IMG/VR virus record: IMGVR_UViG_3300044617_002446
Span: 1 to 64,000 of that record
DNA length: 64,000 nucleotides
Direction: 5' to 3' (one strand)
Source of the DNA: a virus
Made by a program: the position numbers and the translations under genes
The notes under the pieces: generated by a model
Databases searched by the model: none
Told to the model about the DNA's origin: nothing
Seen by the model: the letters and a program-made list of their open reading frames with translations, nothing else
Shown: positions 1-64,000 of the stretch, in pieces
Layout of the letters: each line of letters opens with the position of its first letter
Numbering within the stretch: the stretch's first letter is position 1

Positions 1-107
1 TTCGCGGGAAGTTCTTTGACGTATTTTTGAATCCCTAGTAGCTCTGTTAAATCTTCACCTTCATTCAATGCTATTATTTTATCTGTATTATATAATTTTA
101 GTTTCAC
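1..107 (-). CDS. RNA ligase, catalytic-side fragment (partial, runs off the window)
   Basis: This is the continuation of an ATP-dependent RNA ligase of the DraRnl/Rnl5 type; the gene leaves the window at base 1. The visible peptide contains GEDLTELLGIQKY followed by VKELPA. In this family that segment directly follows the N-terminal OB module and leads into the nucleotidyltransferase domain. The matching OB module is at 988-1299, so the gene is split by the endonuclease at 104-955. The only candidate start seen is a GTG at 105-107, overlapping the endonuclease stop (GTGA). I see no ribosome binding site. Whether the half is translated separately or joined to the first half cannot be decided here. 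Confidence 0.7.
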   Translation of the reverse strand, partial: MKLKLYNTDKIIALNEGEDLTELLGIQKYVKELPA

Positions 108-955
108 TTTTTTATTCTTGCTCCATTCTTTGTTAATCCTATAGAATTCGTATATTCAGATATAGAAATACCATAAAAATCTTTAAATCGTTTAGATATT
201 GTTTGATAATTGGACGATACTATTTTTTTTATATCTTTTATCATTTTTCCTTCGTCTATTAACTTTTTAATATAAGTAGCATCTATGTTTCTAAAACAAG
301 GATGGTTTTTACCTGAAAACCTTTTACTTATTTCTTTTTTGATTTTTATCGCCTTTTCTTCGCCAAATATTTCTTCATAACTTTTTCCTATTTTAGAGTC
401 ACTAATTTTTTTTCTAGCCTCTTTAGTATGTGTTTTACCGTACATTCCATGGGTTTTACCAGATAAAAATGTCGGCTTTAAATATGGTAATTCTCCACTT
501 TTGTATCTTTCTTTATAAAGAGCAGAAATATATTTTTTTTGTTCCTCTGGAATAACTTTTCCTTTATGTGCTTCTGATAATTTTCTTTTATGCTCTTCTG
601 TTTTTTTTCTCCCTTTTTGTATTTTAGAAAGTTTTTTTATTGTTTCATCGGAAAAAACAGTAGTTTCTCCACCATATGTTAAATTATAACCGAATTTTCT
701 GTCTACTGTTTTATAAAAGTTTATCCAAAATTTTTCTTTTTCTAAAATTTCTTTTAATGAATCGGATTTATCTATGATCTCGAATATAAAATTTTGAGAA
801 CCATATTTATTCCAAGCTTTTTGTAAATGTGTATTGATATGTTTTGAACATTTTAATTCAGAAAAATGTCTTTTTTTTCTTCTATGTGGATTATTTGTTT
901 GCCCTATGTATTTTTTTTTATTAATTTTATTTTCAATCTTATATATAACGTGCAT
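104..955 (-). CDS. GIY-YIG homing endonuclease with NUMOD3-type repeats
   Basis: This is a site-specific DNA endonuclease of the phage homing type. Residues 1-96 form the GIY-YIG nuclease: VIY at 3-5, YIG at 16-18, an Arg-rich stretch at 25-29, the likely catalytic Glu at 74 (EKEKFWI) and GYNLTYGG at 89-96. After it come lysine-rich NUMOD3-like DNA-binding repeats (S.E...K.S...KG patterns around 100-220) and a C-terminal helix-turn-helix-like segment (YIKKLIDEGKMIKDI). The length of 283 residues is normal for phage homing endonucleases. It sits between the two halves of an RNA ligase gene. Only about 33 nt precede it and 40-50 nt follow it before the ligase sequence resumes, which is too little for a complete group I intron core outside the ORF. 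Confidence 0.92.
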   Translation of the reverse strand: MHVIYKIENKINKKKYIGQTNNPHRRKKRHFSELKCSKHINTHLQKAWNKYGSQNFIFEIIDKSDSLKEILEKEKFWINFYKTVDRKFGYNLTYGGETTVFSDETIKKLSKIQKGRKKTEEHKRKLSEAHKGKVIPEEQKKYISALYKERYKSGELPYLKPTFLSGKTHGMYGKTHTKEARKKISDSKIGKSYEEIFGEEKAIKIKKEISKRFSGKNHPCFRNIDATYIKKLIDEGKMIKDIKKIVSSNYQTISKRFKDFYGISISEYTNSIGLTKNGARIKK

Positions 956-987
956 AATAATAACATTTACACGTAGTTTTATATTTT

Positions 988-1299
988 TTACTCTTCTATA
1001 ATGGTGCCATATTCTTGTAACACGCTTAAGGGTAAAATTAATCCAGCCGAAAATTCCCCTCTTAACTTAATATTTTTAATTCTAATTGGCTTTTCTGGAT
1101 TTTTTTGATCTACTAAAAATTCCGACCAATTGCACTTTGGTACTATTGTATCAATTGTAATAAAAACAACTTTGTCGCCATCTTTATATAAACCCTTTTT
1201 TACAACAACTTGCCACCCGAGAACTTCACTAATCTCTAAAGAATCAGCGTTGCTGTGATTTTTTATATTTTTAATAATTTCTATTGATGCAAGTTTCAT
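988..1299 (-). CDS. RNA ligase, N-terminal OB-fold module (first half of a split gene)
   Basis: The 103 residues match the N-terminal OB-fold module of DraRnl-type RNA ligases: GWQVVVKKGLYKDGD, a VVFITIDTIVP strand and IKLRGEFSAGLILPLSVL. Intact proteins of this family continue straight into a D-x-TELLG segment. Here the reading frame stops right after GTIIEE, and the missing continuation is found in frame order at 1-62, beyond the GIY-YIG gene. Joining the parts gives a natural GTIIEE-GEDLTELLGI sequence. On its own this polypeptide lacks the lysine nucleotidyltransferase motif and cannot be a ligase. It could act in trans with the second half, as known for other phage enzymes split by free-standing endonucleases. 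Confidence 0.82.
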   Translation of the reverse strand: MKLASIEIIKNIKNHSNADSLEISEVLGWQVVVKKGLYKDGDKVVFITIDTIVPKCNWSEFLVDQKNPEKPIRIKNIKLRGEFSAGLILPLSVLQEYGTIIEE

Positions 1300-1376
1300 T
1301 AGAATGAAAATTAATTTTTATTGTTAAGTTAATCTATTTGGATTTTGAAAAATTTGAAAAATAGAAGTTTGAGTTT

Positions 1377-1574
1377 CTAAATTAAATTCAGATAACTTTG
1401 ATGCAATTTTTCCGCTTGAGTCTTTAAATCAGATAAATCTAGTAAAAGTTTTTTAGATTCTTCTGGTTGTTTTTCGTAAATATCAAGAACAGAATCCTGC
1501 ATCGATATTATCGAATTTATAATATCATTTATTTCCTCTAGCTCAAGAAAAGAATTGTTTACCATAGAGTTCAT
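1377..1574 (-). CDS. small hypothetical protein, helical
   Basis: This is a 65-residue protein of unknown function. It is rich in Leu, Glu, Ser and Lys and predicted to be almost entirely helical, probably a short coiled coil (LELEEINDIINSIISMQDS, then LLLDLSDLKTQAEKLHQSYL). I chose the ATG at 1572-1574; a second ATG three codons downstream is equally possible, and an upstream TTG is less likely. It follows the 78-residue gene by a few bases and should be in the same transcript, reading toward the RNA ligase. No family is recognised. Confidence 0.6.
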   Translation of the reverse strand: MNSMVNNSFLELEEINDIINSIISMQDSVLDIYEKQPEESKKLLLDLSDLKTQAEKLHQSYLNLI

Positions 1575-1588
1575 ATAGAAAATCAATA

Positions 1589-1825
1589 TTATTGATTATC
1601 TTCATCTTGGTCGAACTGCTTTTTAATTTTATTTTTTCTTTGCCGTTCTGTTTTTATTTGCTTCTTTTGATCCTCTGAAAGGATACCAAGAATTTCTTCG
1701 CGCCAAGAGCGCTTCGACTCTTTATTTGAAAGAGTTGGTTGACCTTTTTCTGCGGTTTTTTTTAGGAGGAGCCTAATTTCCTGCATGATTGGCGACTTAT
1801 TTGATTTCCATGTTGCTAGGTTCAT
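1589..1825 (-). CDS. small basic hypothetical protein
   Basis: This is a 78-residue, strongly charged protein of unknown function. The centre and C-terminus are dense in Lys, Arg, Glu and Gln (KKQIKTERQRKNKIKKQF) and end in an acidic DEDNQ tail, suggesting an extended helix. The ATG at 1823-1825 is the first codon after a good - strand promoter (-35 at 1857-1862, -10 at 1834-1839), which leaves almost no untranslated leader. A strong terminator lies just upstream, so this gene begins a new transcription unit separate from the late genes. No family is recognised. Confidence 0.6.
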   Translation of the reverse strand: MNLATWKSNKSPIMQEIRLLLKKTAEKGQPTLSNKESKRSWREEILGILSEDQKKQIKTERQRKNKIKKQFDQDEDNQ

Positions 1826-1837
1826 ATTGTATATGAA
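1821..1837 (-). promoter_or_regulatory. inverted repeat over the start codon and -10 box
   Basis: TTCATAT and ATATGAA form a perfect 7-bp inverted repeat separated by 3 bases. On the - strand the distal arm contains the ATG of the 78-residue gene and the proximal arm overlaps the -10 box. It could be an operator or an RNA hairpin hiding the start codon. In AT-rich DNA a 7-bp repeat alone is weak evidence; its position and the similar sites elsewhere in the window make it notable. Confidence 0.4.
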
Positions 1838-1862
1838 TAATATATTTTTTACATTAAATCAA
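1834..1862 (-). promoter_or_regulatory. sigma-70-like promoter for the small - strand genes
   Basis: On the - strand TTGATT (1857-1862) is followed after 17 bases by TATTCA (1834-1839). The start codon of the next gene lies 8 nt past the -10 box, so the expected transcript begins within a few bases of the ATG. It lies directly downstream of the terminator at 1878-1907 and restarts transcription there. Confidence 0.5.
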
Positions 1863-1877
1863 GATTTTTTTACAAAA

Positions 1878-1907
1878 AAAAACTTTACCAAAAATGGTAA
1901 AGTTTTT
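1878..1907 (-). terminator. rho-independent terminator, probably bidirectional
   Basis: There is a perfect 12-bp stem (arms 1878-1889 and 1896-1907, with ACTTTACC and GGTAAAGT cores) around a 6-base loop. It is flanked by an A run on the left and a T run on the right, so it can terminate in both directions. It lies 20 bases after the stop of the 189-residue structural gene and ends the - strand late operon. Confidence 0.88.
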
Positions 1908-1927
1908 AATTTTAAATTTTAATTTTT

Positions 1928-2497
1928 TTAAAAATTAAATTTTACAAGCGCATAACCTTCGGCATCTACAGAACTAAGGAAGTGACCGATTACAACATAT
2001 CCATCGGTCGCAAAAGATCCATTATCGCCAACATATACGGCATCGCCTGGATCGGGAAGTCCACCGAGTCCTGGTCCGGTGTGATCGTTTGTATCGATTT
2101 CATTAATCAATACAACACCTCTTGTTAAAATAGGAACAGCTTGATGAGGGAGAACAAGATCTCTCTCGGCTGCCATTCTTGGTTCATAAATTAAAGGTGT
2201 TCCATTCTCATCAAATTCTGCGACGGTTTTTAGAAGAATTCCAATCGGTCTGATTGCATCATCCCAGTTTTCAACTTTTGAAACTTTTCCGACTGTGCTA
2301 AATAAAGAGGAAACAGTATTGTCAATAAATGACAAATCTGAAAAATTAGAAATATTGCCAGAGCCATCTTTGTAATTATTTGTAATTTTTACAATTGTTC
2401 CAGCTGAAACCGGAACGCCTGCTACGGCGTCGTAAGAAAAAAGCCCGTTAATAACGTCGTGTTCGCTGTATTGTCTATATGGTTTTAATTTAATCAT
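1928..2497 (-). CDS. probable virion structural protein (capsid-decoration-like)
   Basis: This 189-residue beta-rich protein has no signal peptide. The second half alternates short hydrophobic strands with Gly-Asp turns (DAVYVGDNGSFATDGYVVIG, then EGYALVKFNF at the C-terminus), and there is a central RMAAERDLVLPHQAVPILTRG segment. This layout resembles small beta-barrel decoration or DUF2190-like head proteins, but the assignment rests on pattern, not on a recognised family. It is the last gene of the late operon running from about 12.2 kb, after the giant TIG fibre and a 449-residue protein, and a strong terminator follows. About 75 bases separate it from its upstream neighbour, enough for its own late promoter, which I cannot define. 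Confidence 0.6.
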   Translation of the reverse strand: MIKLKPYRQYSEHDVINGLFSYDAVAGVPVSAGTIVKITNNYKDGSGNISNFSDLSFIDNTVSSLFSTVGKVSKVENWDDAIRPIGILLKTVAEFDENGTPLIYEPRMAAERDLVLPHQAVPILTRGVVLINEIDTNDHTGPGLGGLPDPGDAVYVGDNGSFATDGYVVIGHFLSSVDAEGYALVKFNF

Positions 2498-2572
2498 AAT
2501 TAATTGTTTGTTTGTTTAAAAATATTACCTATATTGATAATACACATGTATATTGTATCATGGGAATAGTTT

Positions 2573-3922
2573 TTAAGCTTTTTCTCCTAAAAATTTTTCG
2601 TTAGTATAGATTGTATGTGCATTATCATTACTAACCCAATTTACTTCGCATTTAAAGCATGAATCTTCTTTTTTTTCTCTATCTCTTTCTATTTTTGCGT
2701 TTGTTTCTACATCTGCTTTGTATCTCAAATGAGAGATTGCTTTTAAAGCTATTTTTTCTTGAACTCCTGGGATGCTTGGTATAACAAATTGATCATATGG
2801 AACCTTGAAGGCATCTTTTACTGCCGTGGCAGCTTTTTGAGCTTCTTTTTGAAAAAGTTGATTTATTGTTTTTGCCACAATATCAGAGCCAGTAGATATT
2901 TGCTGAAGGTGTTTTCCTTTATGTTCTCCGTCAATTATAGCTGTAGTTGGAAAAGTTTCTAGTATTCGCCCTGCGCCATTTCTTAGATAACTCCTAAAGT
3001 CATTAATTCTTTCTTTAGAGTATTGAAACGGGTCAGGAATTTCAAAGCCCATTTGTTGTATACATTTTGAAACGCTTTCGGCAGGGTATTCTGTTTCAGA
3101 TGCATCAAAATTATCTTCAGCTAATGTAGAAAGATCTCGTTGTATCCTTCTGTGTTTTAAATATTTACATGTTATGTCCATTTCGTATACATAAGCTCCG
3201 CCTGTTGACAGGTTGCGCAAATTTTGACTGATTTTAATAATTGAAGACGACATCTGTGGATGCTTAATTCTATTTATATCTTCTTCTGTTACTTTTGTAT
3301 TATTTGAAGAAGGACCGCCTGAACTATAAAAAAGATCGCCTTTTATTTCAAATTCAAAATCAAATTCATAGGTTATTCTCGCGTCAACTTTTCCTAAAAC
3401 GAAGTATTTGCTTTGTCTCATTTCCCAAGATAATTCTGGGCAACATTTCTTAAGATTTGCTTCGCATTCGTTTATTGTTAAACATTCAACTTCTTCATAA
3501 GTTACATCTACTGTAGACTCTGGATTGCCTATGCCGCAATCTTCGAATTGATAAACATATGTCCATTCAAATCCATTTTTTTTAAGATCGTTGAAAATAG
3601 TGATTTCTTTGGGCTGCGCTGATTGTTTTATATCTTTAAATGACCAGCCTTCTGGAAGCTTTCTTATTTTTTTTGCTCCAACCACTCTATAACAATAACC
3701 AAATGGATCATTTGCAGGGTAACTGGGGCAGGTTGTAGTACTTTCTCCTTCAAGTGCATCTTCTAAGTTGAAAGATGGCTCATAACTAATAAAACCATAA
3801 TTTTTTTCAGAAGTACCGTCTTCTTTTTCTTTTATATTATGTGTAGTTAAACAAGTTTTTGTTTCATTTGAAGGAAACGGTTGTATTGTAAAATTTTTAA
3901 CTTTTAATTTATTTTTATTCAT
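2573..3922 (-). CDS. hypothetical virion-associated protein
   Basis: This 449-residue protein matches no family I recognise. Cysteines are unusually frequent for a phage cytoplasmic protein, with several in the first half (TTTCPSYP, GYCYRVVG, VECLTINECEANLKKCC) and a late CFKCEVNW pair. The middle is beta-rich, with alternating charged and aromatic residues. The C-terminal third is helical and charged (KEAQKAATAVKDAF, KIERDREKKEDS). It sits 23 bases downstream of the 2404-residue TIG fibre gene and is presumably co-transcribed. A role as a partner, chaperone or attachment protein for that fibre is only an inference from position. Confidence 0.6.
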   Translation of the reverse strand: MNKNKLKVKNFTIQPFPSNETKTCLTTHNIKEKEDGTSEKNYGFISYEPSFNLEDALEGESTTTCPSYPANDPFGYCYRVVGAKKIRKLPEGWSFKDIKQSAQPKEITIFNDLKKNGFEWTYVYQFEDCGIGNPESTVDVTYEEVECLTINECEANLKKCCPELSWEMRQSKYFVLGKVDARITYEFDFEFEIKGDLFYSSGGPSSNNTKVTEEDINRIKHPQMSSSIIKISQNLRNLSTGGAYVYEMDITCKYLKHRRIQRDLSTLAEDNFDASETEYPAESVSKCIQQMGFEIPDPFQYSKERINDFRSYLRNGAGRILETFPTTAIIDGEHKGKHLQQISTGSDIVAKTINQLFQKEAQKAATAVKDAFKVPYDQFVIPSIPGVQEKIALKAISHLRYKADVETNAKIERDREKKEDSCFKCEVNWVSNDNAHTIYTNEKFLGEKA

Positions 3923-3945
3923 TTTTAAAATTAATATATTAGATA

Positions 3946-6900
3946 TTACGGCTGATATGTTATATATAATGTATTTACACTGCTTGTTACAAATTGCCCT
4001 GTACTTCCAATTACTGGTGGCATTGTATAGTTTGGCGTATAATTTATTCCAGTGTAACCGTTAATTATTGTACCTGTTCCACCGTTATTTGAATAGGTGA
4101 CATTAAATACCCCAGAAATTGGAGTAGTTGAATTTGCAGTTATTGATTTTTCAGATATATTTGATATTAAAAGTTGTTGATTTCCAATTTTAAATGAAGA
4201 ATTATAATTGACATTTTCTCCTGGTAAGGTGAACCTTGATCCAGTAATGATGAATGTTAAATTTGCATTTGCAGGGCCAACAGTTGGATATATAGATTGT
4301 ATAATTGGGGCGCCAAGATATGCATATTGATAAGAAAGAGCAGGAAGTCCTCCGCCGCTAACAGTTGCGGTTATTTTTCCAATTGTTGAATTTGGTGGAA
4401 CAATTCCTTCTATTGCTGTTTCAGAAATAGATGTTAATGTTGCTGTTCCCGTTCCAAATTTTACAACTGAGTTTGTAGGTATATCTGAGCCAATTATTGT
4501 AAATTTATTTCCTCCGGCAAGTGGACCAGCGTTCGGGCTAAATGAGGTTATACTCATGTTTCCAATATATCTATATCCACCGTTTAATGTAAATGAGCCT
4601 CCGCTATGATTGACGGTAACGTTTTTAAATCCAGGGGTTGATGCTGGGGCTATAACTCTTAATCTAGTATTTGACGAAGAAATATGTTGCGCTTTTATTC
4701 CACCTATGAAAACTTCAGCTAATGAAGCGTATGGTATGACGTGCAATCCTGATCCACTTATATCAACAAAGTTTCCTCCTGCTGTTGTACCTACAGATGG
4801 TGACAGACTTGTTATAACGGGTCTCTCCAAATACATGATTGTATTTGTTCCTGTGCCGCCAGCATTTGAAACCTCTATAGTTTTTAGTCCAGCAGTATTT
4901 GAAGGAGTTATAAATGATATATTGTCATTTGTAGATGAAATTATTGGGACACTTATTCCTCCTACTTTTAAAGAAGGTTGGCAGTAAAAATTTCCGCCAT
5001 ATATTGTTATATTTTGTCCGCCATTTTGATTTGACCAACTTGGGTTTACTGAATCAATTCTAGGTCTTGCTGCATATATGATATAAGAAGATGGTGTTCT
5101 TTCGGTTCCGGCTTCGGTTTCTATATAAAAATTATAGTATCCTGCAGAATTTGAAGCCGATACATTGGCTATTAATTCTGTTTCGCTGGCATTTATATTA
5201 GATATTGATATATTTGATCCTCCAATATTTAATCTTGTTAAATTAGAATTTAACAAATTTTGACCTGATACAATAATTTGTTGAGTTGTTCCGGTTCTTA
5301 TGCATGAAGGATTAACGCTGGTTATGATTGGCGCATTGGCGTATCTATAGCCATTGTTTAATACTGAAGTTGTATTATATCCGCTTATTGTCACATTTTT
5401 ACGTCCGACGCTTATTCCACTTGGTGTTTTACCAGAAATCAGACTTGAAGAAATTAATATAGGATTTATTATTTCTTTTCCGTCTATGAATGCTTTTGTA
5501 TTTTCATCAAAATTAAAACCAGAAATGTTTACATTTTGTGTTCCGTGTAATATTCCTGTAGACGGTTTTATGGAAGAAATTGTTGGTGCAAAAACATATC
5601 TAAAAGCATTGTTTAGTTCGGTACTATATTGGTCGAATGTTTCTACTTTTATTTTTCTAAACCCGGTTACTGCTGATGTTGGTAGGGTTGCGTCTATGGA
5701 AGTTTCAGATATATTCGAAGGTGTTAAGGCTACATAATTTAATGCAGCGTTTTCCATAAAAAGTTTTGTATGTCCACTTACAAAGTTGGATCCTGTTATT
5801 TTTATATTATTTTGCAATGAAGCTAAGCCTGCTGATGGTGAAACGCTTAATATATTAGGCTGCCCAAATATTCTTATTTGACGTCCGGTGTTTCCTCCTG
5901 CAGCAGAAACAAAAAGTGTATATTCACCAGCTTCATTTACCTTTGGTATAGTGCAATTTATAGAATTATTTGTTGAACTTAAAATAGCAAGTTGCGTTTG
6001 GGAGTTGTTGCGATTTATTGTTACTTTAAGCGGGTTATTAAATTGAGATCCATTTATTGTTATATTTCCTCCATTTGGACCAAATTTATCAGGATTGATA
6101 GATGTTATAATTGGTGGATTAAGGTAATTGATTTGACCAACGATTCTAGTCCCACTAGCATTTGTAATGCTGATATTTCTAGATCCTAATGTATTGAAAG
6201 AAGGCGTTTCAAAAAATAAAATATTATCTGATGGCACATAAAAATTTGAAGCTGTTACAGAGTCTACTGTTAAGTTTTTTATTGTTGAAAAACCTGAACC
6301 AGAAATCTTTATTGAAGTGGTTGCTCCAAGGTTAGAATAGTTTGGTTCTATTTTTGACGCAACGGGAGGATAATGTATAACCTCAACCCTAGCTCTAAAA
6401 AATACACTGCCTACTTTTGGAACAGAAAATGTATATGTTTTTCCGTCTCCGGTTATTGTGGACATTCTTGTCCAGTTGATAAGGTTTCCGCTTTCTACTA
6501 TATAGCGCCTATCTTTTGTAGTTGGAACAAAAAAGTCGAAGGTGCTTGGAGACGAATTGTAAGATATAAAATATCTCGAAGAAGATGAGGTTGGATCGGT
6601 TTTAAATACAAACTCTCTTATATTGTTTTGTCCGTCGTTATCAGAATCTACTACATGGTGATTAATTGAAGATTTAAAATTTGGATTTACTGATCCAGTG
6701 GTATATATAATTTGCGGTTGTTGATAGCTCCAATTTTTACCCCATGGAGTAGGAACGCCTTCTCCACCGCCATAACATTCAATAAATGTTAAACCGCCAA
6801 TTGGGGGATACGTTGCGCCGATTGGCACTATTGATGTTTTTGGAGCAAGCGTCAAAATGCACCTGCCGTCTCTACATTCTATTCTATTTTGTCCAGCAGA

Positions 6901-9900
6901 ACCTGCTTGTATTCCGCTTTCTAGATATATAGAATGTGTTGATGTTGATTGAGATGGAGAGCTATAATATATTGCGTTTGGAGAGCTGTATGTATTTCCA
7001 GCAGCAGTCCATCCTGTTATTGTAAATGTATCAAAATTTAAATTTTGTGGAAAATATAAATTATCCCAAGAGTCCGGAATATTATCTTGATTTAGGTCGA
7101 TTGACCTTGGATATACTGGCGGCTGTTGTGGAGTTGGGGCGCTTACTGCCGACTGTGGGGTTATAAATATTGAACCAACAAGATCGGGTATATCTATTAT
7201 TGAAAATGCATTTTTTAAAGTAGAAACGCCAAGTTTGTTTTCTATTGTTATATCATAATTTCCAATTTCTAAATTTGTTGGTGCATCAAATGTAAGAGTC
7301 TCTTGTGACGTGCCTCCATATGGCGGTGTGCCACCAAATAAGGACGAGTCAAATTGAGCAACTTTTGTACTATTTAAAAATACTTCAGATATTCCTATAG
7401 TCTTTCTAAAAAAGCCAGAAACTGTGATTCTGTATCCGCCTGTGTAAACACCACTAGCTGTTAAAGAATAATTATTGGGACCAAACATTTTTGGATTTGT
7501 TGAGCCATTGTTTGATATTGCGGCAACGGCTTTTATGCTTGGTGGAATAAATGGCATTATAGATACGGGCAATTCATTTACAATTGTTTCTATTCCTGAA
7601 TTGATTTGTATTACGTCTGAATATTCAGAATTTGTTCGCTGATTTATATATCTTTGATTTGAAAGGTCTGTGTAAAAAATTCCATTGTCATATTCTGTAG
7701 AATCAACAACATTTTCTATTGAAAGAGACCCAGATGAACCAACTGAATTTGGATTTGAAGTGTAATTTCCAAGATAATTAAATGGATCATTAAATTTTAT
7801 CCAGGAAAATAAAAATTCACCAGTATTTGGAGAAAGAACCCATGAACTTGGAATATTAGAACGTGAATTTATTGTTTGTTGACTGGTTGAATTTTCTGCA
7901 TATTTTAAATAATCTCCTCTAAAAATATTAGCCCAACCATATTTGGTTTTCAAAAACGTAAACGGACTTCTGTCCATTGAGCCGGAAAGTGTTATTGCGT
8001 TTATTCCGTCTCCGCTAATTATATTTTTGGAATTTGTTCCTATGCTTTCTGTGTTTACTTGTACAAGGGTGCCTATTTTTGCATTATTTGGTAGATTTAA
8101 TTGAAGAGTGTTAGATGTGCCGGGATTAGCCATCGTAACAATGTTTTTTTTGCAAAAATTAAGAGTTTCTAAGTTAGAAAAAATTGCACCATAATTGTGG
8201 CGAATTTTATTCCAATCGTCATTTAAAAAATTGTTGTTTGTGGAGCCGTCGTGATACCATAATTTAAAGCCCATATCTTCTGTTGTGAAAACTGGATTTG
8301 AATTATAATATTCAAGTGTATTTATAAATTTAGCACCGGAAAGTGCTGAATTAGACAATACTCCAGAAACAACAGGTGTTCCGCTATATCCTGAAAATGT
8401 TTCAATTGTTCCAGTATAAGGGGCTAAAGTTCCGCTTTCAAATGCGTCAAAATTTCCGGTTCTATAAATAAAATTAAAAGGATAGCTTTCATTATAAAAG
8501 TCTTGATTGTCACCAGTAAAGCTTTTTCCGCCTGAAACATCTAATGGATGAGCAAAGTGAATTCCTGATGCGTATGAGAATAATGGATAAAATTTTAGTA
8601 ATCCACTATTTATTATTGATTTAAACGCTGTATCGTTTTTTATTGAGAAGAAGTTTGCAAAGCCGCTTAATGAAAAAGAATTTATTAAATTTGTTGATTT
8701 TTGATCAAAAGATTGATTTTCAGATGGTGAAGAAAACGTTCCGGAAAGTCCTGTCTTTATTGTCTTGGCTACGCCAGACATAAATCTTGCTTTTTCGTTA
8801 AAAAGTGAATTTACATATGCTTCTTCGCCTTCAAAATCATAATTATAGTCGCCACTGTAATAAACTTGCTGTATTGTCGTGTATATCGGCGTAATATTTG
8901 TTAAAACCGTATTTTTTGCAATTAGTTCATATTTTTGGTAGGGTATTTTGGCTACTGCGCCACTTGGATTTTGTTCCTGTATTGTTAGCTTTACTCCGTT
9001 TATTTTTGCATTTATAGGAGATTTTAATGCGCCACCCTGTTCGTCTGGAATTTCATCATATGGGTTCCAAGTTAATCCACTTATTATAACAGAATCAATG
9101 GGTACTGGACCGTATAATGTAAAGTTATCTTGATATATAGAGCCGAATTGTGGCTCCATTAAATAATCTAATCCAGATGCGTATACTGTTCCGCCTTCGC
9201 CTTGTAGTTTTATTGATTTTAATCCAGCTGGGTAATTTGGTTGAACGCAAGAGCCCATATATTCACCCAAGCACCCGCCGGATCCAGGAGCTGTTAAAAA
9301 TGTAAGTTTATTGTTAGAAACATATTTTACATTTAGCATTTCGCGCCAATCAAAATACCCTTGTTGAATAAAAACTCGAGCGCCAGATAAGCCCTTTCCT
9401 TCGATTGTTACAAATTGACCGCCTCCGGATGGTGAATAGTTTGGATATATTTTTTCTAGAAGAGGTCTATTTGAGAAAAAGATAGCGTTTTCTAGTGTTC
9501 CGGTTTGTCCAAAAGAAACAACTTGTACATTAGCGCTTCCGGTTATTCCTGTGGGGTAAATTAAATCTATAACGCTACCATAATCTCCATAATTACTAAA
9601 ACTATTAATATTTACATTTTGTCCATTTATTCTTACAGCGGGTGATGAGCCAAAGTTTTTTCCGTAAATTTGACCATATGTTCTATTTACATAAAAAGAA
9701 GAAGAGTCATTGAATGGGTATACGTATTGAATATCAAGACTGGGTGCCGTTGATGGATTTACTCCATTGACAATTGGACTTGGTTGAGTATATGATGCTT
9801 GAACTGCTGTTTGCGTTGATTGGCTTTCTGCAATAGATTGAAACTCCACATTTACAGTTCCTGCGCCAGAAATAACCGGAGGTACAATTAATTCTCCGGA

Positions 9901-11160
9901 AAAGTTTGAATATGGAGTGAAGTATGTTTCGGAAAAATCATTTTGAGTGATAAAAACATTGCCTGCATTTAAAAGGTTTTCTCCATATACTGTTATTTTT
10001 GATTCAGATTGTGGATTTATAGTATCTGGATATATACTGCTTATTATTGGATTTGTAATGACTTCTAAAATGCCAAATTCTACAACCTCAAATAAGTTAT
10101 TATTGCTTAATGGGTATGAAAGTATTAAATTTTTATATCCTGAATTTTGTATAGCGGGAATTGAAAATCTTATTAAAGTGTTTGTTTTACCTATAATAGG
10201 AAGTTCAATTTTATTATCTCCATTTAAACTTGATAGCTCTATTTTGGTAAATTGATTTAGATTATTTCCTTGTATCTGTATTGCCGGTTCCCCGTTTTGA
10301 CTTATAGAGCGCTTTGAAATGCTTGTTAAAAATGGAGATGAAAAAACAGAAATGGCGTTTCTTAAGATAGCTTTACCAGATTCTGTGATAACTGTTACGT
10401 CTTTAGTCCCAGGTTCTTCGCTAAAATATTGAATTGTTATTGTGGTTGGATTTTTAGAAATTATATTTTGCGTTTCTTCTCCTATCTTTACCTCTAAAGA
10501 TGAAGAATCAAAATTTAATCCATTTATTGTAATATTTAAAAAGGCTTCTGAAGCTAATTTGAATGAGGGTGAGATATTGGATATTTGTGGTGGTTGGTTT
10601 TGTATTTTTATATTAACTGGAAAAATTGTTTTTTGCCCTGAGACGTCTTCGATCAACAGGTTATTTTTTAAGCCAGAATCAAATTTTGTAAAATTAATTA
10701 TTAAATTTTTATCAGATAAAATCTCAAAATTGTTAATTTTGTTTCCGTCTATATATATAGACTGTGCGTGCCTTAATCCGGATCCGACAACTTCAATTTG
10801 TCCTCCATTTTTATTTAAATTTAAAATTAAATTTGTATCAGCAAAAGTTGTTTTGTATGGAGAATTGGGGTCCTTGATATAATCAATTTTTACATTGTTT
10901 ATAGAAATAAATGATTTTTCTTTTGTGAAAGATTCGTTGTCTAAATTTGTAAAAATTATATTTTTTATTCCGGGTTTTAGCGTAGGGATGTTTACTAAAA
11001 TTTCTGTTGCAGATAATGTTTCATACGGCAGATTTTGTCCATCAACAGAAATATTAGATAGGTGATTTAATTCTGTTGCGAATATTTTGATTTTCCCGCC
11101 ATTTTCAGGTACGAAGATCGGTGATATTGCTTTTATGCTATTTTCATTAAACGTATTCAC
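3946..11160 (-). CDS. giant IPT/TIG-repeat fibre or surface protein
   Basis: This 2404-residue protein is built mainly of IPT/TIG immunoglobulin-like repeats. I count roughly 16-17, each about 80-90 residues with a hydrophobic-x-x-hydrophobic-P start, a GG or G turn and an IxGxxF strand (for example ITSINPDKFGPNGGNITING). They occur near the N-terminus (to about 640) and densely from about 1590 to the end. The middle (about 640-1590) is different: large beta regions, then a cassette at about 1350-1590 with DLNQDNIPDSWDNLYF, DSDNDGQNNIREF and a VESGNLINW-type module. The start is a GTG at 11158-11160. Such proteins form long tail or capsid fibres that bind cell-surface polymers. There is no signal peptide. 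Confidence 0.82.
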   Translation of the reverse strand: MNTFNENSIKAISPIFVPENGGKIKIFATELNHLSNISVDGQNLPYETLSATEILVNIPTLKPGIKNIIFTNLDNESFTKEKSFISINNVKIDYIKDPNSPYKTTFADTNLILNLNKNGGQIEVVGSGLRHAQSIYIDGNKINNFEILSDKNLIINFTKFDSGLKNNLLIEDVSGQKTIFPVNIKIQNQPPQISNISPSFKLASEAFLNITINGLNFDSSSLEVKIGEETQNIISKNPTTITIQYFSEEPGTKDVTVITESGKAILRNAISVFSSPFLTSISKRSISQNGEPAIQIQGNNLNQFTKIELSSLNGDNKIELPIIGKTNTLIRFSIPAIQNSGYKNLILSYPLSNNNLFEVVEFGILEVITNPIISSIYPDTINPQSESKITVYGENLLNAGNVFITQNDFSETYFTPYSNFSGELIVPPVISGAGTVNVEFQSIAESQSTQTAVQASYTQPSPIVNGVNPSTAPSLDIQYVYPFNDSSSFYVNRTYGQIYGKNFGSSPAVRINGQNVNINSFSNYGDYGSVIDLIYPTGITGSANVQVVSFGQTGTLENAIFFSNRPLLEKIYPNYSPSGGGQFVTIEGKGLSGARVFIQQGYFDWREMLNVKYVSNNKLTFLTAPGSGGCLGEYMGSCVQPNYPAGLKSIKLQGEGGTVYASGLDYLMEPQFGSIYQDNFTLYGPVPIDSVIISGLTWNPYDEIPDEQGGALKSPINAKINGVKLTIQEQNPSGAVAKIPYQKYELIAKNTVLTNITPIYTTIQQVYYSGDYNYDFEGEEAYVNSLFNEKARFMSGVAKTIKTGLSGTFSSPSENQSFDQKSTNLINSFSLSGFANFFSIKNDTAFKSIINSGLLKFYPLFSYASGIHFAHPLDVSGGKSFTGDNQDFYNESYPFNFIYRTGNFDAFESGTLAPYTGTIETFSGYSGTPVVSGVLSNSALSGAKFINTLEYYNSNPVFTTEDMGFKLWYHDGSTNNNFLNDDWNKIRHNYGAIFSNLETLNFCKKNIVTMANPGTSNTLQLNLPNNAKIGTLVQVNTESIGTNSKNIISGDGINAITLSGSMDRSPFTFLKTKYGWANIFRGDYLKYAENSTSQQTINSRSNIPSSWVLSPNTGEFLFSWIKFNDPFNYLGNYTSNPNSVGSSGSLSIENVVDSTEYDNGIFYTDLSNQRYINQRTNSEYSDVIQINSGIETIVNELPVSIMPFIPPSIKAVAAISNNGSTNPKMFGPNNYSLTASGVYTGGYRITVSGFFRKTIGISEVFLNSTKVAQFDSSLFGGTPPYGGTSQETLTFDAPTNLEIGNYDITIENKLGVSTLKNAFSIIDIPDLVGSIFITPQSAVSAPTPQQPPVYPRSIDLNQDNIPDSWDNLYFPQNLNFDTFTITGWTAAGNTYSSPNAIYYSSPSQSTSTHSIYLESGIQAGSAGQNRIECRDGRCILTLAPKTSIVPIGATYPPIGGLTFIECYGGGEGVPTPWGKNWSYQQPQIIYTTGSVNPNFKSSINHHVVDSDNDGQNNIREFVFKTDPTSSSSRYFISYNSSPSTFDFFVPTTKDRRYIVESGNLINWTRMSTITGDGKTYTFSVPKVGSVFFRARVEVIHYPPVASKIEPNYSNLGATTSIKISGSGFSTIKNLTVDSVTASNFYVPSDNILFFETPSFNTLGSRNISITNASGTRIVGQINYLNPPIITSINPDKFGPNGGNITINGSQFNNPLKVTINRNNSQTQLAILSSTNNSINCTIPKVNEAGEYTLFVSAAGGNTGRQIRIFGQPNILSVSPSAGLASLQNNIKITGSNFVSGHTKLFMENAALNYVALTPSNISETSIDATLPTSAVTGFRKIKVETFDQYSTELNNAFRYVFAPTISSIKPSTGILHGTQNVNISGFNFDENTKAFIDGKEIINPILISSSLISGKTPSGISVGRKNVTISGYNTTSVLNNGYRYANAPIITSVNPSCIRTGTTQQIIVSGQNLLNSNLTRLNIGGSNISISNINASETELIANVSASNSAGYYNFYIETEAGTERTPSSYIIYAARPRIDSVNPSWSNQNGGQNITIYGGNFYCQPSLKVGGISVPIISSTNDNISFITPSNTAGLKTIEVSNAGGTGTNTIMYLERPVITSLSPSVGTTAGGNFVDISGSGLHVIPYASLAEVFIGGIKAQHISSSNTRLRVIAPASTPGFKNVTVNHSGGSFTLNGGYRYIGNMSITSFSPNAGPLAGGNKFTIIGSDIPTNSVVKFGTGTATLTSISETAIEGIVPPNSTIGKITATVSGGGLPALSYQYAYLGAPIIQSIYPTVGPANANLTFIITGSRFTLPGENVNYNSSFKIGNQQLLISNISEKSITANSTTPISGVFNVTYSNNGGTGTIINGYTGINYTPNYTMPPVIGSTGQFVTSSVNTLYITYQP

Positions 11161-11200
11161 TTTTATATTTATAATTATTTTACTAATTTATGATGATTTT

Positions 11201-12211
11201 TTATTTTTGAGCCTTTTCCCAGGCTTTTTGAGATGGTCTATCTTTATCGCCAGGTTTTGCCGGTCTGTAGTTTTTACCAAGTCTTTCTTTTTTTCGTTTT
11301 ATATTTTCCCAAAGACCTCGTTTTGCAGCCTCTGCTTCCATGTCTTCCTCTTCTTTTTCGTTAAACATAACAAAATTATGAGTTGTCAAGACGTAATCTT
11401 CGGCAATTGCAATTTGTTGCTGGAGAAATGGCTCTACTAGATTTTCTTTTACACTTTCTTTGTCTAAATTGTTCAAAATATTTTCACAATGCTGTTTTAT
11501 TGAAGAAATTGAACCCACAATCATTTCATAAAATTCGTTTTTATATTCTTCAAATTCATATTCCCCATCATAATCATCTTCTGATCCTGTAATTTTACTT
11601 ACCGGTTTTGCGCTCCACATTTTACATGACCAATAATTTGCTTTCCATTTTGGCCCAGGGTTATCGCATCCGTGTCTGGCTCTATAGTTTTTTCTTCTTT
11701 CTGGATCATCGCGACGGATTTTCATGTTTGGATCGCCAAAGTTCACTTTTACTATATTCCCTTTGTCATTTTTTACATAAACAGAGAATTTTTTGGGTCC
11801 ACCCGGTGTTCTGAATGGTTTATTTAGTTTTTTTTGAGCTTCTGCGGCTTCTGCTTCATCATTTACTTCTTCTGCAGAATCGTTTTCCTCATCTAAATAA
11901 TAATTAGAAGAGCCGCACTTTGGACATTTATTACTTTTTTCTCCTTCATATTCGCAATCCTCGCACTCATATTTCCCTTCAGAAGCTTTTAATCCGCTAC
12001 CACTATAGGTTTTTTGTGCAGAGTATATAAATTCATTATCTCCATAACCAGCTACAACGTCGGCTGTAGCTTTAGCCTGTTCAAATTGTTTGTAACAAAC
12101 AGCTATTCTTTGGTCTTGAGTTTTAAATTCTCCGCTTTTTGTGAGTTCAGATACGCATCTCCCAACGAATTCGGATTTTTTTTCTTTATTTTTTGGACTT
12201 GGCAAAGGCAT
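11201..12211 (-). CDS. phage protein with zinc ribbon and several phage-conserved motifs
   Basis: This 336-residue mosaic has four visible parts. Residues 1-50 carry a SPK..KS-FV-RCVSEL and QRIAVCYKQF segment I know from other phage structural or prohead-associated proteins. Residues about 78-105 are a zinc ribbon with two CxxC knuckles (CEDC, CPKC). Next comes a basic domain with GDPNMKIRRDDPERRKNYRA, a conserved His-Cys (ARHGC) and a YWSCKMW motif. The C-terminus ends in an RGLWENI...KKERLG element with a Lys/Pro-rich tail. Together these suggest a capsid-maturation or virion-associated protein, but no enzyme activity is evident. It is upstream of and probably co-transcribed with the TIG fibre. 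Confidence 0.65.
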   Translation of the reverse strand: MPLPSPKNKEKKSEFVGRCVSELTKSGEFKTQDQRIAVCYKQFEQAKATADVVAGYGDNEFIYSAQKTYSGSGLKASEGKYECEDCEYEGEKSNKCPKCGSSNYYLDEENDSAEEVNDEAEAAEAQKKLNKPFRTPGGPKKFSVYVKNDKGNIVKVNFGDPNMKIRRDDPERRKNYRARHGCDNPGPKWKANYWSCKMWSAKPVSKITGSEDDYDGEYEFEEYKNEFYEMIVGSISSIKQHCENILNNLDKESVKENLVEPFLQQQIAIAEDYVLTTHNFVMFNEKEEEDMEAEAAKRGLWENIKRKKERLGKNYRPAKPGDKDRPSQKAWEKAQK

Positions 12212-12227
12212 AATGAGTTTATTACAC

Positions 12228-12626
12228 CTATAAATTTGAATATATATATTTTTTTATTTTAAATAAAATAAAATAAACTACATATGCAATAAAAAAACAA
12301 ACTAAAAAATAATAAAATAAACCAAATGCCATACAAATCCATAAGCTTAAAAAACAATTTAAACAAATAAAACAAGATATGAGTCTGAAAAAAAATCCTT
12401 TTAGGCCAGCAGAAACATATCTTGAAGATAAAAATTCAAGATAATTGTTATAGCCTTGAGAGTTTTCATAAAACTCAAATTTGAAAAACTTGTCAAGGTT
12501 TTTTGAATTGAAAATAGAAAAAAACAATCTTGAGTACTCAAAAACAAAATCTGTATGCTGCAGTAAAAATACAAAAGCACCTATAGACAAGCCTATAACG
12601 AACAAATCAAAATATAAATTAACCAT
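12228..12626 (-). CDS. small integral membrane protein (DUF1360-like cysteine motif)
   Basis: This 132-residue protein is strongly hydrophobic and aromatic. Probable membrane segments are at about 5-23 and in the C-terminal half (about 83-122), separated by a charged region. CxxCxxC at 85-91 followed by Trp96 recalls the C-x-x-C...FW motif of DUF1360-type membrane proteins, which a second protein at 47340-47645 also shows. A basic KIKK tail follows the last helix. It is the first gene of the - strand late unit, divergent from the control region at 12.63-12.89 kb. Its function is unknown. Confidence 0.6.
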   Translation of the reverse strand: MVNLYFDLFVIGLSIGAFVFLLQHTDFVFEYSRLFFSIFNSKNLDKFFKFEFYENSQGYNNYLEFLSSRYVSAGLKGFFFRLISCFICLNCFLSLWICMAFGLFYYFLVCFFIAYVVYFILFKIKKYIYSNL

Positions 12627-12649
12627 AATATTATTATAATTAAAAATCT

Positions 12650-12677
12650 TGACTTTTGAATAAAAAAGATGTAAAAT
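12650..12677 (+). promoter_or_regulatory. sigma-70-like promoter upstream of a structured RNA
   Basis: TTGACT (12650-12655), a 16-base spacer and TAAAAT (12672-12677) make a strong promoter. The expected start near 12684 falls exactly where a long-range RNA helix begins (12685). It lies in the only sizeable non-coding gap of the window (12627-12892), between divergent genes. Confidence 0.65.
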
Positions 12678-12683
12678 AAATTT

Positions 12684-12852
12684 TACTCAGTGCTTAACAG
12701 CGATAATTAATTTTTTTTAATTATTTGAAAGTTTTTAGGCGAGCTTGCGAGCCTCTGCTTTTGCGTTTGAGGTGTTTAACTGGGTGATGAAGTTCAAAAG
12801 CTGAACAACTAATATCCAATGTATTTCGGAAAGCAATGGCCGCAAAACATTA
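12684..12852 (+). ncRNA. candidate structured leader RNA or small RNA
   Basis: This roughly 170-nt non-coding stretch is richer in G and C than its surroundings. Helices I can draw: a closing helix 12685-12691 with 12779-12785 (7 bp, one G-U), continued by 12694-12699 with 12773-12778 (one mismatch); an AT hairpin with arms 12703-12710 and 12717-12724; AGGC/GCCT around tandem G-A mismatches near 12737-12754; GTTCA/TGAAC at 12792-12806; and a long hairpin 12818-12851 with AATGT...ACATT ends and a CGG/CCG top. It starts at a promoter and ends just before a second promoter. No terminator follows, so it may be a 5' leader of the dNMP kinase mRNA. It matches no riboswitch or tRNA I know. Confidence 0.5.
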
Positions 12853-12855
12853 TGC

Positions 12856-12884
12856 TTGACTTATAGATAAATAACTTTTAATTT
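12856..12884 (+). promoter_or_regulatory. second promoter, directly before the dNMP kinase gene
   Basis: TTGACT (12856-12861), 17 bases, then TAATTT (12879-12884). The ATG at 12893 is only 8 nt past the -10 box, giving a leaderless or nearly leaderless message that skips the structured RNA upstream. The -10 is less perfect than the -35. Confidence 0.45.
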
Positions 12885-12892
12885 ATAAAAAA

Positions 12893-13567
12893 ATGACAAA
12901 AGAAGAAATTGATATTTCAATAAGTGAAAATTCAAATTTTCAAAATAAAATAATAATTGGTGTTTCTGGATACGCAAGATCAGGTAAAAATACGCTATCG
13001 GAAGTAATTAAAAACTATTGCTTGTCCAAATCAATAGATGCAAAAATATTTTCTTTTGCTTTTGCTCTAAGATTAGATTTAAATTCTTTCTGCAAAGAAA
13101 AGTTTAACATATCAGCATTTACAGAGCAAACAGAAGAAAAAACAAAAATAAGACCTCTATTGATCTCATATGGAGAAGTTCAAAGAAGAATATCAAAAGG
13201 CTCTTACTGGTGGAATAAATTAAAGCCAGAAATTAATAACTTTTTTAAGAACGGCGGCGACGTAGCTATAATTTCTGATTTAAGGTTTAAAGAATACGAT
13301 TTTGATGAAATCGATTTTATTAGATCTTACCCAAACAATTTAATATATTGTGTCACAAGAAAAAACGAGCACGGCGAAATTGTACCGGCTGCGCACGAAT
13401 CAGAAGTCGAAAACTTTCCAAAAATCTGCAAAAAAGCAGACGTGCACCTAACATGGGAAACTGTAGACGTAAACTCACAAGAGTTGGTTTTTAATTCACT
13501 GCCCGTTTTAAATTCTTTATCAAAAAGAATATCAAATTGTTTAAATAACGATAAAAAAGAAAGCTAA
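12893..13567 (+). CDS. deoxynucleoside monophosphate kinase
   Basis: This enzyme phosphorylates dNMPs to dNDPs for phage DNA synthesis in the cytoplasm (T4 gp1-like family). The P-loop GYARSGKNT is at about 26-34. Further motifs are SYGEVQRR, with the family-typical Gln-Arg, and SDLRFKEYDF, a D-x-R-F signature. The C-terminal part contains the AAHESE segment seen in this family. The length of 224 residues is normal. It is the first + strand gene after the control region and is followed 2 bases later by a sigma factor gene, so nucleotide supply and the transcription switch share one message. There is no SD; the start follows an A-rich leader. Confidence 0.85.
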   Translation: MTKEEIDISISENSNFQNKIIIGVSGYARSGKNTLSEVIKNYCLSKSIDAKIFSFAFALRLDLNSFCKEKFNISAFTEQTEEKTKIRPLLISYGEVQRRISKGSYWWNKLKPEINNFFKNGGDVAIISDLRFKEYDFDEIDFIRSYPNNLIYCVTRKNEHGEIVPAAHESEVENFPKICKKADVHLTWETVDVNSQELVFNSLPVLNSLSKRISNCLNNDKKES

Positions 13568-13569
13568 AT

Positions 13570-14166
13570 ATGAATTATTGGGACGAATGTGATAATCCAG
13601 AGCTGGAAATTATTAAAAAAGCAAAAAACGGCAATGAAGAAGCTATTAGTCATTTAATAGATTCTCATAGCGGAATATGCGTCAATGTATACAAAAAATA
13701 CCTATCTCCAGGTATAGCGCCTCAGTATGTTCAAGATGATATTATAAATAGTAAAAATTATATTATCTACAACTCAATAAAAAGCTACGACCCAAGTCAC
13801 GGCAGTAAGTTTTCAACCTGGCTTGCGAATCAGGTTAGATTCTACTGTTTAAATTGTATAAACAAAAACAAAAAGCATAAATTTTCAGAAGTAGAGAATA
13901 TAGAAAACCTTTCGGAAAATGAAGAGCCAAAATGGAACCCGTATGACGAAAGCCTTAAAAAAGACAGAATAGACCAACTAAAAGAGTTAGTTGATTCGAT
14001 AGACGATAAAAAAATTAAAACATTAATACAAAAAAAATATTTTTCTGAAAAAAATAAAGTAGTTTCATTTACTGAAATAGCCAAAGAAATGGGCGTAACA
14101 GTGCAAACCGCTATCAACTGGCATAATAAATTTATTAATTTCGCAAAAACAAAAATCAAAAATTAA
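13570..14166 (+). CDS. phage-encoded RNA polymerase sigma factor (sigma-70 family)
   Basis: The 198 residues cover sigma regions 2 and 4. Region 2 (about 15-95) shows AKNGNEEAISHLI, a DDIINSKNYIIYNSI helix and the core motif YDPSHGSKFSTWLANQVRFY, the classic kFsTwa promoter-melting helix. Region 4 (about 150-198) contains a helix-turn-helix (FTEIAKEMGVTVQTAINWH). The protein should redirect host RNA polymerase to phage promoters, most likely those of the - strand late genes, which lack TTGAC-type -35 boxes. It overlaps no gene and lies 2 bases after the dNMP kinase. Being short and lacking region 1.1 is normal for phage or ECF-like factors. Confidence 0.85.
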   Translation: MNYWDECDNPELEIIKKAKNGNEEAISHLIDSHSGICVNVYKKYLSPGIAPQYVQDDIINSKNYIIYNSIKSYDPSHGSKFSTWLANQVRFYCLNCINKNKKHKFSEVENIENLSENEEPKWNPYDESLKKDRIDQLKELVDSIDDKKIKTLIQKKYFSEKNKVVSFTEIAKEMGVTVQTAINWHNKFINFAKTKIKN

Positions 14167-14167
14167 C

Positions 14168-14195
14168 TTGATTTTCTTATAAAAAACCTTATTAT
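14168..14195 (+). promoter_or_regulatory. sigma-70-like promoter
   Basis: TTGATT (14168-14173), 16 bases, then TATTAT (14190-14195); the ATG at 14211 is 15 nt further on. It lies immediately after the sigma factor stop and gives the SSB-like and glycosyltransferase genes their own start. Confidence 0.55.
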
Positions 14196-14210
14196 AAAAA
14201 ATACCAATAT

Positions 14211-14522
14211 ATGGATACAAACAACACCAATAAAACTAACAACGGTCCTAAAAAAGATATAGGAGGACTTTGGCTAAGGAAATCGCAGGCAGGGGTCAGT
14301 TACTTTTCGGGCTCTATCACTATAAATGGGGGCAAGCAAGACATCGTTATTTTTAAAAATACATACAAGAAACCTGAAGAAAAAACACCAGATTATAAAA
14401 TCTATCTTTCTGAAGCGCCAAAACAGCAAAACCCAACTGAAAAAAATTCTTCTGCAAAGCCAGAGGCAGAACTGAAAGATCTTTCAGTGGAGACCATCGA
14501 AGAAGACGAAATTCCTTTTTAA
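14211..14522 (+). CDS. DUF736-like protein with an SSB-type acidic tip
   Basis: This is a 103-residue protein. Residues about 17-62 form a compact beta domain with IGGLWLRKSQAGVSYFSG and the D-I-V-I-F-K strand, as in small DUF736-like phage proteins. A flexible Lys/Glu/Pro-rich linker follows, and the protein ends in EEDEIPF. That tail is almost the same as the C-terminal tip of bacterial SSB (DDDIPF), which recruits replication and repair proteins. The family layout (DNA-binding core, disordered linker, acidic tip) supports a single-strand DNA-binding or SSB-mimicking role. This is inferred, since no OB fold can be proven by eye. Confidence 0.65.
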   Translation: MDTNNTNKTNNGPKKDIGGLWLRKSQAGVSYFSGSITINGGKQDIVIFKNTYKKPEEKTPDYKIYLSEAPKQQNPTEKNSSAKPEAELKDLSVETIEEDEIPF

Positions 14523-14524
14523 TC

Positions 14525-15607
14525 ATGGATATATCAGCTGAGCTTCCAGTAAATAATCTATCATTCGGGAATTGTTCTTATAATATTTTAAAAGAATTTT
14601 TTAAAAAAAATATAAACCTCAGTCTTAATTTTATAGGAGAAAATGCCGATTTATCTGCGTTTGATAAAACACAACAAGATTTCGCCTCCTGGCTGCATTA
14701 TTGTGCTGTAAAGTTTCAAACAAGACACTCAAGGAATAATCCGGTTTTCAAGCTTTGGCATATAAATGGTTCCATGTCGTCAATAGGCAAAGAACAATCT
14801 CTGCTTACTTTTTATGAACTGGACTCCCCAACACAATTTGAAATAAATATACTTAACAATCAAAAAAATGTATTGGTTTCTTCGAATTACACAAAAACAA
14901 TTTTTGACTTGAACGGTGTAAACAATACAAAATATTGCCCACTAGGATTCGATAGTGAAAATTTTTATAAAACCGGAAAAACCTATTCTCCAGATCAAAT
15001 TACGTTTTCTCTAGTTGGCAAATTAGAAAAAAGAAAACAACATCATAAGGTTTTATCTGCTTGGTCAAAAAAGTACGGTGACAATAAAAAATATGCACTG
15101 AATTGCGCAATTCAAAATCCATTCCTTACCCCCGAGCAACAGTCAGGAGCAATTTCTTCTATTTTAAAGAAAAAGTTTTTTAATATAAATTTTCTTGGGT
15201 TTATGCCCACCAATTCAATGTATAACGATTTCCTAAATAGCGCCGATATAGTAATAGGAATGTCAGCGGCTGAGGGATGGGGACTTCCAGAATTTCAAAG
15301 CGTATGTCTTGGTAAGCATGCGGTTATACTTAATGCTCATGCGTATAAAGATTGGGCTAATGAAAAAAATGCTGTTTTAGTGAATCCAATAGGTAAAATT
15401 GACTCACATGACGGCGTATTTTTTTCAAATGGTGGACCATTCAATCAAGGCAAGTACTTTGATTGGGACGAAGATGAGTTTATTGCCGCCTGCGAAGAAG
15501 CTGAAAAGAGATTTATTAATAATAAAAATAATCAAGAAGGTGAAAAATTGAAAGAAATTTTTACTTGGGAAAAAACTACCGATATAATTCTGGATTCTTT
15601 AAAATAA
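14525..15607 (+). CDS. glycosyltransferase, GT4-like (GT-B fold)
   Basis: This 360-residue protein has a typical retaining GT-B donor domain in its second half: LVGKLEKRKQHHKVLSAW at about 159-176, INFLGFMPTN and the acidic donor-site motif SAAEGWGLPEFQSVCLGKH, equivalent to E-x7-E. The N-terminal half is a weaker acceptor domain. It transfers a sugar from a nucleotide donor to an unknown acceptor. No membrane helix is seen, so it should act in the cytoplasm. It begins 2 bases after the SSB-like gene and lies apart from the main sugar cluster at 20.6 kb. DNA, virion protein and host polysaccharide are all possible acceptors. Confidence 0.78.
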   Translation: MDISAELPVNNLSFGNCSYNILKEFFKKNINLSLNFIGENADLSAFDKTQQDFASWLHYCAVKFQTRHSRNNPVFKLWHINGSMSSIGKEQSLLTFYELDSPTQFEINILNNQKNVLVSSNYTKTIFDLNGVNNTKYCPLGFDSENFYKTGKTYSPDQITFSLVGKLEKRKQHHKVLSAWSKKYGDNKKYALNCAIQNPFLTPEQQSGAISSILKKKFFNINFLGFMPTNSMYNDFLNSADIVIGMSAAEGWGLPEFQSVCLGKHAVILNAHAYKDWANEKNAVLVNPIGKIDSHDGVFFSNGGPFNQGKYFDWDEDEFIAACEEAEKRFINNKNNQEGEKLKEIFTWEKTTDIILDSLK

Positions 15608-15610
15608 TAG

Positions 15611-16015
15611 ATGCCGATTTATATTTTTAAAAATAAAAAAACAGGCGAAACAAAAGAAATTTGCCTTTCGATGAAAGGAAAAATAAGTTTCCCAGAGACT
15701 GAAGGCAATCCTAATGATTGGGAGCGTGTCTATACTATACCAAACATGGGCATCGATACAAAAATAAACCCATATTCATCTAGTGATTTTGTAGAAAAAA
15801 CAAGAAATAAAAAGGGAACAATAGGCGATCTTTTCAATGCAAGTAAAGAATTAAGCGAGGCTAGAGGTGGCACGTCAAGCGACCCAGTGCTTAAAAAATA
15901 TTTTTCCGATTATCAAAAAGAAAAAGGCGTGAAGCATTCGTCTCAAATACAAATAGAAAAAAAAGAAAAAGTAAAAGAAAAAGCTAAAAACCTGGGTATA
16001 AAAGTAAAGGTTTGA
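15611..16015 (+). CDS. FmdB-like phage protein without zinc cysteines
   Basis: The 134-residue protein starts MPIYIFKNKKTGE, the same layout as FmdB/CxxC zinc-ribbon proteins and their phage relatives, but the zinc cysteines are replaced. The central region (NPNDWERVYTIPNMGIDTK) also matches what I recall of phage versions. The C-terminus is a long Lys/Glu-rich helix. Its function is unknown. It follows the glycosyltransferase by 3 bases and precedes the promoter of nrdB. Confidence 0.55.
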   Translation: MPIYIFKNKKTGETKEICLSMKGKISFPETEGNPNDWERVYTIPNMGIDTKINPYSSSDFVEKTRNKKGTIGDLFNASKELSEARGGTSSDPVLKKYFSDYQKEKGVKHSSQIQIEKKEKVKEKAKNLGIKVKV

Positions 16016-16049
16016 ATGTACACTTTTTTCTTTAAAAGAAATAAACTTT

Positions 16050-16078
16050 TTGACCAAAAAAACAAAAGCATGTAATCT
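16050..16078 (+). promoter_or_regulatory. sigma-70-like promoter of the nrdB-nrdA-dut operon
   Basis: TTGACC (16050-16055), 17 bases, then TAATCT (16073-16078). The start codon of nrdB follows 26 nt past the -10 box, the longest leader among the promoters seen. The -10 box is itself the left arm of an inverted repeat that ends on the start codon. Confidence 0.6.
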
Positions 16079-16105
16079 ATACTCTGCCATCTTTTATATA
16101 GATTA
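16073..16105 (+). promoter_or_regulatory. inverted repeat from the -10 box to the nrdB start codon
   Basis: TAATCTATA (16073-16081) and TATAGATTA (16097-16105) are perfect 9-base inverted repeats separated by 15 bases. The left arm is the -10 box and the right arm ends on the A of the ATG. A protein binding here would block the promoter. In read-through transcripts the RNA hairpin would sequester the start codon, while transcripts from the local promoter would lack the left arm. The AATCTA core is shared with the site at 20306-20328. Confidence 0.5.
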
Positions 16106-17076
16106 TGATTTTCGAAGAACAAATTTCAAGAAACCCAAACCACTATCCCTGGACAAAGGATTTTATCCTTGCAATGCATAATGGTTTTTGGACAGATGCT
16201 GAATTTAATTTTAAGAGCGATCTTCAAGACTTCAAAGTAAATTTAAATGATGTGGAAAAAGAAATCGTAATAAGGTCTCTTTCAACAATAGGTCAATTAG
16301 AAATTTCTGTTAAAAAATTCTGGGCGAAATTAGGAGACAATTTACCTCATCCATCATTAAATGATCTAGGGTACGTAATGGCTAACATAGAAGTAATTCA
16401 CGGAGACGCATATTCTCGACTTTTAGATGTGCTAGGAATAGAAGACTCATTTGATAAAATATTACAAGAACCCATAATAAAAGGTAGAGTAAACTATTTA
16501 AAAAAACACTTACGCAAGTTTCATGATGACAACAAAAAACAATTTATATATTCTTTAATACTATTCACTCTTTTTGTTGAAAATATAGCCCTATTCTCTC
16601 AGTTTTACACTGTAAATTTTTTTGGTAAATTTAAAAATTTGTTGAAAGACACAAATAAGCAAATAGAATACACCTCTAGAGAAGAAGACTTGCATGCAAA
16701 AGTAGGAATGAAAATTATAAATACAATAAGGGATGAACATCCAGAGCTTTTCGATTTAGAGCTAGAAGAAAAAATTCTATCAGAAGCCTCAGAAGCTATA
16801 GAACACGAATGCAAAATTATCGAATGGATTGTAAATGGCTATCAAAATGAATATTTAAATTCAAACCTATTAAAAGAATTTATAAAAAATAGGATGAATG
16901 AATCTTTAAAAGAAATAAAATTTAAACCAATTTTTGATATTGATAAAAATGTTTTAGCTAAAACAACCTGGTTTGACGAACAATTACTAGGCAATGCAAA
17001 AACCGATTTTTTTAATTCAAGACCGGTCGAATATTCTCGAAATTCGCAATCGTTCGACGCGGATGAACTATTTTGA
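16105..17076 (+). CDS. nrdB: class I ribonucleotide reductase, small (radical-generating) subunit
   Basis: This subunit generates the radical that NrdA uses to reduce ribonucleotides to deoxyribonucleotides. Metal ligands can be placed at Glu66 (QLEISVKKFW), Glu96 and His99 (IEVIHGDAY), Glu159 (FVENI), and Glu194 and His197 (EEDLHA). The radical tyrosine is Tyr103, seven residues after Glu96. The first ligand is Glu rather than the Asp of E. coli, as in the NrdB subgroup with QIEVAVKSFW-type sequences. The C-terminus carries the subunit-binding tail (SFDADELF). The length of 323 residues is normal. The start ATG is fixed by the promoter and the inverted repeat ending on it. Confidence 0.95.
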   Translation: MIFEEQISRNPNHYPWTKDFILAMHNGFWTDAEFNFKSDLQDFKVNLNDVEKEIVIRSLSTIGQLEISVKKFWAKLGDNLPHPSLNDLGYVMANIEVIHGDAYSRLLDVLGIEDSFDKILQEPIIKGRVNYLKKHLRKFHDDNKKQFIYSLILFTLFVENIALFSQFYTVNFFGKFKNLLKDTNKQIEYTSREEDLHAKVGMKIINTIRDEHPELFDLELEEKILSEASEAIEHECKIIEWIVNGYQNEYLNSNLLKEFIKNRMNESLKEIKFKPIFDIDKNVLAKTTWFDEQLLGNAKTDFFNSRPVEYSRNSQSFDADELF

Positions 17077-17104
17077 TTTGTTTCAAAAGTTTCAATTTTA
17101 AATT

Positions 17105-18760
17105 ATGAATAAAGAAATCTATTGGCTTAATAAAGATTCTAGGAAATTTTTAAGCGGCGGCTATCTCGAAGAAGGCGTAACACCAGAGCAAAGAATTAGG
17201 CAAATAGCCGAAAATGCCGAAAAAATTTTAAAAATAAAAGGGTTTGCAGACAAGTTTGAGCTTTACGTACATAAAGGATTTTATTCTTTATCTACTCCTG
17301 TTTGGACAAACTACGGAAACAAAAGAGGGTACCCTGTAAGCTGTTTTGGATCAGCGATCTCTGATACCATGGAGTCTATTTTAGAAAAAGTTGCAGAAAT
17401 TGGGATTATGTCAAAAATGGGAGGAGGAACTTCTGCTTATTTTGGAAATCTTAGAGCGAGAGGCTCGAAAATTTCAGTTGGGGGCGAGTCGAGCGGTCCA
17501 GTGCATTTTATGGAGCTTTTTAGCACAGTTGCAGATGTCGTAAGCCAGGGGTCAGCGCGCAGAGGATCTTTTGCCGCAACGCTTCCAGTAGAGCATTCAG
17601 ATATCGAAGAGTTTCTTCAAATTAGATCAACAGGGCACCCAATTCAAAGCATGAGTATCGGCGTTTCAATCACCGACCAATGGATGAAAGAAATGGTAGA
17701 TGGCGATAAATCAAAAAGAAAAATTTGGGCGTCAATAATAAAAAAGAGGTTTGAAACCGGCTATCCCTATATTTTCTTTGCTGATAATGCAAACAACAAT
17801 GCGCCTGAAGTCTACAAAACTAAAGGGTTAAAAATTAATAATTCAAACTTATGTCAAGAAATTATGCTCAGTAATTCGGATACCGAATCATTTGTTTGCG
17901 TATTGTCTTCTTTAAACCTTTTACATTGGGATGAAATAGAAAAAACAGATGCCATAGAAACATTGATTTACTTTTTGGATTCTGTAAGCGAAGAATTTAT
18001 TCAAAAAAGCGAAGGTGTTAAATTTATGGAGGCTCCAAGGAAATTTGCAATTTCGCAAAGAGCATTGGGTATGGGTGTATTAGGATGGCATTCCTTCCTT
18101 CAATCTAAAATGATTGGATTTGAATCAATGGAAGCTAAAATACTCAATAACCAAATTTGGAAAATTATCAGGAGCAGGTCTGACCAAGCCACGGAGCAAT
18201 TAGCGAAAATTTTTGGCGCGGCTAATATATATTTAAACACACCGATAAACAGGAGAAATACTACCACACTTGCCGTTGCCCCGACTACAAGCTCAAGTGC
18301 AATTCTCGGACAAGTATCACCTTCTATCGAGCCATTAAATAGTAACTATTTTATAAACAAACTTGCAAAAGGAAACTTTACATACAAAAACCCCTTTTTG
18401 AAAAAACTTTTGAAAGAAAAGGGAAAAGACGACGAGGAGACTTGGAAGTCTATCCTTGTAAAAGGCGGTAGCGTTCAACACTTAAATTTTTTAAACGAAG
18501 TCGAAAAAAACGTCTTCAAAACATTCGGTGAAATTTCCCAAAAAGAAATTGTAATACAAGCAGCGCAAAGACAAAAATATATAGATCAGGGACAATCACT
18601 AAATTTAATGGTGCCTCCAAATACGCCAGCAAAAGAAGTTAGCGAGCTTTTAATAGAGGGCTGGAAACTTGGAATAAAAACATTTTACTATCAAAGAAGC
18701 GCAAATCCAGCACAAGAACTTTCGCGCTCAATTCTTTCATGCTCAAGCTGTGAATCTTAA
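17105..18760 (+). CDS. nrdA: class I ribonucleotide reductase, large (catalytic) subunit
   Basis: This subunit reduces NDPs to dNDPs together with NrdB. The active-site cysteines are Cys80 (YPVSCFGS) and Cys265 (FVCVLSS). The radical site NLCQE (248-252) gives Asn, the thiyl Cys250 and Glu. Tyr528-Tyr529 (FYYQRS) relay the radical, and the C-terminal redox pair is Cys546/Cys549. At 551 residues it is much shorter than E. coli NrdA because the N-terminal ATP-cone is missing, so activity is probably not shut down by dATP through that domain. It lies 28 bases after nrdB; a TTGATT overlapping the nrdB stop could be a weak extra promoter. Confidence 0.95.
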   Translation: MNKEIYWLNKDSRKFLSGGYLEEGVTPEQRIRQIAENAEKILKIKGFADKFELYVHKGFYSLSTPVWTNYGNKRGYPVSCFGSAISDTMESILEKVAEIGIMSKMGGGTSAYFGNLRARGSKISVGGESSGPVHFMELFSTVADVVSQGSARRGSFAATLPVEHSDIEEFLQIRSTGHPIQSMSIGVSITDQWMKEMVDGDKSKRKIWASIIKKRFETGYPYIFFADNANNNAPEVYKTKGLKINNSNLCQEIMLSNSDTESFVCVLSSLNLLHWDEIEKTDAIETLIYFLDSVSEEFIQKSEGVKFMEAPRKFAISQRALGMGVLGWHSFLQSKMIGFESMEAKILNNQIWKIIRSRSDQATEQLAKIFGAANIYLNTPINRRNTTTLAVAPTTSSSAILGQVSPSIEPLNSNYFINKLAKGNFTYKNPFLKKLLKEKGKDDEETWKSILVKGGSVQHLNFLNEVEKNVFKTFGEISQKEIVIQAAQRQKYIDQGQSLNLMVPPNTPAKEVSELLIEGWKLGIKTFYYQRSANPAQELSRSILSCSSCES

Positions 18761-18763
18761 AAT

Positions 18764-19189
18764 ATGAATATTAGAATAAAACTAACAAACGAAAACGCTA
18801 AAGTACCATCTAAAACATCTCCAGATGAGGCTGGTTATGATTTGTATAGCTCCGAAGACTGTATCATAAAACCCATGGAAAGAAGACTCGTTAAAACAGG
18901 CGTGTCGCTTGCTATTCCGTATGGATACTACGGTCATATATCTGACAGAAGTGGTATGGCACTTAAAAAAGGAGCACATTGCTTAGGTAAGATAGTTGAT
19001 CCAACTTACAGAGGCGAAATCGGCGTTATTATATTGAATACCGACATGTTCGAATCAATTAAAATTCAAAAAGGAGACAGAATGGCTCAAGTTATTTTCA
19101 AAAAGTACGAAAATGTAGAATTTATACAAGAAGCCGCGCTCGACAAGACAGAAAGAGACGAAAAAGGGTTTGGAAGCTCAGGAAATTAA
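18764..19189 (+). CDS. dut: dUTP diphosphatase (dUTPase)
   Basis: This enzyme hydrolyses dUTP to dUMP and diphosphate, keeping uracil out of DNA and feeding dTMP synthesis. All five trimeric-dUTPase motifs are present: PDEAGYDLYS (20-29), DRSGMALKKG (61-70), GKIVDPTYRGEIGV with Asp79, GDRMAQVIF (104-112) and the C-terminal RDEKGFGSSG, which closes over the substrate. The length of 141 residues is typical. It begins 3 bases after nrdA and completes the nucleotide operon. Confidence 0.95.
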   Translation: MNIRIKLTNENAKVPSKTSPDEAGYDLYSSEDCIIKPMERRLVKTGVSLAIPYGYYGHISDRSGMALKKGAHCLGKIVDPTYRGEIGVIILNTDMFESIKIQKGDRMAQVIFKKYENVEFIQEAALDKTERDEKGFGSSGN

Positions 19190-19234
19190 AATAAAAATAA
19201 AATCAATTTAATTTTATTTGTGTATTAATTATTA

Positions 19235-19645
19235 ATGGAAAAAATAGATGTTTCAATAAAAGAGTTGGCAAATTCTATAAAAAATAACAATGAACAAGTT
19301 TTGGAAAATCTAAGACTCAGGTTTCAAAACGAACTAATGTTCAATATAATATTTTTTCTTTTTAATAATTGGGCAAATAGTCAAAGAAGCGAATTCGGTT
19401 CTAATCTAGAAGAAGACGATCCAGCTCAAAGATTTTTTAATGCATGGTATCACGAAACAAAGAAAAGAGTTAAAAAAGAAATGTTAGAAGTAAATAAAAA
19501 CTTGACCTCTAATACTTTTGAATATTTAAACGCAATCTCTTCCAATTCTTTACCAAGCACCGAAGATTACCAATCAATATACAACACCGCATTAAGCGAT
19601 ATTAAAAAAATGTTCTCTAAAAATACCAAGCCCCCCAAAATATAA
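19235..19645 (+). CDS. hypothetical protein
   Basis: This is a 136-residue, mainly helical, charged protein of unknown function. It has an N-terminal amphipathic region (VSIKELANSIKNNNEQVLENL), a hydrophobic aromatic patch at about 37-46 (MFNIIFFLFNNW) too short to be sure of a membrane span, and a basic helix (HETKKRVKKEMLEVNK). It sits 45 bases after dut and 2 bases before a membrane-anchored GAF-like protein, with which it is probably co-translated. No family is recognised. Confidence 0.55.
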   Translation: MEKIDVSIKELANSIKNNNEQVLENLRLRFQNELMFNIIFFLFNNWANSQRSEFGSNLEEDDPAQRFFNAWYHETKKRVKKEMLEVNKNLTSNTFEYLNAISSNSLPSTEDYQSIYNTALSDIKKMFSKNTKPPKI

Positions 19646-19647
19646 TT

Positions 19648-20295
19648 ATGGAAGAAGGCTTTACTCAAAAATTAAAAAAAACATTTAAAGACTATATTGG
19701 ATATATAGTAATATGCGTATTTATTATTTTAGGAACAGTTGCGAAAGACATTTCTGTTAAATATTTTCAAAATCAAGAATGGAGTTTTTATTCTTTAAAT
19801 AAAGACGCGAAAAGGAATGTTAAAATAACAGAACTTGTTTCTCAAATAAGAGAAATAGCAAATGCTGAAAATGTAACAGTTTTTCTTTTTCATAACGGGG
19901 GCTTTTTTAGTTCTGGAGTACCATATAGAAAAAAATCACCCGCATTTGAATCAAACTCACCACTAAAAATTGGCAAAAACTACAAATACGAAAACGTACC
20001 GCTCACACAGGTTTCAGAATTAATAAAAGAACTTACAGAAAACAATCAGGGTTTTTTTGTTAGAACTTCTTCAATTCAAAACGGAACATGGAAAGCGATG
20101 TTATTGGAAAGCGGCTACGAATACAATTTTTATACAAGCCTTAGAATTGGCGAAAAAATGATAGGGTATATAAAAATATCTTGGGAACTTGAGCTTGAAA
20201 ATGCAGAAAAGCAAAGACTTTCAAATCAAGTAAGTAGTTTTTCTTTAATAATAAGCTCACTGCTTGCTGAAAAAGAGCTTGATTTATTTAAATAA
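19648..20295 (+). CDS. membrane-anchored GAF-like protein
   Basis: The 215-residue protein has a short cytoplasmic N-terminus and one hydrophobic segment at about 18-34 (IGYIVICVFIILGTVA). The soluble domain that follows has a GAF-like pattern: a helix (ITELVSQIREIANAENVTV), a strand with the phage-typical FHNGG, a long loop and a final IGYIKISW strand before a helix. GAF domains bind small ligands or mediate dimerisation. In some large phages similar proteins occur without known function. The membrane anchor suggests a sensor or a lysis/envelope-related role. No output domain is present. Confidence 0.5.
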   Translation: MEEGFTQKLKKTFKDYIGYIVICVFIILGTVAKDISVKYFQNQEWSFYSLNKDAKRNVKITELVSQIREIANAENVTVFLFHNGGFFSSGVPYRKKSPAFESNSPLKIGKNYKYENVPLTQVSELIKELTENNQGFFVRTSSIQNGTWKAMLLESGYEYNFYTSLRIGEKMIGYIKISWELELENAEKQRLSNQVSSFSLIISSLLAEKELDLFK

Positions 20296-20306
20296 ATAAA
20301 TATAAT
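20279..20306 (+). promoter_or_regulatory. strong sigma-70-like promoter
   Basis: TTGATT (20279-20284), 16 bases, then a perfect TATAAT (20301-20306). The ATG at 20316 is 9 nt downstream, so the message should be nearly leaderless. The promoter lies inside the end of the preceding gene and reads into the sugar cluster. A 23-base palindrome begins at the last base of the -10 box. Confidence 0.7.
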
Positions 20307-20328
20307 CAATCTAATATGATTAGATTGA
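20306..20328 (+). promoter_or_regulatory. 23-base palindrome centred on a start codon (operator candidate)
   Basis: TCAATCTAAT and ATTAGATTGA are perfect 10-base inverted repeats separated by only the three bases of the ATG start codon (20316-20318). It covers the expected transcription start of the promoter just upstream. A dimeric repressor bound here would block the sugar cluster. In RNA the loop is too tight for a good hairpin, so a DNA operator is the more natural reading. Confidence 0.65.
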
Positions 20329-20567
20329 AAATTTCATCAATAGATTTTTCAGAAAAATCGCCAGGAGCTTTAGAAGAAATTAAGATAGAGGGACTTGTTG
20401 GCAAGTCTTTAAATTCATCTATAGATAAAGATGAAATTATAAAAGCCATAAAAGAGGGAGAAGATTTTATTCTATTAACAAATAAAAAACTAATAGAAAA
20501 AGTTTCCGGCCGCTCCGGTAAAAAATCAAATCCATTAATGTTAAATTTTGAAGATTACTCTGAATAA
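20316..20567 (+). CDS. small hypothetical protein, first gene of the sugar cluster transcript
   Basis: This 83-residue protein of unknown function has short alternating strands and helices (IRLKISSIDFS, LEEIKIEGLVG, IIKAIKEGEDFILLTNKKLIEKV) and a C-terminal acidic end. Its start codon lies at the centre of a perfect palindrome and directly after a strong promoter. It could be a small regulator that controls its own transcript, but no DNA-binding motif is visible. Its stop overlaps the start of the next gene (TAATG), so the two are translationally coupled. Confidence 0.55.
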   Translation: MIRLKISSIDFSEKSPGALEEIKIEGLVGKSLNSSIDKDEIIKAIKEGEDFILLTNKKLIEKVSGRSGKKSNPLMLNFEDYSE

Positions 20568-21505
20568 TGAATATTAATATCAGAATGGAGGGAGGTCTTG
20601 GCGATCACCTACTTGCAAATAGATTTGTTCCCGCTATATTAGATAAATATACAGACGCAAAAATTAAAATATTTTCCGACACGGAGAATAATTCAAAAAG
20701 CCTAGAAATGTTGCTGCATTTTTTCCCTTCGTTTTACCAAAGGGGAGGGGAAGTAATAAAAGAGAGAGCAAACAAAAACTATAAAATAATATCACAATTT
20801 GGCGAAGAAATTTACCCAGCCGCAATAGAAAACCAAACGGAATATATCAAAAACAAAATGATAAAAGAATGTGATATTTTTTATGATCTACACATAGACG
20901 GACTTAATTGGGTTAATCACGACTATGACTGGATAAGATATTATTTTCATTTTCCAAAACCAGAAAAAGTTGAAAGTAAAATTAAAAACAAAGATGAAGA
21001 TTTTGTTTTATGTCACCTTTATTCAAGACCAGATTCTATCTATAATGTAGAACAATGGTATGCAGAAACCTTAATAGAAGAAGTTGCAAAATCTATAAAA
21101 GTAAAAATAATTACAGAAAAGCAATATTCTGATTTTTATTTTAAATTAAAAAACAACAAGAATATAGAAATTTTAACACCAGATATTTTTGAAATATTTG
21201 AAATTTCTTCTAAATGTTCTTGTTATATAGGAATAGATTCAGGAATAAGATATATTCCATACCATTTTTCAAAGCCTACATTTGTACTTTCAAATTATTG
21301 CAACAGTATAGGAAACGTAGTTTACTCTCATCTAATAAGATGGCTTATATTTAAAAATCAAACATTACCCATGCATTTTAATGTAAAAAAAACTGCAAAA
21401 ATAATAATAAATTCTATAAACAACAAAGCATCTTATTTATTTCCTGAAATAGAAGAGAATTACGACAACCTTTTAGTAAAAAGAAACTATAAAAATTTTA
21501 TTTAA
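20567..21505 (+). CDS. glycosyltransferase, GT9/heptosyltransferase-like
   Basis: The 312-residue GT-B-like protein starts with a glycine-rich loop after the first strand (IRMEGGLGDHLLANRFVPAI), as in GT9 heptosyltransferase-like proteins. The second half has a Rossmann-like pattern (FVLCHLYSRPDS) and a conserved Asp-Ser-Gly in YIGIDSGIRYIPYHFSKPT, matching the site in GT9 enzymes where GhDSGl sits before a His. It probably transfers a sugar from the nucleotide donor made by the following genes. It overlaps the previous gene by one base and is followed with no gap by the DUF5672-like gene. Confidence 0.65.
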   Translation: MNINIRMEGGLGDHLLANRFVPAILDKYTDAKIKIFSDTENNSKSLEMLLHFFPSFYQRGGEVIKERANKNYKIISQFGEEIYPAAIENQTEYIKNKMIKECDIFYDLHIDGLNWVNHDYDWIRYYFHFPKPEKVESKIKNKDEDFVLCHLYSRPDSIYNVEQWYAETLIEEVAKSIKVKIITEKQYSDFYFKLKNNKNIEILTPDIFEIFEISSKCSCYIGIDSGIRYIPYHFSKPTFVLSNYCNSIGNVVYSHLIRWLIFKNQTLPMHFNVKKTAKIIINSINNKASYLFPEIEENYDNLLVKRNYKNFI

Positions 21506-22189
21506 ATGACTACAAAAAAAGACGTAACCATTAACGGAATAGCCACCCAAGAAAAATATTTTGAAAATACTTTAAAAGCAGTAATCTATTCAAAAAAAAT
21601 ATCAGGCATACCAAATGCTCAAATGATTTCTTTCAAAAAGTTTTTTCACGAAGAAGTAAAATGTGTTTATGTTCCAGATTTAATAAAAATTGATTCTGTT
21701 CCAAAGTGGAATTTTTTTCTTATAAAAAACTTATATCAGTTTATAAATACTGATTTTTGTTTAAATGTGCATGACGATGGATTTGCAATCAATGCATCGG
21801 CATGGAAAGATGAATTTTTAAATTATGATTATATAGGGGCATTATGGCCAGTTGGCTGCCATGAACCAATTGTTACAGAAAAAGACAGATGCGGAAACGG
21901 AGGCTTCTCATTAAGAAGTAAAAAACTTTTAGAAATTGCCGCCTTGTACTGTCCAGCATATGCTTATCCAAACGAAGACAGAGTTATTTGTGGGCTACAT
22001 AGAGATATTTTCACCAAAAGAAATATAAAATTTGCACCAGATCACATAGCTGCACAATTTTCAATAGAAGACGAAACAATACCTGAAGCCGCCGGTCAAA
22101 CCCACAAAAATAGGTTTTCTATAAAAAGCTTTGGCTTCCATCAAAAAAATTCAGATGCAATTAAATTTTTAGAAAGCGTTCAAGTATGA
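21506..22189 (+). CDS. DUF5672-like protein, probable glycosyltransferase
   Basis: The 227-residue protein matches the DUF5672 pattern: FLIKNLYQFINTDFCLNVHDDG with a DxD-like HDDG site, WKDEFLNYDYIGALWP, and GNGGFSLRSKKLLEI, followed by PNEDRVICG. The D-containing pocket and the GNGGFSLR strand resemble GT-A sugar transferases. DUF5672 genes usually sit in surface-sugar clusters, as here. The sugar and acceptor are unknown. The stop overlaps the start of the next gene by 4 bases. Confidence 0.7.
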   Translation: MTTKKDVTINGIATQEKYFENTLKAVIYSKKISGIPNAQMISFKKFFHEEVKCVYVPDLIKIDSVPKWNFFLIKNLYQFINTDFCLNVHDDGFAINASAWKDEFLNYDYIGALWPVGCHEPIVTEKDRCGNGGFSLRSKKLLEIAALYCPAYAYPNEDRVICGLHRDIFTKRNIKFAPDHIAAQFSIEDETIPEAAGQTHKNRFSIKSFGFHQKNSDAIKFLESVQV

Positions 22190-23040
22190 TATTGCTAACT
22201 GGATCAACTGGTTATATAGGTTCTGAGTTTAAAAAGCAGCTTGAAAAAAAAAGTTTGATGCACTGCACAATTTCGCATAAAGAGATCAATAAAAAAAATT
22301 TAAAATCTATTATAAAATATAAAAATATAACACATATAATTAACTGTGCTGCATTTGTTGGCAAGCCCAATATAGAACAATGCGAAAAAGAAAAAGAAAA
22401 AAGCATAAACGGTAACATATTAGTTCCATTTCTTTTGAAAGAAATAGCAGAAGACTTCGACATTACAATGTGCCATATTTCTACTGGGTGCATTTATAAC
22501 GGGTTATCGCCCGATCCTTTGGGATGGAATGAAATGAACGAACCCAATCTTAGTTTCGAATTAAATAATTGTAGCTTTTATACTGGAACAAAATTAAGCG
22601 CAGAAAATATAATTAAAAACTATGAAAAATCATATATATGGAGAATCAGGCTTCCATTTGAAAATAAACATAATCAAAGAAATTATATATCCAAAATAAT
22701 TAATTACGAAAACCTCCTTCTGGAAAAAAATTCTATTTCTCATAAAGAAGAATTTGTCAGCGCATGCATTCAGTCAATAGAATTGAATATTCCATTTGGA
22801 ACATATAATATAACAAATACTGGTTCAATTTCAGCATATGAAATTTTTGAAAAATTAAAAAAAACGATCACCCCAAATAAAGAAGCTAAATTTTTGTCTA
22901 TTGATGATTTTTATAAAAAAGTTAGCAGTATGCCGAGGTCCAATTGTATTCTAGATAACTCAAAAATATTAGCAACCGGAATAAAACTTACAGAAGTAAA
23001 TGAGCAAGTAGATAAATGCATAAAAGAATGGAAATGGTAA
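22186..23040 (+). CDS. NAD(P)-dependent sugar epimerase/reductase (RmlD-like SDR)
   Basis: This is a 284-residue extended short-chain dehydrogenase. The nucleotide-binding loop GSTGYIG is at 6-12, NCAAFVG marks the fourth strand, STGCIY precedes the active site, and the YxxxK pair is in FYTGTKLSAE. The layout fits RmlD-like dTDP-4-keto-rhamnose reductases and GDP-6-deoxy-4-keto-sugar reductases. With the GDP-mannose 4,6-dehydratase in the same operon, reduction of GDP-4-keto-6-deoxymannose to a GDP-6-deoxyhexose is the likely reaction. The exact stereochemistry cannot be told from sequence. Confidence 0.75.
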   Translation: MILLTGSTGYIGSEFKKQLEKKSLMHCTISHKEINKKNLKSIIKYKNITHIINCAAFVGKPNIEQCEKEKEKSINGNILVPFLLKEIAEDFDITMCHISTGCIYNGLSPDPLGWNEMNEPNLSFELNNCSFYTGTKLSAENIIKNYEKSYIWRIRLPFENKHNQRNYISKIINYENLLLEKNSISHKEEFVSACIQSIELNIPFGTYNITNTGSISAYEIFEKLKKTITPNKEAKFLSIDDFYKKVSSMPRSNCILDNSKILATGIKLTEVNEQVDKCIKEWKW

Positions 23041-23042
23041 AT

Positions 23043-24173
23043 ATGGAAAAAGAAATCATAAATCTTGGAAAGCTACCGCTGGTCAATAATCTCTTTAACT
23101 CTAAAGAAGAAAGCTTAAATGCAAAAAGGTTTGACTTAAGAATTATACAAAAAGAAAATTATCTAATGAAATTAGATACAGAAATTTCTTCAAGGGACAT
23201 GTTTGAAACCTATCTTTACAGATCATCTATAAATAAACCCTACGTAGAGCATTGTAAAAAAATGTGGAATTACGCCAAAAAGTTTAATCCTAAAAAAATT
23301 GCTGATATAGGCGGCAATGATGGAGCACTTTTAAATGCTTTCAAAGAAGCTTCAAGAGAAAAACTAGACTTAACTAATATAGATGCAAGTTCATCTTTTA
23401 AATTAGATAACGAATCAAATGGTATAAAATATATACAAGATTATTGGGGAGACTTAATTTTTAAAGAAAAATTTGATCTCATAACCTCAACAAATGTTTT
23501 TCAACACAATCCACATTATGAAAAATTCCTTCAAGGAATTAGGAATAATTTAAAAGGAATATGGATATTAGAGTTTCCTTATTTTTTAGAAACTGTAAAA
23601 ACTAATCAATTCGATCAAATATATCACGAACATGTATATTATTGGTTATTGACCCCACTATATACTATTTTTAAAAAATACGGATTAAAAATAATAGACG
23701 TTTCCTTAGAAGATATACACGGCGGATCAATGCGCATAATTTCTTCCAACAGAGAAGGCGACCAAGAAAATTTAGAAAAAATAAATAAATTTATTGAAGA
23801 AGAAAAGAACTTTAATTTTTCAAACTGGGGCAAAAAAATTGAAAAAAAACTACAACAAGACAATTTGTTTATAAACAATTTACCTGGATCTGTTGCGGCT
23901 TTTGGAGCCGCAGCAAAAGGCTGCGTATATTTAAATTGCATTGGAAAAAATAAAATACAATATATAATAGATGACACACCAGGAAAACAAAATTTATTTA
24001 GCCCCGGTACCGGACTAAAAATAGTTGATAGAAACTTTATAAAAAATAACCAACCAGACAATATAATAATACTAGCTCATAATTTTAAAAATTATATAGC
24101 AGACTCACTTAAAAACGATGGATACAATGGTAAAATCTATACCATGCTTCCAGAAATACAAGAAATAATTTAA
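23043..24173 (+). CDS. sugar C-methyltransferase family protein, N-terminally shortened
   Basis: This resembles the nucleotide-sugar C-methyltransferase family (NovU/TylC3 type), which methylates a keto-deoxysugar using SAM. The SAM site is IADIGGNDGAL at about 90-100; further hallmarks are QIYHEHVYYW, DIHGGSMRI and AFGAAAKGCVYL in the C-terminal domain. The usual N-terminal zinc module begins with CxxC pairs before the LGKLPLVNNLF motif. Here the protein starts at that motif and the cysteines are absent, so the zinc site is lost. The ATG at 23043 is preferred over an upstream one overlapping the reductase gene. It probably uses the product of the dehydratase. Confidence 0.78.
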   Translation: MEKEIINLGKLPLVNNLFNSKEESLNAKRFDLRIIQKENYLMKLDTEISSRDMFETYLYRSSINKPYVEHCKKMWNYAKKFNPKKIADIGGNDGALLNAFKEASREKLDLTNIDASSSFKLDNESNGIKYIQDYWGDLIFKEKFDLITSTNVFQHNPHYEKFLQGIRNNLKGIWILEFPYFLETVKTNQFDQIYHEHVYYWLLTPLYTIFKKYGLKIIDVSLEDIHGGSMRIISSNREGDQENLEKINKFIEEEKNFNFSNWGKKIEKKLQQDNLFINNLPGSVAAFGAAAKGCVYLNCIGKNKIQYIIDDTPGKQNLFSPGTGLKIVDRNFIKNNQPDNIIILAHNFKNYIADSLKNDGYNGKIYTMLPEIQEII

Positions 24174-24179
24174 AAAAAA

Positions 24180-24743
24180 ATGAAACTTAAAGAAATACTA
24201 GACTCAACAGAACTGTTAAATACGACGCATTTTACAGGAACAGATAAAAATACGACGCATGGATTTATCGATTTTTTTTATGAAAGAGAATTTGAAAAGT
24301 ATAAAGATAAAAAAATCTCTCTACTAGAGATAGGTATGGAGGTTGGCGGCTCTATATATTTATGGGGTAAATATTTTCAAAACGGAGAAATAACAGGGGT
24401 TGATGTTGAAGATAAAATTCATGAAAGATGGAAATCTTTACCAAATACAAAATTTATAATAAATGACGCATATGAAATTGCGTTTATAGAAACGCTTCCG
24501 AACTTTGATATTATTATTGATGACGGACCACATACGCTAGATTCACAAATTCTTTGCATAGAGAGATATTTGCCAAAGTTAAAAGAAGGCGGAATTATGG
24601 TTATAGAAGATGTACAGGACGCAAGCCACTTAGAAATCTTAAAAAAACATACACCAGTAGAGCTACAAAATAAAACCGAGATGATAGATCTTAGATTTTC
24701 TAAGGGAAGATATGATGATCTACTATTTGTAATTAGAAAATAA
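24180..24743 (+). CDS. SAM-dependent methyltransferase, sugar O-methyltransferase-like
   Basis: The 187-residue class I methyltransferase has motif I SLLEIGMEVGGSIYLW, an acidic ITGVDVED after strand 2, and IIIDDGPHTLDSQ plus GGIMVIEDVQD, which are typical of rhamnosyl O-methyltransferases of the tetracenomycin/macrocin type. Two identical short stretches (NTTH, at residues about 14-17 and 24-27) occur near the N-terminus. In this context it probably caps a transferred deoxysugar by O-methylation. It starts 6 bases after the C-methyltransferase and ends 3 bases before the dehydratase. Confidence 0.72.
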   Translation: MKLKEILDSTELLNTTHFTGTDKNTTHGFIDFFYEREFEKYKDKKISLLEIGMEVGGSIYLWGKYFQNGEITGVDVEDKIHERWKSLPNTKFIINDAYEIAFIETLPNFDIIIDDGPHTLDSQILCIERYLPKLKEGGIMVIEDVQDASHLEILKKHTPVELQNKTEMIDLRFSKGRYDDLLFVIRK

Positions 24744-24746
24744 TAT

Positions 24747-25778
24747 ATGAAAAAAGTTATTATAACCGGCGCTACTGGAATGGATGGCAGTTTAATGGCT
24801 GATTATTTATTAAATAACACAGATAATCTAGTTGTAGCCGGAATAAGAAGGCTAAGCAATACTAATCATAAAAACATAGACCATTTAAAATTAAACCCCA
24901 GGTTTAAACTAATTGATTTAGATGTAACTGATTCTAATAATGTAGAGCAAGTAATAAGGCTAGAGCAACCGGATTTTTTTATAAATTTTGCGGCAAACTC
25001 ATTTGTTGGCAATAGCTGGACAATGCCAGTCAACCATATGCAAACGAACTGCATGGCGGTTTTATATCAATTAGAGGCTATAAGAAAATTTGTTCCTAAT
25101 TGCAGATATTATAACGCAGGATCTTCCGAAGAATTTGGTGACGTTGTTGCTGTTCCACAAAATGAAAATCACCCACTAAGACCAAGAAGCCCATATGGGG
25201 CATCAAAAGCCGCAGCAAGAATGCTTGTTAAAGTATATAGAGATTCTTATAATTTATATGCTATACAGGGCTGGCTATTTAATCATGAAGGCGTTAGAAG
25301 AGGAATTGAATTTGTTACAAGAAAAATAACATCAAATATAGCAAGAATTAAAAAGGCTTTAGATACCGGTGTAAATTTTGAACCGGTTGAGCTTGGCAAT
25401 TTAGATGCAAAAAGAGATTGGTCGGATGCAGAAGATTTCGTTGAAGGTGTGTGGAAAATGCTGAATCAAGAAACACCAAAAGAATACGTGCTTTCTTCTA
25501 ACGAGACGCATACAATTAGAGAGTTTTTAGAACTATCTTTCAAAGAAGTTGATATACAAGGATACTGGGAAGGAAAAAATCTCGATGAAAAATTTATACA
25601 TGGCAAAACCGGACAGGTAGTTTTGCAAATAAATTCAAAATTTTACAGACCAGCCGAAGTAGATATTTTATTTGGAGACTCATCTTTAGCCAGAAAAGAA
25701 TTAAATTGGACACCTAAAATATCTTTTGAGCAACTTGTAAAAAAGATGGTTCAAAATGATTTAAATTTGTGTAATTGA
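24747..25778 (+). CDS. gmd: GDP-mannose 4,6-dehydratase
   Basis: This enzyme converts GDP-mannose to GDP-4-keto-6-deoxymannose. The 343-residue SDR has the nucleotide loop GATGMDG (8-14), NFAANSFVG, the catalytic Ser/Glu region NAGSSEEFG and the YxxxK in SPYGASKAAAR. GWLFNHEGVRRG and RDWSDAEDFVEG are hallmarks of GDP-mannose dehydratases as opposed to dTDP-glucose dehydratases. GDP-mannose must come from the host, since no mannose-activating gene is in the window. The neighbouring reductase and methyltransferases would complete a methylated GDP-6-deoxyhexose pathway. Confidence 0.9.
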   Translation: MKKVIITGATGMDGSLMADYLLNNTDNLVVAGIRRLSNTNHKNIDHLKLNPRFKLIDLDVTDSNNVEQVIRLEQPDFFINFAANSFVGNSWTMPVNHMQTNCMAVLYQLEAIRKFVPNCRYYNAGSSEEFGDVVAVPQNENHPLRPRSPYGASKAAARMLVKVYRDSYNLYAIQGWLFNHEGVRRGIEFVTRKITSNIARIKKALDTGVNFEPVELGNLDAKRDWSDAEDFVEGVWKMLNQETPKEYVLSSNETHTIREFLELSFKEVDIQGYWEGKNLDEKFIHGKTGQVVLQINSKFYRPAEVDILFGDSSLARKELNWTPKISFEQLVKKMVQNDLNLCN

Positions 25779-25782
25779 TAGT

Positions 25783-25974
25783 ATGCACCATGTTATGGAC
25801 GGTCAAGAAAAAATGGACACATGCGCCCATAGATCAGACGCAAAAGAGGTTTTTGTAGGGTGTCCATGCAGGGGACAGAAAAAAACTGTTTATGAATGTA
25901 TAGCCAGAAGCATACCAGAAATCCACTCTGCAATTTGCGCGGGCTGCCCTTTATATAAAAATAAAAATAGTTGA
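25783..25974 (+). CDS. small cysteine-rich protein
   Basis: The 63-residue protein has six cysteines (CAHRS, GCPCRGQKK, ECIAR, CAGCPLY), spaced as in small zinc-binding modules that often sit beside phage and bacterial glycosyltransferases. It could stabilise or regulate a transferase in this cluster; no activity is implied. Later in-frame ATGs make a shorter form possible. Its TGA stop is part of the -35 box (TTGACT) of the next promoter. Confidence 0.55.
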   Translation: MHHVMDGQEKMDTCAHRSDAKEVFVGCPCRGQKKTVYECIARSIPEIHSAICAGCPLYKNKNS

Positions 25975-26004
25975 CTTTTATTAAAAAAAAGAATATCCTA
26001 TAAT
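25971..26004 (+). promoter_or_regulatory. promoter elements with unusually wide spacing
   Basis: A perfect TTGACT (25971-25976) and a perfect TATAAT (25999-26004) occur in order but 22 bases apart, too far for a normal sigma-70 promoter. Either an activator or a bend compensates, or only the -10 box is used. The TTGACT contains the stop codon of the gene before. Confidence 0.4.
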
Positions 26005-26021
26005 CACTAAAAAAGTGATTA
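26001..26021 (+). promoter_or_regulatory. inverted repeat enclosing a GTG start codon
   Basis: TAATCACT and AGTGATTA are perfect 8-base arms around five A bases. The left arm overlaps the -10 box and the right arm contains the GTG start of the 141-residue gene. It could be an operator, or an RNA hairpin limiting translation of the recombination genes downstream. Confidence 0.5.
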
Positions 26022-26440
26022 GTGAAAATACATTTAAAAATACTTTTAGTATAAAAAAAGCAAAAGAGGCTTTTTCTCTTAAAAGGTTTAAATCAGATTT
26101 TATTTTAAACTGTTTAAAACTTCCCAAAAGCAGACAAAAAGAAATAAATTGGGCAAAAGAGATGAAAATCATGAACACTCTAACTCAAAGATGTTCAGAT
26201 CCAAAATTTTGGCTTCATTCGATTCCAGATTTTCAAATTCCGTCCCTGGCTTGGTTTCTTACAGACAACGGGAGAAAATTTTTAAATGAAAAACATAAAA
26301 GATTTTATTCAAAAATTCAAACAATTGAAAAAATAGATAAAAGCATTAGTATATTAAGCGACCAATCACAAGGTGAAGATATAATAAATTCAACTTCAAA
26401 AATTAAAACATTGAAAGATTTTTTAAATAAAAAACTATGA
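26015..26440 (+). CDS. hypothetical protein preceding the recombinase gene
   Basis: This 141-residue basic, helical protein matches no family I recognise. The N-terminal third is rich in Lys and Phe (FSIKKAKEAFSLKRFKSDFIL), followed by a short aromatic segment (DPKFWLHSIPDFQIPSLAWF) and a charged C-terminal helix. The start is GTG inside an inverted repeat; an ATG fifty codons in would remove much of the conserved-looking part. It overlaps the UvsX-like gene by 4 bases. A recombination mediator or loader role is conceivable from position only. Confidence 0.5.
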   Translation: MISENTFKNTFSIKKAKEAFSLKRFKSDFILNCLKLPKSRQKEINWAKEMKIMNTLTQRCSDPKFWLHSIPDFQIPSLAWFLTDNGRKFLNEKHKRFYSKIQTIEKIDKSISILSDQSQGEDIINSTSKIKTLKDFLNKKL

Positions 26441-27519
26441 ACAATAAAGACCTATTATCAAACTATCTAAAAAGCAACAAAGAAGATCACTTTAATTTTG
26501 CCGGAGAACAGGACTATATATTATCAACCGGAAGTTTAATTTTTGATGTAGAACTTGGTGGAGGGATTCACCCTTCAATTTTGCGCTTTAGCGGAGTTTC
26601 TGGAGGAGGAAAAACAAGCTGCGCTCTTTCAATGATGAAAAACTTCTTATCAGAATCAAAAAATAGAAAAGGTTTTTATATAAAAGCAGAAGGAAGGCTA
26701 TCTAAACAGATAATTGATCGTTCTGGTGTAAAATTCGTTGATGACGCAGAGGAGTGGGAGGATGGAACTTGCTTTGTATTTAAAAGTAATATATATGAAA
26801 CGGTTGCAAATCTGGTTGCCACATTAATTCAAAATAACGAGGCAAAAACAAATTATTTTTTTATTGTAGACAGCATGGATGCCCTTTTACCAAAAGGAGA
26901 TAAAGATAAAACTTTTGAAGAAGCCGTGAAAGTAAGTGGTGGCGCCGTTATCTCGTCTCATTTCTTAAGGAAGATGGCTCTGCCTTTTTCTGTCGGTGGA
27001 CATATTTGTGCTCTAATTTCCCAAGTAAGAAGCGAGGTTAAAGTTAACCAGTATGCCAAAACAGATCCACGTTTAACAAACGCATCTGGAGGCTCAGCTC
27101 TTTTGCATTATTCGGATTGGATTTTTGAATTTTCTCCAAGATATAAATCTGATTATATTACGGCAACCATCAATGGTAAAGAACAAAACATCGGGCATTG
27201 GGCTAAAATAACATTTAAAAAGTCTCCAAATGAAAAAGATGGAAAAGAAATAAAATATCCAATTAAACACAACCAGAATGACGGAAACTCTGTTTGGATA
27301 GAATATGAAATCGCAGATTTAATGCTTACATGGGAAATGGCTAAAAAAGCAGGAGCATGGATAAAAATAGACCAATCTTTAATTGAAGAATTAAAATCAA
27401 ATAAAATTTCATTTCCAGAATCTGTTCAAGGAATAGATAACTTAAGACTAGCATTAACAAACAATCCAGAAGCGTGTAATTTTCTTTTTAAGAAATTTAA
27501 AGATATATGCTTAACATAA
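26437..27519 (+). CDS. RecA/UvsX-like recombinase
   Basis: This ATP-dependent strand-exchange protein serves phage recombination and repair. The 360 residues carry Walker A GVSGGGKT (53-60), the catalytic Glu in KAEG at about 85, Walker B FFIVDS (141-146), and an L2-type region preceding SVGGHICALISQVRSE and NASGGSALLHYSDW. The N-terminal STGSLIFDVELGGGI matches the RecA/UvsX start of the core. The C-terminal region is phage-specific. It overlaps genes on both sides by at most a few bases and heads the replication block. Confidence 0.87.
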   Translation: MNNKDLLSNYLKSNKEDHFNFAGEQDYILSTGSLIFDVELGGGIHPSILRFSGVSGGGKTSCALSMMKNFLSESKNRKGFYIKAEGRLSKQIIDRSGVKFVDDAEEWEDGTCFVFKSNIYETVANLVATLIQNNEAKTNYFFIVDSMDALLPKGDKDKTFEEAVKVSGGAVISSHFLRKMALPFSVGGHICALISQVRSEVKVNQYAKTDPRLTNASGGSALLHYSDWIFEFSPRYKSDYITATINGKEQNIGHWAKITFKKSPNEKDGKEIKYPIKHNQNDGNSVWIEYEIADLMLTWEMAKKAGAWIKIDQSLIEELKSNKISFPESVQGIDNLRLALTNNPEACNFLFKKFKDICLT

Positions 27520-27522
27520 AAA

Positions 27523-27936
27523 ATGTTTATTTTAAATCTAAAAGGCAGACCTGTAAAAATAAATATTAATAAATCTAGAATAAAATGGGATAAAAAAGTC
27601 GGCAGCAATGCTCAATTCAAAACCAAGCAATTTTTTAAATCTTTTTGGGTTCAGGATCTTGTTTGTGAAGAATTTGTAATACCTCAATCAAGATTAAGAA
27701 TAGATCTAATAAATTTTACAAAAAAGATTATAGTTGAAACATCTGGTCAACAACATGAAAATTTTGTGGAATTTTTCCATGGAAATAGAGTCGGTTTTTT
27801 AAAATCAATAAAAAGAGACTATTCAAAAATTAAATGGTCAGAGATAAATGATTTTCTTTTTTTAGAAATTTATGATACTGAGACAGATTTGTTGAGTGAA
27901 GACTTTATACAAAAAAAATTCAATTTAAAACTATGA
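27523..27936 (+). CDS. predicted VSR/DUF559-like endonuclease
   Basis: The 137-residue protein has the compact restriction-endonuclease-like core of VSR/DUF559 proteins: an N-terminal basic region, EEFVIPQSRLRIDLI with the first Asp, then IIVETSGQQHENF with the Glu and the G-x-QH signature, followed by a helix with RDYSKIKW. This suggests a single-strand or nick-processing nuclease acting with the recombinase. The second catalytic position reads E-T-S rather than E-x-K, so activity is not certain. It lies 3 bases after the recombinase gene and overlaps the next gene by 4 bases. Confidence 0.6.
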   Translation: MFILNLKGRPVKININKSRIKWDKKVGSNAQFKTKQFFKSFWVQDLVCEEFVIPQSRLRIDLINFTKKIIVETSGQQHENFVEFFHGNRVGFLKSIKRDYSKIKWSEINDFLFLEIYDTETDLLSEDFIQKKFNLKL

Positions 27937-28235
27937 GTAAAGAAAAATATAATCAAAATTTTGAGCTACCTGAATCAATTTTATCTCAAATGGAAGAGAT
28001 GAGTGGTGGCGGATATATAATATTTATTTTAGATGCAGGAAACACGCCCTCAGTGTACGAAAGTTTTGATGGATACGGACAAGAAAGCCAGGTTAAAAAT
28101 TTTGCATTAGACTTTTTACAGGCGGAAAGAGAGGCTAGAAAAGAAATATTTAAAAGAGATATAATTGCGAATATGGAAAATCAAAACGACGACGACGAAG
28201 AAGAGGAGGAGGGCGATCAAGATAATACTGATTGA
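27933..28235 (+). CDS. small hypothetical protein with an acidic tail
   Basis: The 100-residue protein has a small folded part (GGYIIFILDAGNTPSVYESF, then a helix ALDFLQAEREARKEIFKRD) and a C-terminal run of Asp, Glu and Asn. The acidic tail could mimic DNA or contact the neighbouring helicase or recombinase; this is inference. Its TGA stop is part of the -35 box of the dnaB promoter. Confidence 0.55.
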   Translation: MSKEKYNQNFELPESILSQMEEMSGGGYIIFILDAGNTPSVYESFDGYGQESQVKNFALDFLQAEREARKEIFKRDIIANMENQNDDDEEEEEGDQDNTD

Positions 28236-28260
28236 CCTTTATCAAAAAAAGCGTTATTAG
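28232..28260 (+). promoter_or_regulatory. sigma-70-like promoter of the helicase operon
   Basis: TTGACC (28232-28237), 17 bases, then TATTAG (28255-28260); the ATG of the helicase follows 14 nt later. The -35 box contains the stop codon (TGA) of the upstream gene. This is one of the few non-coding gaps in the operon. Confidence 0.6.
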
Positions 28261-28274
28261 TTTGGTGAACCATA

Positions 28275-29783
28275 ATGATATTTTCAATTCCTGTAGAAAA
28301 ACACGTTGTTGCGGGCTGCTTAAAATACCCAAAACTTTTTTTTGAAATCGATGCATTTGTTTCAGAAAAAGATTTTTATCATGAAATTCATTCCGTTATT
28401 TATTCTGTAATAAAATCAAATATCTCTCAAAACGAGAGCGTGGACAACGTTCTTATCAGTGAAAAAATAAAAAATCTAGGAATAACATTCAAAAATCAGA
28501 TAAATATTTTTGACTACCTGCAAAGTCTCAGTCTCATAAATCTTTCCGAAAAGGCTTTTATAGAAGCGGCAAAAACACTAAAAACTCTTACTGTCAAAAG
28601 AGAAATATATCAAACCGCCGAAAAATTAAAAGAAAAAATGACGGCGAAAGAGGACATGACCGCAGATCAAATCATATCTGCCGCAGACGCCATTTATAAT
28701 GAAAAAATAAGTGCATACGATTTATTCGAAGAACCTACAAACATCTTTGAAGACGCCAAAGAACAAATAGAGCTAATAGGTAACACGCCCGTTGATGATT
28801 CGGGGTTCAGAACGCCGTTCAATGATTTCAATAGATTATACGGAGGATTAAGACCAAAAAACCTTTATGCGTTTGTTGCCAGACCAAAATCTGGAAAAAC
28901 GACCATGCTTTGCGATTTAAATTATAAAATCTGTAACGAAATAAACAAAGGCGAAATATCATGCCTATATTTGGATACAGAAATGGAAACACTTGATGTT
29001 CAAAAAAGACTCGTTGCTTCAATATCTGGAGTGCCATTTTGGTATATAGATACCGGCAATTGGAGAAAAGATAAAGAAATGACTCAAAAAGTCAGAGCTA
29101 CATGGTCTAAAATAAATAATTTTAAATTTTATCATTTAAAAGTAGGAAACAAGACTATCAGTGAGGTTCTTTCTATTGCCAGAAGATGGTATTATTCCAA
29201 AGTTGGTCGAGGGGAGAAAGCAATAATTACATACGATTATTTAAAAATGACAGGAGAAGGCGTATCCGAATCCTGGAAGGAATATCAAGTAATTGGCGAC
29301 AAAACAGATAAATTAAAAAAACTCGGCGAAGAATTGAATTGCGCCGTACTTACTTCCACACAAATGAATAGAAGTGGTGAAAGCCAAAATAGAAGGGCTG
29401 GTGGATTTGCAGATGACTCATCCGCCATCGCGCTTTCAGATAGGCTTCAATGGTTTGCCTCATATGTTGGTATTTTTAGAAGAAAAACTGTTGATGAAAT
29501 AGAAGAAGATGGAGAAGAGTGGGGCACGCATAAATTAATTACAACGGCAAGCAGATTCCAAGGAAAAGATGCAGCTGGTCACGTCGATCTAGTTGAACGA
29601 ATCGTTGATGGTGAAAGAAGATATGTTAATAATTACATTTCTTTTGATGTAAAAAATTTCAATGTTGAAGAAAAAGGAAGCCTAGATCAACTTATAAAAA
29701 GAAATGGATTAAGATTTCAAATTTTTGATAGAGATGGAAGGCTAGTTGACCAAGAAAATCAAAATGAAGACGGGCTTTTATAA
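28275..29783 (+). CDS. replicative DNA helicase, DnaB-like
   Basis: This hexameric 5'-3' helicase unwinds DNA at the phage fork. Residues 1-100 match the DnaB N-terminal domain (VEKHVVAGCLKYPKLF). The RecA-like C-terminal domain starts near 170 with a FNRLYGGLRPKNLYAFVARP lead-in to Walker A ARPKSGKTT (about 202-210), and Walker B is in a YLDTEME/IITYDYLKM arrangement. LTSTQMNRSG matches the sensor and DNA-binding H3 region. The length of 502 residues is normal. No intein is seen. It overlaps the primase gene by 20 bases. Confidence 0.9.
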   Translation: MIFSIPVEKHVVAGCLKYPKLFFEIDAFVSEKDFYHEIHSVIYSVIKSNISQNESVDNVLISEKIKNLGITFKNQINIFDYLQSLSLINLSEKAFIEAAKTLKTLTVKREIYQTAEKLKEKMTAKEDMTADQIISAADAIYNEKISAYDLFEEPTNIFEDAKEQIELIGNTPVDDSGFRTPFNDFNRLYGGLRPKNLYAFVARPKSGKTTMLCDLNYKICNEINKGEISCLYLDTEMETLDVQKRLVASISGVPFWYIDTGNWRKDKEMTQKVRATWSKINNFKFYHLKVGNKTISEVLSIARRWYYSKVGRGEKAIITYDYLKMTGEGVSESWKEYQVIGDKTDKLKKLGEELNCAVLTSTQMNRSGESQNRRAGGFADDSSAIALSDRLQWFASYVGIFRRKTVDEIEEDGEEWGTHKLITTASRFQGKDAAGHVDLVERIVDGERRYVNNYISFDVKNFNVEEKGSLDQLIKRNGLRFQIFDRDGRLVDQENQNEDGLL

Positions 29784-30696
29784 TCAAGACCAAATAAAAT
29801 ACGCTTTAGAAAATTTAGGTTACAAGCTTTTAGACAAAGGTAAAGAGTGGAGAGCCAAACCTATTTATAGAGACTCCGACAATGAAACCTCTCTTTCTAT
29901 AAAGAAAGATTCTGGGTTTTGGATAGATTTTGCCAGAAACTATTCTGGCAAACTAGAAGATTTGATAGAAAAAACTTTAAAAAAACCAAAAGGTTTCGGA
30001 GAAGCTTGGCTGAAAAAAGAGGGTTTTTTAAAAAACGAAAAGACAGAAAATGAAAAAAGAGAACAGCTACCTATTTTTTATGAAAAATTTTTCGATAAAT
30101 CCTTATTAGAAAAACTTTCCTTAAATTATACATATTGGATAAATAGAGGAATTTCAGAAAAAACATTGAAAGAGTTCGGTGGAGGGCTTTGCACTACTGG
30201 AAAAATGAATGGAAGGTATGTATTTCCAATTTTTGATGAGTCTAAAAACATTAGGGGCTTTGCTGGTAGATCAATTTATTTAAATAATGATATAAAGTGG
30301 AAATTAATAGGTCGTCGAAGCGAATGGAAATACCCTCTTTTTATAACAAAAGAATACATAGAATCAAAAAAAGAATGTATAATCATCGAAAGTATAGGGG
30401 ACGGTTTAAAGCTTTGGGAAGCAGGAGTAAAAAATTTTATAATTTCGTTTGGATTAAATAGCTTGGAACATTTATATTATCCATTGATATCTCTTGACCC
30501 TAATAAAATAATAATATCATTCAATGACGACTATAAAAATGGTAAATCAAACGGCGCAGGAAATTTAGCTGCCAAAAACTTTCAAAAAAATCTATTATCA
30601 TTTTTTAATAAAGACCAAGTTGTTATAAAATTTCCAACAAAAAATGATTTTGGCGAAATGACCACAGAAGAAATACTCGAATGGAAGAAACTATAA
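29764..30696 (+). CDS. DnaG-type primase with degenerate zinc finger
   Basis: This protein should make RNA primers for the DnaB fork. The N-terminal part (about 1-75) has the shape of a CHC2 zinc finger domain (EWRAKPIYRDSDNETSLS, FWIDFARNYSGKLEDLI), but the cysteines and histidine are missing, so it probably binds no zinc. A TOPRIM domain follows: IIIESIGDGLKLWEAG with the catalytic Glu, and IIISFNDD followed by NGAGNLAAKNFQ. The ATG at 29764 inside the helicase end is preferred to a TTG upstream. It is short (310 residues), with no helicase-binding domain visible. Confidence 0.78.
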   Translation: MKTGFYNQDQIKYALENLGYKLLDKGKEWRAKPIYRDSDNETSLSIKKDSGFWIDFARNYSGKLEDLIEKTLKKPKGFGEAWLKKEGFLKNEKTENEKREQLPIFYEKFFDKSLLEKLSLNYTYWINRGISEKTLKEFGGGLCTTGKMNGRYVFPIFDESKNIRGFAGRSIYLNNDIKWKLIGRRSEWKYPLFITKEYIESKKECIIIESIGDGLKLWEAGVKNFIISFGLNSLEHLYYPLISLDPNKIIISFNDDYKNGKSNGAGNLAAKNFQKNLLSFFNKDQVVIKFPTKNDFGEMTTEEILEWKKL

Positions 30697-31685
30697 AAAA
30701 AATAAACTACCTTAGTGCGTCAAAAATAAAAACTTTAAACAGTTGTACTTGGCAATATTATTGTGCTTATGAACTTGGAATTCCTCAAAAATCAAACAGC
30801 GGCGCAAGTCGCGGGACTATTGTTCATAATCTTTTTGAACTTATATCAAAACCAAAGCACCAGCATTATATAAATAAAATATGGGTATCTGGTTCTCCAG
30901 AAAAAGTGCCACAGATTAAAAAATTTCTTATAAATGAATTCAAAAAACAAAAAATATCACTAACTGAAGAAGTTAAACCAATTAAGTCAAAATATGGTAA
31001 AAAAAACAATTGGGACACCATATGCGACATGATTCTGACTACTTTAAAACATGAATTTATAGCAATAAATCATTCTAAAATAATAGATTCAGAATATGAA
31101 TTTAATATAGTAAATGAAAATCCAAAGTATGCTGTAAGAGGTTTTATTGACAGAGTAGAAATAGAAAACGAAAATACAATAAAAATATTAGACTATAAAA
31201 GTTCTTCCAAAAAGTTTTCCGGAGAAGATGAGGAGTCAAATATTCAGGCAATGATATATTCGCTTGTTGCTAGAAAAATATGGAAAAATTATAAAAACTA
31301 TACTGCTTCATTCTTTTTTATGAGATTCCCAGAAGATCCATATCAAAATAGTGAATTTTCAAAAAATGAACTAGATGGATTAGAACACTATTTAGAATAT
31401 ATTTCTGAAATATTGGAAAATTTCGACATTAAAAAAGCAAAATCATCAATGGCTGCATTTGACAATGCAAAATCATGGCTTTGCGGAAGAGGCAGCTGGG
31501 TTTGCCCGTATAAAAATGCTTTGACTTTTTTTAAAGTTTTTGAAAAAAATAACGATGAAAAAAAATATATATCTTCGCATTTTGAATTAAAGGATGCCGA
31601 AGAAAAAATTTCTAAAAATAAAAAAGAAGATGTCTGGGACATAGAAATGGTAGAATATACCGGTTGTCCGGCATTTAGTATTTGA
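30681..31685 (+). CDS. Cas4/RecB-like PD-(D/E)XK exonuclease with probable Fe-S cluster
   Basis: This 334-residue nuclease has the RecB/Cas4 layout: SASKIKTLNSCTWQYYC at the N-terminus, GTIVHNLFEL with the metal-binding His, RGFIDRVEI, the catalytic ILDYKSS and QAMIYSL. A cysteine pair near the start and a CGRGSWVC pair near residue 270 fit a four-Cys iron-sulfur cluster that pins the ends together, as in Cas4/AddB. No CRISPR array or other cas gene is in the window, so it most likely processes ends for UvsX-type recombination. It overlaps the primase gene by 16 bases, and its TGA stop lies in the next promoter. Confidence 0.78.
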   Translation: MEETIKKINYLSASKIKTLNSCTWQYYCAYELGIPQKSNSGASRGTIVHNLFELISKPKHQHYINKIWVSGSPEKVPQIKKFLINEFKKQKISLTEEVKPIKSKYGKKNNWDTICDMILTTLKHEFIAINHSKIIDSEYEFNIVNENPKYAVRGFIDRVEIENENTIKILDYKSSSKKFSGEDEESNIQAMIYSLVARKIWKNYKNYTASFFFMRFPEDPYQNSEFSKNELDGLEHYLEYISEILENFDIKKAKSSMAAFDNAKSWLCGRGSWVCPYKNALTFFKVFEKNNDEKKYISSHFELKDAEEKISKNKKEDVWDIEMVEYTGCPAFSI

Positions 31686-31710
31686 CTAAAAATTAAAAAA
31701 AACCTATACA
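31682..31710 (+). promoter_or_regulatory. sigma-70-like promoter of the DNA polymerase operon
   Basis: TTGACT (31682-31687), 17 bases, then TATACA (31705-31710). The ATG lies 10 nt further. The -35 box contains the TGA stop of the nuclease gene. A 6-base inverted repeat (ACCTAT, six bases, ATAGGT; 31702-31719) straddles the -10 box. Confidence 0.65.
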
Positions 31711-31720
31711 TTAATAGGTG

Positions 31721-32476
31721 ATGATTATTCCATTTTTTAAATCACATTACTCTTTAAATAAGAGTATTTTGACCTTATCTGAATCTCACGATGGAGATTT
31801 GGGACCAAAATCAATTTTAAAATTAATAAAAGAAAATAATATTAAAAACGCTTTTCTTGTAGATGAGAACATGAGCGGTTTTCCAGAAATGTATTACAAT
31901 TCTCAAGAACTAGCAGTTGATATTAATTTTGGACTTAGACTAACAGTATGCCAAAATATTAAAGAAAAAAACGAAGCTTCTATAAAAAGTGAATCAAAGG
32001 TAATAATTTTTATAAAAAATGCAAAAGGCTATGAGTGTCTTAGCTCTATATTTTCAATTGCCGCAAAAGATGGATTTTATTATTTGCCAAGAATTGACCT
32101 TCAAACTTTAAGACAGAACTGGTGTGATGATTTGATTTTAGGAATACCATTTTACGATAGTTTTTTATTTAAAAATCATTTTAATATGTCTTCATGTGTA
32201 CCTGAAGCATTTTGGACAAAACCAGTGTTTTTCTGGGAAAACAACAATTTGCCGTTCGATTTATTTTATAAACAAATACTTTCTGAATATTTATCGGATA
32301 ATTTTCCCGATGCTGAATTTTTGCAAGCACAATCTATTTATTATAACGATAGGGATGATTTTTTAGCTTATTTGGCTATGCGATGCATTGGCAAAAAAAG
32401 CGAACTCCAAAAACCCAAACTCGATCACTTAAGCAGTTGCGATTTCTGCCTTGAGTCTTTTCTAGAAAAAATTTAA
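31721..32476 (+). CDS. separate PHP-like domain of a C-family DNA polymerase
   Basis: These 251 residues match the N-terminal PHP region of DnaE/PolC-type polymerases: FKSHYSLNKS where active proteins have HxHTxYS, NAFLVDENMSGFPEMYYNSQ in place of TDH, INFGLRLTV, and the typical IIFIKNAKGYECLSSIFSIAA followed by a leucine-rich ILGIPF strand. Most metal-binding His and Asp residues are changed, so any phosphoesterase activity is probably lost, as in E. coli DnaE. The polymerase domain is a separate gene 655 bases downstream, beyond an exonuclease gene. A GTG three bases upstream is an alternative start. Confidence 0.72.
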   Translation: MIIPFFKSHYSLNKSILTLSESHDGDLGPKSILKLIKENNIKNAFLVDENMSGFPEMYYNSQELAVDINFGLRLTVCQNIKEKNEASIKSESKVIIFIKNAKGYECLSSIFSIAAKDGFYYLPRIDLQTLRQNWCDDLILGIPFYDSFLFKNHFNMSSCVPEAFWTKPVFFWENNNLPFDLFYKQILSEYLSDNFPDAEFLQAQSIYYNDRDDFLAYLAMRCIGKKSELQKPKLDHLSSCDFCLESFLEKI

Positions 32477-32477
32477 T

Positions 32478-33128
32478 ATGGAAGAAAATTTAATTAGATT
32501 TAACAAGAGTATCAAAATTCTTTTTATTGATTTTGAAACGGCTAACCTATGCCTTTCTTCTAAATTTAATCTTCCGTGGCAAATGGCTCTTCTTAAAACA
32601 AAAGGTGGAATTCCAGAAGACGAAGGTGAAAGTATTTTAATAAATTGGGGCGATGAATTTAAATTTTCAAAAGGCGCACTTGAAATGGCGCACTCTTATT
32701 GCAAGAACAAAATGCAATCAGAAGGACTTAAACCAATCGAAGCATTTCAAAAACTTTCAGATGCACTATCAGAAACAGATGCGATAGCCGGGCATAATAT
32801 TTTAGGCTTCGATATTTATATGATAAAAGGAATGTATGAAAAACTAGGTAGAAAATTTCCAAATATTATCCAAAAGAAAAAAATATTCGATACATTTGCT
32901 TTAGCCAAAGGTTATTTTAATAATATACCAATTCAAAAAAACGAAAATATAATTTCATATCAATATAAAATGATTAATAATATCATCAAAGGTTCAAAAA
33001 CATCTCTTTCAAAAGTTGCAGAAAGCTTCAATATCGAGTATGATCAAGGAATGCTACATGATGCTCTTTATGATCTAAATTTAAATTTAAAAGTTTGGAA
33101 TAAACTAAAATACCAAATTGATTTTTAA
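32478..33128 (+). CDS. DnaQ-like 3'-5' proofreading exonuclease
   Basis: This 216-residue DEDDh exonuclease has motif I LFIDFETANL (about 15-24) with Asp and Glu, motif II AGHNILGFDIYM with Asp, and motif III LHDALYDLN with the His and final Asp. An insertion (NENIISYQYKMINNIIKG) lies before the last motif. It should proofread for the C-family polymerase encoded 3 bases downstream. It starts 1 base after the PHP gene, so all three are co-translated. In PolC the exonuclease is inserted within the PHP domain; here the same modules are neighbouring genes. Confidence 0.87.
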   Translation: MEENLIRFNKSIKILFIDFETANLCLSSKFNLPWQMALLKTKGGIPEDEGESILINWGDEFKFSKGALEMAHSYCKNKMQSEGLKPIEAFQKLSDALSETDAIAGHNILGFDIYMIKGMYEKLGRKFPNIIQKKKIFDTFALAKGYFNNIPIQKNENIISYQYKMINNIIKGSKTSLSKVAESFNIEYDQGMLHDALYDLNLNLKVWNKLKYQIDF

Positions 33129-33131
33129 AAA

Positions 33132-35729
33132 ATGTTTATAAAAGAATTCACAAAATTAAATCTTCCATTTCATGGTGTTATATGTCCAAAAATAAGTTTG
33201 GATAAAAAAGATCGCATAGAATATGAAATTACCGAAGGAGCTACAAATCTTGAAATTTTGCAAGCACTTTGTAATAAAGGCTTTAAAAGCATGTTGCCGA
33301 AATGGAAAGATGAAGGCGCAGATATTCAGTCTTATAAAGATAGAGCAAAACTAGAAGTTGAAACATTAAATAAGTTGAATTTTGTTGATTATATACTTAT
33401 TGTATGGGATGTTTTTAATTTTTGTAAGAAAAACGACATACCAACAGGATTAGGTAGAGGTAGCGCGGCCGGAAGTTTGGTTCTTTATCTGCTTGGTGTA
33501 ACAGGCGTAGATCCGGTAAAGTACGGTTTGTTTTTTCAAAGATTTGTTTCAGAGGCAAGGGCTAAGCAAAAAATAGTTGACGGTACGACATATTTAGATG
33601 GAAAAATGATTGCTGACATTGATAGTGATATTTGCTATTATAGAAGAAAGGAAGTTATGAAGTATTTGGATGAAAAATACCCAGAAAGAACATCAAAAAT
33701 GCTCACGGTTTCAACTCTTTCTGGAAAGGCTCTTATTAAAGACTGCGGAAAGATTATAGGTGAAAAAGAGGAGGTAGAAATGAATAAGATAACATCATTG
33801 TTTACTTCTAAATATGGAAAAGTTGCTGAACCCGAAGAAATGTATGAATCTAGTGAGGAATTTAAAAACTGGTGTGATGAAAACGCCTTAGTTTATTCGA
33901 CTGCTTTAAAATTAAAAAACCTTATTAGAAATAAGGGGGTTCACGCCTCTGGAATACTTGTAAGTCATGATAAACTTATAAAAACAACCCCAACAGAGCT
34001 TACAGCCGATAAAGAGATAGTTTCATCATTTACAATGGATTGGGCTACAAAAATAAATATTAAACTAGATCTACTGGGCTTGAAAAGCGTTTCTGTAATT
34101 CATGAAGTTTCAAAAATAACAGGAATAGATTATAAAAATGTTGACTTAGAAAACTATGAGAAAATATATGCTCATCTTCAAGACTTAAAGCACCCCAAGG
34201 GGTTATTTCAAATTGAGGCGGATGTAAATTATAAAGTTTGCCAGAAAGTCAAACCAAAAAATCTAGATCAATTAAGCGCGGTTGTGGCACTAGCCAGACC
34301 AGGTGCGCTTGACTATGCTGATCAATATGCCACGTATGCCATTACAGGGGTAAAGCCGGAAATCGATCCAATTATAGAATCCGTGCTAGAAAAAACAGGA
34401 AATATTTGCTTATATCAAGAGCAAGTAATGTCTATGTTTAATAAAATTGGATTTTCACTAACAGATTCAGAAGAAATTAGACGCGCAATCGGTAAAAAAC
34501 TTCCAGAAGAGGTAGCAAAATGGAAGCCTAAAATTTATCAACAATGTGAAAAACAAGAAATAAAAAAAGAAACAGCTGATCAGATCTGGAAAGTCTGTGA
34601 AGACAGCGCGAATTATCAATTTAATTTATCTCACAGTATTTCATATGGTGCCATGTCTGCTCTCACTACTTATTTTAAGTTTAATCATCCAAAAGAATTT
34701 TTTCTAGCGTTATTAAAAATGGCTAAGAATGAACAAGATTCGTTAAATGAAATAAATATCATTTCACAAGAAATGAAACATTTTGGAATAACTTTACTGC
34801 CGCCAGATCTAGCAAAAAGTGGTGAAGATTTTGAAATTGAAGGAAATAATATCAGGTATGGTCTTTCTGCAATTAAGGGGATTAGCAAAAAGATTATAGA
34901 AAAGATGATAAACTTTCGAAATAGTTATTCTTCAAAAATTGATTTATTTATAGCTGCAAAACAAGCTAAAATATCAATTGGAGTTTTATCTGCACTTATT
35001 CAAGCCGGCGCATTGGAAAGTGTAAATAGCAAATCAAGAAGCCGCCTGGTATTAGAGGCACAAACATGGAATTTACTTAAAGATAAAGAAAAAATAATTG
35101 TAAAGCAATTAATTGATGAATGCAAGTATTCCGATATTTTGCTTTGCGTTAAAGCCATGTCTGAATCAATAAAAGACGAAAAAGGAAAACCCTTAATTAG
35201 AGAATCTAGATTTAAAACAATTAAAAAAGATTACGATAAGTTTAAAACTATTTACTTGTTAAATAGCCGCAACGAAGAGCTTGCGAATTTCTTTTACGAA
35301 AAACAACTTCTTGGCATGCCATATAGCCAAAGTCTTTCTAAAATTTATTCTAAAAAGAATGAAAATATAAAACAAATTTATGACATAAACAATCTGGAAG
35401 ACAAACAAGCAGGACTTTTTGTTGGAATAGTAAACGACATTTTAAAAAGAACATCGAAAAATGGAAACCCATATATTAAATATAGTATTGTAGATGAAAG
35501 CGATACAATAGATTGTTTTCTTTTTTCTTCTGCCAGGAGAGATAAGGTTGCTGAATGCAAAGAATTTAATGGAGGAAAACTTCCAGAAGAAGGGGATATT
35601 GTCGTAGTAAAAGGAACAAAAAAAGATGGTAAAGCTTGCTATATTGAAAAGCTAGGCATCCAAAGCGCAAAAATATATATGGCTTTAAGAGAAATAAAAG
35701 ATATAGATTTAATTGAAGATGATGCTTAA
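33132..35729 (+). CDS. DNA polymerase III alpha-type (C-family) polymerase lacking its PHP domain
   Basis: This is the replicative polymerase. The palm motif GLGRGSAAGS is at about 105-115, followed by LYLLGVTGVDP. The first catalytic pair is in ADIDSDICYYRR (about 161-172) and the third Asp in KLDLLGLKSV at about 312. LYQEQVM and EIRRAIGKK belong to the fingers. An HhH motif (GISKKIIEKM) and an OB-fold (LFVGIVNDILKR) follow near the C-terminus. It begins directly at the segment that in whole DnaE follows PHP. The 865 residues plus the 251-residue PHP protein add up to a normal DnaE size. No clear beta-clamp-binding tail was identified. Confidence 0.9.
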   Translation: MFIKEFTKLNLPFHGVICPKISLDKKDRIEYEITEGATNLEILQALCNKGFKSMLPKWKDEGADIQSYKDRAKLEVETLNKLNFVDYILIVWDVFNFCKKNDIPTGLGRGSAAGSLVLYLLGVTGVDPVKYGLFFQRFVSEARAKQKIVDGTTYLDGKMIADIDSDICYYRRKEVMKYLDEKYPERTSKMLTVSTLSGKALIKDCGKIIGEKEEVEMNKITSLFTSKYGKVAEPEEMYESSEEFKNWCDENALVYSTALKLKNLIRNKGVHASGILVSHDKLIKTTPTELTADKEIVSSFTMDWATKINIKLDLLGLKSVSVIHEVSKITGIDYKNVDLENYEKIYAHLQDLKHPKGLFQIEADVNYKVCQKVKPKNLDQLSAVVALARPGALDYADQYATYAITGVKPEIDPIIESVLEKTGNICLYQEQVMSMFNKIGFSLTDSEEIRRAIGKKLPEEVAKWKPKIYQQCEKQEIKKETADQIWKVCEDSANYQFNLSHSISYGAMSALTTYFKFNHPKEFFLALLKMAKNEQDSLNEINIISQEMKHFGITLLPPDLAKSGEDFEIEGNNIRYGLSAIKGISKKIIEKMINFRNSYSSKIDLFIAAKQAKISIGVLSALIQAGALESVNSKSRSRLVLEAQTWNLLKDKEKIIVKQLIDECKYSDILLCVKAMSESIKDEKGKPLIRESRFKTIKKDYDKFKTIYLLNSRNEELANFFYEKQLLGMPYSQSLSKIYSKKNENIKQIYDINNLEDKQAGLFVGIVNDILKRTSKNGNPYIKYSIVDESDTIDCFLFSSARRDKVAECKEFNGGKLPEEGDIVVVKGTKKDGKACYIEKLGIQSAKIYMALREIKDIDLIEDDA

Positions 35730-35740
35730 AAAATTATAAT
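35713..35740 (+). promoter_or_regulatory. sigma-70-like promoter inside the polymerase gene end
   Basis: TTGAAG (35713-35718), 16 bases, then a perfect TATAAT (35735-35740). The ATG at 35753 is 12 nt further. The -10 box sits in the middle of a 9-base inverted repeat. Confidence 0.5.
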
Positions 35741-35751
35741 AATTTAAGCAT
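35722..35751 (+). promoter_or_regulatory. inverted repeat flanking the -10 box
   Basis: ATGCTTAAA (35722-35730) and TTTAAGCAT (35743-35751) are perfect 9-base arms around 12 bases that contain TATAAT. The right arm ends one base before the ATG. There is no T run, so it is not a terminator. As DNA it is a symmetric operator candidate around the -10 box. Confidence 0.5.
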
Positions 35752-35752
35752 T

Positions 35753-36238
35753 ATGAAACTAAACAACATTCAATTTTATAAACCTAATTCTTCTAATAAA
35801 GGCATAGCGGTTTCCTTGTCTTTTAACGAAAAAGACGGGGGAGTATATTTTTCTTTTATTAAGCAACATAGCTGGGACGCCGCAAAAAAAATAGGTTCTT
35901 TCAAAGGCAATACTGAAAATCCAAAAGCCAAAAAAAATATTAAATTTAATGACGTAGAGGTTTCTGGAATAATCAGGGCAATTGAAAAAGAAGATAAGTG
36001 GAGCGCTTATCATAAATTTAATAACGATTCTGGCGTTTCAATTAGTTTTTCTCCATATATTAAAGAAAATGTAATGTCTGGCTACGGATTGAGAATAGTA
36101 GATTCAAAAGACAAAGAAAATGTATTTTCTGTTGGCTTCACAAATGACGAAGCAGTAAAGTTAAGAGAATGGTTAAAAGAAAGCTTGAAAGAAGTTTTTA
36201 GATTAGAAAAAGAAGAAACAACAGAAAACAATAAATGA
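35753..36238 (+). CDS. probable ssDNA-binding protein (PC4/Whirly-like pattern)
   Basis: The 161-residue protein has alternating strands: KGIAVSLSFNEKDGGVYFSF, a KNIKFNDVEVSGIIRAIE strand-helix, WSAYHKFNND, VSISFSPYI and VFSVGFTNDEAVKLREWL, with a charged C-terminal tail. Similar small proteins with an EVSGIIRA-like strand and a final FT..EA..LREWL helix sit in replication blocks of other large phages. The strand-strand-helix arrangement and aromatic residues suggest nucleic acid binding. It has its own promoter and inverted repeat, as expected for an abundant product. The function is inferred. Confidence 0.5.
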   Translation: MKLNNIQFYKPNSSNKGIAVSLSFNEKDGGVYFSFIKQHSWDAAKKIGSFKGNTENPKAKKNIKFNDVEVSGIIRAIEKEDKWSAYHKFNNDSGVSISFSPYIKENVMSGYGLRIVDSKDKENVFSVGFTNDEAVKLREWLKESLKEVFRLEKEETTENNK

Positions 36239-38256
36239 GAAAAAAAAGAGTATTATTTCATTCTGATTTTGCTTTAGCTAAAACAGGTTTTGGCAGAGCA
36301 ATGAAAGCATTATTATCAGAATTATATAAAACCAATAAATATGAAATACATCATGTATGCTGTGGCGTTCATGAAGGCGCAAAAGAATTAGAATTCACGC
36401 CTTGGAAAAGCTATGGTTCGGTTCCCTCTGATCAATTTAAATTAAATGAAATTCAAAAAGATCCAGCCCTATCTAGAACATTAGGCTATGGTTCTGCCAC
36501 GATAGACCAACATGTTTTAAATATAAAACCAGACGTTTACATTGGAACGCAAGATTTTTGGGGGTTAGATTACAACATAGATAAAAACTGGTTCAAAAAA
36601 ATAACAAGCTGCCTTTGGATAACGCTTGATTCTTTACCATTATTACCCCCAGCTGTTAAAAGAGCAAATGATATTCCTAACTATTGGGTTTGGAGTAATT
36701 TTGCTGAAAAAGAAATGAAAAGGCTCGGTCACAATCAAGTCGAAACAATACATGGACCGATCAATGATGAAAAGTTTTTTAGACTTAGCGATGAAAAACG
36801 AAAAGAATTAAGATTAAAAAATAATCTTCCTGAAGACGCTGTAATAATCGGGTTCGTTTTCAGAAATCAATTAAGAAAGCTTGTGCCCAATTTAATGGAG
36901 GGTTATAAACTTTGGAAAGATGCACATCCAGAACTTAAAAACACGTATTTACTTTTGCATACAAATTTTTCAGAAGGATGGAATATAAAAGCGCAAGCAG
37001 ATCAACATGGCGTTGACACAAAAGAAATATTAACTACATATATATGTAGGTCATGTCAAGAATATGAGGTAAAAACATTTGACGATAGGCAGGAAAAGTT
37101 TCAAAAAAATCAAAATGGAGAGTTTTTGCTTGATAAAAATGGTAAAAAAATTGAAGTTGAACTTGACGCTCAAAATAAAAATTGTAATCATTGTAGGACA
37201 GCAGGCTCTCAAATTACCACAGGTGTTGGATTTGGGGTTTCAGAAGAGCAGTTAAACGAGGTTTATAATTTAATGGATGTATATGTCCATCCATTTACTA
37301 GCGGCGGACAAGAAATACCAATACAAGAAGCTAAACTAACCGAACTTATCACTCTTGTTACAAACTATTCGTGTGGAGAGGAATGTTGCGAGCCAGACGC
37401 CTGCTCTCTTCCCCTTGAATGGGCAAAATATCTTGAACATGGAACGGAATTTATAAAAGCATCTACCTATCCTTGGTCAATTAAAGACCAACTAGATAAA
37501 TTTCTTTCTATGACAAATGAAGAAAGAAGAGAAATGGGTAAAAAAGCTAGGCAATGGACTATTAAAAACTTTTCTGCAAAAAACGTCTCTCAAAAAATAG
37601 AAAAATTTTTAGATTCTGCACCACTGTTAAATGAAAACAACAATGCTTTTTTTGAATCAAAAGAGATAAAAAGTCCTAATCCAAATGCTAAAATAGATGG
37701 CGATCTATTAGATAAAGAATGGGTTAAATCTCTTTATAAAGAAATACTTGATCGCGAGGTTGATGAAGCAGACGAAGGCTTTAGATATTGGATGAACGAA
37801 CTTGGTAAAAATACCGAAAGACCAAATATAGAAAACTATTTCCGAAAAGTTGCAGCAGAAGAAAAAGGTAAAGATACCTCTTCTAAATTTGAAGACTTAC
37901 TGGACAAGGATGATAAAAACAAAAGAGCGCTTATAGTTATGCCAGAAAGCTTGGGTGATGTATTAATGCTTACGAGTTTGTTTGAATCGTTTAAACACCA
38001 GTATCCTGATTATAATTTATATATTTCTACAAAACCAGAAAATTTTTCTGTACTCGATGGAAATCCATTTGTGCATAAAGTCATACCATACTTCCCTCAA
38101 ATGGATAATTTAATGTGGCTTGAAGGTCATGGCGAACATGAAGGATACTTTGAAATGGCTTTTTTGCCGCATCTTGGCACCCAAAGAATGTTAAACTATC
38201 TACACAACGGAAAAGATAAAATCGCTTTTGAGATTAAGAATTTTAAAAATGATTAA
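36235..38256 (+). CDS. multi-domain glycosyltransferase (GT4 + DUF4214-like + GT9 N-terminal half)
   Basis: The 673-residue protein has three parts. Residues 1-460 are a GT4 enzyme with LFHSDFALAKTGFGRAM at the start and donor site VHPFTSGGQEIPIQEAKL. It contains an insert at about 270-325 with CRSC and CNHC knuckles, a likely zinc ribbon, and a second Cys cluster (SCGEECCEPDAC). Residues about 495-545 resemble DUF4214 (WVKSLYKEILDREVDEADEG). From about 560 a Rossmann segment (RALIVMPESLGDVLMLTSLF) is the N-terminal half of a GT9 enzyme, ending without its donor-binding half, which appears in the gene at 38634. Its stop overlaps the DUF6165-like start. Confidence 0.72.
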   Translation: MRKKRVLFHSDFALAKTGFGRAMKALLSELYKTNKYEIHHVCCGVHEGAKELEFTPWKSYGSVPSDQFKLNEIQKDPALSRTLGYGSATIDQHVLNIKPDVYIGTQDFWGLDYNIDKNWFKKITSCLWITLDSLPLLPPAVKRANDIPNYWVWSNFAEKEMKRLGHNQVETIHGPINDEKFFRLSDEKRKELRLKNNLPEDAVIIGFVFRNQLRKLVPNLMEGYKLWKDAHPELKNTYLLLHTNFSEGWNIKAQADQHGVDTKEILTTYICRSCQEYEVKTFDDRQEKFQKNQNGEFLLDKNGKKIEVELDAQNKNCNHCRTAGSQITTGVGFGVSEEQLNEVYNLMDVYVHPFTSGGQEIPIQEAKLTELITLVTNYSCGEECCEPDACSLPLEWAKYLEHGTEFIKASTYPWSIKDQLDKFLSMTNEERREMGKKARQWTIKNFSAKNVSQKIEKFLDSAPLLNENNNAFFESKEIKSPNPNAKIDGDLLDKEWVKSLYKEILDREVDEADEGFRYWMNELGKNTERPNIENYFRKVAAEEKGKDTSSKFEDLLDKDDKNKRALIVMPESLGDVLMLTSLFESFKHQYPDYNLYISTKPENFSVLDGNPFVHKVIPYFPQMDNLMWLEGHGEHEGYFEMAFLPHLGTQRMLNYLHNGKDKIAFEIKNFKND

Positions 38257-38626
38257 TATACAAACAGAAGTATCGGCTGGAGAGCTTCTAGATAAAATAT
38301 CTATTCTTGAAATAAAGCAAGAAAAAATAAATGATTTTAAAAAACTTCAAGAAATACAAAAAGAGCTTTTCATTTTAAGAAAAACATCTCTTCTTTTAGA
38401 AGGCTCAGATACCTGGATTAAAAAAATTAAAGAAGTAAATAGCAGGCTTTGGAAAATAGAAGATGATATTCGCGACAAAGAAAGAAAAAAAGAATTCGAT
38501 CAAGAGTTTATTGAAATGGCAAGATCTGTTTATTTCACAAACGATCAAAGGTTTAATATAAAAAACGAAATAAATATATATTATAAATCAAATATATTAG
38601 AACAAAAAAATCACGAAAAATACTAA
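38249..38626 (+). CDS. DUF6165-like protein
   Basis: The 125-residue helical protein begins INIQTEVSAGELLDKISILEIKQEKI, the conserved start of DUF6165 (split here between residues 2 and 27), followed by KLQEIQKELFILR and a long charged helix. DUF6165 genes accompany glycosyltransferases in bacteria and phages; the biochemical role is unknown. It lies exactly between the two halves of a GT9-type enzyme, overlapping the first by 8 bases and ending 7 bases before the second. The ATG at 38249 is preferred, because the longer form starts inside the previous gene. Confidence 0.72.
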   Translation: MINIQTEVSAGELLDKISILEIKQEKINDFKKLQEIQKELFILRKTSLLLEGSDTWIKKIKEVNSRLWKIEDDIRDKERKKEFDQEFIEMARSVYFTNDQRFNIKNEINIYYKSNILEQKNHEKY

Positions 38627-38633
38627 TTTAAAT

Positions 38634-39863
38634 ATGCATATATTAGAACAATATTCATTAAACTGCGGGCTAAAAATAGGAAAACCTTTTATATATAAAA
38701 AATTTTATCCTCTGCCTTTTGATAAATATATAACATTTAATCCTTTTGGTAAATTTAACTCTAGGAAATATTCTTACTGGCAGGATGTAGTAGACATTCT
38801 TCACCCTGTATTATCTGATCATAATATTAAAATTATCCAACTTGGTGGAAAAGATGAACCAAATTATACGGGCTGCTATAATGCAGCAGGTATTACTAAT
38901 TTGAACCAATCCGCATATATAATTAGCAATAGTCTTTTGCATTTTGGCGTAGATAGTTTTCCCGTTCACGCAGCTTCAGCTTTTGATAAAAAAATAGTTG
39001 CACTTTACTGCAACATGTATGCATCTCAATCGAAACCATATTGGTCAAAAGAGGAAGACGTATCATTAATACAGGCGGATTTAAAAGGAAAAAAACCTTC
39101 ATATGCACCAGAAGAAAATCCAAAAACAATTGACTCAATAAAGCCAGAACTTATAGCAAATGAAATACTTAAAAAGCTTGAAATAAAAAATAAAGTAGAA
39201 CAAAACTCGATTTTTTTTGGAGAAAATTACCCGAATCTAGAACTAGACTTTATTCCAGATTCAAGTATTCTTATAGATAAAGGAATTAATCAAACATTAA
39301 ACGTTAGGTTTGATTTATTAGACAAGCCAGCTTCAGATGAACAAATAAATATCGCCGTAGTTAACATACAAAAAAGAAAATGCAGGATTTATTTATCTGA
39401 TATAATACCAGTAGATTTTTTAAAACATCCAGAACTTAGAAAAAATACAGAGAGTATTATTTTTAAAATAAAAGACTATTCAGTCGAAACAAAAAAGTTT
39501 ATTTCCAAATTGAAATCCATAGGGGGTAATATTAAATATATTGCGTGCAGCAAAACATTCAATACCGAAGAAAAATTTTCATTATTAAAACTTGAAATGT
39601 TGGATTATTGTCTTGTAGAAAAAGAGCAATTAAAACCAATTGAAAACGAAATCAAAAAACAAATTTTGAAAAATAAAAATTCATTGACTTTTTATAAAAG
39701 TTGTAGGATAATATACTCAAAAGGTGAAAGCTTTATTAGTGAAGCCGCCCTAAAAGAGAAAAAATCAACTACATCATTCGTACAAAAAATCAAAGACATT
39801 AAAAACATAGATCTACTTCTTGAAAAAGATCATAGTAATATTTATATTTTTAATAAAAAATAA
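38634..39863 (+). CDS. GT9 C-terminal (donor-binding) half plus unknown C-terminal domain
   Basis: This 409-residue protein starts in the middle of a GT9/heptosyltransferase fold: FDKYITFNPFGKFNSRKY, KIIQLGGKDEPNY, and the conserved LLHFGVDSFPVHAASAFDKKIVALY, where the family has a VDTG.MH.A site. The N-terminal half of such an enzyme is missing here but ends the gene at 36235-38256. Residues about 190-409 form another alpha/beta domain of unknown type (INIAVVNIQKRKCRIYL, LDYCLVEKEQL). The two halves could assemble in trans into one transferase. Confidence 0.62.
   Translation: MHILEQYSLNCGLKIGKPFIYKKFYPLPFDKYITFNPFGKFNSRKYSYWQDVVDILHPVLSDHNIKIIQLGGKDEPNYTGCYNAAGITNLNQSAYIISNSLLHFGVDSFPVHAASAFDKKIVALYCNMYASQSKPYWSKEEDVSLIQADLKGKKPSYAPEENPKTIDSIKPELIANEILKKLEIKNKVEQNSIFFGENYPNLELDFIPDSSILIDKGINQTLNVRFDLLDKPASDEQINIAVVNIQKRKCRIYLSDIIPVDFLKHPELRKNTESIIFKIKDYSVETKKFISKLKSIGGNIKYIACSKTFNTEEKFSLLKLEMLDYCLVEKEQLKPIENEIKKQILKNKNSLTFYKSCRIIYSKGESFISEAALKEKKSTTSFVQKIKDIKNIDLLLEKDHSNIYIFNKK
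39684..39712 (+). promoter_or_regulatory. possible promoter within the preceding gene
   Basis: TTGACT (39684-39689), 17 bases, then GATAAT (39707-39712). It would give the gene at 39865 a leader of about 145 nt, unlike the short leaders elsewhere, so it may be chance. Confidence 0.25.
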
Positions 39864-39864
39864 A

Positions 39865-40653
39865 ATGGAACAAGAACAACAAAATCAACAGATCGCAAAA
39901 AAATCAAACAAGAAAAACTCAAGTGAGGCAGATTTAAAATTTAAAAGAGATCAAAATGGGCTTATATGTGGTGTAACTTATCAGTTTAATGACAACGGCA
40001 CAATAAACTGGAGATCAATGATCCAAAAAGAACACTTGGTTCCAAATAGAGATCTTTTTAAAAATCAAGATTCAAAAGAAATAGACGTGTCTACCCTGCC
40101 AGACAATCAGCTTTTAATACTATTGGCTGGAATCAAAGATTTGGCTCAAATTAGGGGCTATGAAAGTGTTGAGTATAAAGTTATACAAGCTGGTCCGCAG
40201 TATGTTGCGGTAAAATGTACCATTAAATGGCTTCCAAATTATGAAACAAGTATGCAATCCGTATCATTTTCTTCTTTAGCTGATGCGCACTTGGATAACA
40301 CGAAAAGTTTCGCCAAAGATTTTTTAATGGCTATTGCTGAAAATAGAGCGTTTGTTAGAGCAGTTAGAAATTTTTTAAGAATTAATATTGTAGGAAGTGA
40401 TGAAATGGGCGATTCAACCAAAAGCACTCCACCGATAGAATCTAATGACGCTCCCCCTATTTCAGCAACACATCCATCCAATGTTCTTTCCGATTTAATG
40501 AAAAAAGCAAATATCTCTTTCGATAAAATCAAAGAGACGATGAATAAAGAAGGCATACAGGAATCAGAAGCCTGGAATTCTATAAATGATATTCCGAATA
40601 AAATAATTTTCTCTTTAATTCAAAGATTAAAGAAAAAAATTAATACGAATTAA
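39865..40653 (+). CDS. possible recombination/annealing-associated protein
   Basis: This 262-residue protein has a Lys- and Gln-rich N-terminus, then a folded region with STLPDNQLLILLAGIKDLAQ, a beta sheet (YKVIQAGPQYVAVKCTIKW) and DFLMAIAENRAFVRAVRNFL. An AENRAFVRAVRNFL-type helix after a double-strand core resembles single-strand annealing (Erf/Rad52-like) proteins, but the match is by feel. The C-terminal 70 residues are a linker and a small helical domain (DLMKKANISFDKIKETMNKE). It is the last + gene of this block and overlaps the convergent gene by 14 bases. Confidence 0.45.
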   Translation: MEQEQQNQQIAKKSNKKNSSEADLKFKRDQNGLICGVTYQFNDNGTINWRSMIQKEHLVPNRDLFKNQDSKEIDVSTLPDNQLLILLAGIKDLAQIRGYESVEYKVIQAGPQYVAVKCTIKWLPNYETSMQSVSFSSLADAHLDNTKSFAKDFLMAIAENRAFVRAVRNFLRINIVGSDEMGDSTKSTPPIESNDAPPISATHPSNVLSDLMKKANISFDKIKETMNKEGIQESEAWNSINDIPNKIIFSLIQRLKKKINTN

Positions 40654-41647
40654 GAATCTCATCTTTCACACCGACGCCCTGCCTCAAACAATTTTGACAG
40701 CTGCCGGCTTCCGATAGTTTAACTTCATCTGATCCATCATAATAAAATCTAGAGCAACATTCTCTGTCTTGCTCTTGTTTTGGTATGGAAATACTGCCAA
40801 AAACTTGCGGTCCTAAAATTCCTGCAAATCCTGTTTGACCAATGATCATACTTAATGGAAAAAAAATTGGTATAACAGAACCTTCAAAAGTTACATAAGC
40901 CATAAAACTTGATCCTGTTCCAAATCCCGTATAATTATACGTAGTTTTAAAACCATATTGATTTTGCACTTGTGAAGTATATCCTATAAAAGAAGTTCCG
41001 TATGGCGTCATAACCATAACTCTCGGCCAATATAGTCTTCTAAATGTAATTATAGAAGAAAAATCTATTATTACACTCACTCCGTCATTATTTCCAACAT
41101 GAAAAGGACCAGCAGCCGGCAAAACTCCTTCTGTTACTCCTATTGGTATATCGTCTGTCACTAAAGAAGAATTGGAAGGCTTTCTTTTATTTGATCTAGT
41201 ATGTAAAACTTTTTCTGCTATTGGAGAGTTTGGCGCCTGTGCTAAATTTAAATTATCCAAATCAGCGCCATCCGCTTTATTGTTATCTTTTATTCTGTTT
41301 CTTATTCTTGATGTAAAACCTATCCGTGTTATTCCATTACCCTGGAAAGGTTTCGACAATGAAAGTTCACCAGCCGCAACTCCAACCAACCCTCCGCCCG
41401 CACTTCCAGCTGCACCACCGCCCATTAAAAAGTCTGAAACCTGATCTCTTGGAGGCATATAACCAGCAACGGCAAATCTAAAATATCTAACTCTCCAATA
41501 TAAAAAGTGCATACGTTCAAAGGTAAATCCAACAGGTCTGTCACTACCGTTTCCTACAACAAATTTTCTTTCAGGTAGATCATCTGGATTTACAGGAATT
41601 TCTCCTAAATAATTTATATAAATTGGAGATTTTAATTTTTCTTCCAT
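40640..41647 (-). CDS. virion structural protein, tail or baseplate
   Basis: This 335-residue protein has no recognised family. A glycine/alanine-rich segment (FLMGGGAAGSAGGGLVGVAA) occurs near residue 75, followed by a Lys/Arg/Asn-rich linker and then a beta-rich domain with aromatic strands (FRRLYWPRVMVMTPYGTSF, then YVTFEGSVIPIFFPL). Four cysteines cluster near the C-terminus (ECC, CQNC), as seen in other structural proteins of this phage. It is the last gene of the tail operon, after a 225-residue protein 3 bases upstream. Its end overlaps that of the convergent gene by 14 bases. Confidence 0.6.
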   Translation of the reverse strand: MEEKLKSPIYINYLGEIPVNPDDLPERKFVVGNGSDRPVGFTFERMHFLYWRVRYFRFAVAGYMPPRDQVSDFLMGGGAAGSAGGGLVGVAAGELSLSKPFQGNGITRIGFTSRIRNRIKDNNKADGADLDNLNLAQAPNSPIAEKVLHTRSNKRKPSNSSLVTDDIPIGVTEGVLPAAGPFHVGNNDGVSVIIDFSSIITFRRLYWPRVMVMTPYGTSFIGYTSQVQNQYGFKTTYNYTGFGTGSSFMAYVTFEGSVIPIFFPLSMIIGQTGFAGILGPQVFGSISIPKQEQDRECCSRFYYDGSDEVKLSEAGSCQNCLRQGVGVKDEILNSY

Positions 41648-41650
41648 ATT

Positions 41651-42328
41651 TTAAAATGGATTTGAACCTATAACAACTCCAGAGGGGTGAGCATTCCCAT
41701 GCCACGGCATAGGAAACGCAACAGGAACGCCCCTATGCTGCGAAGCCATCATTATTAAATTTGAATTTGCCTTTTGTATAACTGTAATACTTCCACTTTC
41801 TTGATTTTGATTAAAATAATAAGCATCATCAGATCTTAGACCTAAAAGCAAATAGGCTTTTGTTTGTCTTTTGTAATCCGCAATTTTTTTTATATATCCG
41901 TTATCATCAACTTCATCTTCTGGTATTAATCTCAACATAGAAGGAAAGTCAACCCATCCTCCAGGATCAATTACATTTTTTCCTCCTTTTCCAGGAGAAT
42001 CTCTGCCAACCTTTTCACATTTAATAAACGCATTACCAGAAACTTGAAGATTTCCAAGTATTGTAAAATCTATAAAAACCTTTGCATCTTTTTCCCACTC
42101 AAATCCAGAGTTTATACCGATAATATTTATTTGTTGTCTTTTATCATAAGAAAAAGTTCTGAAACAGTCACCTGTTCTAACCATATAATAAGACTTTCCT
42201 TCGCTGCCCTTTGATCCGTAACCATTTGGTTTAGGTCCGCCAAAAGCCTCATCGTATTCAACAATTTGGAAAGGGTAAGAGATATTGGAACTTTTAATTG
42301 GTATTATATTAGCTTTATATGTAGCCAT
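41651..42328 (-). CDS. virion structural protein
   Basis: This 225-residue, beta-rich protein has no recognised family. It contains repeated short strands with Gly-containing turns (AKVFIDFTILGNLQVSGNAF) and a central LRLIPEDEVDDNGYIKKI segment. It ends in a Gly/His/Pro-rich stretch (MPWHGNAHPSGVVIGSNPF). It follows the RCC1-propeller gene by 4 bases and precedes the 335-residue gene by 3, so the three form one translational unit. It could be a connector between the propeller protein and the baseplate; this is inferred from order only. Confidence 0.6.
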   Translation of the reverse strand: MATYKANIIPIKSSNISYPFQIVEYDEAFGGPKPNGYGSKGSEGKSYYMVRTGDCFRTFSYDKRQQINIIGINSGFEWEKDAKVFIDFTILGNLQVSGNAFIKCEKVGRDSPGKGGKNVIDPGGWVDFPSMLRLIPEDEVDDNGYIKKIADYKRQTKAYLLLGLRSDDAYYFNQNQESGSITVIQKANSNLIMMASQHRGVPVAFPMPWHGNAHPSGVVIGSNPF

Positions 42329-42332
42329 AATA

Positions 42333-45300
42333 TTAAATATTTTGTATTATTATACTTGAACCAGAACCAGTAATATAAACATTTCCGCCTGTTGTATAAA
42401 TATAATTTTTATCAAAAACTGTTAATTTAGCAGCGTCTTTATTATTAGACAAACCAAAAGAGTTGGTGTATGAAACACCAATGGTAAATTTAGATGGATA
42501 TAGACCAGAATACTCACCAATCAAAGATCCAGATACCTCTTTATCTGAAATACTTGGAACAGAAAACAATCTATCCAAGAAAAGAGATTCACCTGTAGAT
42601 ATTTGCCAAATGCCCGAAAATTCCCTTTCTCCTTGATATGTAGAAATAGGTCCAGATATAAAACCAGAACCGCTATTATTATAAAAATATCCCGTCATAG
42701 CATAATTTTTGTGTTCAAAAAAACCACTATATAATCCAGTTCCAGATATATATTGATAATAAGTTTCGCCTCCAGAAAGGCGTCCATCATATTTTATTCC
42801 ATTTATTCCACCAAAATCAGAATAAAAATCAAAAGAAGTTAAATTACCGGAGTCACCTATACCGCTTGATATTATTATAATTGAATTATCTATATCATTT
42901 ATAACAAATGAACAATTGAAAAGAGAACCAAAGTCCTCACCTGTTAGAATAGAACACAAACCAGAAAAAGAATCAAAATAGCCAGGCGGCACATTATTCG
43001 ATATATTATTTGTATAAAATATTAAATTATCATTTAATAATAAATAATCGTTTGTCGTTAGAAGTGGTTCAATTATTTTTATAAAACCAGATGCATATTT
43101 ATACCCTGTTGGAACTTTATATTGAATAACAACTCCAGCCGAGCTTCCAGTTATACCTGTTGAATAATTTATATAGCCAGACGTTGAAATACCTGTTATA
43201 TTATAAAAAGATTTAATATAACCAGTAATGCCACTTTCGTAATCAAAAGTTTGAAAATTTGTATAGTAAGTTACACCCGTTGTTATATTCACGTCATAAG
43301 TAGGATTTAGCCATCTACCAAAAGCCAAGTCTTTATTTACAACATCTAGCTTTATTCTAGTGTATGACCCACTAAAACGACCAGATCCAGATGCAAAAAA
43401 CGCATCAAAACTCCTAATTGTATCTATTTCTTTTGTAGTTGGATTATAAAACCAGTCTACAATACCCGTATTAAAAATACCTGTTGCATAAATTGGACCC
43501 TTATATAAAGAGTAACCGGTATTTGAAACTATTCTTCCACTTGCTCTATTGAATCTTATATAATCACCAGAAGAATACCCAATAATTCGACCGCTCATTA
43601 AGGCGTTTTCAAAAACTCTAACACCGCTATCTTGAGGTCTAACATCGGCGGTAAAATGTCCGCTTATACTAACCGGCACATTTCCACTGGGAATTATTTC
43701 ATACAATCCGCCATCCCAACAAGTTAAACCAGTTTGTAATTCAGGGTTATCTCTATCCAAAGAAAAGAAATTTATTTTATTAACTTTAAAATAATCAACT
43801 GGATTTAATCCGACTAAATCAATTGGACTCTTAAAATCCTGAAGCTCAACTTTATAATAATTAAATTTTACATCGCCAGCCTCACCAGGGTTAATTCCTA
43901 AATTATTAAAATCAATAAGCCAACCTGTCCTCAAAGATTCCACAAAAAATGGACCATCACCGCTACCGTCCTGTTCTTCATCATCTTCATCCTCGTCTTC
44001 GCCTTCGTCTTCCTGTTCTTTACATGTAATACCTGATCCAATATAAAAAATATCAAATTCTTGGTCAAATAATTGTGGTGGACACCATTTTCCAGCTTGC
44101 TCAACTGTCTTTTTTGTTAACTTTAATAGACTTCTTGGTCTATACCAAGGATCTGCTATAAACCCTGAACCAGATAAATCTATGCCTGTTTTTATATCTA
44201 GTCCAGTTTGTGCATATAATGAATCATAAATACCAGAATTAGTATAACCACTTAATAAACCAAATCCATCTGAAAGAAAAGGTTCGTTTTTCAGATATTC
44301 TTCTGGTACACTTGCTATAGTAGAATCAATACCGGTCCAATTAATGTTTGATATATAATGAAGCCTACTCCATGTTTTAGCATCTTGCGAACCATATAGA
44401 GATATAGAATTTGGTAAAACAAATTTGAATCCATCTACCCTACCGGTTTCGAGATCAAGTCTTCTTTGTGTTTTGTTTATTTTTATATTGTATCCACCAC
44501 TATGATAGTAGTTAGATTTATATCCAATAATTCTACCACTCCAATATTTTAATATAGATTCTGATGGACTATTAGTAAAGTAATCACTAGGGTTTATATA
44601 AAAAACATCAGCTAATGGTCTTTCAATTTTTTCAAAAACACCAGTTTGACCAATGCCCGTATTACAACCAAGACCAGCATACCATATAAATCCAGTTCTA
44701 TTTGGATTATAAGTATATGAAGAGAACTCTTGGTTTAATTTATTAAATAAATCACCCGGAGTAGAAAAATCTTTTTTAAATTCTAAATTAAAATTAGAAA
44801 TTTTTTTGTATGGAGGATTACTAATATATATATTTTTATATAAACCAGTATAATCAAAGTTGTACGGCTCAAAAGACAGAGTATCTCCAGAAAAAAAGTC
44901 ACCAAAAAATATTATACCGCTGGACCCACTAAAAAAAGAATCAGATGAAAAAAGACCCGTATTTGTACTTGTTTCGTATAAAAAACTATTATTAGATGGA
45001 TCTATACCTGTTACACTCCCTTTCATGACACCAGAAATTAAATCAACAACAAAGGCATCATATAAAGGACCAGGTGGAGGCAGTTGCCCGCCAGAGATGC
45101 CATATTTTCCGGATAGTCCATCTATACAAATTTCTTTTGGCTCTTTGTCATCGAGTTCTTCACACCCTTCTTTTTCAAGGCATATCGCAGAAAAATTATT
45201 TAAAAAACTATGCCAGCCAGTTATTAGGAAAGGGTCAACTCTTAACAGCGGTAAATAATAATAAGCAGAATATACATCTGGAACAGCTTCATAAACTTTA

Positions 45301-47282
45301 CTTATTATACTTTTATCTAATTCAATAGCGTAAGCAAAAACATTTTTACTATTTGTTCCCGATCTCACGTCATAAGTTAAAAAAGCATTTCTATTAGAGT
45401 TATAGATAAGTGTATTTTTGATTATTTGCGGAAAATTTTTAATAGAAAAAACGTATCTAGTATTTGCTTCATTAAGAGAAGTATAAAAGTTTTCTGCCAG
45501 AGAAGGCTTTTCATTTACTTTTACAAAGTATTCTGAATTAAGATAATTAGAAAAATTATGAACAATTTGAAAAGCTGGATCTTTTTCAGAAAACGTATTC
45601 GGGTTTATATACCCGTTCGATATTAAAGAATTTTTATAATCCTCATTAAATCCAGGATCACTCGACCAATTATCAGCAGAATAAAAATAAAAATAATTTT
45701 TGTCTAAACCACGATATATATCAACCTTAGGATCTGAAATATATTTATATTCAAAATTTAAACCAGTAACAACTTTTCCAGAAAGAGAACTTCCAGATAT
45801 CTTTAAAAAAGAATTTAATGAAAATGAAGCCTGACCTGTTGGCATTTTGATAAAGTAATCAGAAGGCTCATATGACCAGCCAACTGTTTTATCTATTTTT
45901 TGTAATTTTTTATTAATCGCCGTATCTATTTCAAAATTTTCTACACTAGGGTCTCCACTTCCACCGATAACGATACTTAAAGGTGTTTTTAAAAAATCAA
46001 CATATTTTAAACCATTATCCACAATAGTTTGTGTAAATCCCCAACCATTAAAGGCATATAAAAAATTTTTATTATAATTATTAAAAGCAAACTCATCACA
46101 TTTCTCATCTCCAATCCCTAAAATACTACCATCATTTAAAACTACCACAAACCCATTCGCTCCAGCGTTTACATAAACTGCACCCGTTATAGAATTTAAA
46201 TATGCAAAATCTTGAAAAGATCCAACGCCAGTCGCAAAAACTCTGCCAAATTTTTCATTAATAGAGTTTTCATATATAATTATTGTTTTAAACTCGCCTG
46301 CAGAAATTTCTTTAACAAAAGAAAATACTGGTATATTTCTTTGACCAAAAAAGTTATCTCCACGAGAAAAAATTTGACCATTTTTATTTAAAAATAAAGA
46401 ATGAGAATAGCCTGCTGAAATATAGTCTACATTTACTAATGTATCTAAATTTGATATTTGACCACTACTATTACTACCAATACCTGTTACCGTACCGTCT
46501 TCAAATAAAACAAGAGAATAACCATTTCCAGCGGCTGCATATTTAATATTCTTTTGTAAGGAGTTTATATTTTCAAAATTTATTTGCCCACTATAATTTG
46601 CACCCCATCCAGTCACCCTATAAAGATTTTCATTTTTTTTAGTTATATCAACAATGGCTTGCACAGAAAAACTATTTGTAGAATTAAGCAAAAGATTTCT
46701 TGTCGTTGGATAAATTTCTAAAGAAAAAGATTCATCTTTTTTTAAAGAAAAGTTCCCAGTAAAAAAAAATGGAAATTGGGATCTTTCGTCTAGAATTTTT
46801 TCATTTTGATTTGGATATTTTTTAACACAAATACCAGCATCAAACATTCCTGTAATTGTTATGTTTTTTTCAAATCCAGAAAACGGATCCGATGACGAAA
46901 GAGGAATCCACATTGGGCTTGCCCAACTACCTGTAATTGGAGTTGAAAAATCATAAAAACCAGTTGGACTAGAATAATTTATATTATATTTTACAGATTC
47001 AGTAGAAACTTGTGGCAAATAAACCCCAACAGCGTGATCATATCCAGCAGAAATATTATTAAAAAATAAATTTGACACACCAACCGATGCAAAATTCAAA
47101 ACGCCAGAAACATTTGTACCCCATCCCTGTATGTTAGAATTTTCATTTAATATTAAAGAATAATCAGGTGCAACAGACATAAAAACAGGAGAAAAACTTT
47201 CTCCACCTTTTGACCTGTTATCCTTTGTTAAACCAAACCCCGATATCGAAGTTAAAGTATCCCTTTTTATCTTTTTTCGCAT
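42333..47282 (-). CDS. giant tail protein with N-terminal RCC1-like beta-propeller
   Basis: The 1649 residues begin with RCC1/BLIP-II-like blades at about 25-430: repeated G-W/I-G-x-N-x-x-GQ and SAGYSHSLFL units (for example VTGIGSNSSGQIS, then YISAGYSHSL, then FSRGDNFFGQ). The rest is beta-rich, with very frequent Ser/Thr-Gly dipeptides, several GxxxFS-type strands and an acidic linker of Asp/Glu near 1088-1106. The C-terminus is short and ends in a TGSGSSIIIQNI strand. RCC1 propellers are protein- or ligand-binding platforms; here it is probably a host-contacting tail component. No signal peptide or enzyme motif is seen. Confidence 0.75.
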   Translation of the reverse strand: MRKKIKRDTLTSISGFGLTKDNRSKGGESFSPVFMSVAPDYSLILNENSNIQGWGTNVSGVLNFASVGVSNLFFNNISAGYDHAVGVYLPQVSTESVKYNINYSSPTGFYDFSTPITGSWASPMWIPLSSSDPFSGFEKNITITGMFDAGICVKKYPNQNEKILDERSQFPFFFTGNFSLKKDESFSLEIYPTTRNLLLNSTNSFSVQAIVDITKKNENLYRVTGWGANYSGQINFENINSLQKNIKYAAAGNGYSLVLFEDGTVTGIGSNSSGQISNLDTLVNVDYISAGYSHSLFLNKNGQIFSRGDNFFGQRNIPVFSFVKEISAGEFKTIIIYENSINEKFGRVFATGVGSFQDFAYLNSITGAVYVNAGANGFVVVLNDGSILGIGDEKCDEFAFNNYNKNFLYAFNGWGFTQTIVDNGLKYVDFLKTPLSIVIGGSGDPSVENFEIDTAINKKLQKIDKTVGWSYEPSDYFIKMPTGQASFSLNSFLKISGSSLSGKVVTGLNFEYKYISDPKVDIYRGLDKNYFYFYSADNWSSDPGFNEDYKNSLISNGYINPNTFSEKDPAFQIVHNFSNYLNSEYFVKVNEKPSLAENFYTSLNEANTRYVFSIKNFPQIIKNTLIYNSNRNAFLTYDVRSGTNSKNVFAYAIELDKSIISKVYEAVPDVYSAYYYLPLLRVDPFLITGWHSFLNNFSAICLEKEGCEELDDKEPKEICIDGLSGKYGISGGQLPPPGPLYDAFVVDLISGVMKGSVTGIDPSNNSFLYETSTNTGLFSSDSFFSGSSGIIFFGDFFSGDTLSFEPYNFDYTGLYKNIYISNPPYKKISNFNLEFKKDFSTPGDLFNKLNQEFSSYTYNPNRTGFIWYAGLGCNTGIGQTGVFEKIERPLADVFYINPSDYFTNSPSESILKYWSGRIIGYKSNYYHSGGYNIKINKTQRRLDLETGRVDGFKFVLPNSISLYGSQDAKTWSRLHYISNINWTGIDSTIASVPEEYLKNEPFLSDGFGLLSGYTNSGIYDSLYAQTGLDIKTGIDLSGSGFIADPWYRPRSLLKLTKKTVEQAGKWCPPQLFDQEFDIFYIGSGITCKEQEDEGEDEDEDDEEQDGSGDGPFFVESLRTGWLIDFNNLGINPGEAGDVKFNYYKVELQDFKSPIDLVGLNPVDYFKVNKINFFSLDRDNPELQTGLTCWDGGLYEIIPSGNVPVSISGHFTADVRPQDSGVRVFENALMSGRIIGYSSGDYIRFNRASGRIVSNTGYSLYKGPIYATGIFNTGIVDWFYNPTTKEIDTIRSFDAFFASGSGRFSGSYTRIKLDVVNKDLAFGRWLNPTYDVNITTGVTYYTNFQTFDYESGITGYIKSFYNITGISTSGYINYSTGITGSSAGVVIQYKVPTGYKYASGFIKIIEPLLTTNDYLLLNDNLIFYTNNISNNVPPGYFDSFSGLCSILTGEDFGSLFNCSFVINDIDNSIIIISSGIGDSGNLTSFDFYSDFGGINGIKYDGRLSGGETYYQYISGTGLYSGFFEHKNYAMTGYFYNNSGSGFISGPISTYQGEREFSGIWQISTGESLFLDRLFSVPSISDKEVSGSLIGEYSGLYPSKFTIGVSYTNSFGLSNNKDAAKLTVFDKNYIYTTGGNVYITGSGSSIIIQNI

Positions 47283-47326
47283 TATATTTAATATACACTT
47301 TCTTTTTAAAAAAACTAGCCCAACTA

Positions 47327-47332
47327 TATAAT
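47327..47332 (+). promoter_or_regulatory. -10 box (TATAAT) just before a start codon
   Basis: A perfect TATAAT lies 7 nt from the ATG at 47340. No good -35 box is present at 16-18 bases (TTTTAA at best), so it may be an extended or activator-dependent promoter. Its position suggests a leaderless message. Confidence 0.35.
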
Positions 47333-47339
47333 AACTTGT

Positions 47340-47645
47340 ATGACAAATTTAATATGTTTTCTTCTTGTTTCATGTGGAGCAAGCGCGCTATGGTCATTAT
47401 CTGACATTTTTATGCCGCTTAGAAATATTGTTGCAAAAAAATTTCCTTCATTTTTTAGAAAAATGCTATTATGCATGGAGTGTTCGGGTTTTTGGGTTGG
47501 AGTCGCGTGTTCGTTAATTTTTTTTGAACCAACTGAACTTGTAACACACTCAAACCCATTATTAAATAAAATTATTTTAGCAATTTATGGTGGAATAATA
47601 ACTCATTTGGTAATAAAAGTAATAAATAAAAAAGAATTAATTTAA
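47340..47645 (+). CDS. small membrane protein, DUF1360-like
   Basis: The 101-residue protein has two or three hydrophobic segments (about 4-20, 50-62, 76-94). C45xxC48 followed by GFWVGV is the DUF1360-type motif. It resembles the Cys/Trp motif of the membrane protein at 12228-12626. It stands with one other small gene as a + strand island between two - strand tail operons, so it is not expressed with the tail genes. Its function is unknown; an envelope or superinfection role is possible but unsupported. Confidence 0.6.
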   Translation: MTNLICFLLVSCGASALWSLSDIFMPLRNIVAKKFPSFFRKMLLCMECSGFWVGVACSLIFFEPTELVTHSNPLLNKIILAIYGGIITHLVIKVINKKELI

Positions 47646-47647
47646 TT

Positions 47648-48316
47648 ATGAACACACAAAATTATTCATTAGAAGAAGCAAAAAACGCAGCAATTCAAGC
47701 AATTGACCTGTACTTTAATCCAAATGAAAACAAAGGTTTGGCAAAATTCGGACCCAGCATGATTGTAAACGCCTATTTTGATTTAGGCAAAAATAAAGAA
47801 ATAAGAAAAAACATCATAAACAACTATGAACAAAAACATGAAATATTTGCAGATGTAGTTAGTTCTATGGACAATCCAAATTGTTCATGTAGAGGTAGAT
47901 TTGGTACATACATTGAAAATAATGTAGAAGAATCGGTTTCACTTTACAAAGAAGTAATCAATAAACTTGATGAAAATTCATTAAATATTTTAAAATCCGT
48001 AATAGAAAAACAAAACGCGGCGTTTGAAAAATTACAATCTGATGATGTTAAACCTGAAGAAAAAACAAATACACTTACAAAAACATTTACAACGCCTGCC
48101 GACAAAATTCTTTCGCCAGATGAAAATTTAAAAAAAGACCAAATAAATCAAGAACAGGTTTTTCCTGTTTATCTTGAGGGCAATGTAATAGAAATACGCG
48201 ACACTCCAGAGGCTTACGGTAATTTAATTAAATCAATGAGAGCAAATGGTGAATTTTATAAAGGATTGAATATAGTACCAAAACCAAATGGTAAAATTTG
48301 GGTTTATTTTTATTAA
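47648..48316 (+). CDS. hypothetical protein with a CxCRGR motif
   Basis: The 222-residue protein has a helical N-terminal half containing NPNCSCRGRFGTYIENN (Cys79, Cys81), a motif I have seen in other phage proteins without known function. A disordered Lys/Glu/Thr linker follows, then a small C-terminal beta domain (VFPVYLEGNVIEIRDTPEAY, ending in PNGKIWVYFY). It starts 2 bases after the DUF1360-like gene. Its end and that of the 1870-residue gene converge with 21 bases between them. Confidence 0.55.
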   Translation: MNTQNYSLEEAKNAAIQAIDLYFNPNENKGLAKFGPSMIVNAYFDLGKNKEIRKNIINNYEQKHEIFADVVSSMDNPNCSCRGRFGTYIENNVEESVSLYKEVINKLDENSLNILKSVIEKQNAAFEKLQSDDVKPEEKTNTLTKTFTTPADKILSPDENLKKDQINQEQVFPVYLEGNVIEIRDTPEAYGNLIKSMRANGEFYKGLNIVPKPNGKIWVYFY

Positions 48317-48337
48317 TTAATTATTTTATAAACTTTA

Positions 48338-51300
48338 TCATACAGACAGACATTCCACAAACTCATATTCTACTTTTATACTTAAGTCGTAACTTCCATC
48401 TGCTATTTCGGGGCAGTCTTCATACCAATATTCTCCATCTCCTTTATATATAGTATTTCCCAATGAACTCGAGCCGCCCTTGCATGGATTTGGGGTATTT
48501 GGAAAAGCGGGATTTTCTGATGGACATGATGTTGTAATATTTCCATTTACATTGCCCTGTATTATGCTGTCAATTGGTGTGGTACGATTATAGGTGTTGT
48601 GTGGACCTGGATTACTTATAGTTAAATTACAGGTACTTGTACAACTTGGATTTCCTGCTTTATTACATTTTATTGAAAGTAATTTTATACAATCCTTATT
48701 ACCATTTTCATCATCATCATCATCATCGTCATCATCACCTTCATCACAACATAGTATTTTTTTCTCCGGCATAGATCCAGGAGGCACTCCCGGTGGAAGA
48801 GGACACGTTTTTTGCACCAATATACCACCCTTGCTACCAGGACCAATCACATTACACCTTGCTCCAACTTGGTAGTCGCCATAAGAAAAACTATCTGGCA
48901 AACCAAAATCAGAACAAAAACAACGCTTTTCTGTACCTTGGCAGCAACAAAATTGAGCTTGTTGATATCCAGTATAATTTTCGCCATATTTCTCTTTACA
49001 TGAAGCAGTACAATCATTACTTAAAGGAGCAGTTTTACCTCCATCACATTTTGCTTCACAACAATAATAACATTTTTTACCTGGTGAATCGGGACAATCC
49101 GTTTCAATAGGATCCTCTTCTCCCAAGCAATATTGTCCACCAAATGGAGGTCCATCTAAACACGAACCTACCAATCTACAGCCCTGCCTACCAGGAGACT
49201 CGCATTCAGTATTTTCACATGGCAAACATTCATCTTTAGCACATGCCTTGTGGCAGCGACATTTTTTAACACCTCTTCCATTTGGACACGGGTAAACTGA
49301 TTTTTCAACATATCCTGTCCAATTATCAGTTGCACAGCATGAAGATTCAATAATTTCCTCCTGAATAGGCTCACCACCACATTGCCAAAACGTAGCTCGA
49401 ATTCCACCTATTATATCTTTACCATTTGCTAATCGTGTTTTACAGCTTTCATCAGTAAAAGCAGACTCTTCTCTCCTTTTATAAACAGTAAAATGACCAT
49501 CTTTACCTTCGGGACCACCAATATATACTCTTTCAGGTTCAATTGTAAAACCAAGACTCACACTAGATTGTTTTATTGTAGCAAAACATTCTTCGCATTT
49601 AGACTGGTTTCCTCCATTAACTAAGGTTTTAATAGTACAATCTGCAAGTATTTCAAAATTAGTACAATCACTATTATTTATACTACAACTCAAATCAAAT
49701 TTCTGTTTACATGCTGGAGTTCTATTTGTTTTTGGATCTAATCTACCTGTACCTATACTGTAAGTTCCATCGGGTCCAGTTTCAAAAGGACTGTCTACAG
49801 GAAGCAAGGGTCCTTGTTCTGGTCCAGATTCTGGTCCTGGCCCTGGTCCTGGCCCTGGTCCCGACCCAGATTCTGGCTCTGGTCCGTATCTTGGATCTAA
49901 TGGTCCCTGAGCAAGAGGGGGCGGAGGTGGCGGTGGAGAAGTATTTTTACAAATATCACCAATGCATCTTGTATCATCACCCTTGTAAACACCATTTAAA
50001 AAGCCACATTGTTCTGAAGTTGTTTCTATACAATTTAAAAAAACTCCAGATACATCAAATCTACAACACACACCAACAGCAACAGGATTTTCAGTTGGCG
50101 CACAACCGTTTGGCTCCCTAATATCATCATCGCTTATAATAAAATTAGCAGAAGATATACCAAATTGTAAAGATTCATATGGCACTAGTGTATTTAAGGT
50201 TAAATTAAATCCTTCAAATTTTTCTAAGTCACCCTCGTCTTCTAGAATTTGCCCGAGTCTTATGCTTTGTCTTGTTTTAGGTATTATAAAAGGAAGCTCT
50301 GTATAATAACCACTTGGCAAAATTTCATTTGATTCAAAATGATCACCAAATAAAGGATCCGGCTTCCATTTACTATAAGTTATTAATCCCGTTAAATCAT
50401 AATCCGTAAAACCAGTTCTATTAATAGTATAACCAACTGATCTTTGCTCTTCGCAACCCGTATATCTATTTAGTGAAAAAGATAAAAAAGAATCAGGCTT
50501 TGGTGGACAAAAACCGTTTATAGCTATACTGCCGTCCCAGCAAATATCAGGCCTGGGTGGAAGAGTGATATCTCCATATTTTATTTTTAATAAATAGTTG
50601 CCAGAAGCAAGCTGTTGACTAAACGAAAAAACATTTCCTGTGGTATTATATGGACCAGCGCGTAACGCATTTATTTTTTCGTTAACTTTGTAAAAATCCT
50701 GACAGTCAAAAAATTGAATTTGACCTTTCGAGCTACCAGAAAGATCATTTTTCATATAATTTAAACCTCGAAAAGCAACAGCGAATTCGGCACCAAACGA
50801 ATATTGATACGAATAACCTTCATATAAATTATTGAGAGCACCAGTACATCCAGCACCACTACAAACTCCTGTTATTAAAATGTGATCAGGTTTTAATTTA
50901 TAAAATCCAGAAACACCATAAAAAGGATAATCATTTCCAGGTAGATTATTAAAATATACTCTTTTAAAAGGCGCTCCAAAAATATCTGTCGCATAACCTA
51001 AATCACAATTAAAAGCTTCATAAAAGTCATTTCTTAATTCATATTTTTCCTCAACCCCAGAAGCTATACCAATATATTGATAAATACCCCCGTCGTTTAA
51101 ATAATTAAAAAATATACCAGAAAAAATACCAGAAAAACCTGTATTTGCATTTTCAGCATAATTATAAAAACCAGAATATAGTCCGCTAGTTTTTCCTACA
51201 CATCCAGAACCTTCGCAAAAATAATTGTAATCATAAGTTTCATTATAGGGTATATATGCACCAATATATAAATCATATAAAGTTCCAGAACTTGTATATA

Positions 51301-53950
51301 CAACCCCGTTGTTAATATATCCATTAATAGGAATTTTATTCACACCGAAAGCTTTTTCACCATAGAAAAAAGCATTTTTTTCACCATATTGCCCATTCAC
51401 CCAAAAATCAAAAATACCAGTAGATGCTAAAGAAAATCTATTTGTAGTTATTCCCGTAAAGCTGCCTGTAAAAAATTTATCATAAGGAGCACATCCCTTT
51501 ATACCTGTAAATTGAAAAGAATAAAAACCTATACCAGTACAACCAACCCCAGTGCAAATTGAATTATAAATCGACCCATCAAAAACCTTAGGATCTAATA
51601 TTTTCGATTCAGAGTTGTTATTATTTACCCCAAAAGGGTAAGCATAAAATGTTTCTTCTTCAAAACTTGCATCATCATTGTATTGTTTACAATAATAATT
51701 TAATTTATATAAATCAAATAAAACCGCCACATTAGCTTTGTCTATTTTTATTTTAAAATCACCTTTAGAAAAAAAACAAGGTTCTTCATTTATAGAAAAA
51801 TTTATTTCACTTTTATCAAAATAATCATCAAAAAAAAGATCTCCACTTAAATTAAAGTTATTTAATTGCGCAGGGGGTAAACTAGATTCAAAATTTCCAA
51901 CAAGATATTCCCGCCAGCCTTCTTGACTTGATTTCTCATCTAAACTAGAAATACCACTTTTAAATTTTGCAAATTCTTCATTTAAAGAAGAGTAATAAGA
52001 TCGAACTGGATTATAAAAAGAACCAGAACCACTTTGCGAAGGATTCATACGAGAAATTCTTACTCTGCCTCCAGAGGGAGTGCTTTCTCCCATGTTCAAA
52101 GTTGAAATTAAATTACCTGACAAATCATAAAAATCTATATTCCCTAAAAAATCACCAGATTTTTTTAAAAAATCAGAATTATTTGCATACTCTTCAAACT
52201 GATTAACAGGCTCTAATCCAGTTATTATATACGGAAGGTAAACCTTTAAATTGTTTTGGTTATAATAAACATCATTTTCTGGTGTTTCAGAAATTTTAAG
52301 CTCAAACTCAGGAATAGGATCGCAAGGATCCCATGATAAATCTAAAGTTCTTTCAATAGGCTGGATAAATCCAAGCAAATTAATTTTTTTATCAGCACTT
52401 CCGTCTGTAGGTTTAAAAGAAAGTATATCAGGGGCGCCTTCTTCCTTTTGCATCAAATACCCACTTAAAACTTTCTTTATTGTTATATAACCAGGTTCAA
52501 GATATGACATATTCCCAACCCAAATTCCAGTTGTTGATGAACCAGTTGCAAGAACAAAACCTGGTCTATTATTAAAATTGATTGTAAAAAACCCAGTTCC
52601 ATAGGAGAAAGGACTTAAAAAAGAAAATTCTTCTAGTTCTTTTTCAGTATATTCCCCAGTTAATTTAAAACCAGTAGCTGGAACAGTATAAAGATAAGAG
52701 GCTCCTGATTCAGAAACACCTGTCGATATATAGCCACTTACAGTCTTACCAAAAAAATCAACACCAGATACAGCCCCTTCTATTCCTGTTACCAGTATAG
52801 ATGGATTCAATCTAGAAATTGTACCAGAAATATTAATCTCTTTGTAACCCGAACCAAAAACATTTTTTAATATTAGTCCTGTTCCTAAAGCAGGTATCTC
52901 AACCTCAATAAAATCATTTACAAATCCTGTAGCAATAAAATTATTAAAATATACAATACCAGATCCGGTTCCGTATTCAAACCCACTAAGTAAGTTATTA
53001 AATCCAGAAACAATTCCAGTTTTATACCCAGATAACAATCCAATTCCACTTACAAATCCAGAAACAAATTGACCGGTTAATTCTCTTGTTCTTTCAATAT
53101 CTAAATAAACAGATCCAGTATAACCACTTATATATTCAAATTGAACAGACAGATCAGAACCACTGGTATTTAAATAATATGAAGTATATTTATTTGTTTC
53201 TCCTGCAGATATATTTCCTTCGTTTGGTGAAATTAAAATATAAAATGTTTGCACGGATAAAGGTGAGCCAACTGCATTGAACGAATAAGAAAAATCACCA
53301 AAATCAGTATAAAAATTCACAGGAAACGAATAGTTTCCATTAATTTGATTAAGAATATCTATTTCAAATGTTTTTTCTGAAAATGGAAGAATAATAGATG
53401 GAAATTGACCACTAGAAAAAGAAAAATTTAAATCAGATATATCTCCTGAGAATATATTTATTGAATGCGGATTTTGATTTTTAAGCACCAAATTCAATGG
53501 AACATTAACTCCTTCAATATAACTTCCTGATCTAGAATAAGCTTTTTCAGAATCAGATTCAGTATCTTTATAACCAGAAGGCTGCTCGCCATTAATAAAA
53601 AAATCCAAATTTGAAATTCCGCTTACAGAATTAAAATACAAATAAGAATAGTTATTGGAAAACTTATCTTGACCAATATAAACAGGAATTCCGTCAACAA
53701 AAAAATCATTAAATTGAGAATTTATATTTCCAGATAAAAATAAATTTTTTTCACTATAAAATGAACCAATATATTGATTTTTATAATCAAATATTTTTCC
53801 ATTTTCCAAAGTCCAATTAATCTTTCCAGAAACTCCAGAAAAACCAAAATCAAACTTGGAAGTATTTTGATCAACAATTATATTTGCAGACCAAGTAAAG
53901 TCACCAGTTTGGTTATAAATTTTTCTTTTTGTAAATCCGCTTATTTGCAT
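48338..53950 (-). CDS. giant fibre protein with Ser/Thr-Gly repeats and cysteine-rich C-terminus
   Basis: In this 1870-residue protein, residues about 1-1300 are beta-rich with very many hydrophobic-x-Ser/Thr-Gly units (for example SGFVSGIGLLSGYKTGIVSG). At about 1337-1345 there is a run of prolines, then a GPGPGP linker. From about 1300 onward the protein is packed with cysteines, including a GVCCRFD...C..C module like those in bacterial secreted proteins, CCC and CxC pairs, and at about 1738-1747 a run of Asp. It is a structural fibre or baseplate wedge with a probable metal-binding or disulfide-rich tip. There is no signal peptide. Confidence 0.68.
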   Translation of the reverse strand: MQISGFTKRKIYNQTGDFTWSANIIVDQNTSKFDFGFSGVSGKINWTLENGKIFDYKNQYIGSFYSEKNLFLSGNINSQFNDFFVDGIPVYIGQDKFSNNYSYLYFNSVSGISNLDFFINGEQPSGYKDTESDSEKAYSRSGSYIEGVNVPLNLVLKNQNPHSINIFSGDISDLNFSFSSGQFPSIILPFSEKTFEIDILNQINGNYSFPVNFYTDFGDFSYSFNAVGSPLSVQTFYILISPNEGNISAGETNKYTSYYLNTSGSDLSVQFEYISGYTGSVYLDIERTRELTGQFVSGFVSGIGLLSGYKTGIVSGFNNLLSGFEYGTGSGIVYFNNFIATGFVNDFIEVEIPALGTGLILKNVFGSGYKEINISGTISRLNPSILVTGIEGAVSGVDFFGKTVSGYISTGVSESGASYLYTVPATGFKLTGEYTEKELEEFSFLSPFSYGTGFFTINFNNRPGFVLATGSSTTGIWVGNMSYLEPGYITIKKVLSGYLMQKEEGAPDILSFKPTDGSADKKINLLGFIQPIERTLDLSWDPCDPIPEFELKISETPENDVYYNQNNLKVYLPYIITGLEPVNQFEEYANNSDFLKKSGDFLGNIDFYDLSGNLISTLNMGESTPSGGRVRISRMNPSQSGSGSFYNPVRSYYSSLNEEFAKFKSGISSLDEKSSQEGWREYLVGNFESSLPPAQLNNFNLSGDLFFDDYFDKSEINFSINEEPCFFSKGDFKIKIDKANVAVLFDLYKLNYYCKQYNDDASFEEETFYAYPFGVNNNNSESKILDPKVFDGSIYNSICTGVGCTGIGFYSFQFTGIKGCAPYDKFFTGSFTGITTNRFSLASTGIFDFWVNGQYGEKNAFFYGEKAFGVNKIPINGYINNGVVYTSSGTLYDLYIGAYIPYNETYDYNYFCEGSGCVGKTSGLYSGFYNYAENANTGFSGIFSGIFFNYLNDGGIYQYIGIASGVEEKYELRNDFYEAFNCDLGYATDIFGAPFKRVYFNNLPGNDYPFYGVSGFYKLKPDHILITGVCSGAGCTGALNNLYEGYSYQYSFGAEFAVAFRGLNYMKNDLSGSSKGQIQFFDCQDFYKVNEKINALRAGPYNTTGNVFSFSQQLASGNYLLKIKYGDITLPPRPDICWDGSIAINGFCPPKPDSFLSFSLNRYTGCEEQRSVGYTINRTGFTDYDLTGLITYSKWKPDPLFGDHFESNEILPSGYYTELPFIIPKTRQSIRLGQILEDEGDLEKFEGFNLTLNTLVPYESLQFGISSANFIISDDDIREPNGCAPTENPVAVGVCCRFDVSGVFLNCIETTSEQCGFLNGVYKGDDTRCIGDICKNTSPPPPPPPLAQGPLDPRYGPEPESGSGPGPGPGPGPESGPEQGPLLPVDSPFETGPDGTYSIGTGRLDPKTNRTPACKQKFDLSCSINNSDCTNFEILADCTIKTLVNGGNQSKCEECFATIKQSSVSLGFTIEPERVYIGGPEGKDGHFTVYKRREESAFTDESCKTRLANGKDIIGGIRATFWQCGGEPIQEEIIESSCCATDNWTGYVEKSVYPCPNGRGVKKCRCHKACAKDECLPCENTECESPGRQGCRLVGSCLDGPPFGGQYCLGEEDPIETDCPDSPGKKCYYCCEAKCDGGKTAPLSNDCTASCKEKYGENYTGYQQAQFCCCQGTEKRCFCSDFGLPDSFSYGDYQVGARCNVIGPGSKGGILVQKTCPLPPGVPPGSMPEKKILCCDEGDDDDDDDDDENGNKDCIKLLSIKCNKAGNPSCTSTCNLTISNPGPHNTYNRTTPIDSIIQGNVNGNITTSCPSENPAFPNTPNPCKGGSSSLGNTIYKGDGEYWYEDCPEIADGSYDLSIKVEYEFVECLSV
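48709..48737 (-). repeat. GAT trinucleotide repeat coding for poly-Asp
   Basis: Nine or ten GAT/GAC codons in a row in the cysteine-rich region of the 1870-residue protein encode the Asp run. Such a tract is prone to slippage, which would change the length of an acidic linker without breaking the frame. Confidence 0.7.
49818..49884 (-). repeat. GP/ESGP minisatellite in the giant fibre gene
   Basis: Six-base units coding for Gly-Pro alternate with Glu-Ser-Gly-Pro. About 35 bases away is the proline run (near 49914-49940). Both encode stiff, extended linkers between the beta-rich body and the cysteine-rich end. Confidence 0.75.
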
Positions 53951-53956
53951 TTTAAA

Positions 53957-56860
53957 TTAATTGGTTGGAAGAGTTAACGGCCTATAAGAAGAATTTATAT
54001 TTCCACCTACAGATGATGTATACAATCTATAAGAAAGCCCTTCGATCATTTTATTTATTAAATTGGCTTCCGGTATGGCTCTATATTTAGTTGATAATGT
54101 ATAAGATGTTTTCGGTCCATCTTCTCCTATTGTTATACTTATGTTATCTAAACCTTCTTCAAAAGAATATCTTTTTGGCATTATTCCAAATAAAGTAAAA
54201 TTTGCACTTTTTTTATTTTGGGTATTAGAATATTTTAAATAACTATAAGCCGCTGCGTGCGCCTTTTGAATTTGCTGCATATTTGGAACACATGCACCAG
54301 GTTTTAATTCTTTTTCTATTTGAGAGAGTTCATTAAAATAATAATCATGCTTCATTGCATCAGCTGGAATGTCGCCCGCAATTGGAACTTGATGCTTTGG
54401 AATAAAAACCGGCACGTCATAAGTTTGCCTAAGTCTTACTTTATAAAAGTCTTTATTTTGCCCCCCAGAAGAACCAATATTGCTTGATCCACCGTCTAAC
54501 AATGATTTTTTTGGTTGAGCCATAAGTTTTCTAAATTTCGCTGTTTCTTCTTGCATTTTTTCTGCTAGACTTCTTTTTACATCTTCCTTATCTTTAAAGA
54601 AACAACCACCAACTGGCATCATAAATCCGAAGCCATCAAACGTAACCCATCTACAATTGTCAGAAGTTAACCCAGATGCCCCAAGAACCATTTTTTTCTC
54701 GTATGGACTTTTTGTATCTCTACTATCCCTCAACAAAGTTTTTCTAACATTTTTCATTTGCTTTGTTTCGTAAAAGTTATTTATTTGAGTTTTTGTTATT
54801 GGAAACTCTCTGCCATTCCTCGCATTACGGACGCAATATATTCTTATATTTTTATTATTTTTTGCACATGGATATAATCTAACAAGTATATCTGGTCTTC
54901 CTTCTGGACCAACAAGCCAAAGACCAAAATTATTTGCAAGATAGTCTACTTGAGAAGAGTATTCATTTATTTGACTAGAATGAGGGTACCATTTTGAATC
55001 TCTTTCTGCAATTACTAAATTTGATTTAACTTTATATTCTTTTTGTATTTGCCCATCTTCTTGTTCTACAGTAAATGTCGAATCTTCTGCATTTGAATCA
55101 TCATCATCTTTAACTTCTGTAATAAGTTTATCTATATAAGACCCTGGTTCATGACCAAAACCGCAAACCGGATGACCAGGAATACCCGCGCCACTAGATA
55201 AAAATTCAGCAGATGCATCAGGAGATTCAATTGATACATTGGGCGCATTTTCTTCTCCAGCTGGAACAATAGGAGAATATTTTCTATACCAAAACCTACC
55301 CATAAAATTATTTGCTATTGAAGACTCTCTATCGAACTGAGATTGTAAAGTTTCCAAACTATTTTCAACCACCAAAAAATAGTACGAAGAAGTTCCGCCG
55401 GTCTTTTTTTGATCTTCTAAAATTGCTTTTTTTCTTTCGTCGCCCATTTGATTCAAAATTGAATTCCATCCAGCATCATTAGCTCCCTCATTTTTTGTTG
55501 GAGCTATAACATCAATAATACGCATATTACCAAGTTCTTTTAATACATTTGGATCTTCTTCATCTTTTTTATTACCCGTAGTGGAAGCACCCAAACCAGG
55601 TCCAGCTGTACCTCCACCGGCTAAACTATTATCTTTTGGAGCAGTTCTTGGTTTTGAAGGATTTTCGCTACAGTCAAATGCCACCTTCTTGCTTACCGCA
55701 TCTTTTACGCTAAGTATTTTGTAAGCATTATAAAACCAAAACACTTCTCTTAAATTATTACTATAGTAACTTAAAGCAATCGAAATTTCTTTATCTTCAA
55801 GATATTTTTCTTTATCTCCAGAGGAAGATTTCAAAGAGCCGCCAAGACTACTTTTATTTTTAGATAATCCTGCTCCATCTTTCATATCCCCACCAAATAA
55901 ATCGGTTATATAAAATGGAGTTAAAGTAATTATTCTATCGTCTTCACAAGTGTATGATTGCTTTATTCCTTCTCTACCATAATAAGATATTACACCGCGT
56001 GATGATGTATCCTCACAAGAAATTGTTTCGGAATATTCTGATAAATTTTCATAACTACTAGAATCAATATTAAAATTTGCACCAGATTTTAAATCAACAA
56101 AAACCAAAGAATCCTTTTCAAAATCCCAATAAAAAGTAAAACCAAAATCAGAACACCAGCTTTGCAAAACACTTCTTAATGATCCTGTATAATCTCTTGG
56201 CAATTTTTTTAAGAAATCGCCAGACGGTTTATTATTTGCAGTAACCGGCAACTTTGATAAAAGCTCATCAAATGTATATTTAACTTCATAAATACTATTG
56301 CCGTCTTCTTCATTAACGCAAGATAAGCCATATTTATCAGGTGGAGCAAATGGGCAAGGGTCGCACCAATCAACTTTTATTTGATTTTCATTTAAATCAA
56401 CAGTAGAATCGAAATCTGTATCGCATGGATGATATTCTTTCCCAACTATAATTAAATTTTTAGCAAAAGAACCAGGTCTAGATGGCGCCGAATATTTATT
56501 GAATCCAGTTCTAATTCTATTATACCCATGTCTTTTATGTAACCCAACATACCACTGATCTAATTTAAAACTATTATCAATATATTTAACCTCTAAAGTA
56601 GAAAGCTCAGGACTAACATTTTTTGTATATGAAACAAGCGCCCCTTTAAAATTTACACCGCCACCAATTCTAACAGAAGACGAATTTCCAACGGGCGAAA
56701 TAGTAGGAAGACTATATCTCCCGGTTTCATTCACTATACTTAAAGTCAAAGAGCTGGGTTGTTCTGGTCCACCAACCTCACATGATAAATTGTAAACACG
56801 ACCACCAAACATTGACGTGCCAACAACAGAATCAGAATTTATTTTTATTACCTTTGACAT
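53957..56860 (-). CDS. baseplate hub-like or tail-associated protein
   Basis: The 967-residue protein begins with a beta-rich domain containing RVYNLSCEVGGPEQPSSLTL and a Cys-rich loop (DWCDPCPFAPPDKYGLSC). SLRSVLQSWCSDFGFTFYWD then a VFVDLKSG strand is the pattern of hub proteins (gp27/gpD-like), in which a C-terminal helix packs on such strands. The middle has a low-complexity Gly/Ser region and a conserved GHPVCGFGHEPGSY. The C-terminal part contains DVPVFIPKHQVPIAGDIPAD and ends in short strands. It lies between the giant fibre and the LamG-like gene. Confidence 0.6.
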   Translation of the reverse strand: MSKVIKINSDSVVGTSMFGGRVYNLSCEVGGPEQPSSLTLSIVNETGRYSLPTISPVGNSSSVRIGGGVNFKGALVSYTKNVSPELSTLEVKYIDNSFKLDQWYVGLHKRHGYNRIRTGFNKYSAPSRPGSFAKNLIIVGKEYHPCDTDFDSTVDLNENQIKVDWCDPCPFAPPDKYGLSCVNEEDGNSIYEVKYTFDELLSKLPVTANNKPSGDFLKKLPRDYTGSLRSVLQSWCSDFGFTFYWDFEKDSLVFVDLKSGANFNIDSSSYENLSEYSETISCEDTSSRGVISYYGREGIKQSYTCEDDRIITLTPFYITDLFGGDMKDGAGLSKNKSSLGGSLKSSSGDKEKYLEDKEISIALSYYSNNLREVFWFYNAYKILSVKDAVSKKVAFDCSENPSKPRTAPKDNSLAGGGTAGPGLGASTTGNKKDEEDPNVLKELGNMRIIDVIAPTKNEGANDAGWNSILNQMGDERKKAILEDQKKTGGTSSYYFLVVENSLETLQSQFDRESSIANNFMGRFWYRKYSPIVPAGEENAPNVSIESPDASAEFLSSGAGIPGHPVCGFGHEPGSYIDKLITEVKDDDDSNAEDSTFTVEQEDGQIQKEYKVKSNLVIAERDSKWYPHSSQINEYSSQVDYLANNFGLWLVGPEGRPDILVRLYPCAKNNKNIRIYCVRNARNGREFPITKTQINNFYETKQMKNVRKTLLRDSRDTKSPYEKKMVLGASGLTSDNCRWVTFDGFGFMMPVGGCFFKDKEDVKRSLAEKMQEETAKFRKLMAQPKKSLLDGGSSNIGSSGGQNKDFYKVRLRQTYDVPVFIPKHQVPIAGDIPADAMKHDYYFNELSQIEKELKPGACVPNMQQIQKAHAAAYSYLKYSNTQNKKSANFTLFGIMPKRYSFEEGLDNISITIGEDGPKTSYTLSTKYRAIPEANLINKMIEGLSYRLYTSSVGGNINSSYRPLTLPTN

Positions 56861-56895
56861 TTCCTTTTATCCTTTAATTATACCATTTTTTTGAA

Positions 56896-58734
56896 TTAAT
56901 TTTCAAAAAAAGAACCATTATTGTTATATAATACACTTTTCTGCGATGAAAAACTTCCGTTTTTAACAAAAAGATCATTACTTGACGATTCAAAATAATC
57001 TATATTTTTATCAAGTTTAACTCCGTTTAAAAAACACGACAAAGAACTTTCTTTATACTTTCCGCCAAGCAAATCTATATTAAAAAATCCAGAATAAGAA
57101 TTAAATTCTTTTCTTTTTGTTTTTATATTTTTAACAATAGATAAAGTACCAGAAACGCCTTCAAATAAAGAAATATAATTATTAAAAAATAAATTGTTAT
57201 TAATTACATATATATAATTTTCATTAATTAAATTAAAAATACCAGTATTTAATTTCTGCCCATTAAAAAATACCAAATTATTTGTACCAGAACAAATAAA
57301 CCTATTACCTGTTCCAGATACGTGGCTGAAATTATCAATAATTTCGATTTCAGAAAAGTCTAAATATTCAACGTATGCCTCATCACCAAGGGAGTATCCG
57401 CCAGTAGAATAAATAAATTTTCCCGACGTAAAATAGTCGCGCTCAAGAACAATCTTTTGATCATAAAAATCTCCAGAATAATATCCAGATCCACTGTTTT
57501 GCATTATACCATTTAAATAAAAAACGAAATTTGAATTTGTATTATTTAGAAAAAACCCTAAATTTATTCTATCCAAAGATGGATAATAACTTTGTGAATT
57601 TGCAAAAGTATTTAAAAATTCACCAGTATTGCTTTCATATGTCCAAGAAAAAACATTTCCTGTATCTAAATTATATACGCTTACGCCTTTAGACATTCCA
57701 AAAGAACTATAATAAGATTCGTCAAAAACTAATTCTGTAGAAAGACCCGTAAATATAGGATAAACTACTTCACCACTTATCGGAACCTGAATAATGCCGC
57801 TTTCTATATAATAAATCGGTTCCTCTGTATATCCTGTATATTTATTGCCAAATTCATCCTCAACCAATCCAGTTGGATTTATTGTGTATCCAGTAATGCC
57901 GCTTGATATACCAGTATATATTGAATTGTATCCTGTTATTTCATAGCCTGTTACATACCCAGAAATAAAACCCGATGTCACCGGTTCATAAATAAAACCA
58001 CTTGCTAAAAGCGAAGAATTAAATTGGTCAACCGGTTCAGAAAAAAACAAAAACTCATCTAAGTAGCCACTAAAATTTTTATTATAAAAATTATTTGAAT
58101 TACCAGTAATACCACCAATGTTCCAACTTTTGGATCCGGTTAAAATAGGCGCCTCAAGAAAAAAATCTTTGGAAACAACACCCTGAGAAAAAAAGTTTTG
58201 TTTTCCAAGTGATAAATTTCCATTTGAATATGAAACAAATAAACAATTATTTTCCCCGAGAGGTTCATCTAAAACGTAAGAATACAAATTATTATCACTT
58301 CTATTTTCAAAATACAATCTATTTGCATCATTTATTCCGAATGAAAAACCTTTATATATTGTTGCATTTTTATAAAAATCTTTTTCAATATTGGAAAATA
58401 TAACACCTTTTCCACTAGCGACAAAAGAAAAACCAAATCCATTAAACTCATAATCAAATCCAGAACCAAAATTATTAACCTGCAATATTCTAGATCCTGT
58501 AAAAAAACCGTATCCAGATTTATGAAAAAATCCAGATCCACCAGGGGGAACAAAAGAAAAAGAAGAACCCGAAATAACTTTTAAATAAAAATCTTCATAT
58601 TCAGAATACGGCGAGGAATTTGGCACATTCAATCCGGCATCCAGTCCATTAAATCTATAATGCAAAATATAATTCCCTGTATTTAGAGAACTAAAATTTT
58701 CTAAAAAATATAATGTTCCTGTTTTTGCAGACAT
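56896..58734 (-). CDS. LamG/concanavalin-like fibre protein with Ser/Thr-Gly repeats
   Basis: In this 612-residue protein, residues 1-250 look like a LamG/concanavalin-type sandwich (YILHYRFNGLDAGLNVPNSS, NIGGITGNSNNF, GYLDEFLFF). A segment at about 245-320 repeats Gly-Tyr/Phe with Ser/Thr-Gly (SGFISGYVTGYEITGYN), then more strands with similar turns. The lectin-like fold suggests sugar binding at a host surface. It follows the two paralogous tail genes and precedes the hub-like gene. The start ATG is 3 bases after the neighbouring stop. Confidence 0.62.
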   Translation of the reverse strand: MSAKTGTLYFLENFSSLNTGNYILHYRFNGLDAGLNVPNSSPYSEYEDFYLKVISGSSFSFVPPGGSGFFHKSGYGFFTGSRILQVNNFGSGFDYEFNGFGFSFVASGKGVIFSNIEKDFYKNATIYKGFSFGINDANRLYFENRSDNNLYSYVLDEPLGENNCLFVSYSNGNLSLGKQNFFSQGVVSKDFFLEAPILTGSKSWNIGGITGNSNNFYNKNFSGYLDEFLFFSEPVDQFNSSLLASGFIYEPVTSGFISGYVTGYEITGYNSIYTGISSGITGYTINPTGLVEDEFGNKYTGYTEEPIYYIESGIIQVPISGEVVYPIFTGLSTELVFDESYYSSFGMSKGVSVYNLDTGNVFSWTYESNTGEFLNTFANSQSYYPSLDRINLGFFLNNTNSNFVFYLNGIMQNSGSGYYSGDFYDQKIVLERDYFTSGKFIYSTGGYSLGDEAYVEYLDFSEIEIIDNFSHVSGTGNRFICSGTNNLVFFNGQKLNTGIFNLINENYIYVINNNLFFNNYISLFEGVSGTLSIVKNIKTKRKEFNSYSGFFNIDLLGGKYKESSLSCFLNGVKLDKNIDYFESSSNDLFVKNGSFSSQKSVLYNNNGSFFEN

Positions 58735-58737
58735 AGT

Positions 58738-60363
58738 TTATTCTATTAATAAAAATCCTGTACCAGCTTCATATGACACAGTTATATTAAAATTATACAC
58801 CTGAGGACCTGAAGCAAGGTCTTTAGATATTTCCACAGCCTCTATAAAATAACCACTGCCTACATATCTGGAAATCAAAGAAAAGGCAAATGATTTTATA
58901 TTAGAATAAACCTCCGCAACAGAACAAGTATCCAGTAATTGTGCTGAGCCCTGAATTGAACACGACGGTCTTGTTGTTGATTCGATATCAATAACCTTTG
59001 CGCCATTATTAACAGTTTGCACCGGTAAAATTATTTTTCTTGATGCGTCTATATTTATATCGAAATTTAAATTTCTAAATTGATTATACCAAATATTAGC
59101 TGGATTCGCCTCTGCATAAGCGGCACTCACTGTAATTGTGCCATTTCTTTCATCAAACTCAACAGAATAAGACCTTGCATAAGGCTCTATTCTTACAGAC
59201 GAATCTTCTTCACTTAAAAATTTTTGACATAGTGCGGCTACATTTAAATTAGAGTAAAAACTCTTTAATTCTGACCATTTTGTTTTTTGTGATTTTTTAC
59301 CTTTTATAGTACCTGTAAAACTTATTTCATGCAGCTCAGATAAGTCATCATACGATATTGAATACTCGGACTCTAAATAAACGGTCCCGGCTCCTATATC
59401 AGAATTAAAAGAACAAGAAAATGAGGCAGATCTTTCAATTTCATTTTCATTTACCTTAAAATTTAAAATATTTGGATTTAAATCAATACTATATTTCTTT
59501 TTAAATATAGTATTTGCTATACTATAAAAATCGATTCTTTTAATTGCATTTCTTATTTCGTTAAAATCAGTATTACCCAAATTACCAGCGGCAAATCCGC
59601 CGTTAATACTTCCATCCATCGAAACATTATAAATTCCAGACTCTTCGTCATATGAAATTTCAACAGATGAATTAAAAATCATGTTACTATTAACTCTCCT
59701 TGCGTCACAAATATATCTTCTTGTTATCGAATAAGAAGCCTCCATTCTATTTATTTCTTCATTTTCAGAAACCAGAACCGGAGAAGTTATCGTTCCGTTT
59801 TTTAATATTCTTGCAGAAATTGGAACAGCTGACCCAATCGTTATGTTGCTGTTTACATAATTTATCGCATTATCAAGGGCGCTATTATTTGTTTTAAATC
59901 CTTTTGCAGAAACTGTATGTTCTATAGTTATTTCGCCGTTTTCTCCTTCAGAATAAGATATTTCATTTGACGGTTCTATCACGCCAAAGTCAGAGATATT
60001 AAAATAATCTTCTTCGTAGCATTCAATGCTTATAGAATAAGGTTTAATTGAAAAAGTTTTATCCTCATCACAATTAAAAGATGTTATTTTAGAATAAGGT
60101 TTTTTAACAACCTCGACGCCTTCAGAGACAATTTTAAACTCTTTGAAATCAGAAGATAACCTATTAAAAAGAGTTGTTGTTTTATTTATTATATCAGAAT
60201 AACTGGTGTTGCATGAACCTGTTATAACTCCTTCCAGAGTAAAAATATCTTTAGCGCCAAATTTTTTACCATACCTTATTGGCTCAACACTTCTTGAAAC
60301 ATATGGCGTTGGACCTACATCTGAAAATAAATTTGCACCGTTGTAAAATATAGAAACGCTCAT
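58738..60363 (-). CDS. tail protein, paralogue of the next one upstream
   Basis: The 541-residue protein has repeated beta domains: an N-terminal segment with VEPIRYGKKFGAKDIFTLEG, KPYSISIECYEEDYF, then ITIEHTVSAKGF and repeats of INRMEASYSITRRYICD, SSVEISYDEESGIYNV and SISYDDLSELHEISFTG-type strands, each about 100-130 residues. The same architecture is seen in the protein at 60365-62005, so the pair looks duplicated. It starts 1 base from its neighbour and probably forms part of the tail end or baseplate ring. Confidence 0.62.
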   Translation of the reverse strand: MSVSIFYNGANLFSDVGPTPYVSRSVEPIRYGKKFGAKDIFTLEGVITGSCNTSYSDIINKTTTLFNRLSSDFKEFKIVSEGVEVVKKPYSKITSFNCDEDKTFSIKPYSISIECYEEDYFNISDFGVIEPSNEISYSEGENGEITIEHTVSAKGFKTNNSALDNAINYVNSNITIGSAVPISARILKNGTITSPVLVSENEEINRMEASYSITRRYICDARRVNSNMIFNSSVEISYDEESGIYNVSMDGSINGGFAAGNLGNTDFNEIRNAIKRIDFYSIANTIFKKKYSIDLNPNILNFKVNENEIERSASFSCSFNSDIGAGTVYLESEYSISYDDLSELHEISFTGTIKGKKSQKTKWSELKSFYSNLNVAALCQKFLSEEDSSVRIEPYARSYSVEFDERNGTITVSAAYAEANPANIWYNQFRNLNFDINIDASRKIILPVQTVNNGAKVIDIESTTRPSCSIQGSAQLLDTCSVAEVYSNIKSFAFSLISRYVGSGYFIEAVEISKDLASGPQVYNFNITVSYEAGTGFLLIE

Positions 60364-60364
60364 T

Positions 60365-62005
60365 TTATGTTGGTTTAAATGTTTGCAAATCCAAAGATGC
60401 CGTTTTATTTAATGGATTATATGAATACGAAGCACTTTCAATATACATATCAGATCCCCTGCATATTGCAGCTTCAGTTTTCAATTTATCTAAAATAAAA
60501 TTTAAACTATTATTAGTTTTTGTTGAAACAGCTGAAACAGAAATGCTTTTTTTCTCATGAATATTATTTGAGGTTGACGGCTGCTTAATTTCTTTAAATC
60601 TTGGAACTACTATATTTGAAGAAAGTTTAATTTGTTCACCAGCTTGATTTGCGCAAGAAGAATCCAAGGTTTTTAAATTATTTAATTTGCCTCTAGATCT
60701 TGAAAGATCATCCGTATAAGATATGTCATAATTAACCGCGCCCATTCGATCAGATTTTGTAACAGACCAATTTTGCAGGTTCAGCGAAAAGCTAGTACAC
60801 GGCGCTATTCTTTTTGAATAAAAACTATTTATTCTGCTTGGAACACTCACGCCAGGCTTTATATTAGTTTTCCAAAAAGTATTAGCTTTATTTTGTTTTT
60901 CTAAATCTTTTAATATATCGTCACCAATTATTGTTCCAGATTCTTTTACTGTGGTTATATTTTGTTCATCGGTCTCTAATTCCAATTTATATTCCCAAAA
61001 TACCGGACCAGAAGCAGAACCATCTGAATAATTTTTTGTATAAAATAAATCATTTGAAAAAGTAACTGTATATGAAACAAAGCCAGACTTTTCTGTTATA
61101 GTCGTTCCTTTTTCTATCGGTTTATCATATAGTGCAGCAGATGTATCTAAATTTACATTGGTTGATTTATATGTATTATAAATAGATTGGCATCTTGTAA
61201 ATGCATTTGCCATATCCGACTTTGCATCGGCAATCATTTGGTCGGTTTTATCCCATTTGGCAGTATATTCAGCGGTTTCAGTTATTTTTATAACACCATC
61301 TTCAGCAACGTCAAATGTACTTGTTCTGGATTTTAAATATGTATCAAGGTCATCATTTAAAACATATCTCTTTTCAAAAGAACAACTATTGGTAATTTTA
61401 TTATAAGTTTCACTAAAATAAGTATTTAATGTTACTTTCGAATTACCCCAAAGCAAAGCTGGAAAATCTTCTGACGCAAACAGTTTTACTGCAATAGCCT
61501 TTGCCAAATCTATTCCTGAAGACGGGGCGTCTATTGCCGTTATATTTATTGAATGAGTATAAGAATCTGTTTTTTGGTCAGAATCTTTTCTAAAAGTTTC
61601 GCTAATAGAATCTAAAAATTTTAAATCAGAAGCAGTCAATCCGCTTATAGATGGATTTAAATAAGACAAGTCGCCGTCTTCATATATTGTAAACGATGCG
61701 GAATATTCTTTTATTCTTACGTCGCTTCCTGAAGAAAAAGAAACCGATGACATAAAGCCTTGCCCAAAACTTACGCCATTTATAATTATTTCGTCCCAGT
61801 TATTTAAAAAACTAATTATTGTATTTTCAACCTCTGATGTTATTCCACCCACACCAAAAGAATTAGCTAAATCCAAAAGATTTCCGCTTATAGAAACTTC
61901 TTTTGTAATTCTATATCGAAATCCTTCGCCAAGAAATTGAAACTGCCTGTTAAGACCAAGTGCAGCCGGTTGATTTTTCGTTGTGCCGTTGATTGTTATA
62001 GCCAT
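60365..62005 (-). CDS. tail protein, paralogue of the next one downstream
   Basis: The 546-residue protein has the same layout as its neighbour: an N-terminal FRYRITKEVSISGNLLD, IKEYSASFTIYEDGDLS, a THSINITAIDAPSSG strand, then NKITNSCSFEKRYVL and a VSYTVTFSNDLFY repeat, with a C-terminal SVSAVSTKTNNSLNFIL region. The start is the ATG at 62003-62005; a TTG three codons earlier is rejected. The tape-measure-like gene lies 9 bases upstream. The order tape measure, then this pair, then hub is typical of tail-end genes in contractile or long-tailed phages. Confidence 0.6.
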   Translation of the reverse strand: MAITINGTTKNQPAALGLNRQFQFLGEGFRYRITKEVSISGNLLDLANSFGVGGITSEVENTIISFLNNWDEIIINGVSFGQGFMSSVSFSSGSDVRIKEYSASFTIYEDGDLSYLNPSISGLTASDLKFLDSISETFRKDSDQKTDSYTHSINITAIDAPSSGIDLAKAIAVKLFASEDFPALLWGNSKVTLNTYFSETYNKITNSCSFEKRYVLNDDLDTYLKSRTSTFDVAEDGVIKITETAEYTAKWDKTDQMIADAKSDMANAFTRCQSIYNTYKSTNVNLDTSAALYDKPIEKGTTITEKSGFVSYTVTFSNDLFYTKNYSDGSASGPVFWEYKLELETDEQNITTVKESGTIIGDDILKDLEKQNKANTFWKTNIKPGVSVPSRINSFYSKRIAPCTSFSLNLQNWSVTKSDRMGAVNYDISYTDDLSRSRGKLNNLKTLDSSCANQAGEQIKLSSNIVVPRFKEIKQPSTSNNIHEKKSISVSAVSTKTNNSLNFILDKLKTEAAICRGSDMYIESASYSYNPLNKTASLDLQTFKPT

Positions 62006-62014
62006 ATAATACAA

Positions 62015-64000
62015 TTAAGCTTTTTTCTGCAAACTGCCAAGTTGGTCTGGAGTCATAGAAGATAAGGTTTTATTTGTTGACATAGGTGGTTTGGCTTTTA
62101 TCGCCCCACCTTTTTCAAGCTCACTTCTTAATTCATTTATTTTTTGATTGGCTCTGTCAACACCAGCCTTGATTTCATCAACATATATAGCTTCAACTTT
62201 AGTAGCCATTCCATTTTGAACATCTTGCGGCGTACTTGTTGGTATCGTTACCGAAACAGGAACACTTATATTATACGTTGCCCCTGCACCAGCTGCCGCA
62301 GCTGACATTGACGGCATAGTCGATAACGCCTGTTCCGTTGGCGACGGCTGTCTAGGCATAGCGTTTTGTGTAACAGGAGCTTGTGAATTAGGTTGAACAA
62401 TACCAGAAAAAGCTGTTTTATTTGTAGCTGTGACCAGATTTGGATTCATGAAATTTGTTGAACCAGGTGTAAAATATCCTTCTTTACCCAAGGCTGCGTT
62501 TCTTCCAACAATTGATTGAATTGATTCTGGCGTGGCATTTGCTCCAAGTTGAGACCTAATATCTGTTACGTTTGCTTCTGCTCGACCAAATTTTTCTTTA
62601 TTTTTATTTATCTGTACCTCGGCGGATCGCTGTTCACCCACGGCCGTTTTATAAGCTTGGTCAGCAGCAACAAAATCTTTAAAAAGCTCCGCTTGCTTTA
62701 TAAATTCTTTATCTTGTTTAGCTGTTGAAGCCCCCGTGGAAACATTTGTTCTGGCTTGTTGGATTGCTTCGTCCGAAAAGGCTTTAGAATACATTTCAAT
62801 AAATGACGCATTATTTTCAGATCCCAAATCTGCCTTTTGTAAGGCATTATCGCCAGCAAATTTAGAAATAGCCAAATCTCTTAATTTTTTCGACTCTTCA
62901 GTTTTACCTTTCTTGGTATCTAATTCGGTCTGTGCAAAAGAAAGCTCTTCTTTCGCATCAGATAAAGCATTTTCCATTGAAATTTTCATTTCAGCAGCTC
63001 TACCCTTATTAATTGCCGCTTCAAGCTGTGACCCAATTTTTGAAATATCGAATGATTCTCTTATAGCATCTTCAACTTCATTTAATTTACCAACAACCTC
63101 TTTTGTTTGATTATTTATTGTTAAAACTTGAAGTTTTGTATCACCGGTTACGCCCATATAAGCATCTTTTAACTCTTTAGGAAGACCTTCAAAAGCAGTT
63201 TTTGTATAATCACTTGTTACAGCATCAACATATTGACCAGAATCTATTGCTCCAAATTTTTGCAATAATTGAAGATTTGCTGCTGTCATCGTACCTGTGT
63301 CGCCACCAGCTTGAAGACTTTGTATTTGTTCTCTTAATCTATCAAATATTTCCGGACCAAGTGCGCCACCGGCTTGCGCTTCAAATTCATCAACTGATTT
63401 TGATAAAAATGAGCTATATCCTTGAGCTATAGCTTTAAAATTCGTATCACCCATCGACATAATAGGTACGCCTGCAAATCGCGTCAGTTTAGATATACTA
63501 TCTGTTAATGAACCTAATTTATCAAACGCTGGAGCCTCGCCGGTTGCTTTATCAACGATTTTTCCAAACTCATTTGTAGTTAAATTTCCAACATTATATC
63601 CACCGCCAACAGTTGCAGCCAAAGAATCTTTGATTTGATTAACCAAAGAATCTTCTTCATTAAGAAGCCCCTTGGTTATTTCTTCAGGTCCACCACCTAA
63701 ACTTTGTGCCTCAACTATTTTTTGACGAGCTTTTTCAAACGCAAGCTGCTGAGCTAAAAGAGCCTTTTGTTGTTGTTCATTTCTATTTGAAGTTTTTACG
63801 CCCCTATCAATATCATCAAGTTCTTTAGTAATTTTATTTTGTAAATCCTGTATAGCTGACTCTGTAAATTTGCCACTCGCTTTTAGTTCGCTTATAAATT
63901 TTGCGGCATCGGCTCTAGCGCCACCAACATCACCTTTTAATAATTTTTCATTAATACCACTGCCCAAAAGGGAAGCGCGCAGCTGTTCTTTTTCTCTTTC
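62015..64000 (-). CDS. tape-measure-like tail protein, C-terminal part (partial)
   Basis: At least 661 residues are visible; the frame is open to the end of the window, so the start lies outside. The sequence is mostly helical, with long Ala/Glu/Lys/Gln-rich coiled-coil stretches (DAKEELSFAQTELDTKKGKTE) and Gly/Pro/Asn-rich linkers (FTPGSTNFMNPNLV). A short beta segment (YNISVPVSVTIPTSTPQDV) near residue 580 is followed by a final helix pair. This is the composition of tape-measure proteins, whose C-terminal part contacts the tail tip; the tail-end genes follow at once. An apparent TTG start at 63967 is internal. Confidence 0.65.
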   Translation of the reverse strand, partial: EREKEQLRASLLGSGINEKLLKGDVGGARADAAKFISELKASGKFTESAIQDLQNKITKELDDIDRGVKTSNRNEQQQKALLAQQLAFEKARQKIVEAQSLGGGPEEITKGLLNEEDSLVNQIKDSLAATVGGGYNVGNLTTNEFGKIVDKATGEAPAFDKLGSLTDSISKLTRFAGVPIMSMGDTNFKAIAQGYSSFLSKSVDEFEAQAGGALGPEIFDRLREQIQSLQAGGDTGTMTAANLQLLQKFGAIDSGQYVDAVTSDYTKTAFEGLPKELKDAYMGVTGDTKLQVLTINNQTKEVVGKLNEVEDAIRESFDISKIGSQLEAAINKGRAAEMKISMENALSDAKEELSFAQTELDTKKGKTEESKKLRDLAISKFAGDNALQKADLGSENNASFIEMYSKAFSDEAIQQARTNVSTGASTAKQDKEFIKQAELFKDFVAADQAYKTAVGEQRSAEVQINKNKEKFGRAEANVTDIRSQLGANATPESIQSIVGRNAALGKEGYFTPGSTNFMNPNLVTATNKTAFSGIVQPNSQAPVTQNAMPRQPSPTEQALSTMPSMSAAAAGAGATYNISVPVSVTIPTSTPQDVQNGMATKVEAIYVDEIKAGVDRANQKINELRSELEKGGAIKAKPPMSTNKTLSSMTPDQLGSLQKKA

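What the first reader, a model, noticed from the sequence alone, without database searches (positions are those of the whole stretch)
1834..47332. Early promoters sit so close to start codons that messages should be leaderless
Sites at 1834-1862(-), 12856, 14168, 20279, 28232, 31682 and 35713, plus the -10 boxes at 25999 and 47327, place the -10 box 7-15 nt from the start codon. Starts should fall 0-8 nt before the ATG. Start codons throughout lack Shine-Dalgarno sequences. Together this suggests a programme of leaderless translation, rare as a general phage strategy.
Basis: partly seen in the sequence, partly recalled or inferred. Interest (0 to 1): 0.62.

Follow-up and report, generated by a model that had tools for sequence, protein, structure and literature searches.

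The report
Phage promoters ending at start codons
A large group of uncultured water phages, including this one, places its promoters so tightly against its genes that the messages should begin at or within a few bases of the start codon, a mode of gene expression known from some bacteria but, as far as I could find, not described as a general plan of a phage group.

Summary
Predicted leaders are 2-9 nt, so this phage is near-leaderless rather than strictly leaderless. The case rests on relatives. In 53 non-redundant loci (670 genes), TTGAC sits 34-41 nt before the start in 64 genes (5.7 expected), most often at exactly 35 and never at 33. With 17-bp spacing and TAnnnT this puts transcription start on the A of ATG. 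At the helicase gene it is kept in 65 of 80 phages, down to 36% protein identity. A second element, GTGTA at 14-18 nt, precedes 87 genes (1.25 expected). Shine-Dalgarno motifs: 0 of 150 in these classes. New here: at about half of the helicase promoters the -10 box is complementary to the start-codon region, which could hide the start codon in read-through RNA only. No 5' end was mapped; the host is unknown.

The parts
12856..12892 (+). Promoter TTGACT (12856-12861), spacer 17, TAATTT (12879-12884), 8 nt, ATG at 12893 (dNMP kinase, then sigma-like gene 13570-14166)
   Evidence: Matrix p<0.005, predicted leader about 2 nt; TTGAC at orthologous starts of several relatives
14168..14210 (+). Promoter TTGATT (14168), spacer 16, TATTAT (14190-14195), 15 nt, ATG at 14211
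   Evidence: p<0.005; TTGAC in all nine orthologs shown, one as TTGACA-N17-TATAAT-6 nt-ATG
16050..16104 (+). Promoter TTGACC at 16050, 55 nt before ATG 16105 (ribonucleotide reductase-like); longer leader
   Evidence: TTGAC conserved in most orthologs at d=46-51; a member of the class that is not leaderless
20279..20327 (+). Promoter TTGATT (20279), spacer 16, TATAAT (20301-20306), 9 nt, ATG 20316; inverted repeat TCAATCTAAT-atg-ATTAGATTGA with the ATG as loop
   Evidence: p=0.01; 10-bp stem, shuffle p 0.006
25769..25782 (+). Second-class element GTGTA 14 nt before ATG 25783 (small Cys-rich protein)
   Evidence: GTGTAATATAnnn-ATG conserved at this start in most relatives; class statistics
25971..26021 (+). 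Promoter TTGACT (25971), spacer 17, TATCCT (25994-25999) or TATAAT (25999-26004), GTG at 26015; inverted repeat TAATCACT-aaaaa-AGTGATTA over the start codon
   Evidence: Highest matrix score in the genome, p<0.005; 8-bp stem, 0 of 500 shuffles
28232..28274 (+). Promoter TTGACC (28232), spacer 17, TATTAG (28255-28260), 14 nt, ATG 28275 (DnaB-like helicase); the TGA of TTGAC is the stop of the upstream gene
   Evidence: p=0.005; TTGAC in 8 of 9 orthologs of the close group and 65 of 80 relatives
31682..31720 (+). Promoter TTGACT (31682), -10 TATACA (31705, spacer 17) or TACATT (31707, spacer 19), ATG 31721 (PHP domain; the GTG at 31718 is less likely the start)
   Evidence: p=0.01; ATG supported by relatives; orthologous start has the promoter in distant relatives
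35713..35752 (+). Weak site TTGAAG (35713), TATAAT (35735-35740), ATG 35753
   Evidence: p=0.08; TATAAT-like box conserved in orthologs, -35 not
1826..1862 (-). Weak site TTGATT (1862), TATTCA (1839-1834), ATG at 1825; inverted repeat TTCATAT-aca-ATATGAA over the start
   Evidence: p=0.04; stem shuffle p 0.03; promoter not conserved in orthologs
47327..47332 (+). TATAAT 7 nt before ATG 47340, without a matching -35
   Evidence: Seen, but not among the 24 best matrix scores; similar box in one relative only
12212..12227 (-). Second-class element GTGTA 16 nt before ATG 12211
   Evidence: class statistics
47283..47298 (-). Second-class element GTGTA 16 nt before ATG 47282 (1649-aa RCC1-repeat protein)
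   Evidence: for the domain
956..972 (-). Second-class element GTGTA 17 nt before ATG 955 (GIY-YIG/NUMOD3 protein)
   Evidence: for the domain
19220..19234 (+). Second-class element GTGTA 15 nt before ATG 19235
13570..14166 (+). Phage-encoded sigma-70-like factor, candidate reader of the GTGTA class
   Evidence: PHROG 351, E 2.8e-13; orthologs in 9 of 12 relatives; the link to GTGTA is inference

Best explanation
These are real sigma-70-type promoters (TTGAC, 17-bp spacer, TAnnnT, often TGnTAnnnT) placed at the downstream limit compatible with a complete message, so RNA begins at or a few bases before the start codon. Step 1 (shown): promoter elements lie at a fixed, minimal distance from the start in many phages. 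Step 2 (inferred from standard sigma-70 geometry): +1 falls on the A of ATG when TTGAC is 35 nt upstream, and 2-9 nt before it at most sites in this window. Step 3 (inferred): such messages are translated by 5'-terminal AUG recognition, without Shine-Dalgarno pairing. Step 4 (inferred): host polymerase with its main sigma factor reads the TTGAC class first, and another factor, perhaps the phage's own sigma, reads the GTGTA class, also leaderless. Genes behind the first of each operon are translated by some other SD-independent route. The likely ultimate cause is a host whose own genes are expressed this way.
For: TTGAC at d=34-41: 64 of 670 genes against 5.7 in dinucleotide shuffles, peak at d=35 (25 genes), 0 at d=33, 0 at 26-30. 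Full pattern TTGAC-N17-19-TAnnnT-N4-10-ATG: 49 genes in 39 of 53 loci, 0.3 in shuffles, 0-6 when the window is moved upstream. Helicase start: 64 of 80 phages at d=34-41, 35 of them at d=35, none at 42-65, down to 36% protein identity. Natural contrast: with the promoter the gap to the upstream stop is most often 31 nt (27 of 65), exactly the gap made when the stop TGA lies inside TTGAC; with neither TTGAC nor TTGAT, 6 of 8 starts overlap the upstream gene by 4 nt. GTGTA at d=14-18: 87 against 1.25. SD motif 0 of 63 and 0 of 87. Intrinsic terminators whose T-run ends directly at GTGTA-N9-ATG at L113:2000, L130:1671, L147:1027, so those messages must start within the last nucleotides before ATG or arise by read-through. 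In this window, matrix p-values.
Against: No transcript 5' end has been mapped. In the close group the distribution is broader (d=34-55), so some messages have leaders of 10-20 nt. Start codons come from a simple caller plus ortholog comparison. Loci are related, so counts are not independent events. The sigma reading each class is not shown, and translation from a 5'-terminal AUG is assumed.
Confidence: 0.82

Rival explanations
1. The promoters are real but merely compressed into minimal intergenic space; leaders of 5-20 nt carry non-SD initiation signals and strict leaderless initiation is not selected.
For: In this phage and its close group predicted leaders are 2-9 nt and up to about 20 nt; A at -3 in 59% of starts suggests a Kozak-like signal.
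Against: The wider group peaks at exactly d=35 with a sharp edge and no decline towards it, which space-saving alone does not explain; GTGTA peaks at exactly d=14 in 53 genes.
Confidence: 0.3
2. Chance matches to AT-rich promoter consensus.
Against: Large excess over dinucleotide shuffles and shifted windows, conservation at orthologous starts, absence in lambda, Cellulophaga phi38:1 and T4.
Confidence: 0.03
3. GTGTA is a ribosome-binding signal rather than a promoter element.
For: Its distance to ATG is as tight as that of an SD sequence (d=14 in 53 of 90).
Against: In the close group it also occurs 35-48 nt upstream, often followed by SD-like motifs; it directly follows intrinsic terminators; it sometimes reads GTGTATAAT.
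Confidence: 0.12

Closest known systems
Leaderless 'TA-led' genes of Actinobacteria and Deinococcus-Thermus (PMC3160421; PMC12340547)
   Same: TAnnnT about 10 bp before the start codon, no SD, messages with no or very short leader; in D. radiodurans about a third of genes by a -10 motif adjacent to the ORF.
   Different: Here it is a phage trait, with a well conserved TTGAC at 17-bp spacing, a second non-canonical element (GTGTA), and stop codons embedded in the -35 box.
Lambda leaderless message (cI, by my own knowledge)
   Same: A phage message beginning at the AUG; PMC3160421 names lambda phage as the first leaderless case.
   Different: One regulatory gene in lambda; here many replication genes over a large phage group. 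No lambda gene met the full pattern with my caller.
T4 genes e, soc, 49 and I-TevI translational locks (PMC3014915)
   Same: A helix forms only in long read-through RNA and hides the start region; RNA from the adjacent promoter lacks the 5' strand of the helix.
   Different: In T4 the promoter is late and the message keeps a leader with SD; here the 5' strand is the -10 box itself and the 3' strand is the start codon of a leaderless message. Only predicted here.
Bacteroidota SD-less initiation (PMC6847099)
   Same: No SD, A-rich upstream region, A at -3.
   Different: Bacteroidota genomes do not show the leaderless pattern (1063 hits against 1449 in the reversed control), nor does Cellulophaga phage phi38:1.

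Membership tests
Leaderless (TA-led) genes | TAnnnT about 10 bp upstream of the start codon | tested here: met
   49 full-pattern genes against 0.3 in shuffles; six sites in this window p<=0.01
Leaderless (TA-led) genes | No Shine-Dalgarno sequence | tested here: met
   0 of 63 and 0 of 87 class members; 0 of 41 and 0 of 17 in the close group
Leaderless (TA-led) genes | Mapped 5' end at the start codon | not testable with these tools
   No transcript data
Leaderless (TA-led) genes | Predicted leader of zero nt in this phage | tested here: inconclusive
   2-9 nt predicted for the window's sites; zero is the mode in relatives
T4 gene e type start-codon lock | Helix spanning promoter and start codon, present only in read-through RNA | tested here: inconclusive
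   Stems >=6 bp in 43% of TTGAC-class starts against 10% shuffled, not elsewhere; partner swapping z=3.6 for helicase, 1.9 for the rest; relatedness not controlled
T4 gene e type start-codon lock | Read-through transcripts exist and are poorly translated | not testable with these tools
   No expression data
Bacteroidota-type SD-less phage | Host promoter TAnnTTTG | tested here: not met
   The -10 found by EM is TAnnnT; TTTG-type words not enriched

The most novel reading that the evidence does not exclude
The promoter core and the start codon form one self-complementary unit: the -10 box is the reverse complement of the start-codon region, so RNA read through from upstream genes folds the AUG into a hairpin and is silent, while RNA started at this promoter begins at the AUG, lacks the 5' arm and is translated. 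Each such gene would then be translated only from its own promoter, a built-in insulation of leaderless genes.
Probability: 0.35. Interest if true: 0.78.

Novelty: new variant of a known kind. Interest (0 to 1): 0.62.

Why it matters
It would show that leaderless expression can be the standard way to express key replication genes in a widespread phage group, kept over deep divergence, and gives a base-exact prediction of transcript starts that one 5'-end experiment can test. It also means that phage gene finders which expect a Shine-Dalgarno leader will place starts and promoters wrongly in such genomes, and it offers a clue to the unknown host. If the hairpin lock is real, promoter and translation control are written into the same few bases.

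Tried and rejected
Bacteroidota host, suggested by the A-rich, SD-less starts and by a Flavobacteriaceae best hit of the GDP-mannose dehydratase gene (70%): not supported by promoter type. Patescibacteria host: the phylum shows the leaderless pattern (1901 against 694 reversed control; a shifted 20-23 nt version 1309 against 664), and the only genome of 380 with a close helicase relative was a Woesebacteria MAG; but one of that MAG's two phage contigs also carries beta-oxidation genes, foreign to Patescibacteria as far as I know, so mis-binning is likely and the host stays open. The host-phylum comparison covered three phyla only and no PVC genomes. Helicase profile in genome contigs: no relative. 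Inverted repeats in the -35/-10 spacer, noticed by eye in the close group: only slightly above shuffles, and the upstream control region was as high. A first position scan in the close group gave only mild stem excess near starts; the signal became clear only in the promoter-bearing class of the wider group. No cultured relative: best helicase identities in the phage collection are about 27% or less.

Full report
What the window is. The window is bases 1-64000 of an 81,323-base IMG/VR virus record at about 32% G+C. It encodes a DnaE-like polymerase, DnaB-like helicase, UvsX-like recombinase, a dNMP kinase and a sigma-70-like factor, with replication genes on the + strand (about 12.9-40.6 kb) and, on the - strand, very large proteins that look structural. 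Ten close relatives (65-85% helicase or polymerase identity) were found in IMG/VR and their contigs fetched. No close relative exists among 50,697 phage records.

Scored with a matrix trained only on other phages, starts 12893, 14211, 20316, 26015, 28275 and 31721 reach p<=0.01 against dinucleotide shuffles; 1825(-) reaches 0.04 and 35753 0.08; 47340 is not supported. Predicted leaders are 2-9 nt. Relatives carry TTGAC at the orthologous starts.

Shine-Dalgarno. Across 11 genomes, 4- and 5-base SD words before starts are about as common as in shuffled sequence, and A at -3 is 59%. This is a property of nearly all starts, many of which lie 2-4 nt behind the previous stop and cannot be leaderless. 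Among promoter classes, SD motifs are absent from 41 TTGAC-class and 17 GTGTA-class starts, but present in 21% (control 3%) of starts with GTGTA 26-75 nt upstream. So the host ribosome may use SD where there is room for it.

Position of TTGAC. In the close group TTGAC is enriched at -45 to -31, and expectation-maximisation finds TAnnnT at a modal spacer of 17. A helicase profile including distant relatives found 300 phage loci in IMG/VR, of which 80 were kept. At the helicase start, 64 of 80 have TTGAC at d=34-41, 35 of them at d=35. After reduction to 53 non-redundant loci with 670 genes, TTGAC shows 25 genes at d=35, 11 at 36, 8 at 34, none at 33; 64 genes fall in d=34-41 against 5.7 in shuffles. 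With a -35 hexamer, 17 bp, a -10 hexamer and 6 nt, d=35 places +1 on the A of ATG. The sharp edge at this limit is what a selected leaderless start predicts.

Packing. Where the helicase promoter is present, the gap to the upstream stop is most often 31 nt (27 of 65), the value produced when the upstream stop TGA is the TGA of TTGAC; where neither TTGAC nor TTGAT is present, six of eight starts overlap the upstream gene by 4 nt. The space between the genes is the promoter and nothing else.

A second class. The most enriched word before starts in the close group is GTGTA (55 against 9.3 expected), in this window mostly on the - strand. In the wider group it lies at exactly d=14 in 53 genes and at 14-18 in 87, against 1.25 in shuffles. 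Three times a GC-rich intrinsic terminator ends directly at GTGTA-N9-ATG. I take it as a promoter element of another sigma factor, perhaps the phage's own; that assignment is inference.

Controls. With the same caller and pattern, lambda, Bacillus phage Blastoid, Cellulophaga phage phi38:1 and T4 1-50 kb have no full-pattern gene and no GTGTA-class gene; Blastoid has three TTGAC at d=34-41 but a similar density further upstream.

Hairpins. In the TTGAC class, the stretch -21 to +10 holds a perfect stem of at least 6 bp in 43% of genes against 10% in shuffles; the same stretch of other genes shows no excess. Typically the -10 box is one arm and the start codon the other (TACCAT...ATGGTA, TATCAT...ATGATA). 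Swapping partners between sequences lowers the helicase stems from 5.03 to 4.23 bp (z=3.6), the remaining genes less clearly (z=1.9). The predicted chance that the AUG is unpaired in read-through RNA is 0.29 in this class, 0.46 in other genes, and 0.78 in RNA starting at the AUG. The helicase drives most of this (0.23, p=7e-8); members that are neither helicase nor PHP genes do not differ significantly. In this window three starts have significant stems: 20316, 26015 and 1825(-). This resembles the T4 gene e lock (PMC3014915), but relatedness is not controlled, so I treat it as a hypothesis.

Known biology. Leaderless genes with TAnnnT about 10 bp upstream are common in Actinobacteria and Deinococcus-Thermus (PMC3160421), and a -10 motif adjacent to ORFs drives about a third of D. 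radiodurans genes (PMC12340547). SD-less initiation over prokaryotes is compared in PMC5397173. My literature searches found no description of a general leaderless programme in a phage group; they cover open-access papers only.

Host. Unresolved. Patescibacteria genomes show the same promoter geometry more than Bacteroidota or the phylum of the Proteobacteria MAG. Relatives of the phage sit in a Woesebacteria MAG that is probably mixed. One distant relative carries PSCyt2/PSD1 and DUF1501 genes, which from my own knowledge are typical of Planctomycetes and Verrucomicrobia.

Limits. Starts were called with a simple codon-usage caller and ortholog comparison; loci are related; no 5' end is measured.

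Noticed in passing
L067/L113 (IMG/VR 3300049810_002844), L067:13290-16894: PSCyt2/PSD1 and DUF1501 genes sit inside the replication cluster of a distant relative, between the exonuclease and PHP orthologs, the DUF1501 gene behind a GTGTA element at d=16. Possible cargo genes and a hint at a Planctomycetes/Verrucomicrobia-type host, or an assembly chimera.
   Followed up: partly
L079:11666-16502 (G016:C22): Thiolase, enoyl-CoA hydratase/3-hydroxyacyl-CoA dehydrogenase and acyl-CoA dehydrogenase genes follow phage genes at the same site (after the exonuclease ortholog): cargo hot spot, integration junction or chimera.
   Followed up: partly
Patescibacteria genomes: Across 116 genomes the leaderless sigma-70 pattern is 2.7 times its reversed control and exceeds a leadered version in the same genomes (1901 against 1309, Wilcoxon p 3e-8): leaderless expression may be common in this phylum.
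   Followed up: partly
L019 and L020, 10001-13888: The DnaE-like polymerase gene of two relatives (G002, G004) spans about 3.9 kb instead of 2.6 kb, suggesting an inserted intein or intron.
   Followed up: no
window 104-955 (-): GIY-YIG endonuclease with NUMOD3 motifs, a likely homing endonuclease, behind a GTGTA element.
   Followed up: no
window 3946-11160 (-) and 62015 (-) continuing to record position 71350: Giant proteins: 2404 aa with nine IPT/TIG domains, and 3111 aa not characterised.
   Followed up: no
window 16105 region and orthologs: Inverted repeats between the -10 region and the bases before ATG differ in sequence between relatives but keep pairing (TTTACTGT/ACAGTAAA, TTGTTG/CAACAA, AATCTATA/TATAGATT), seen by eye.
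   Followed up: partly
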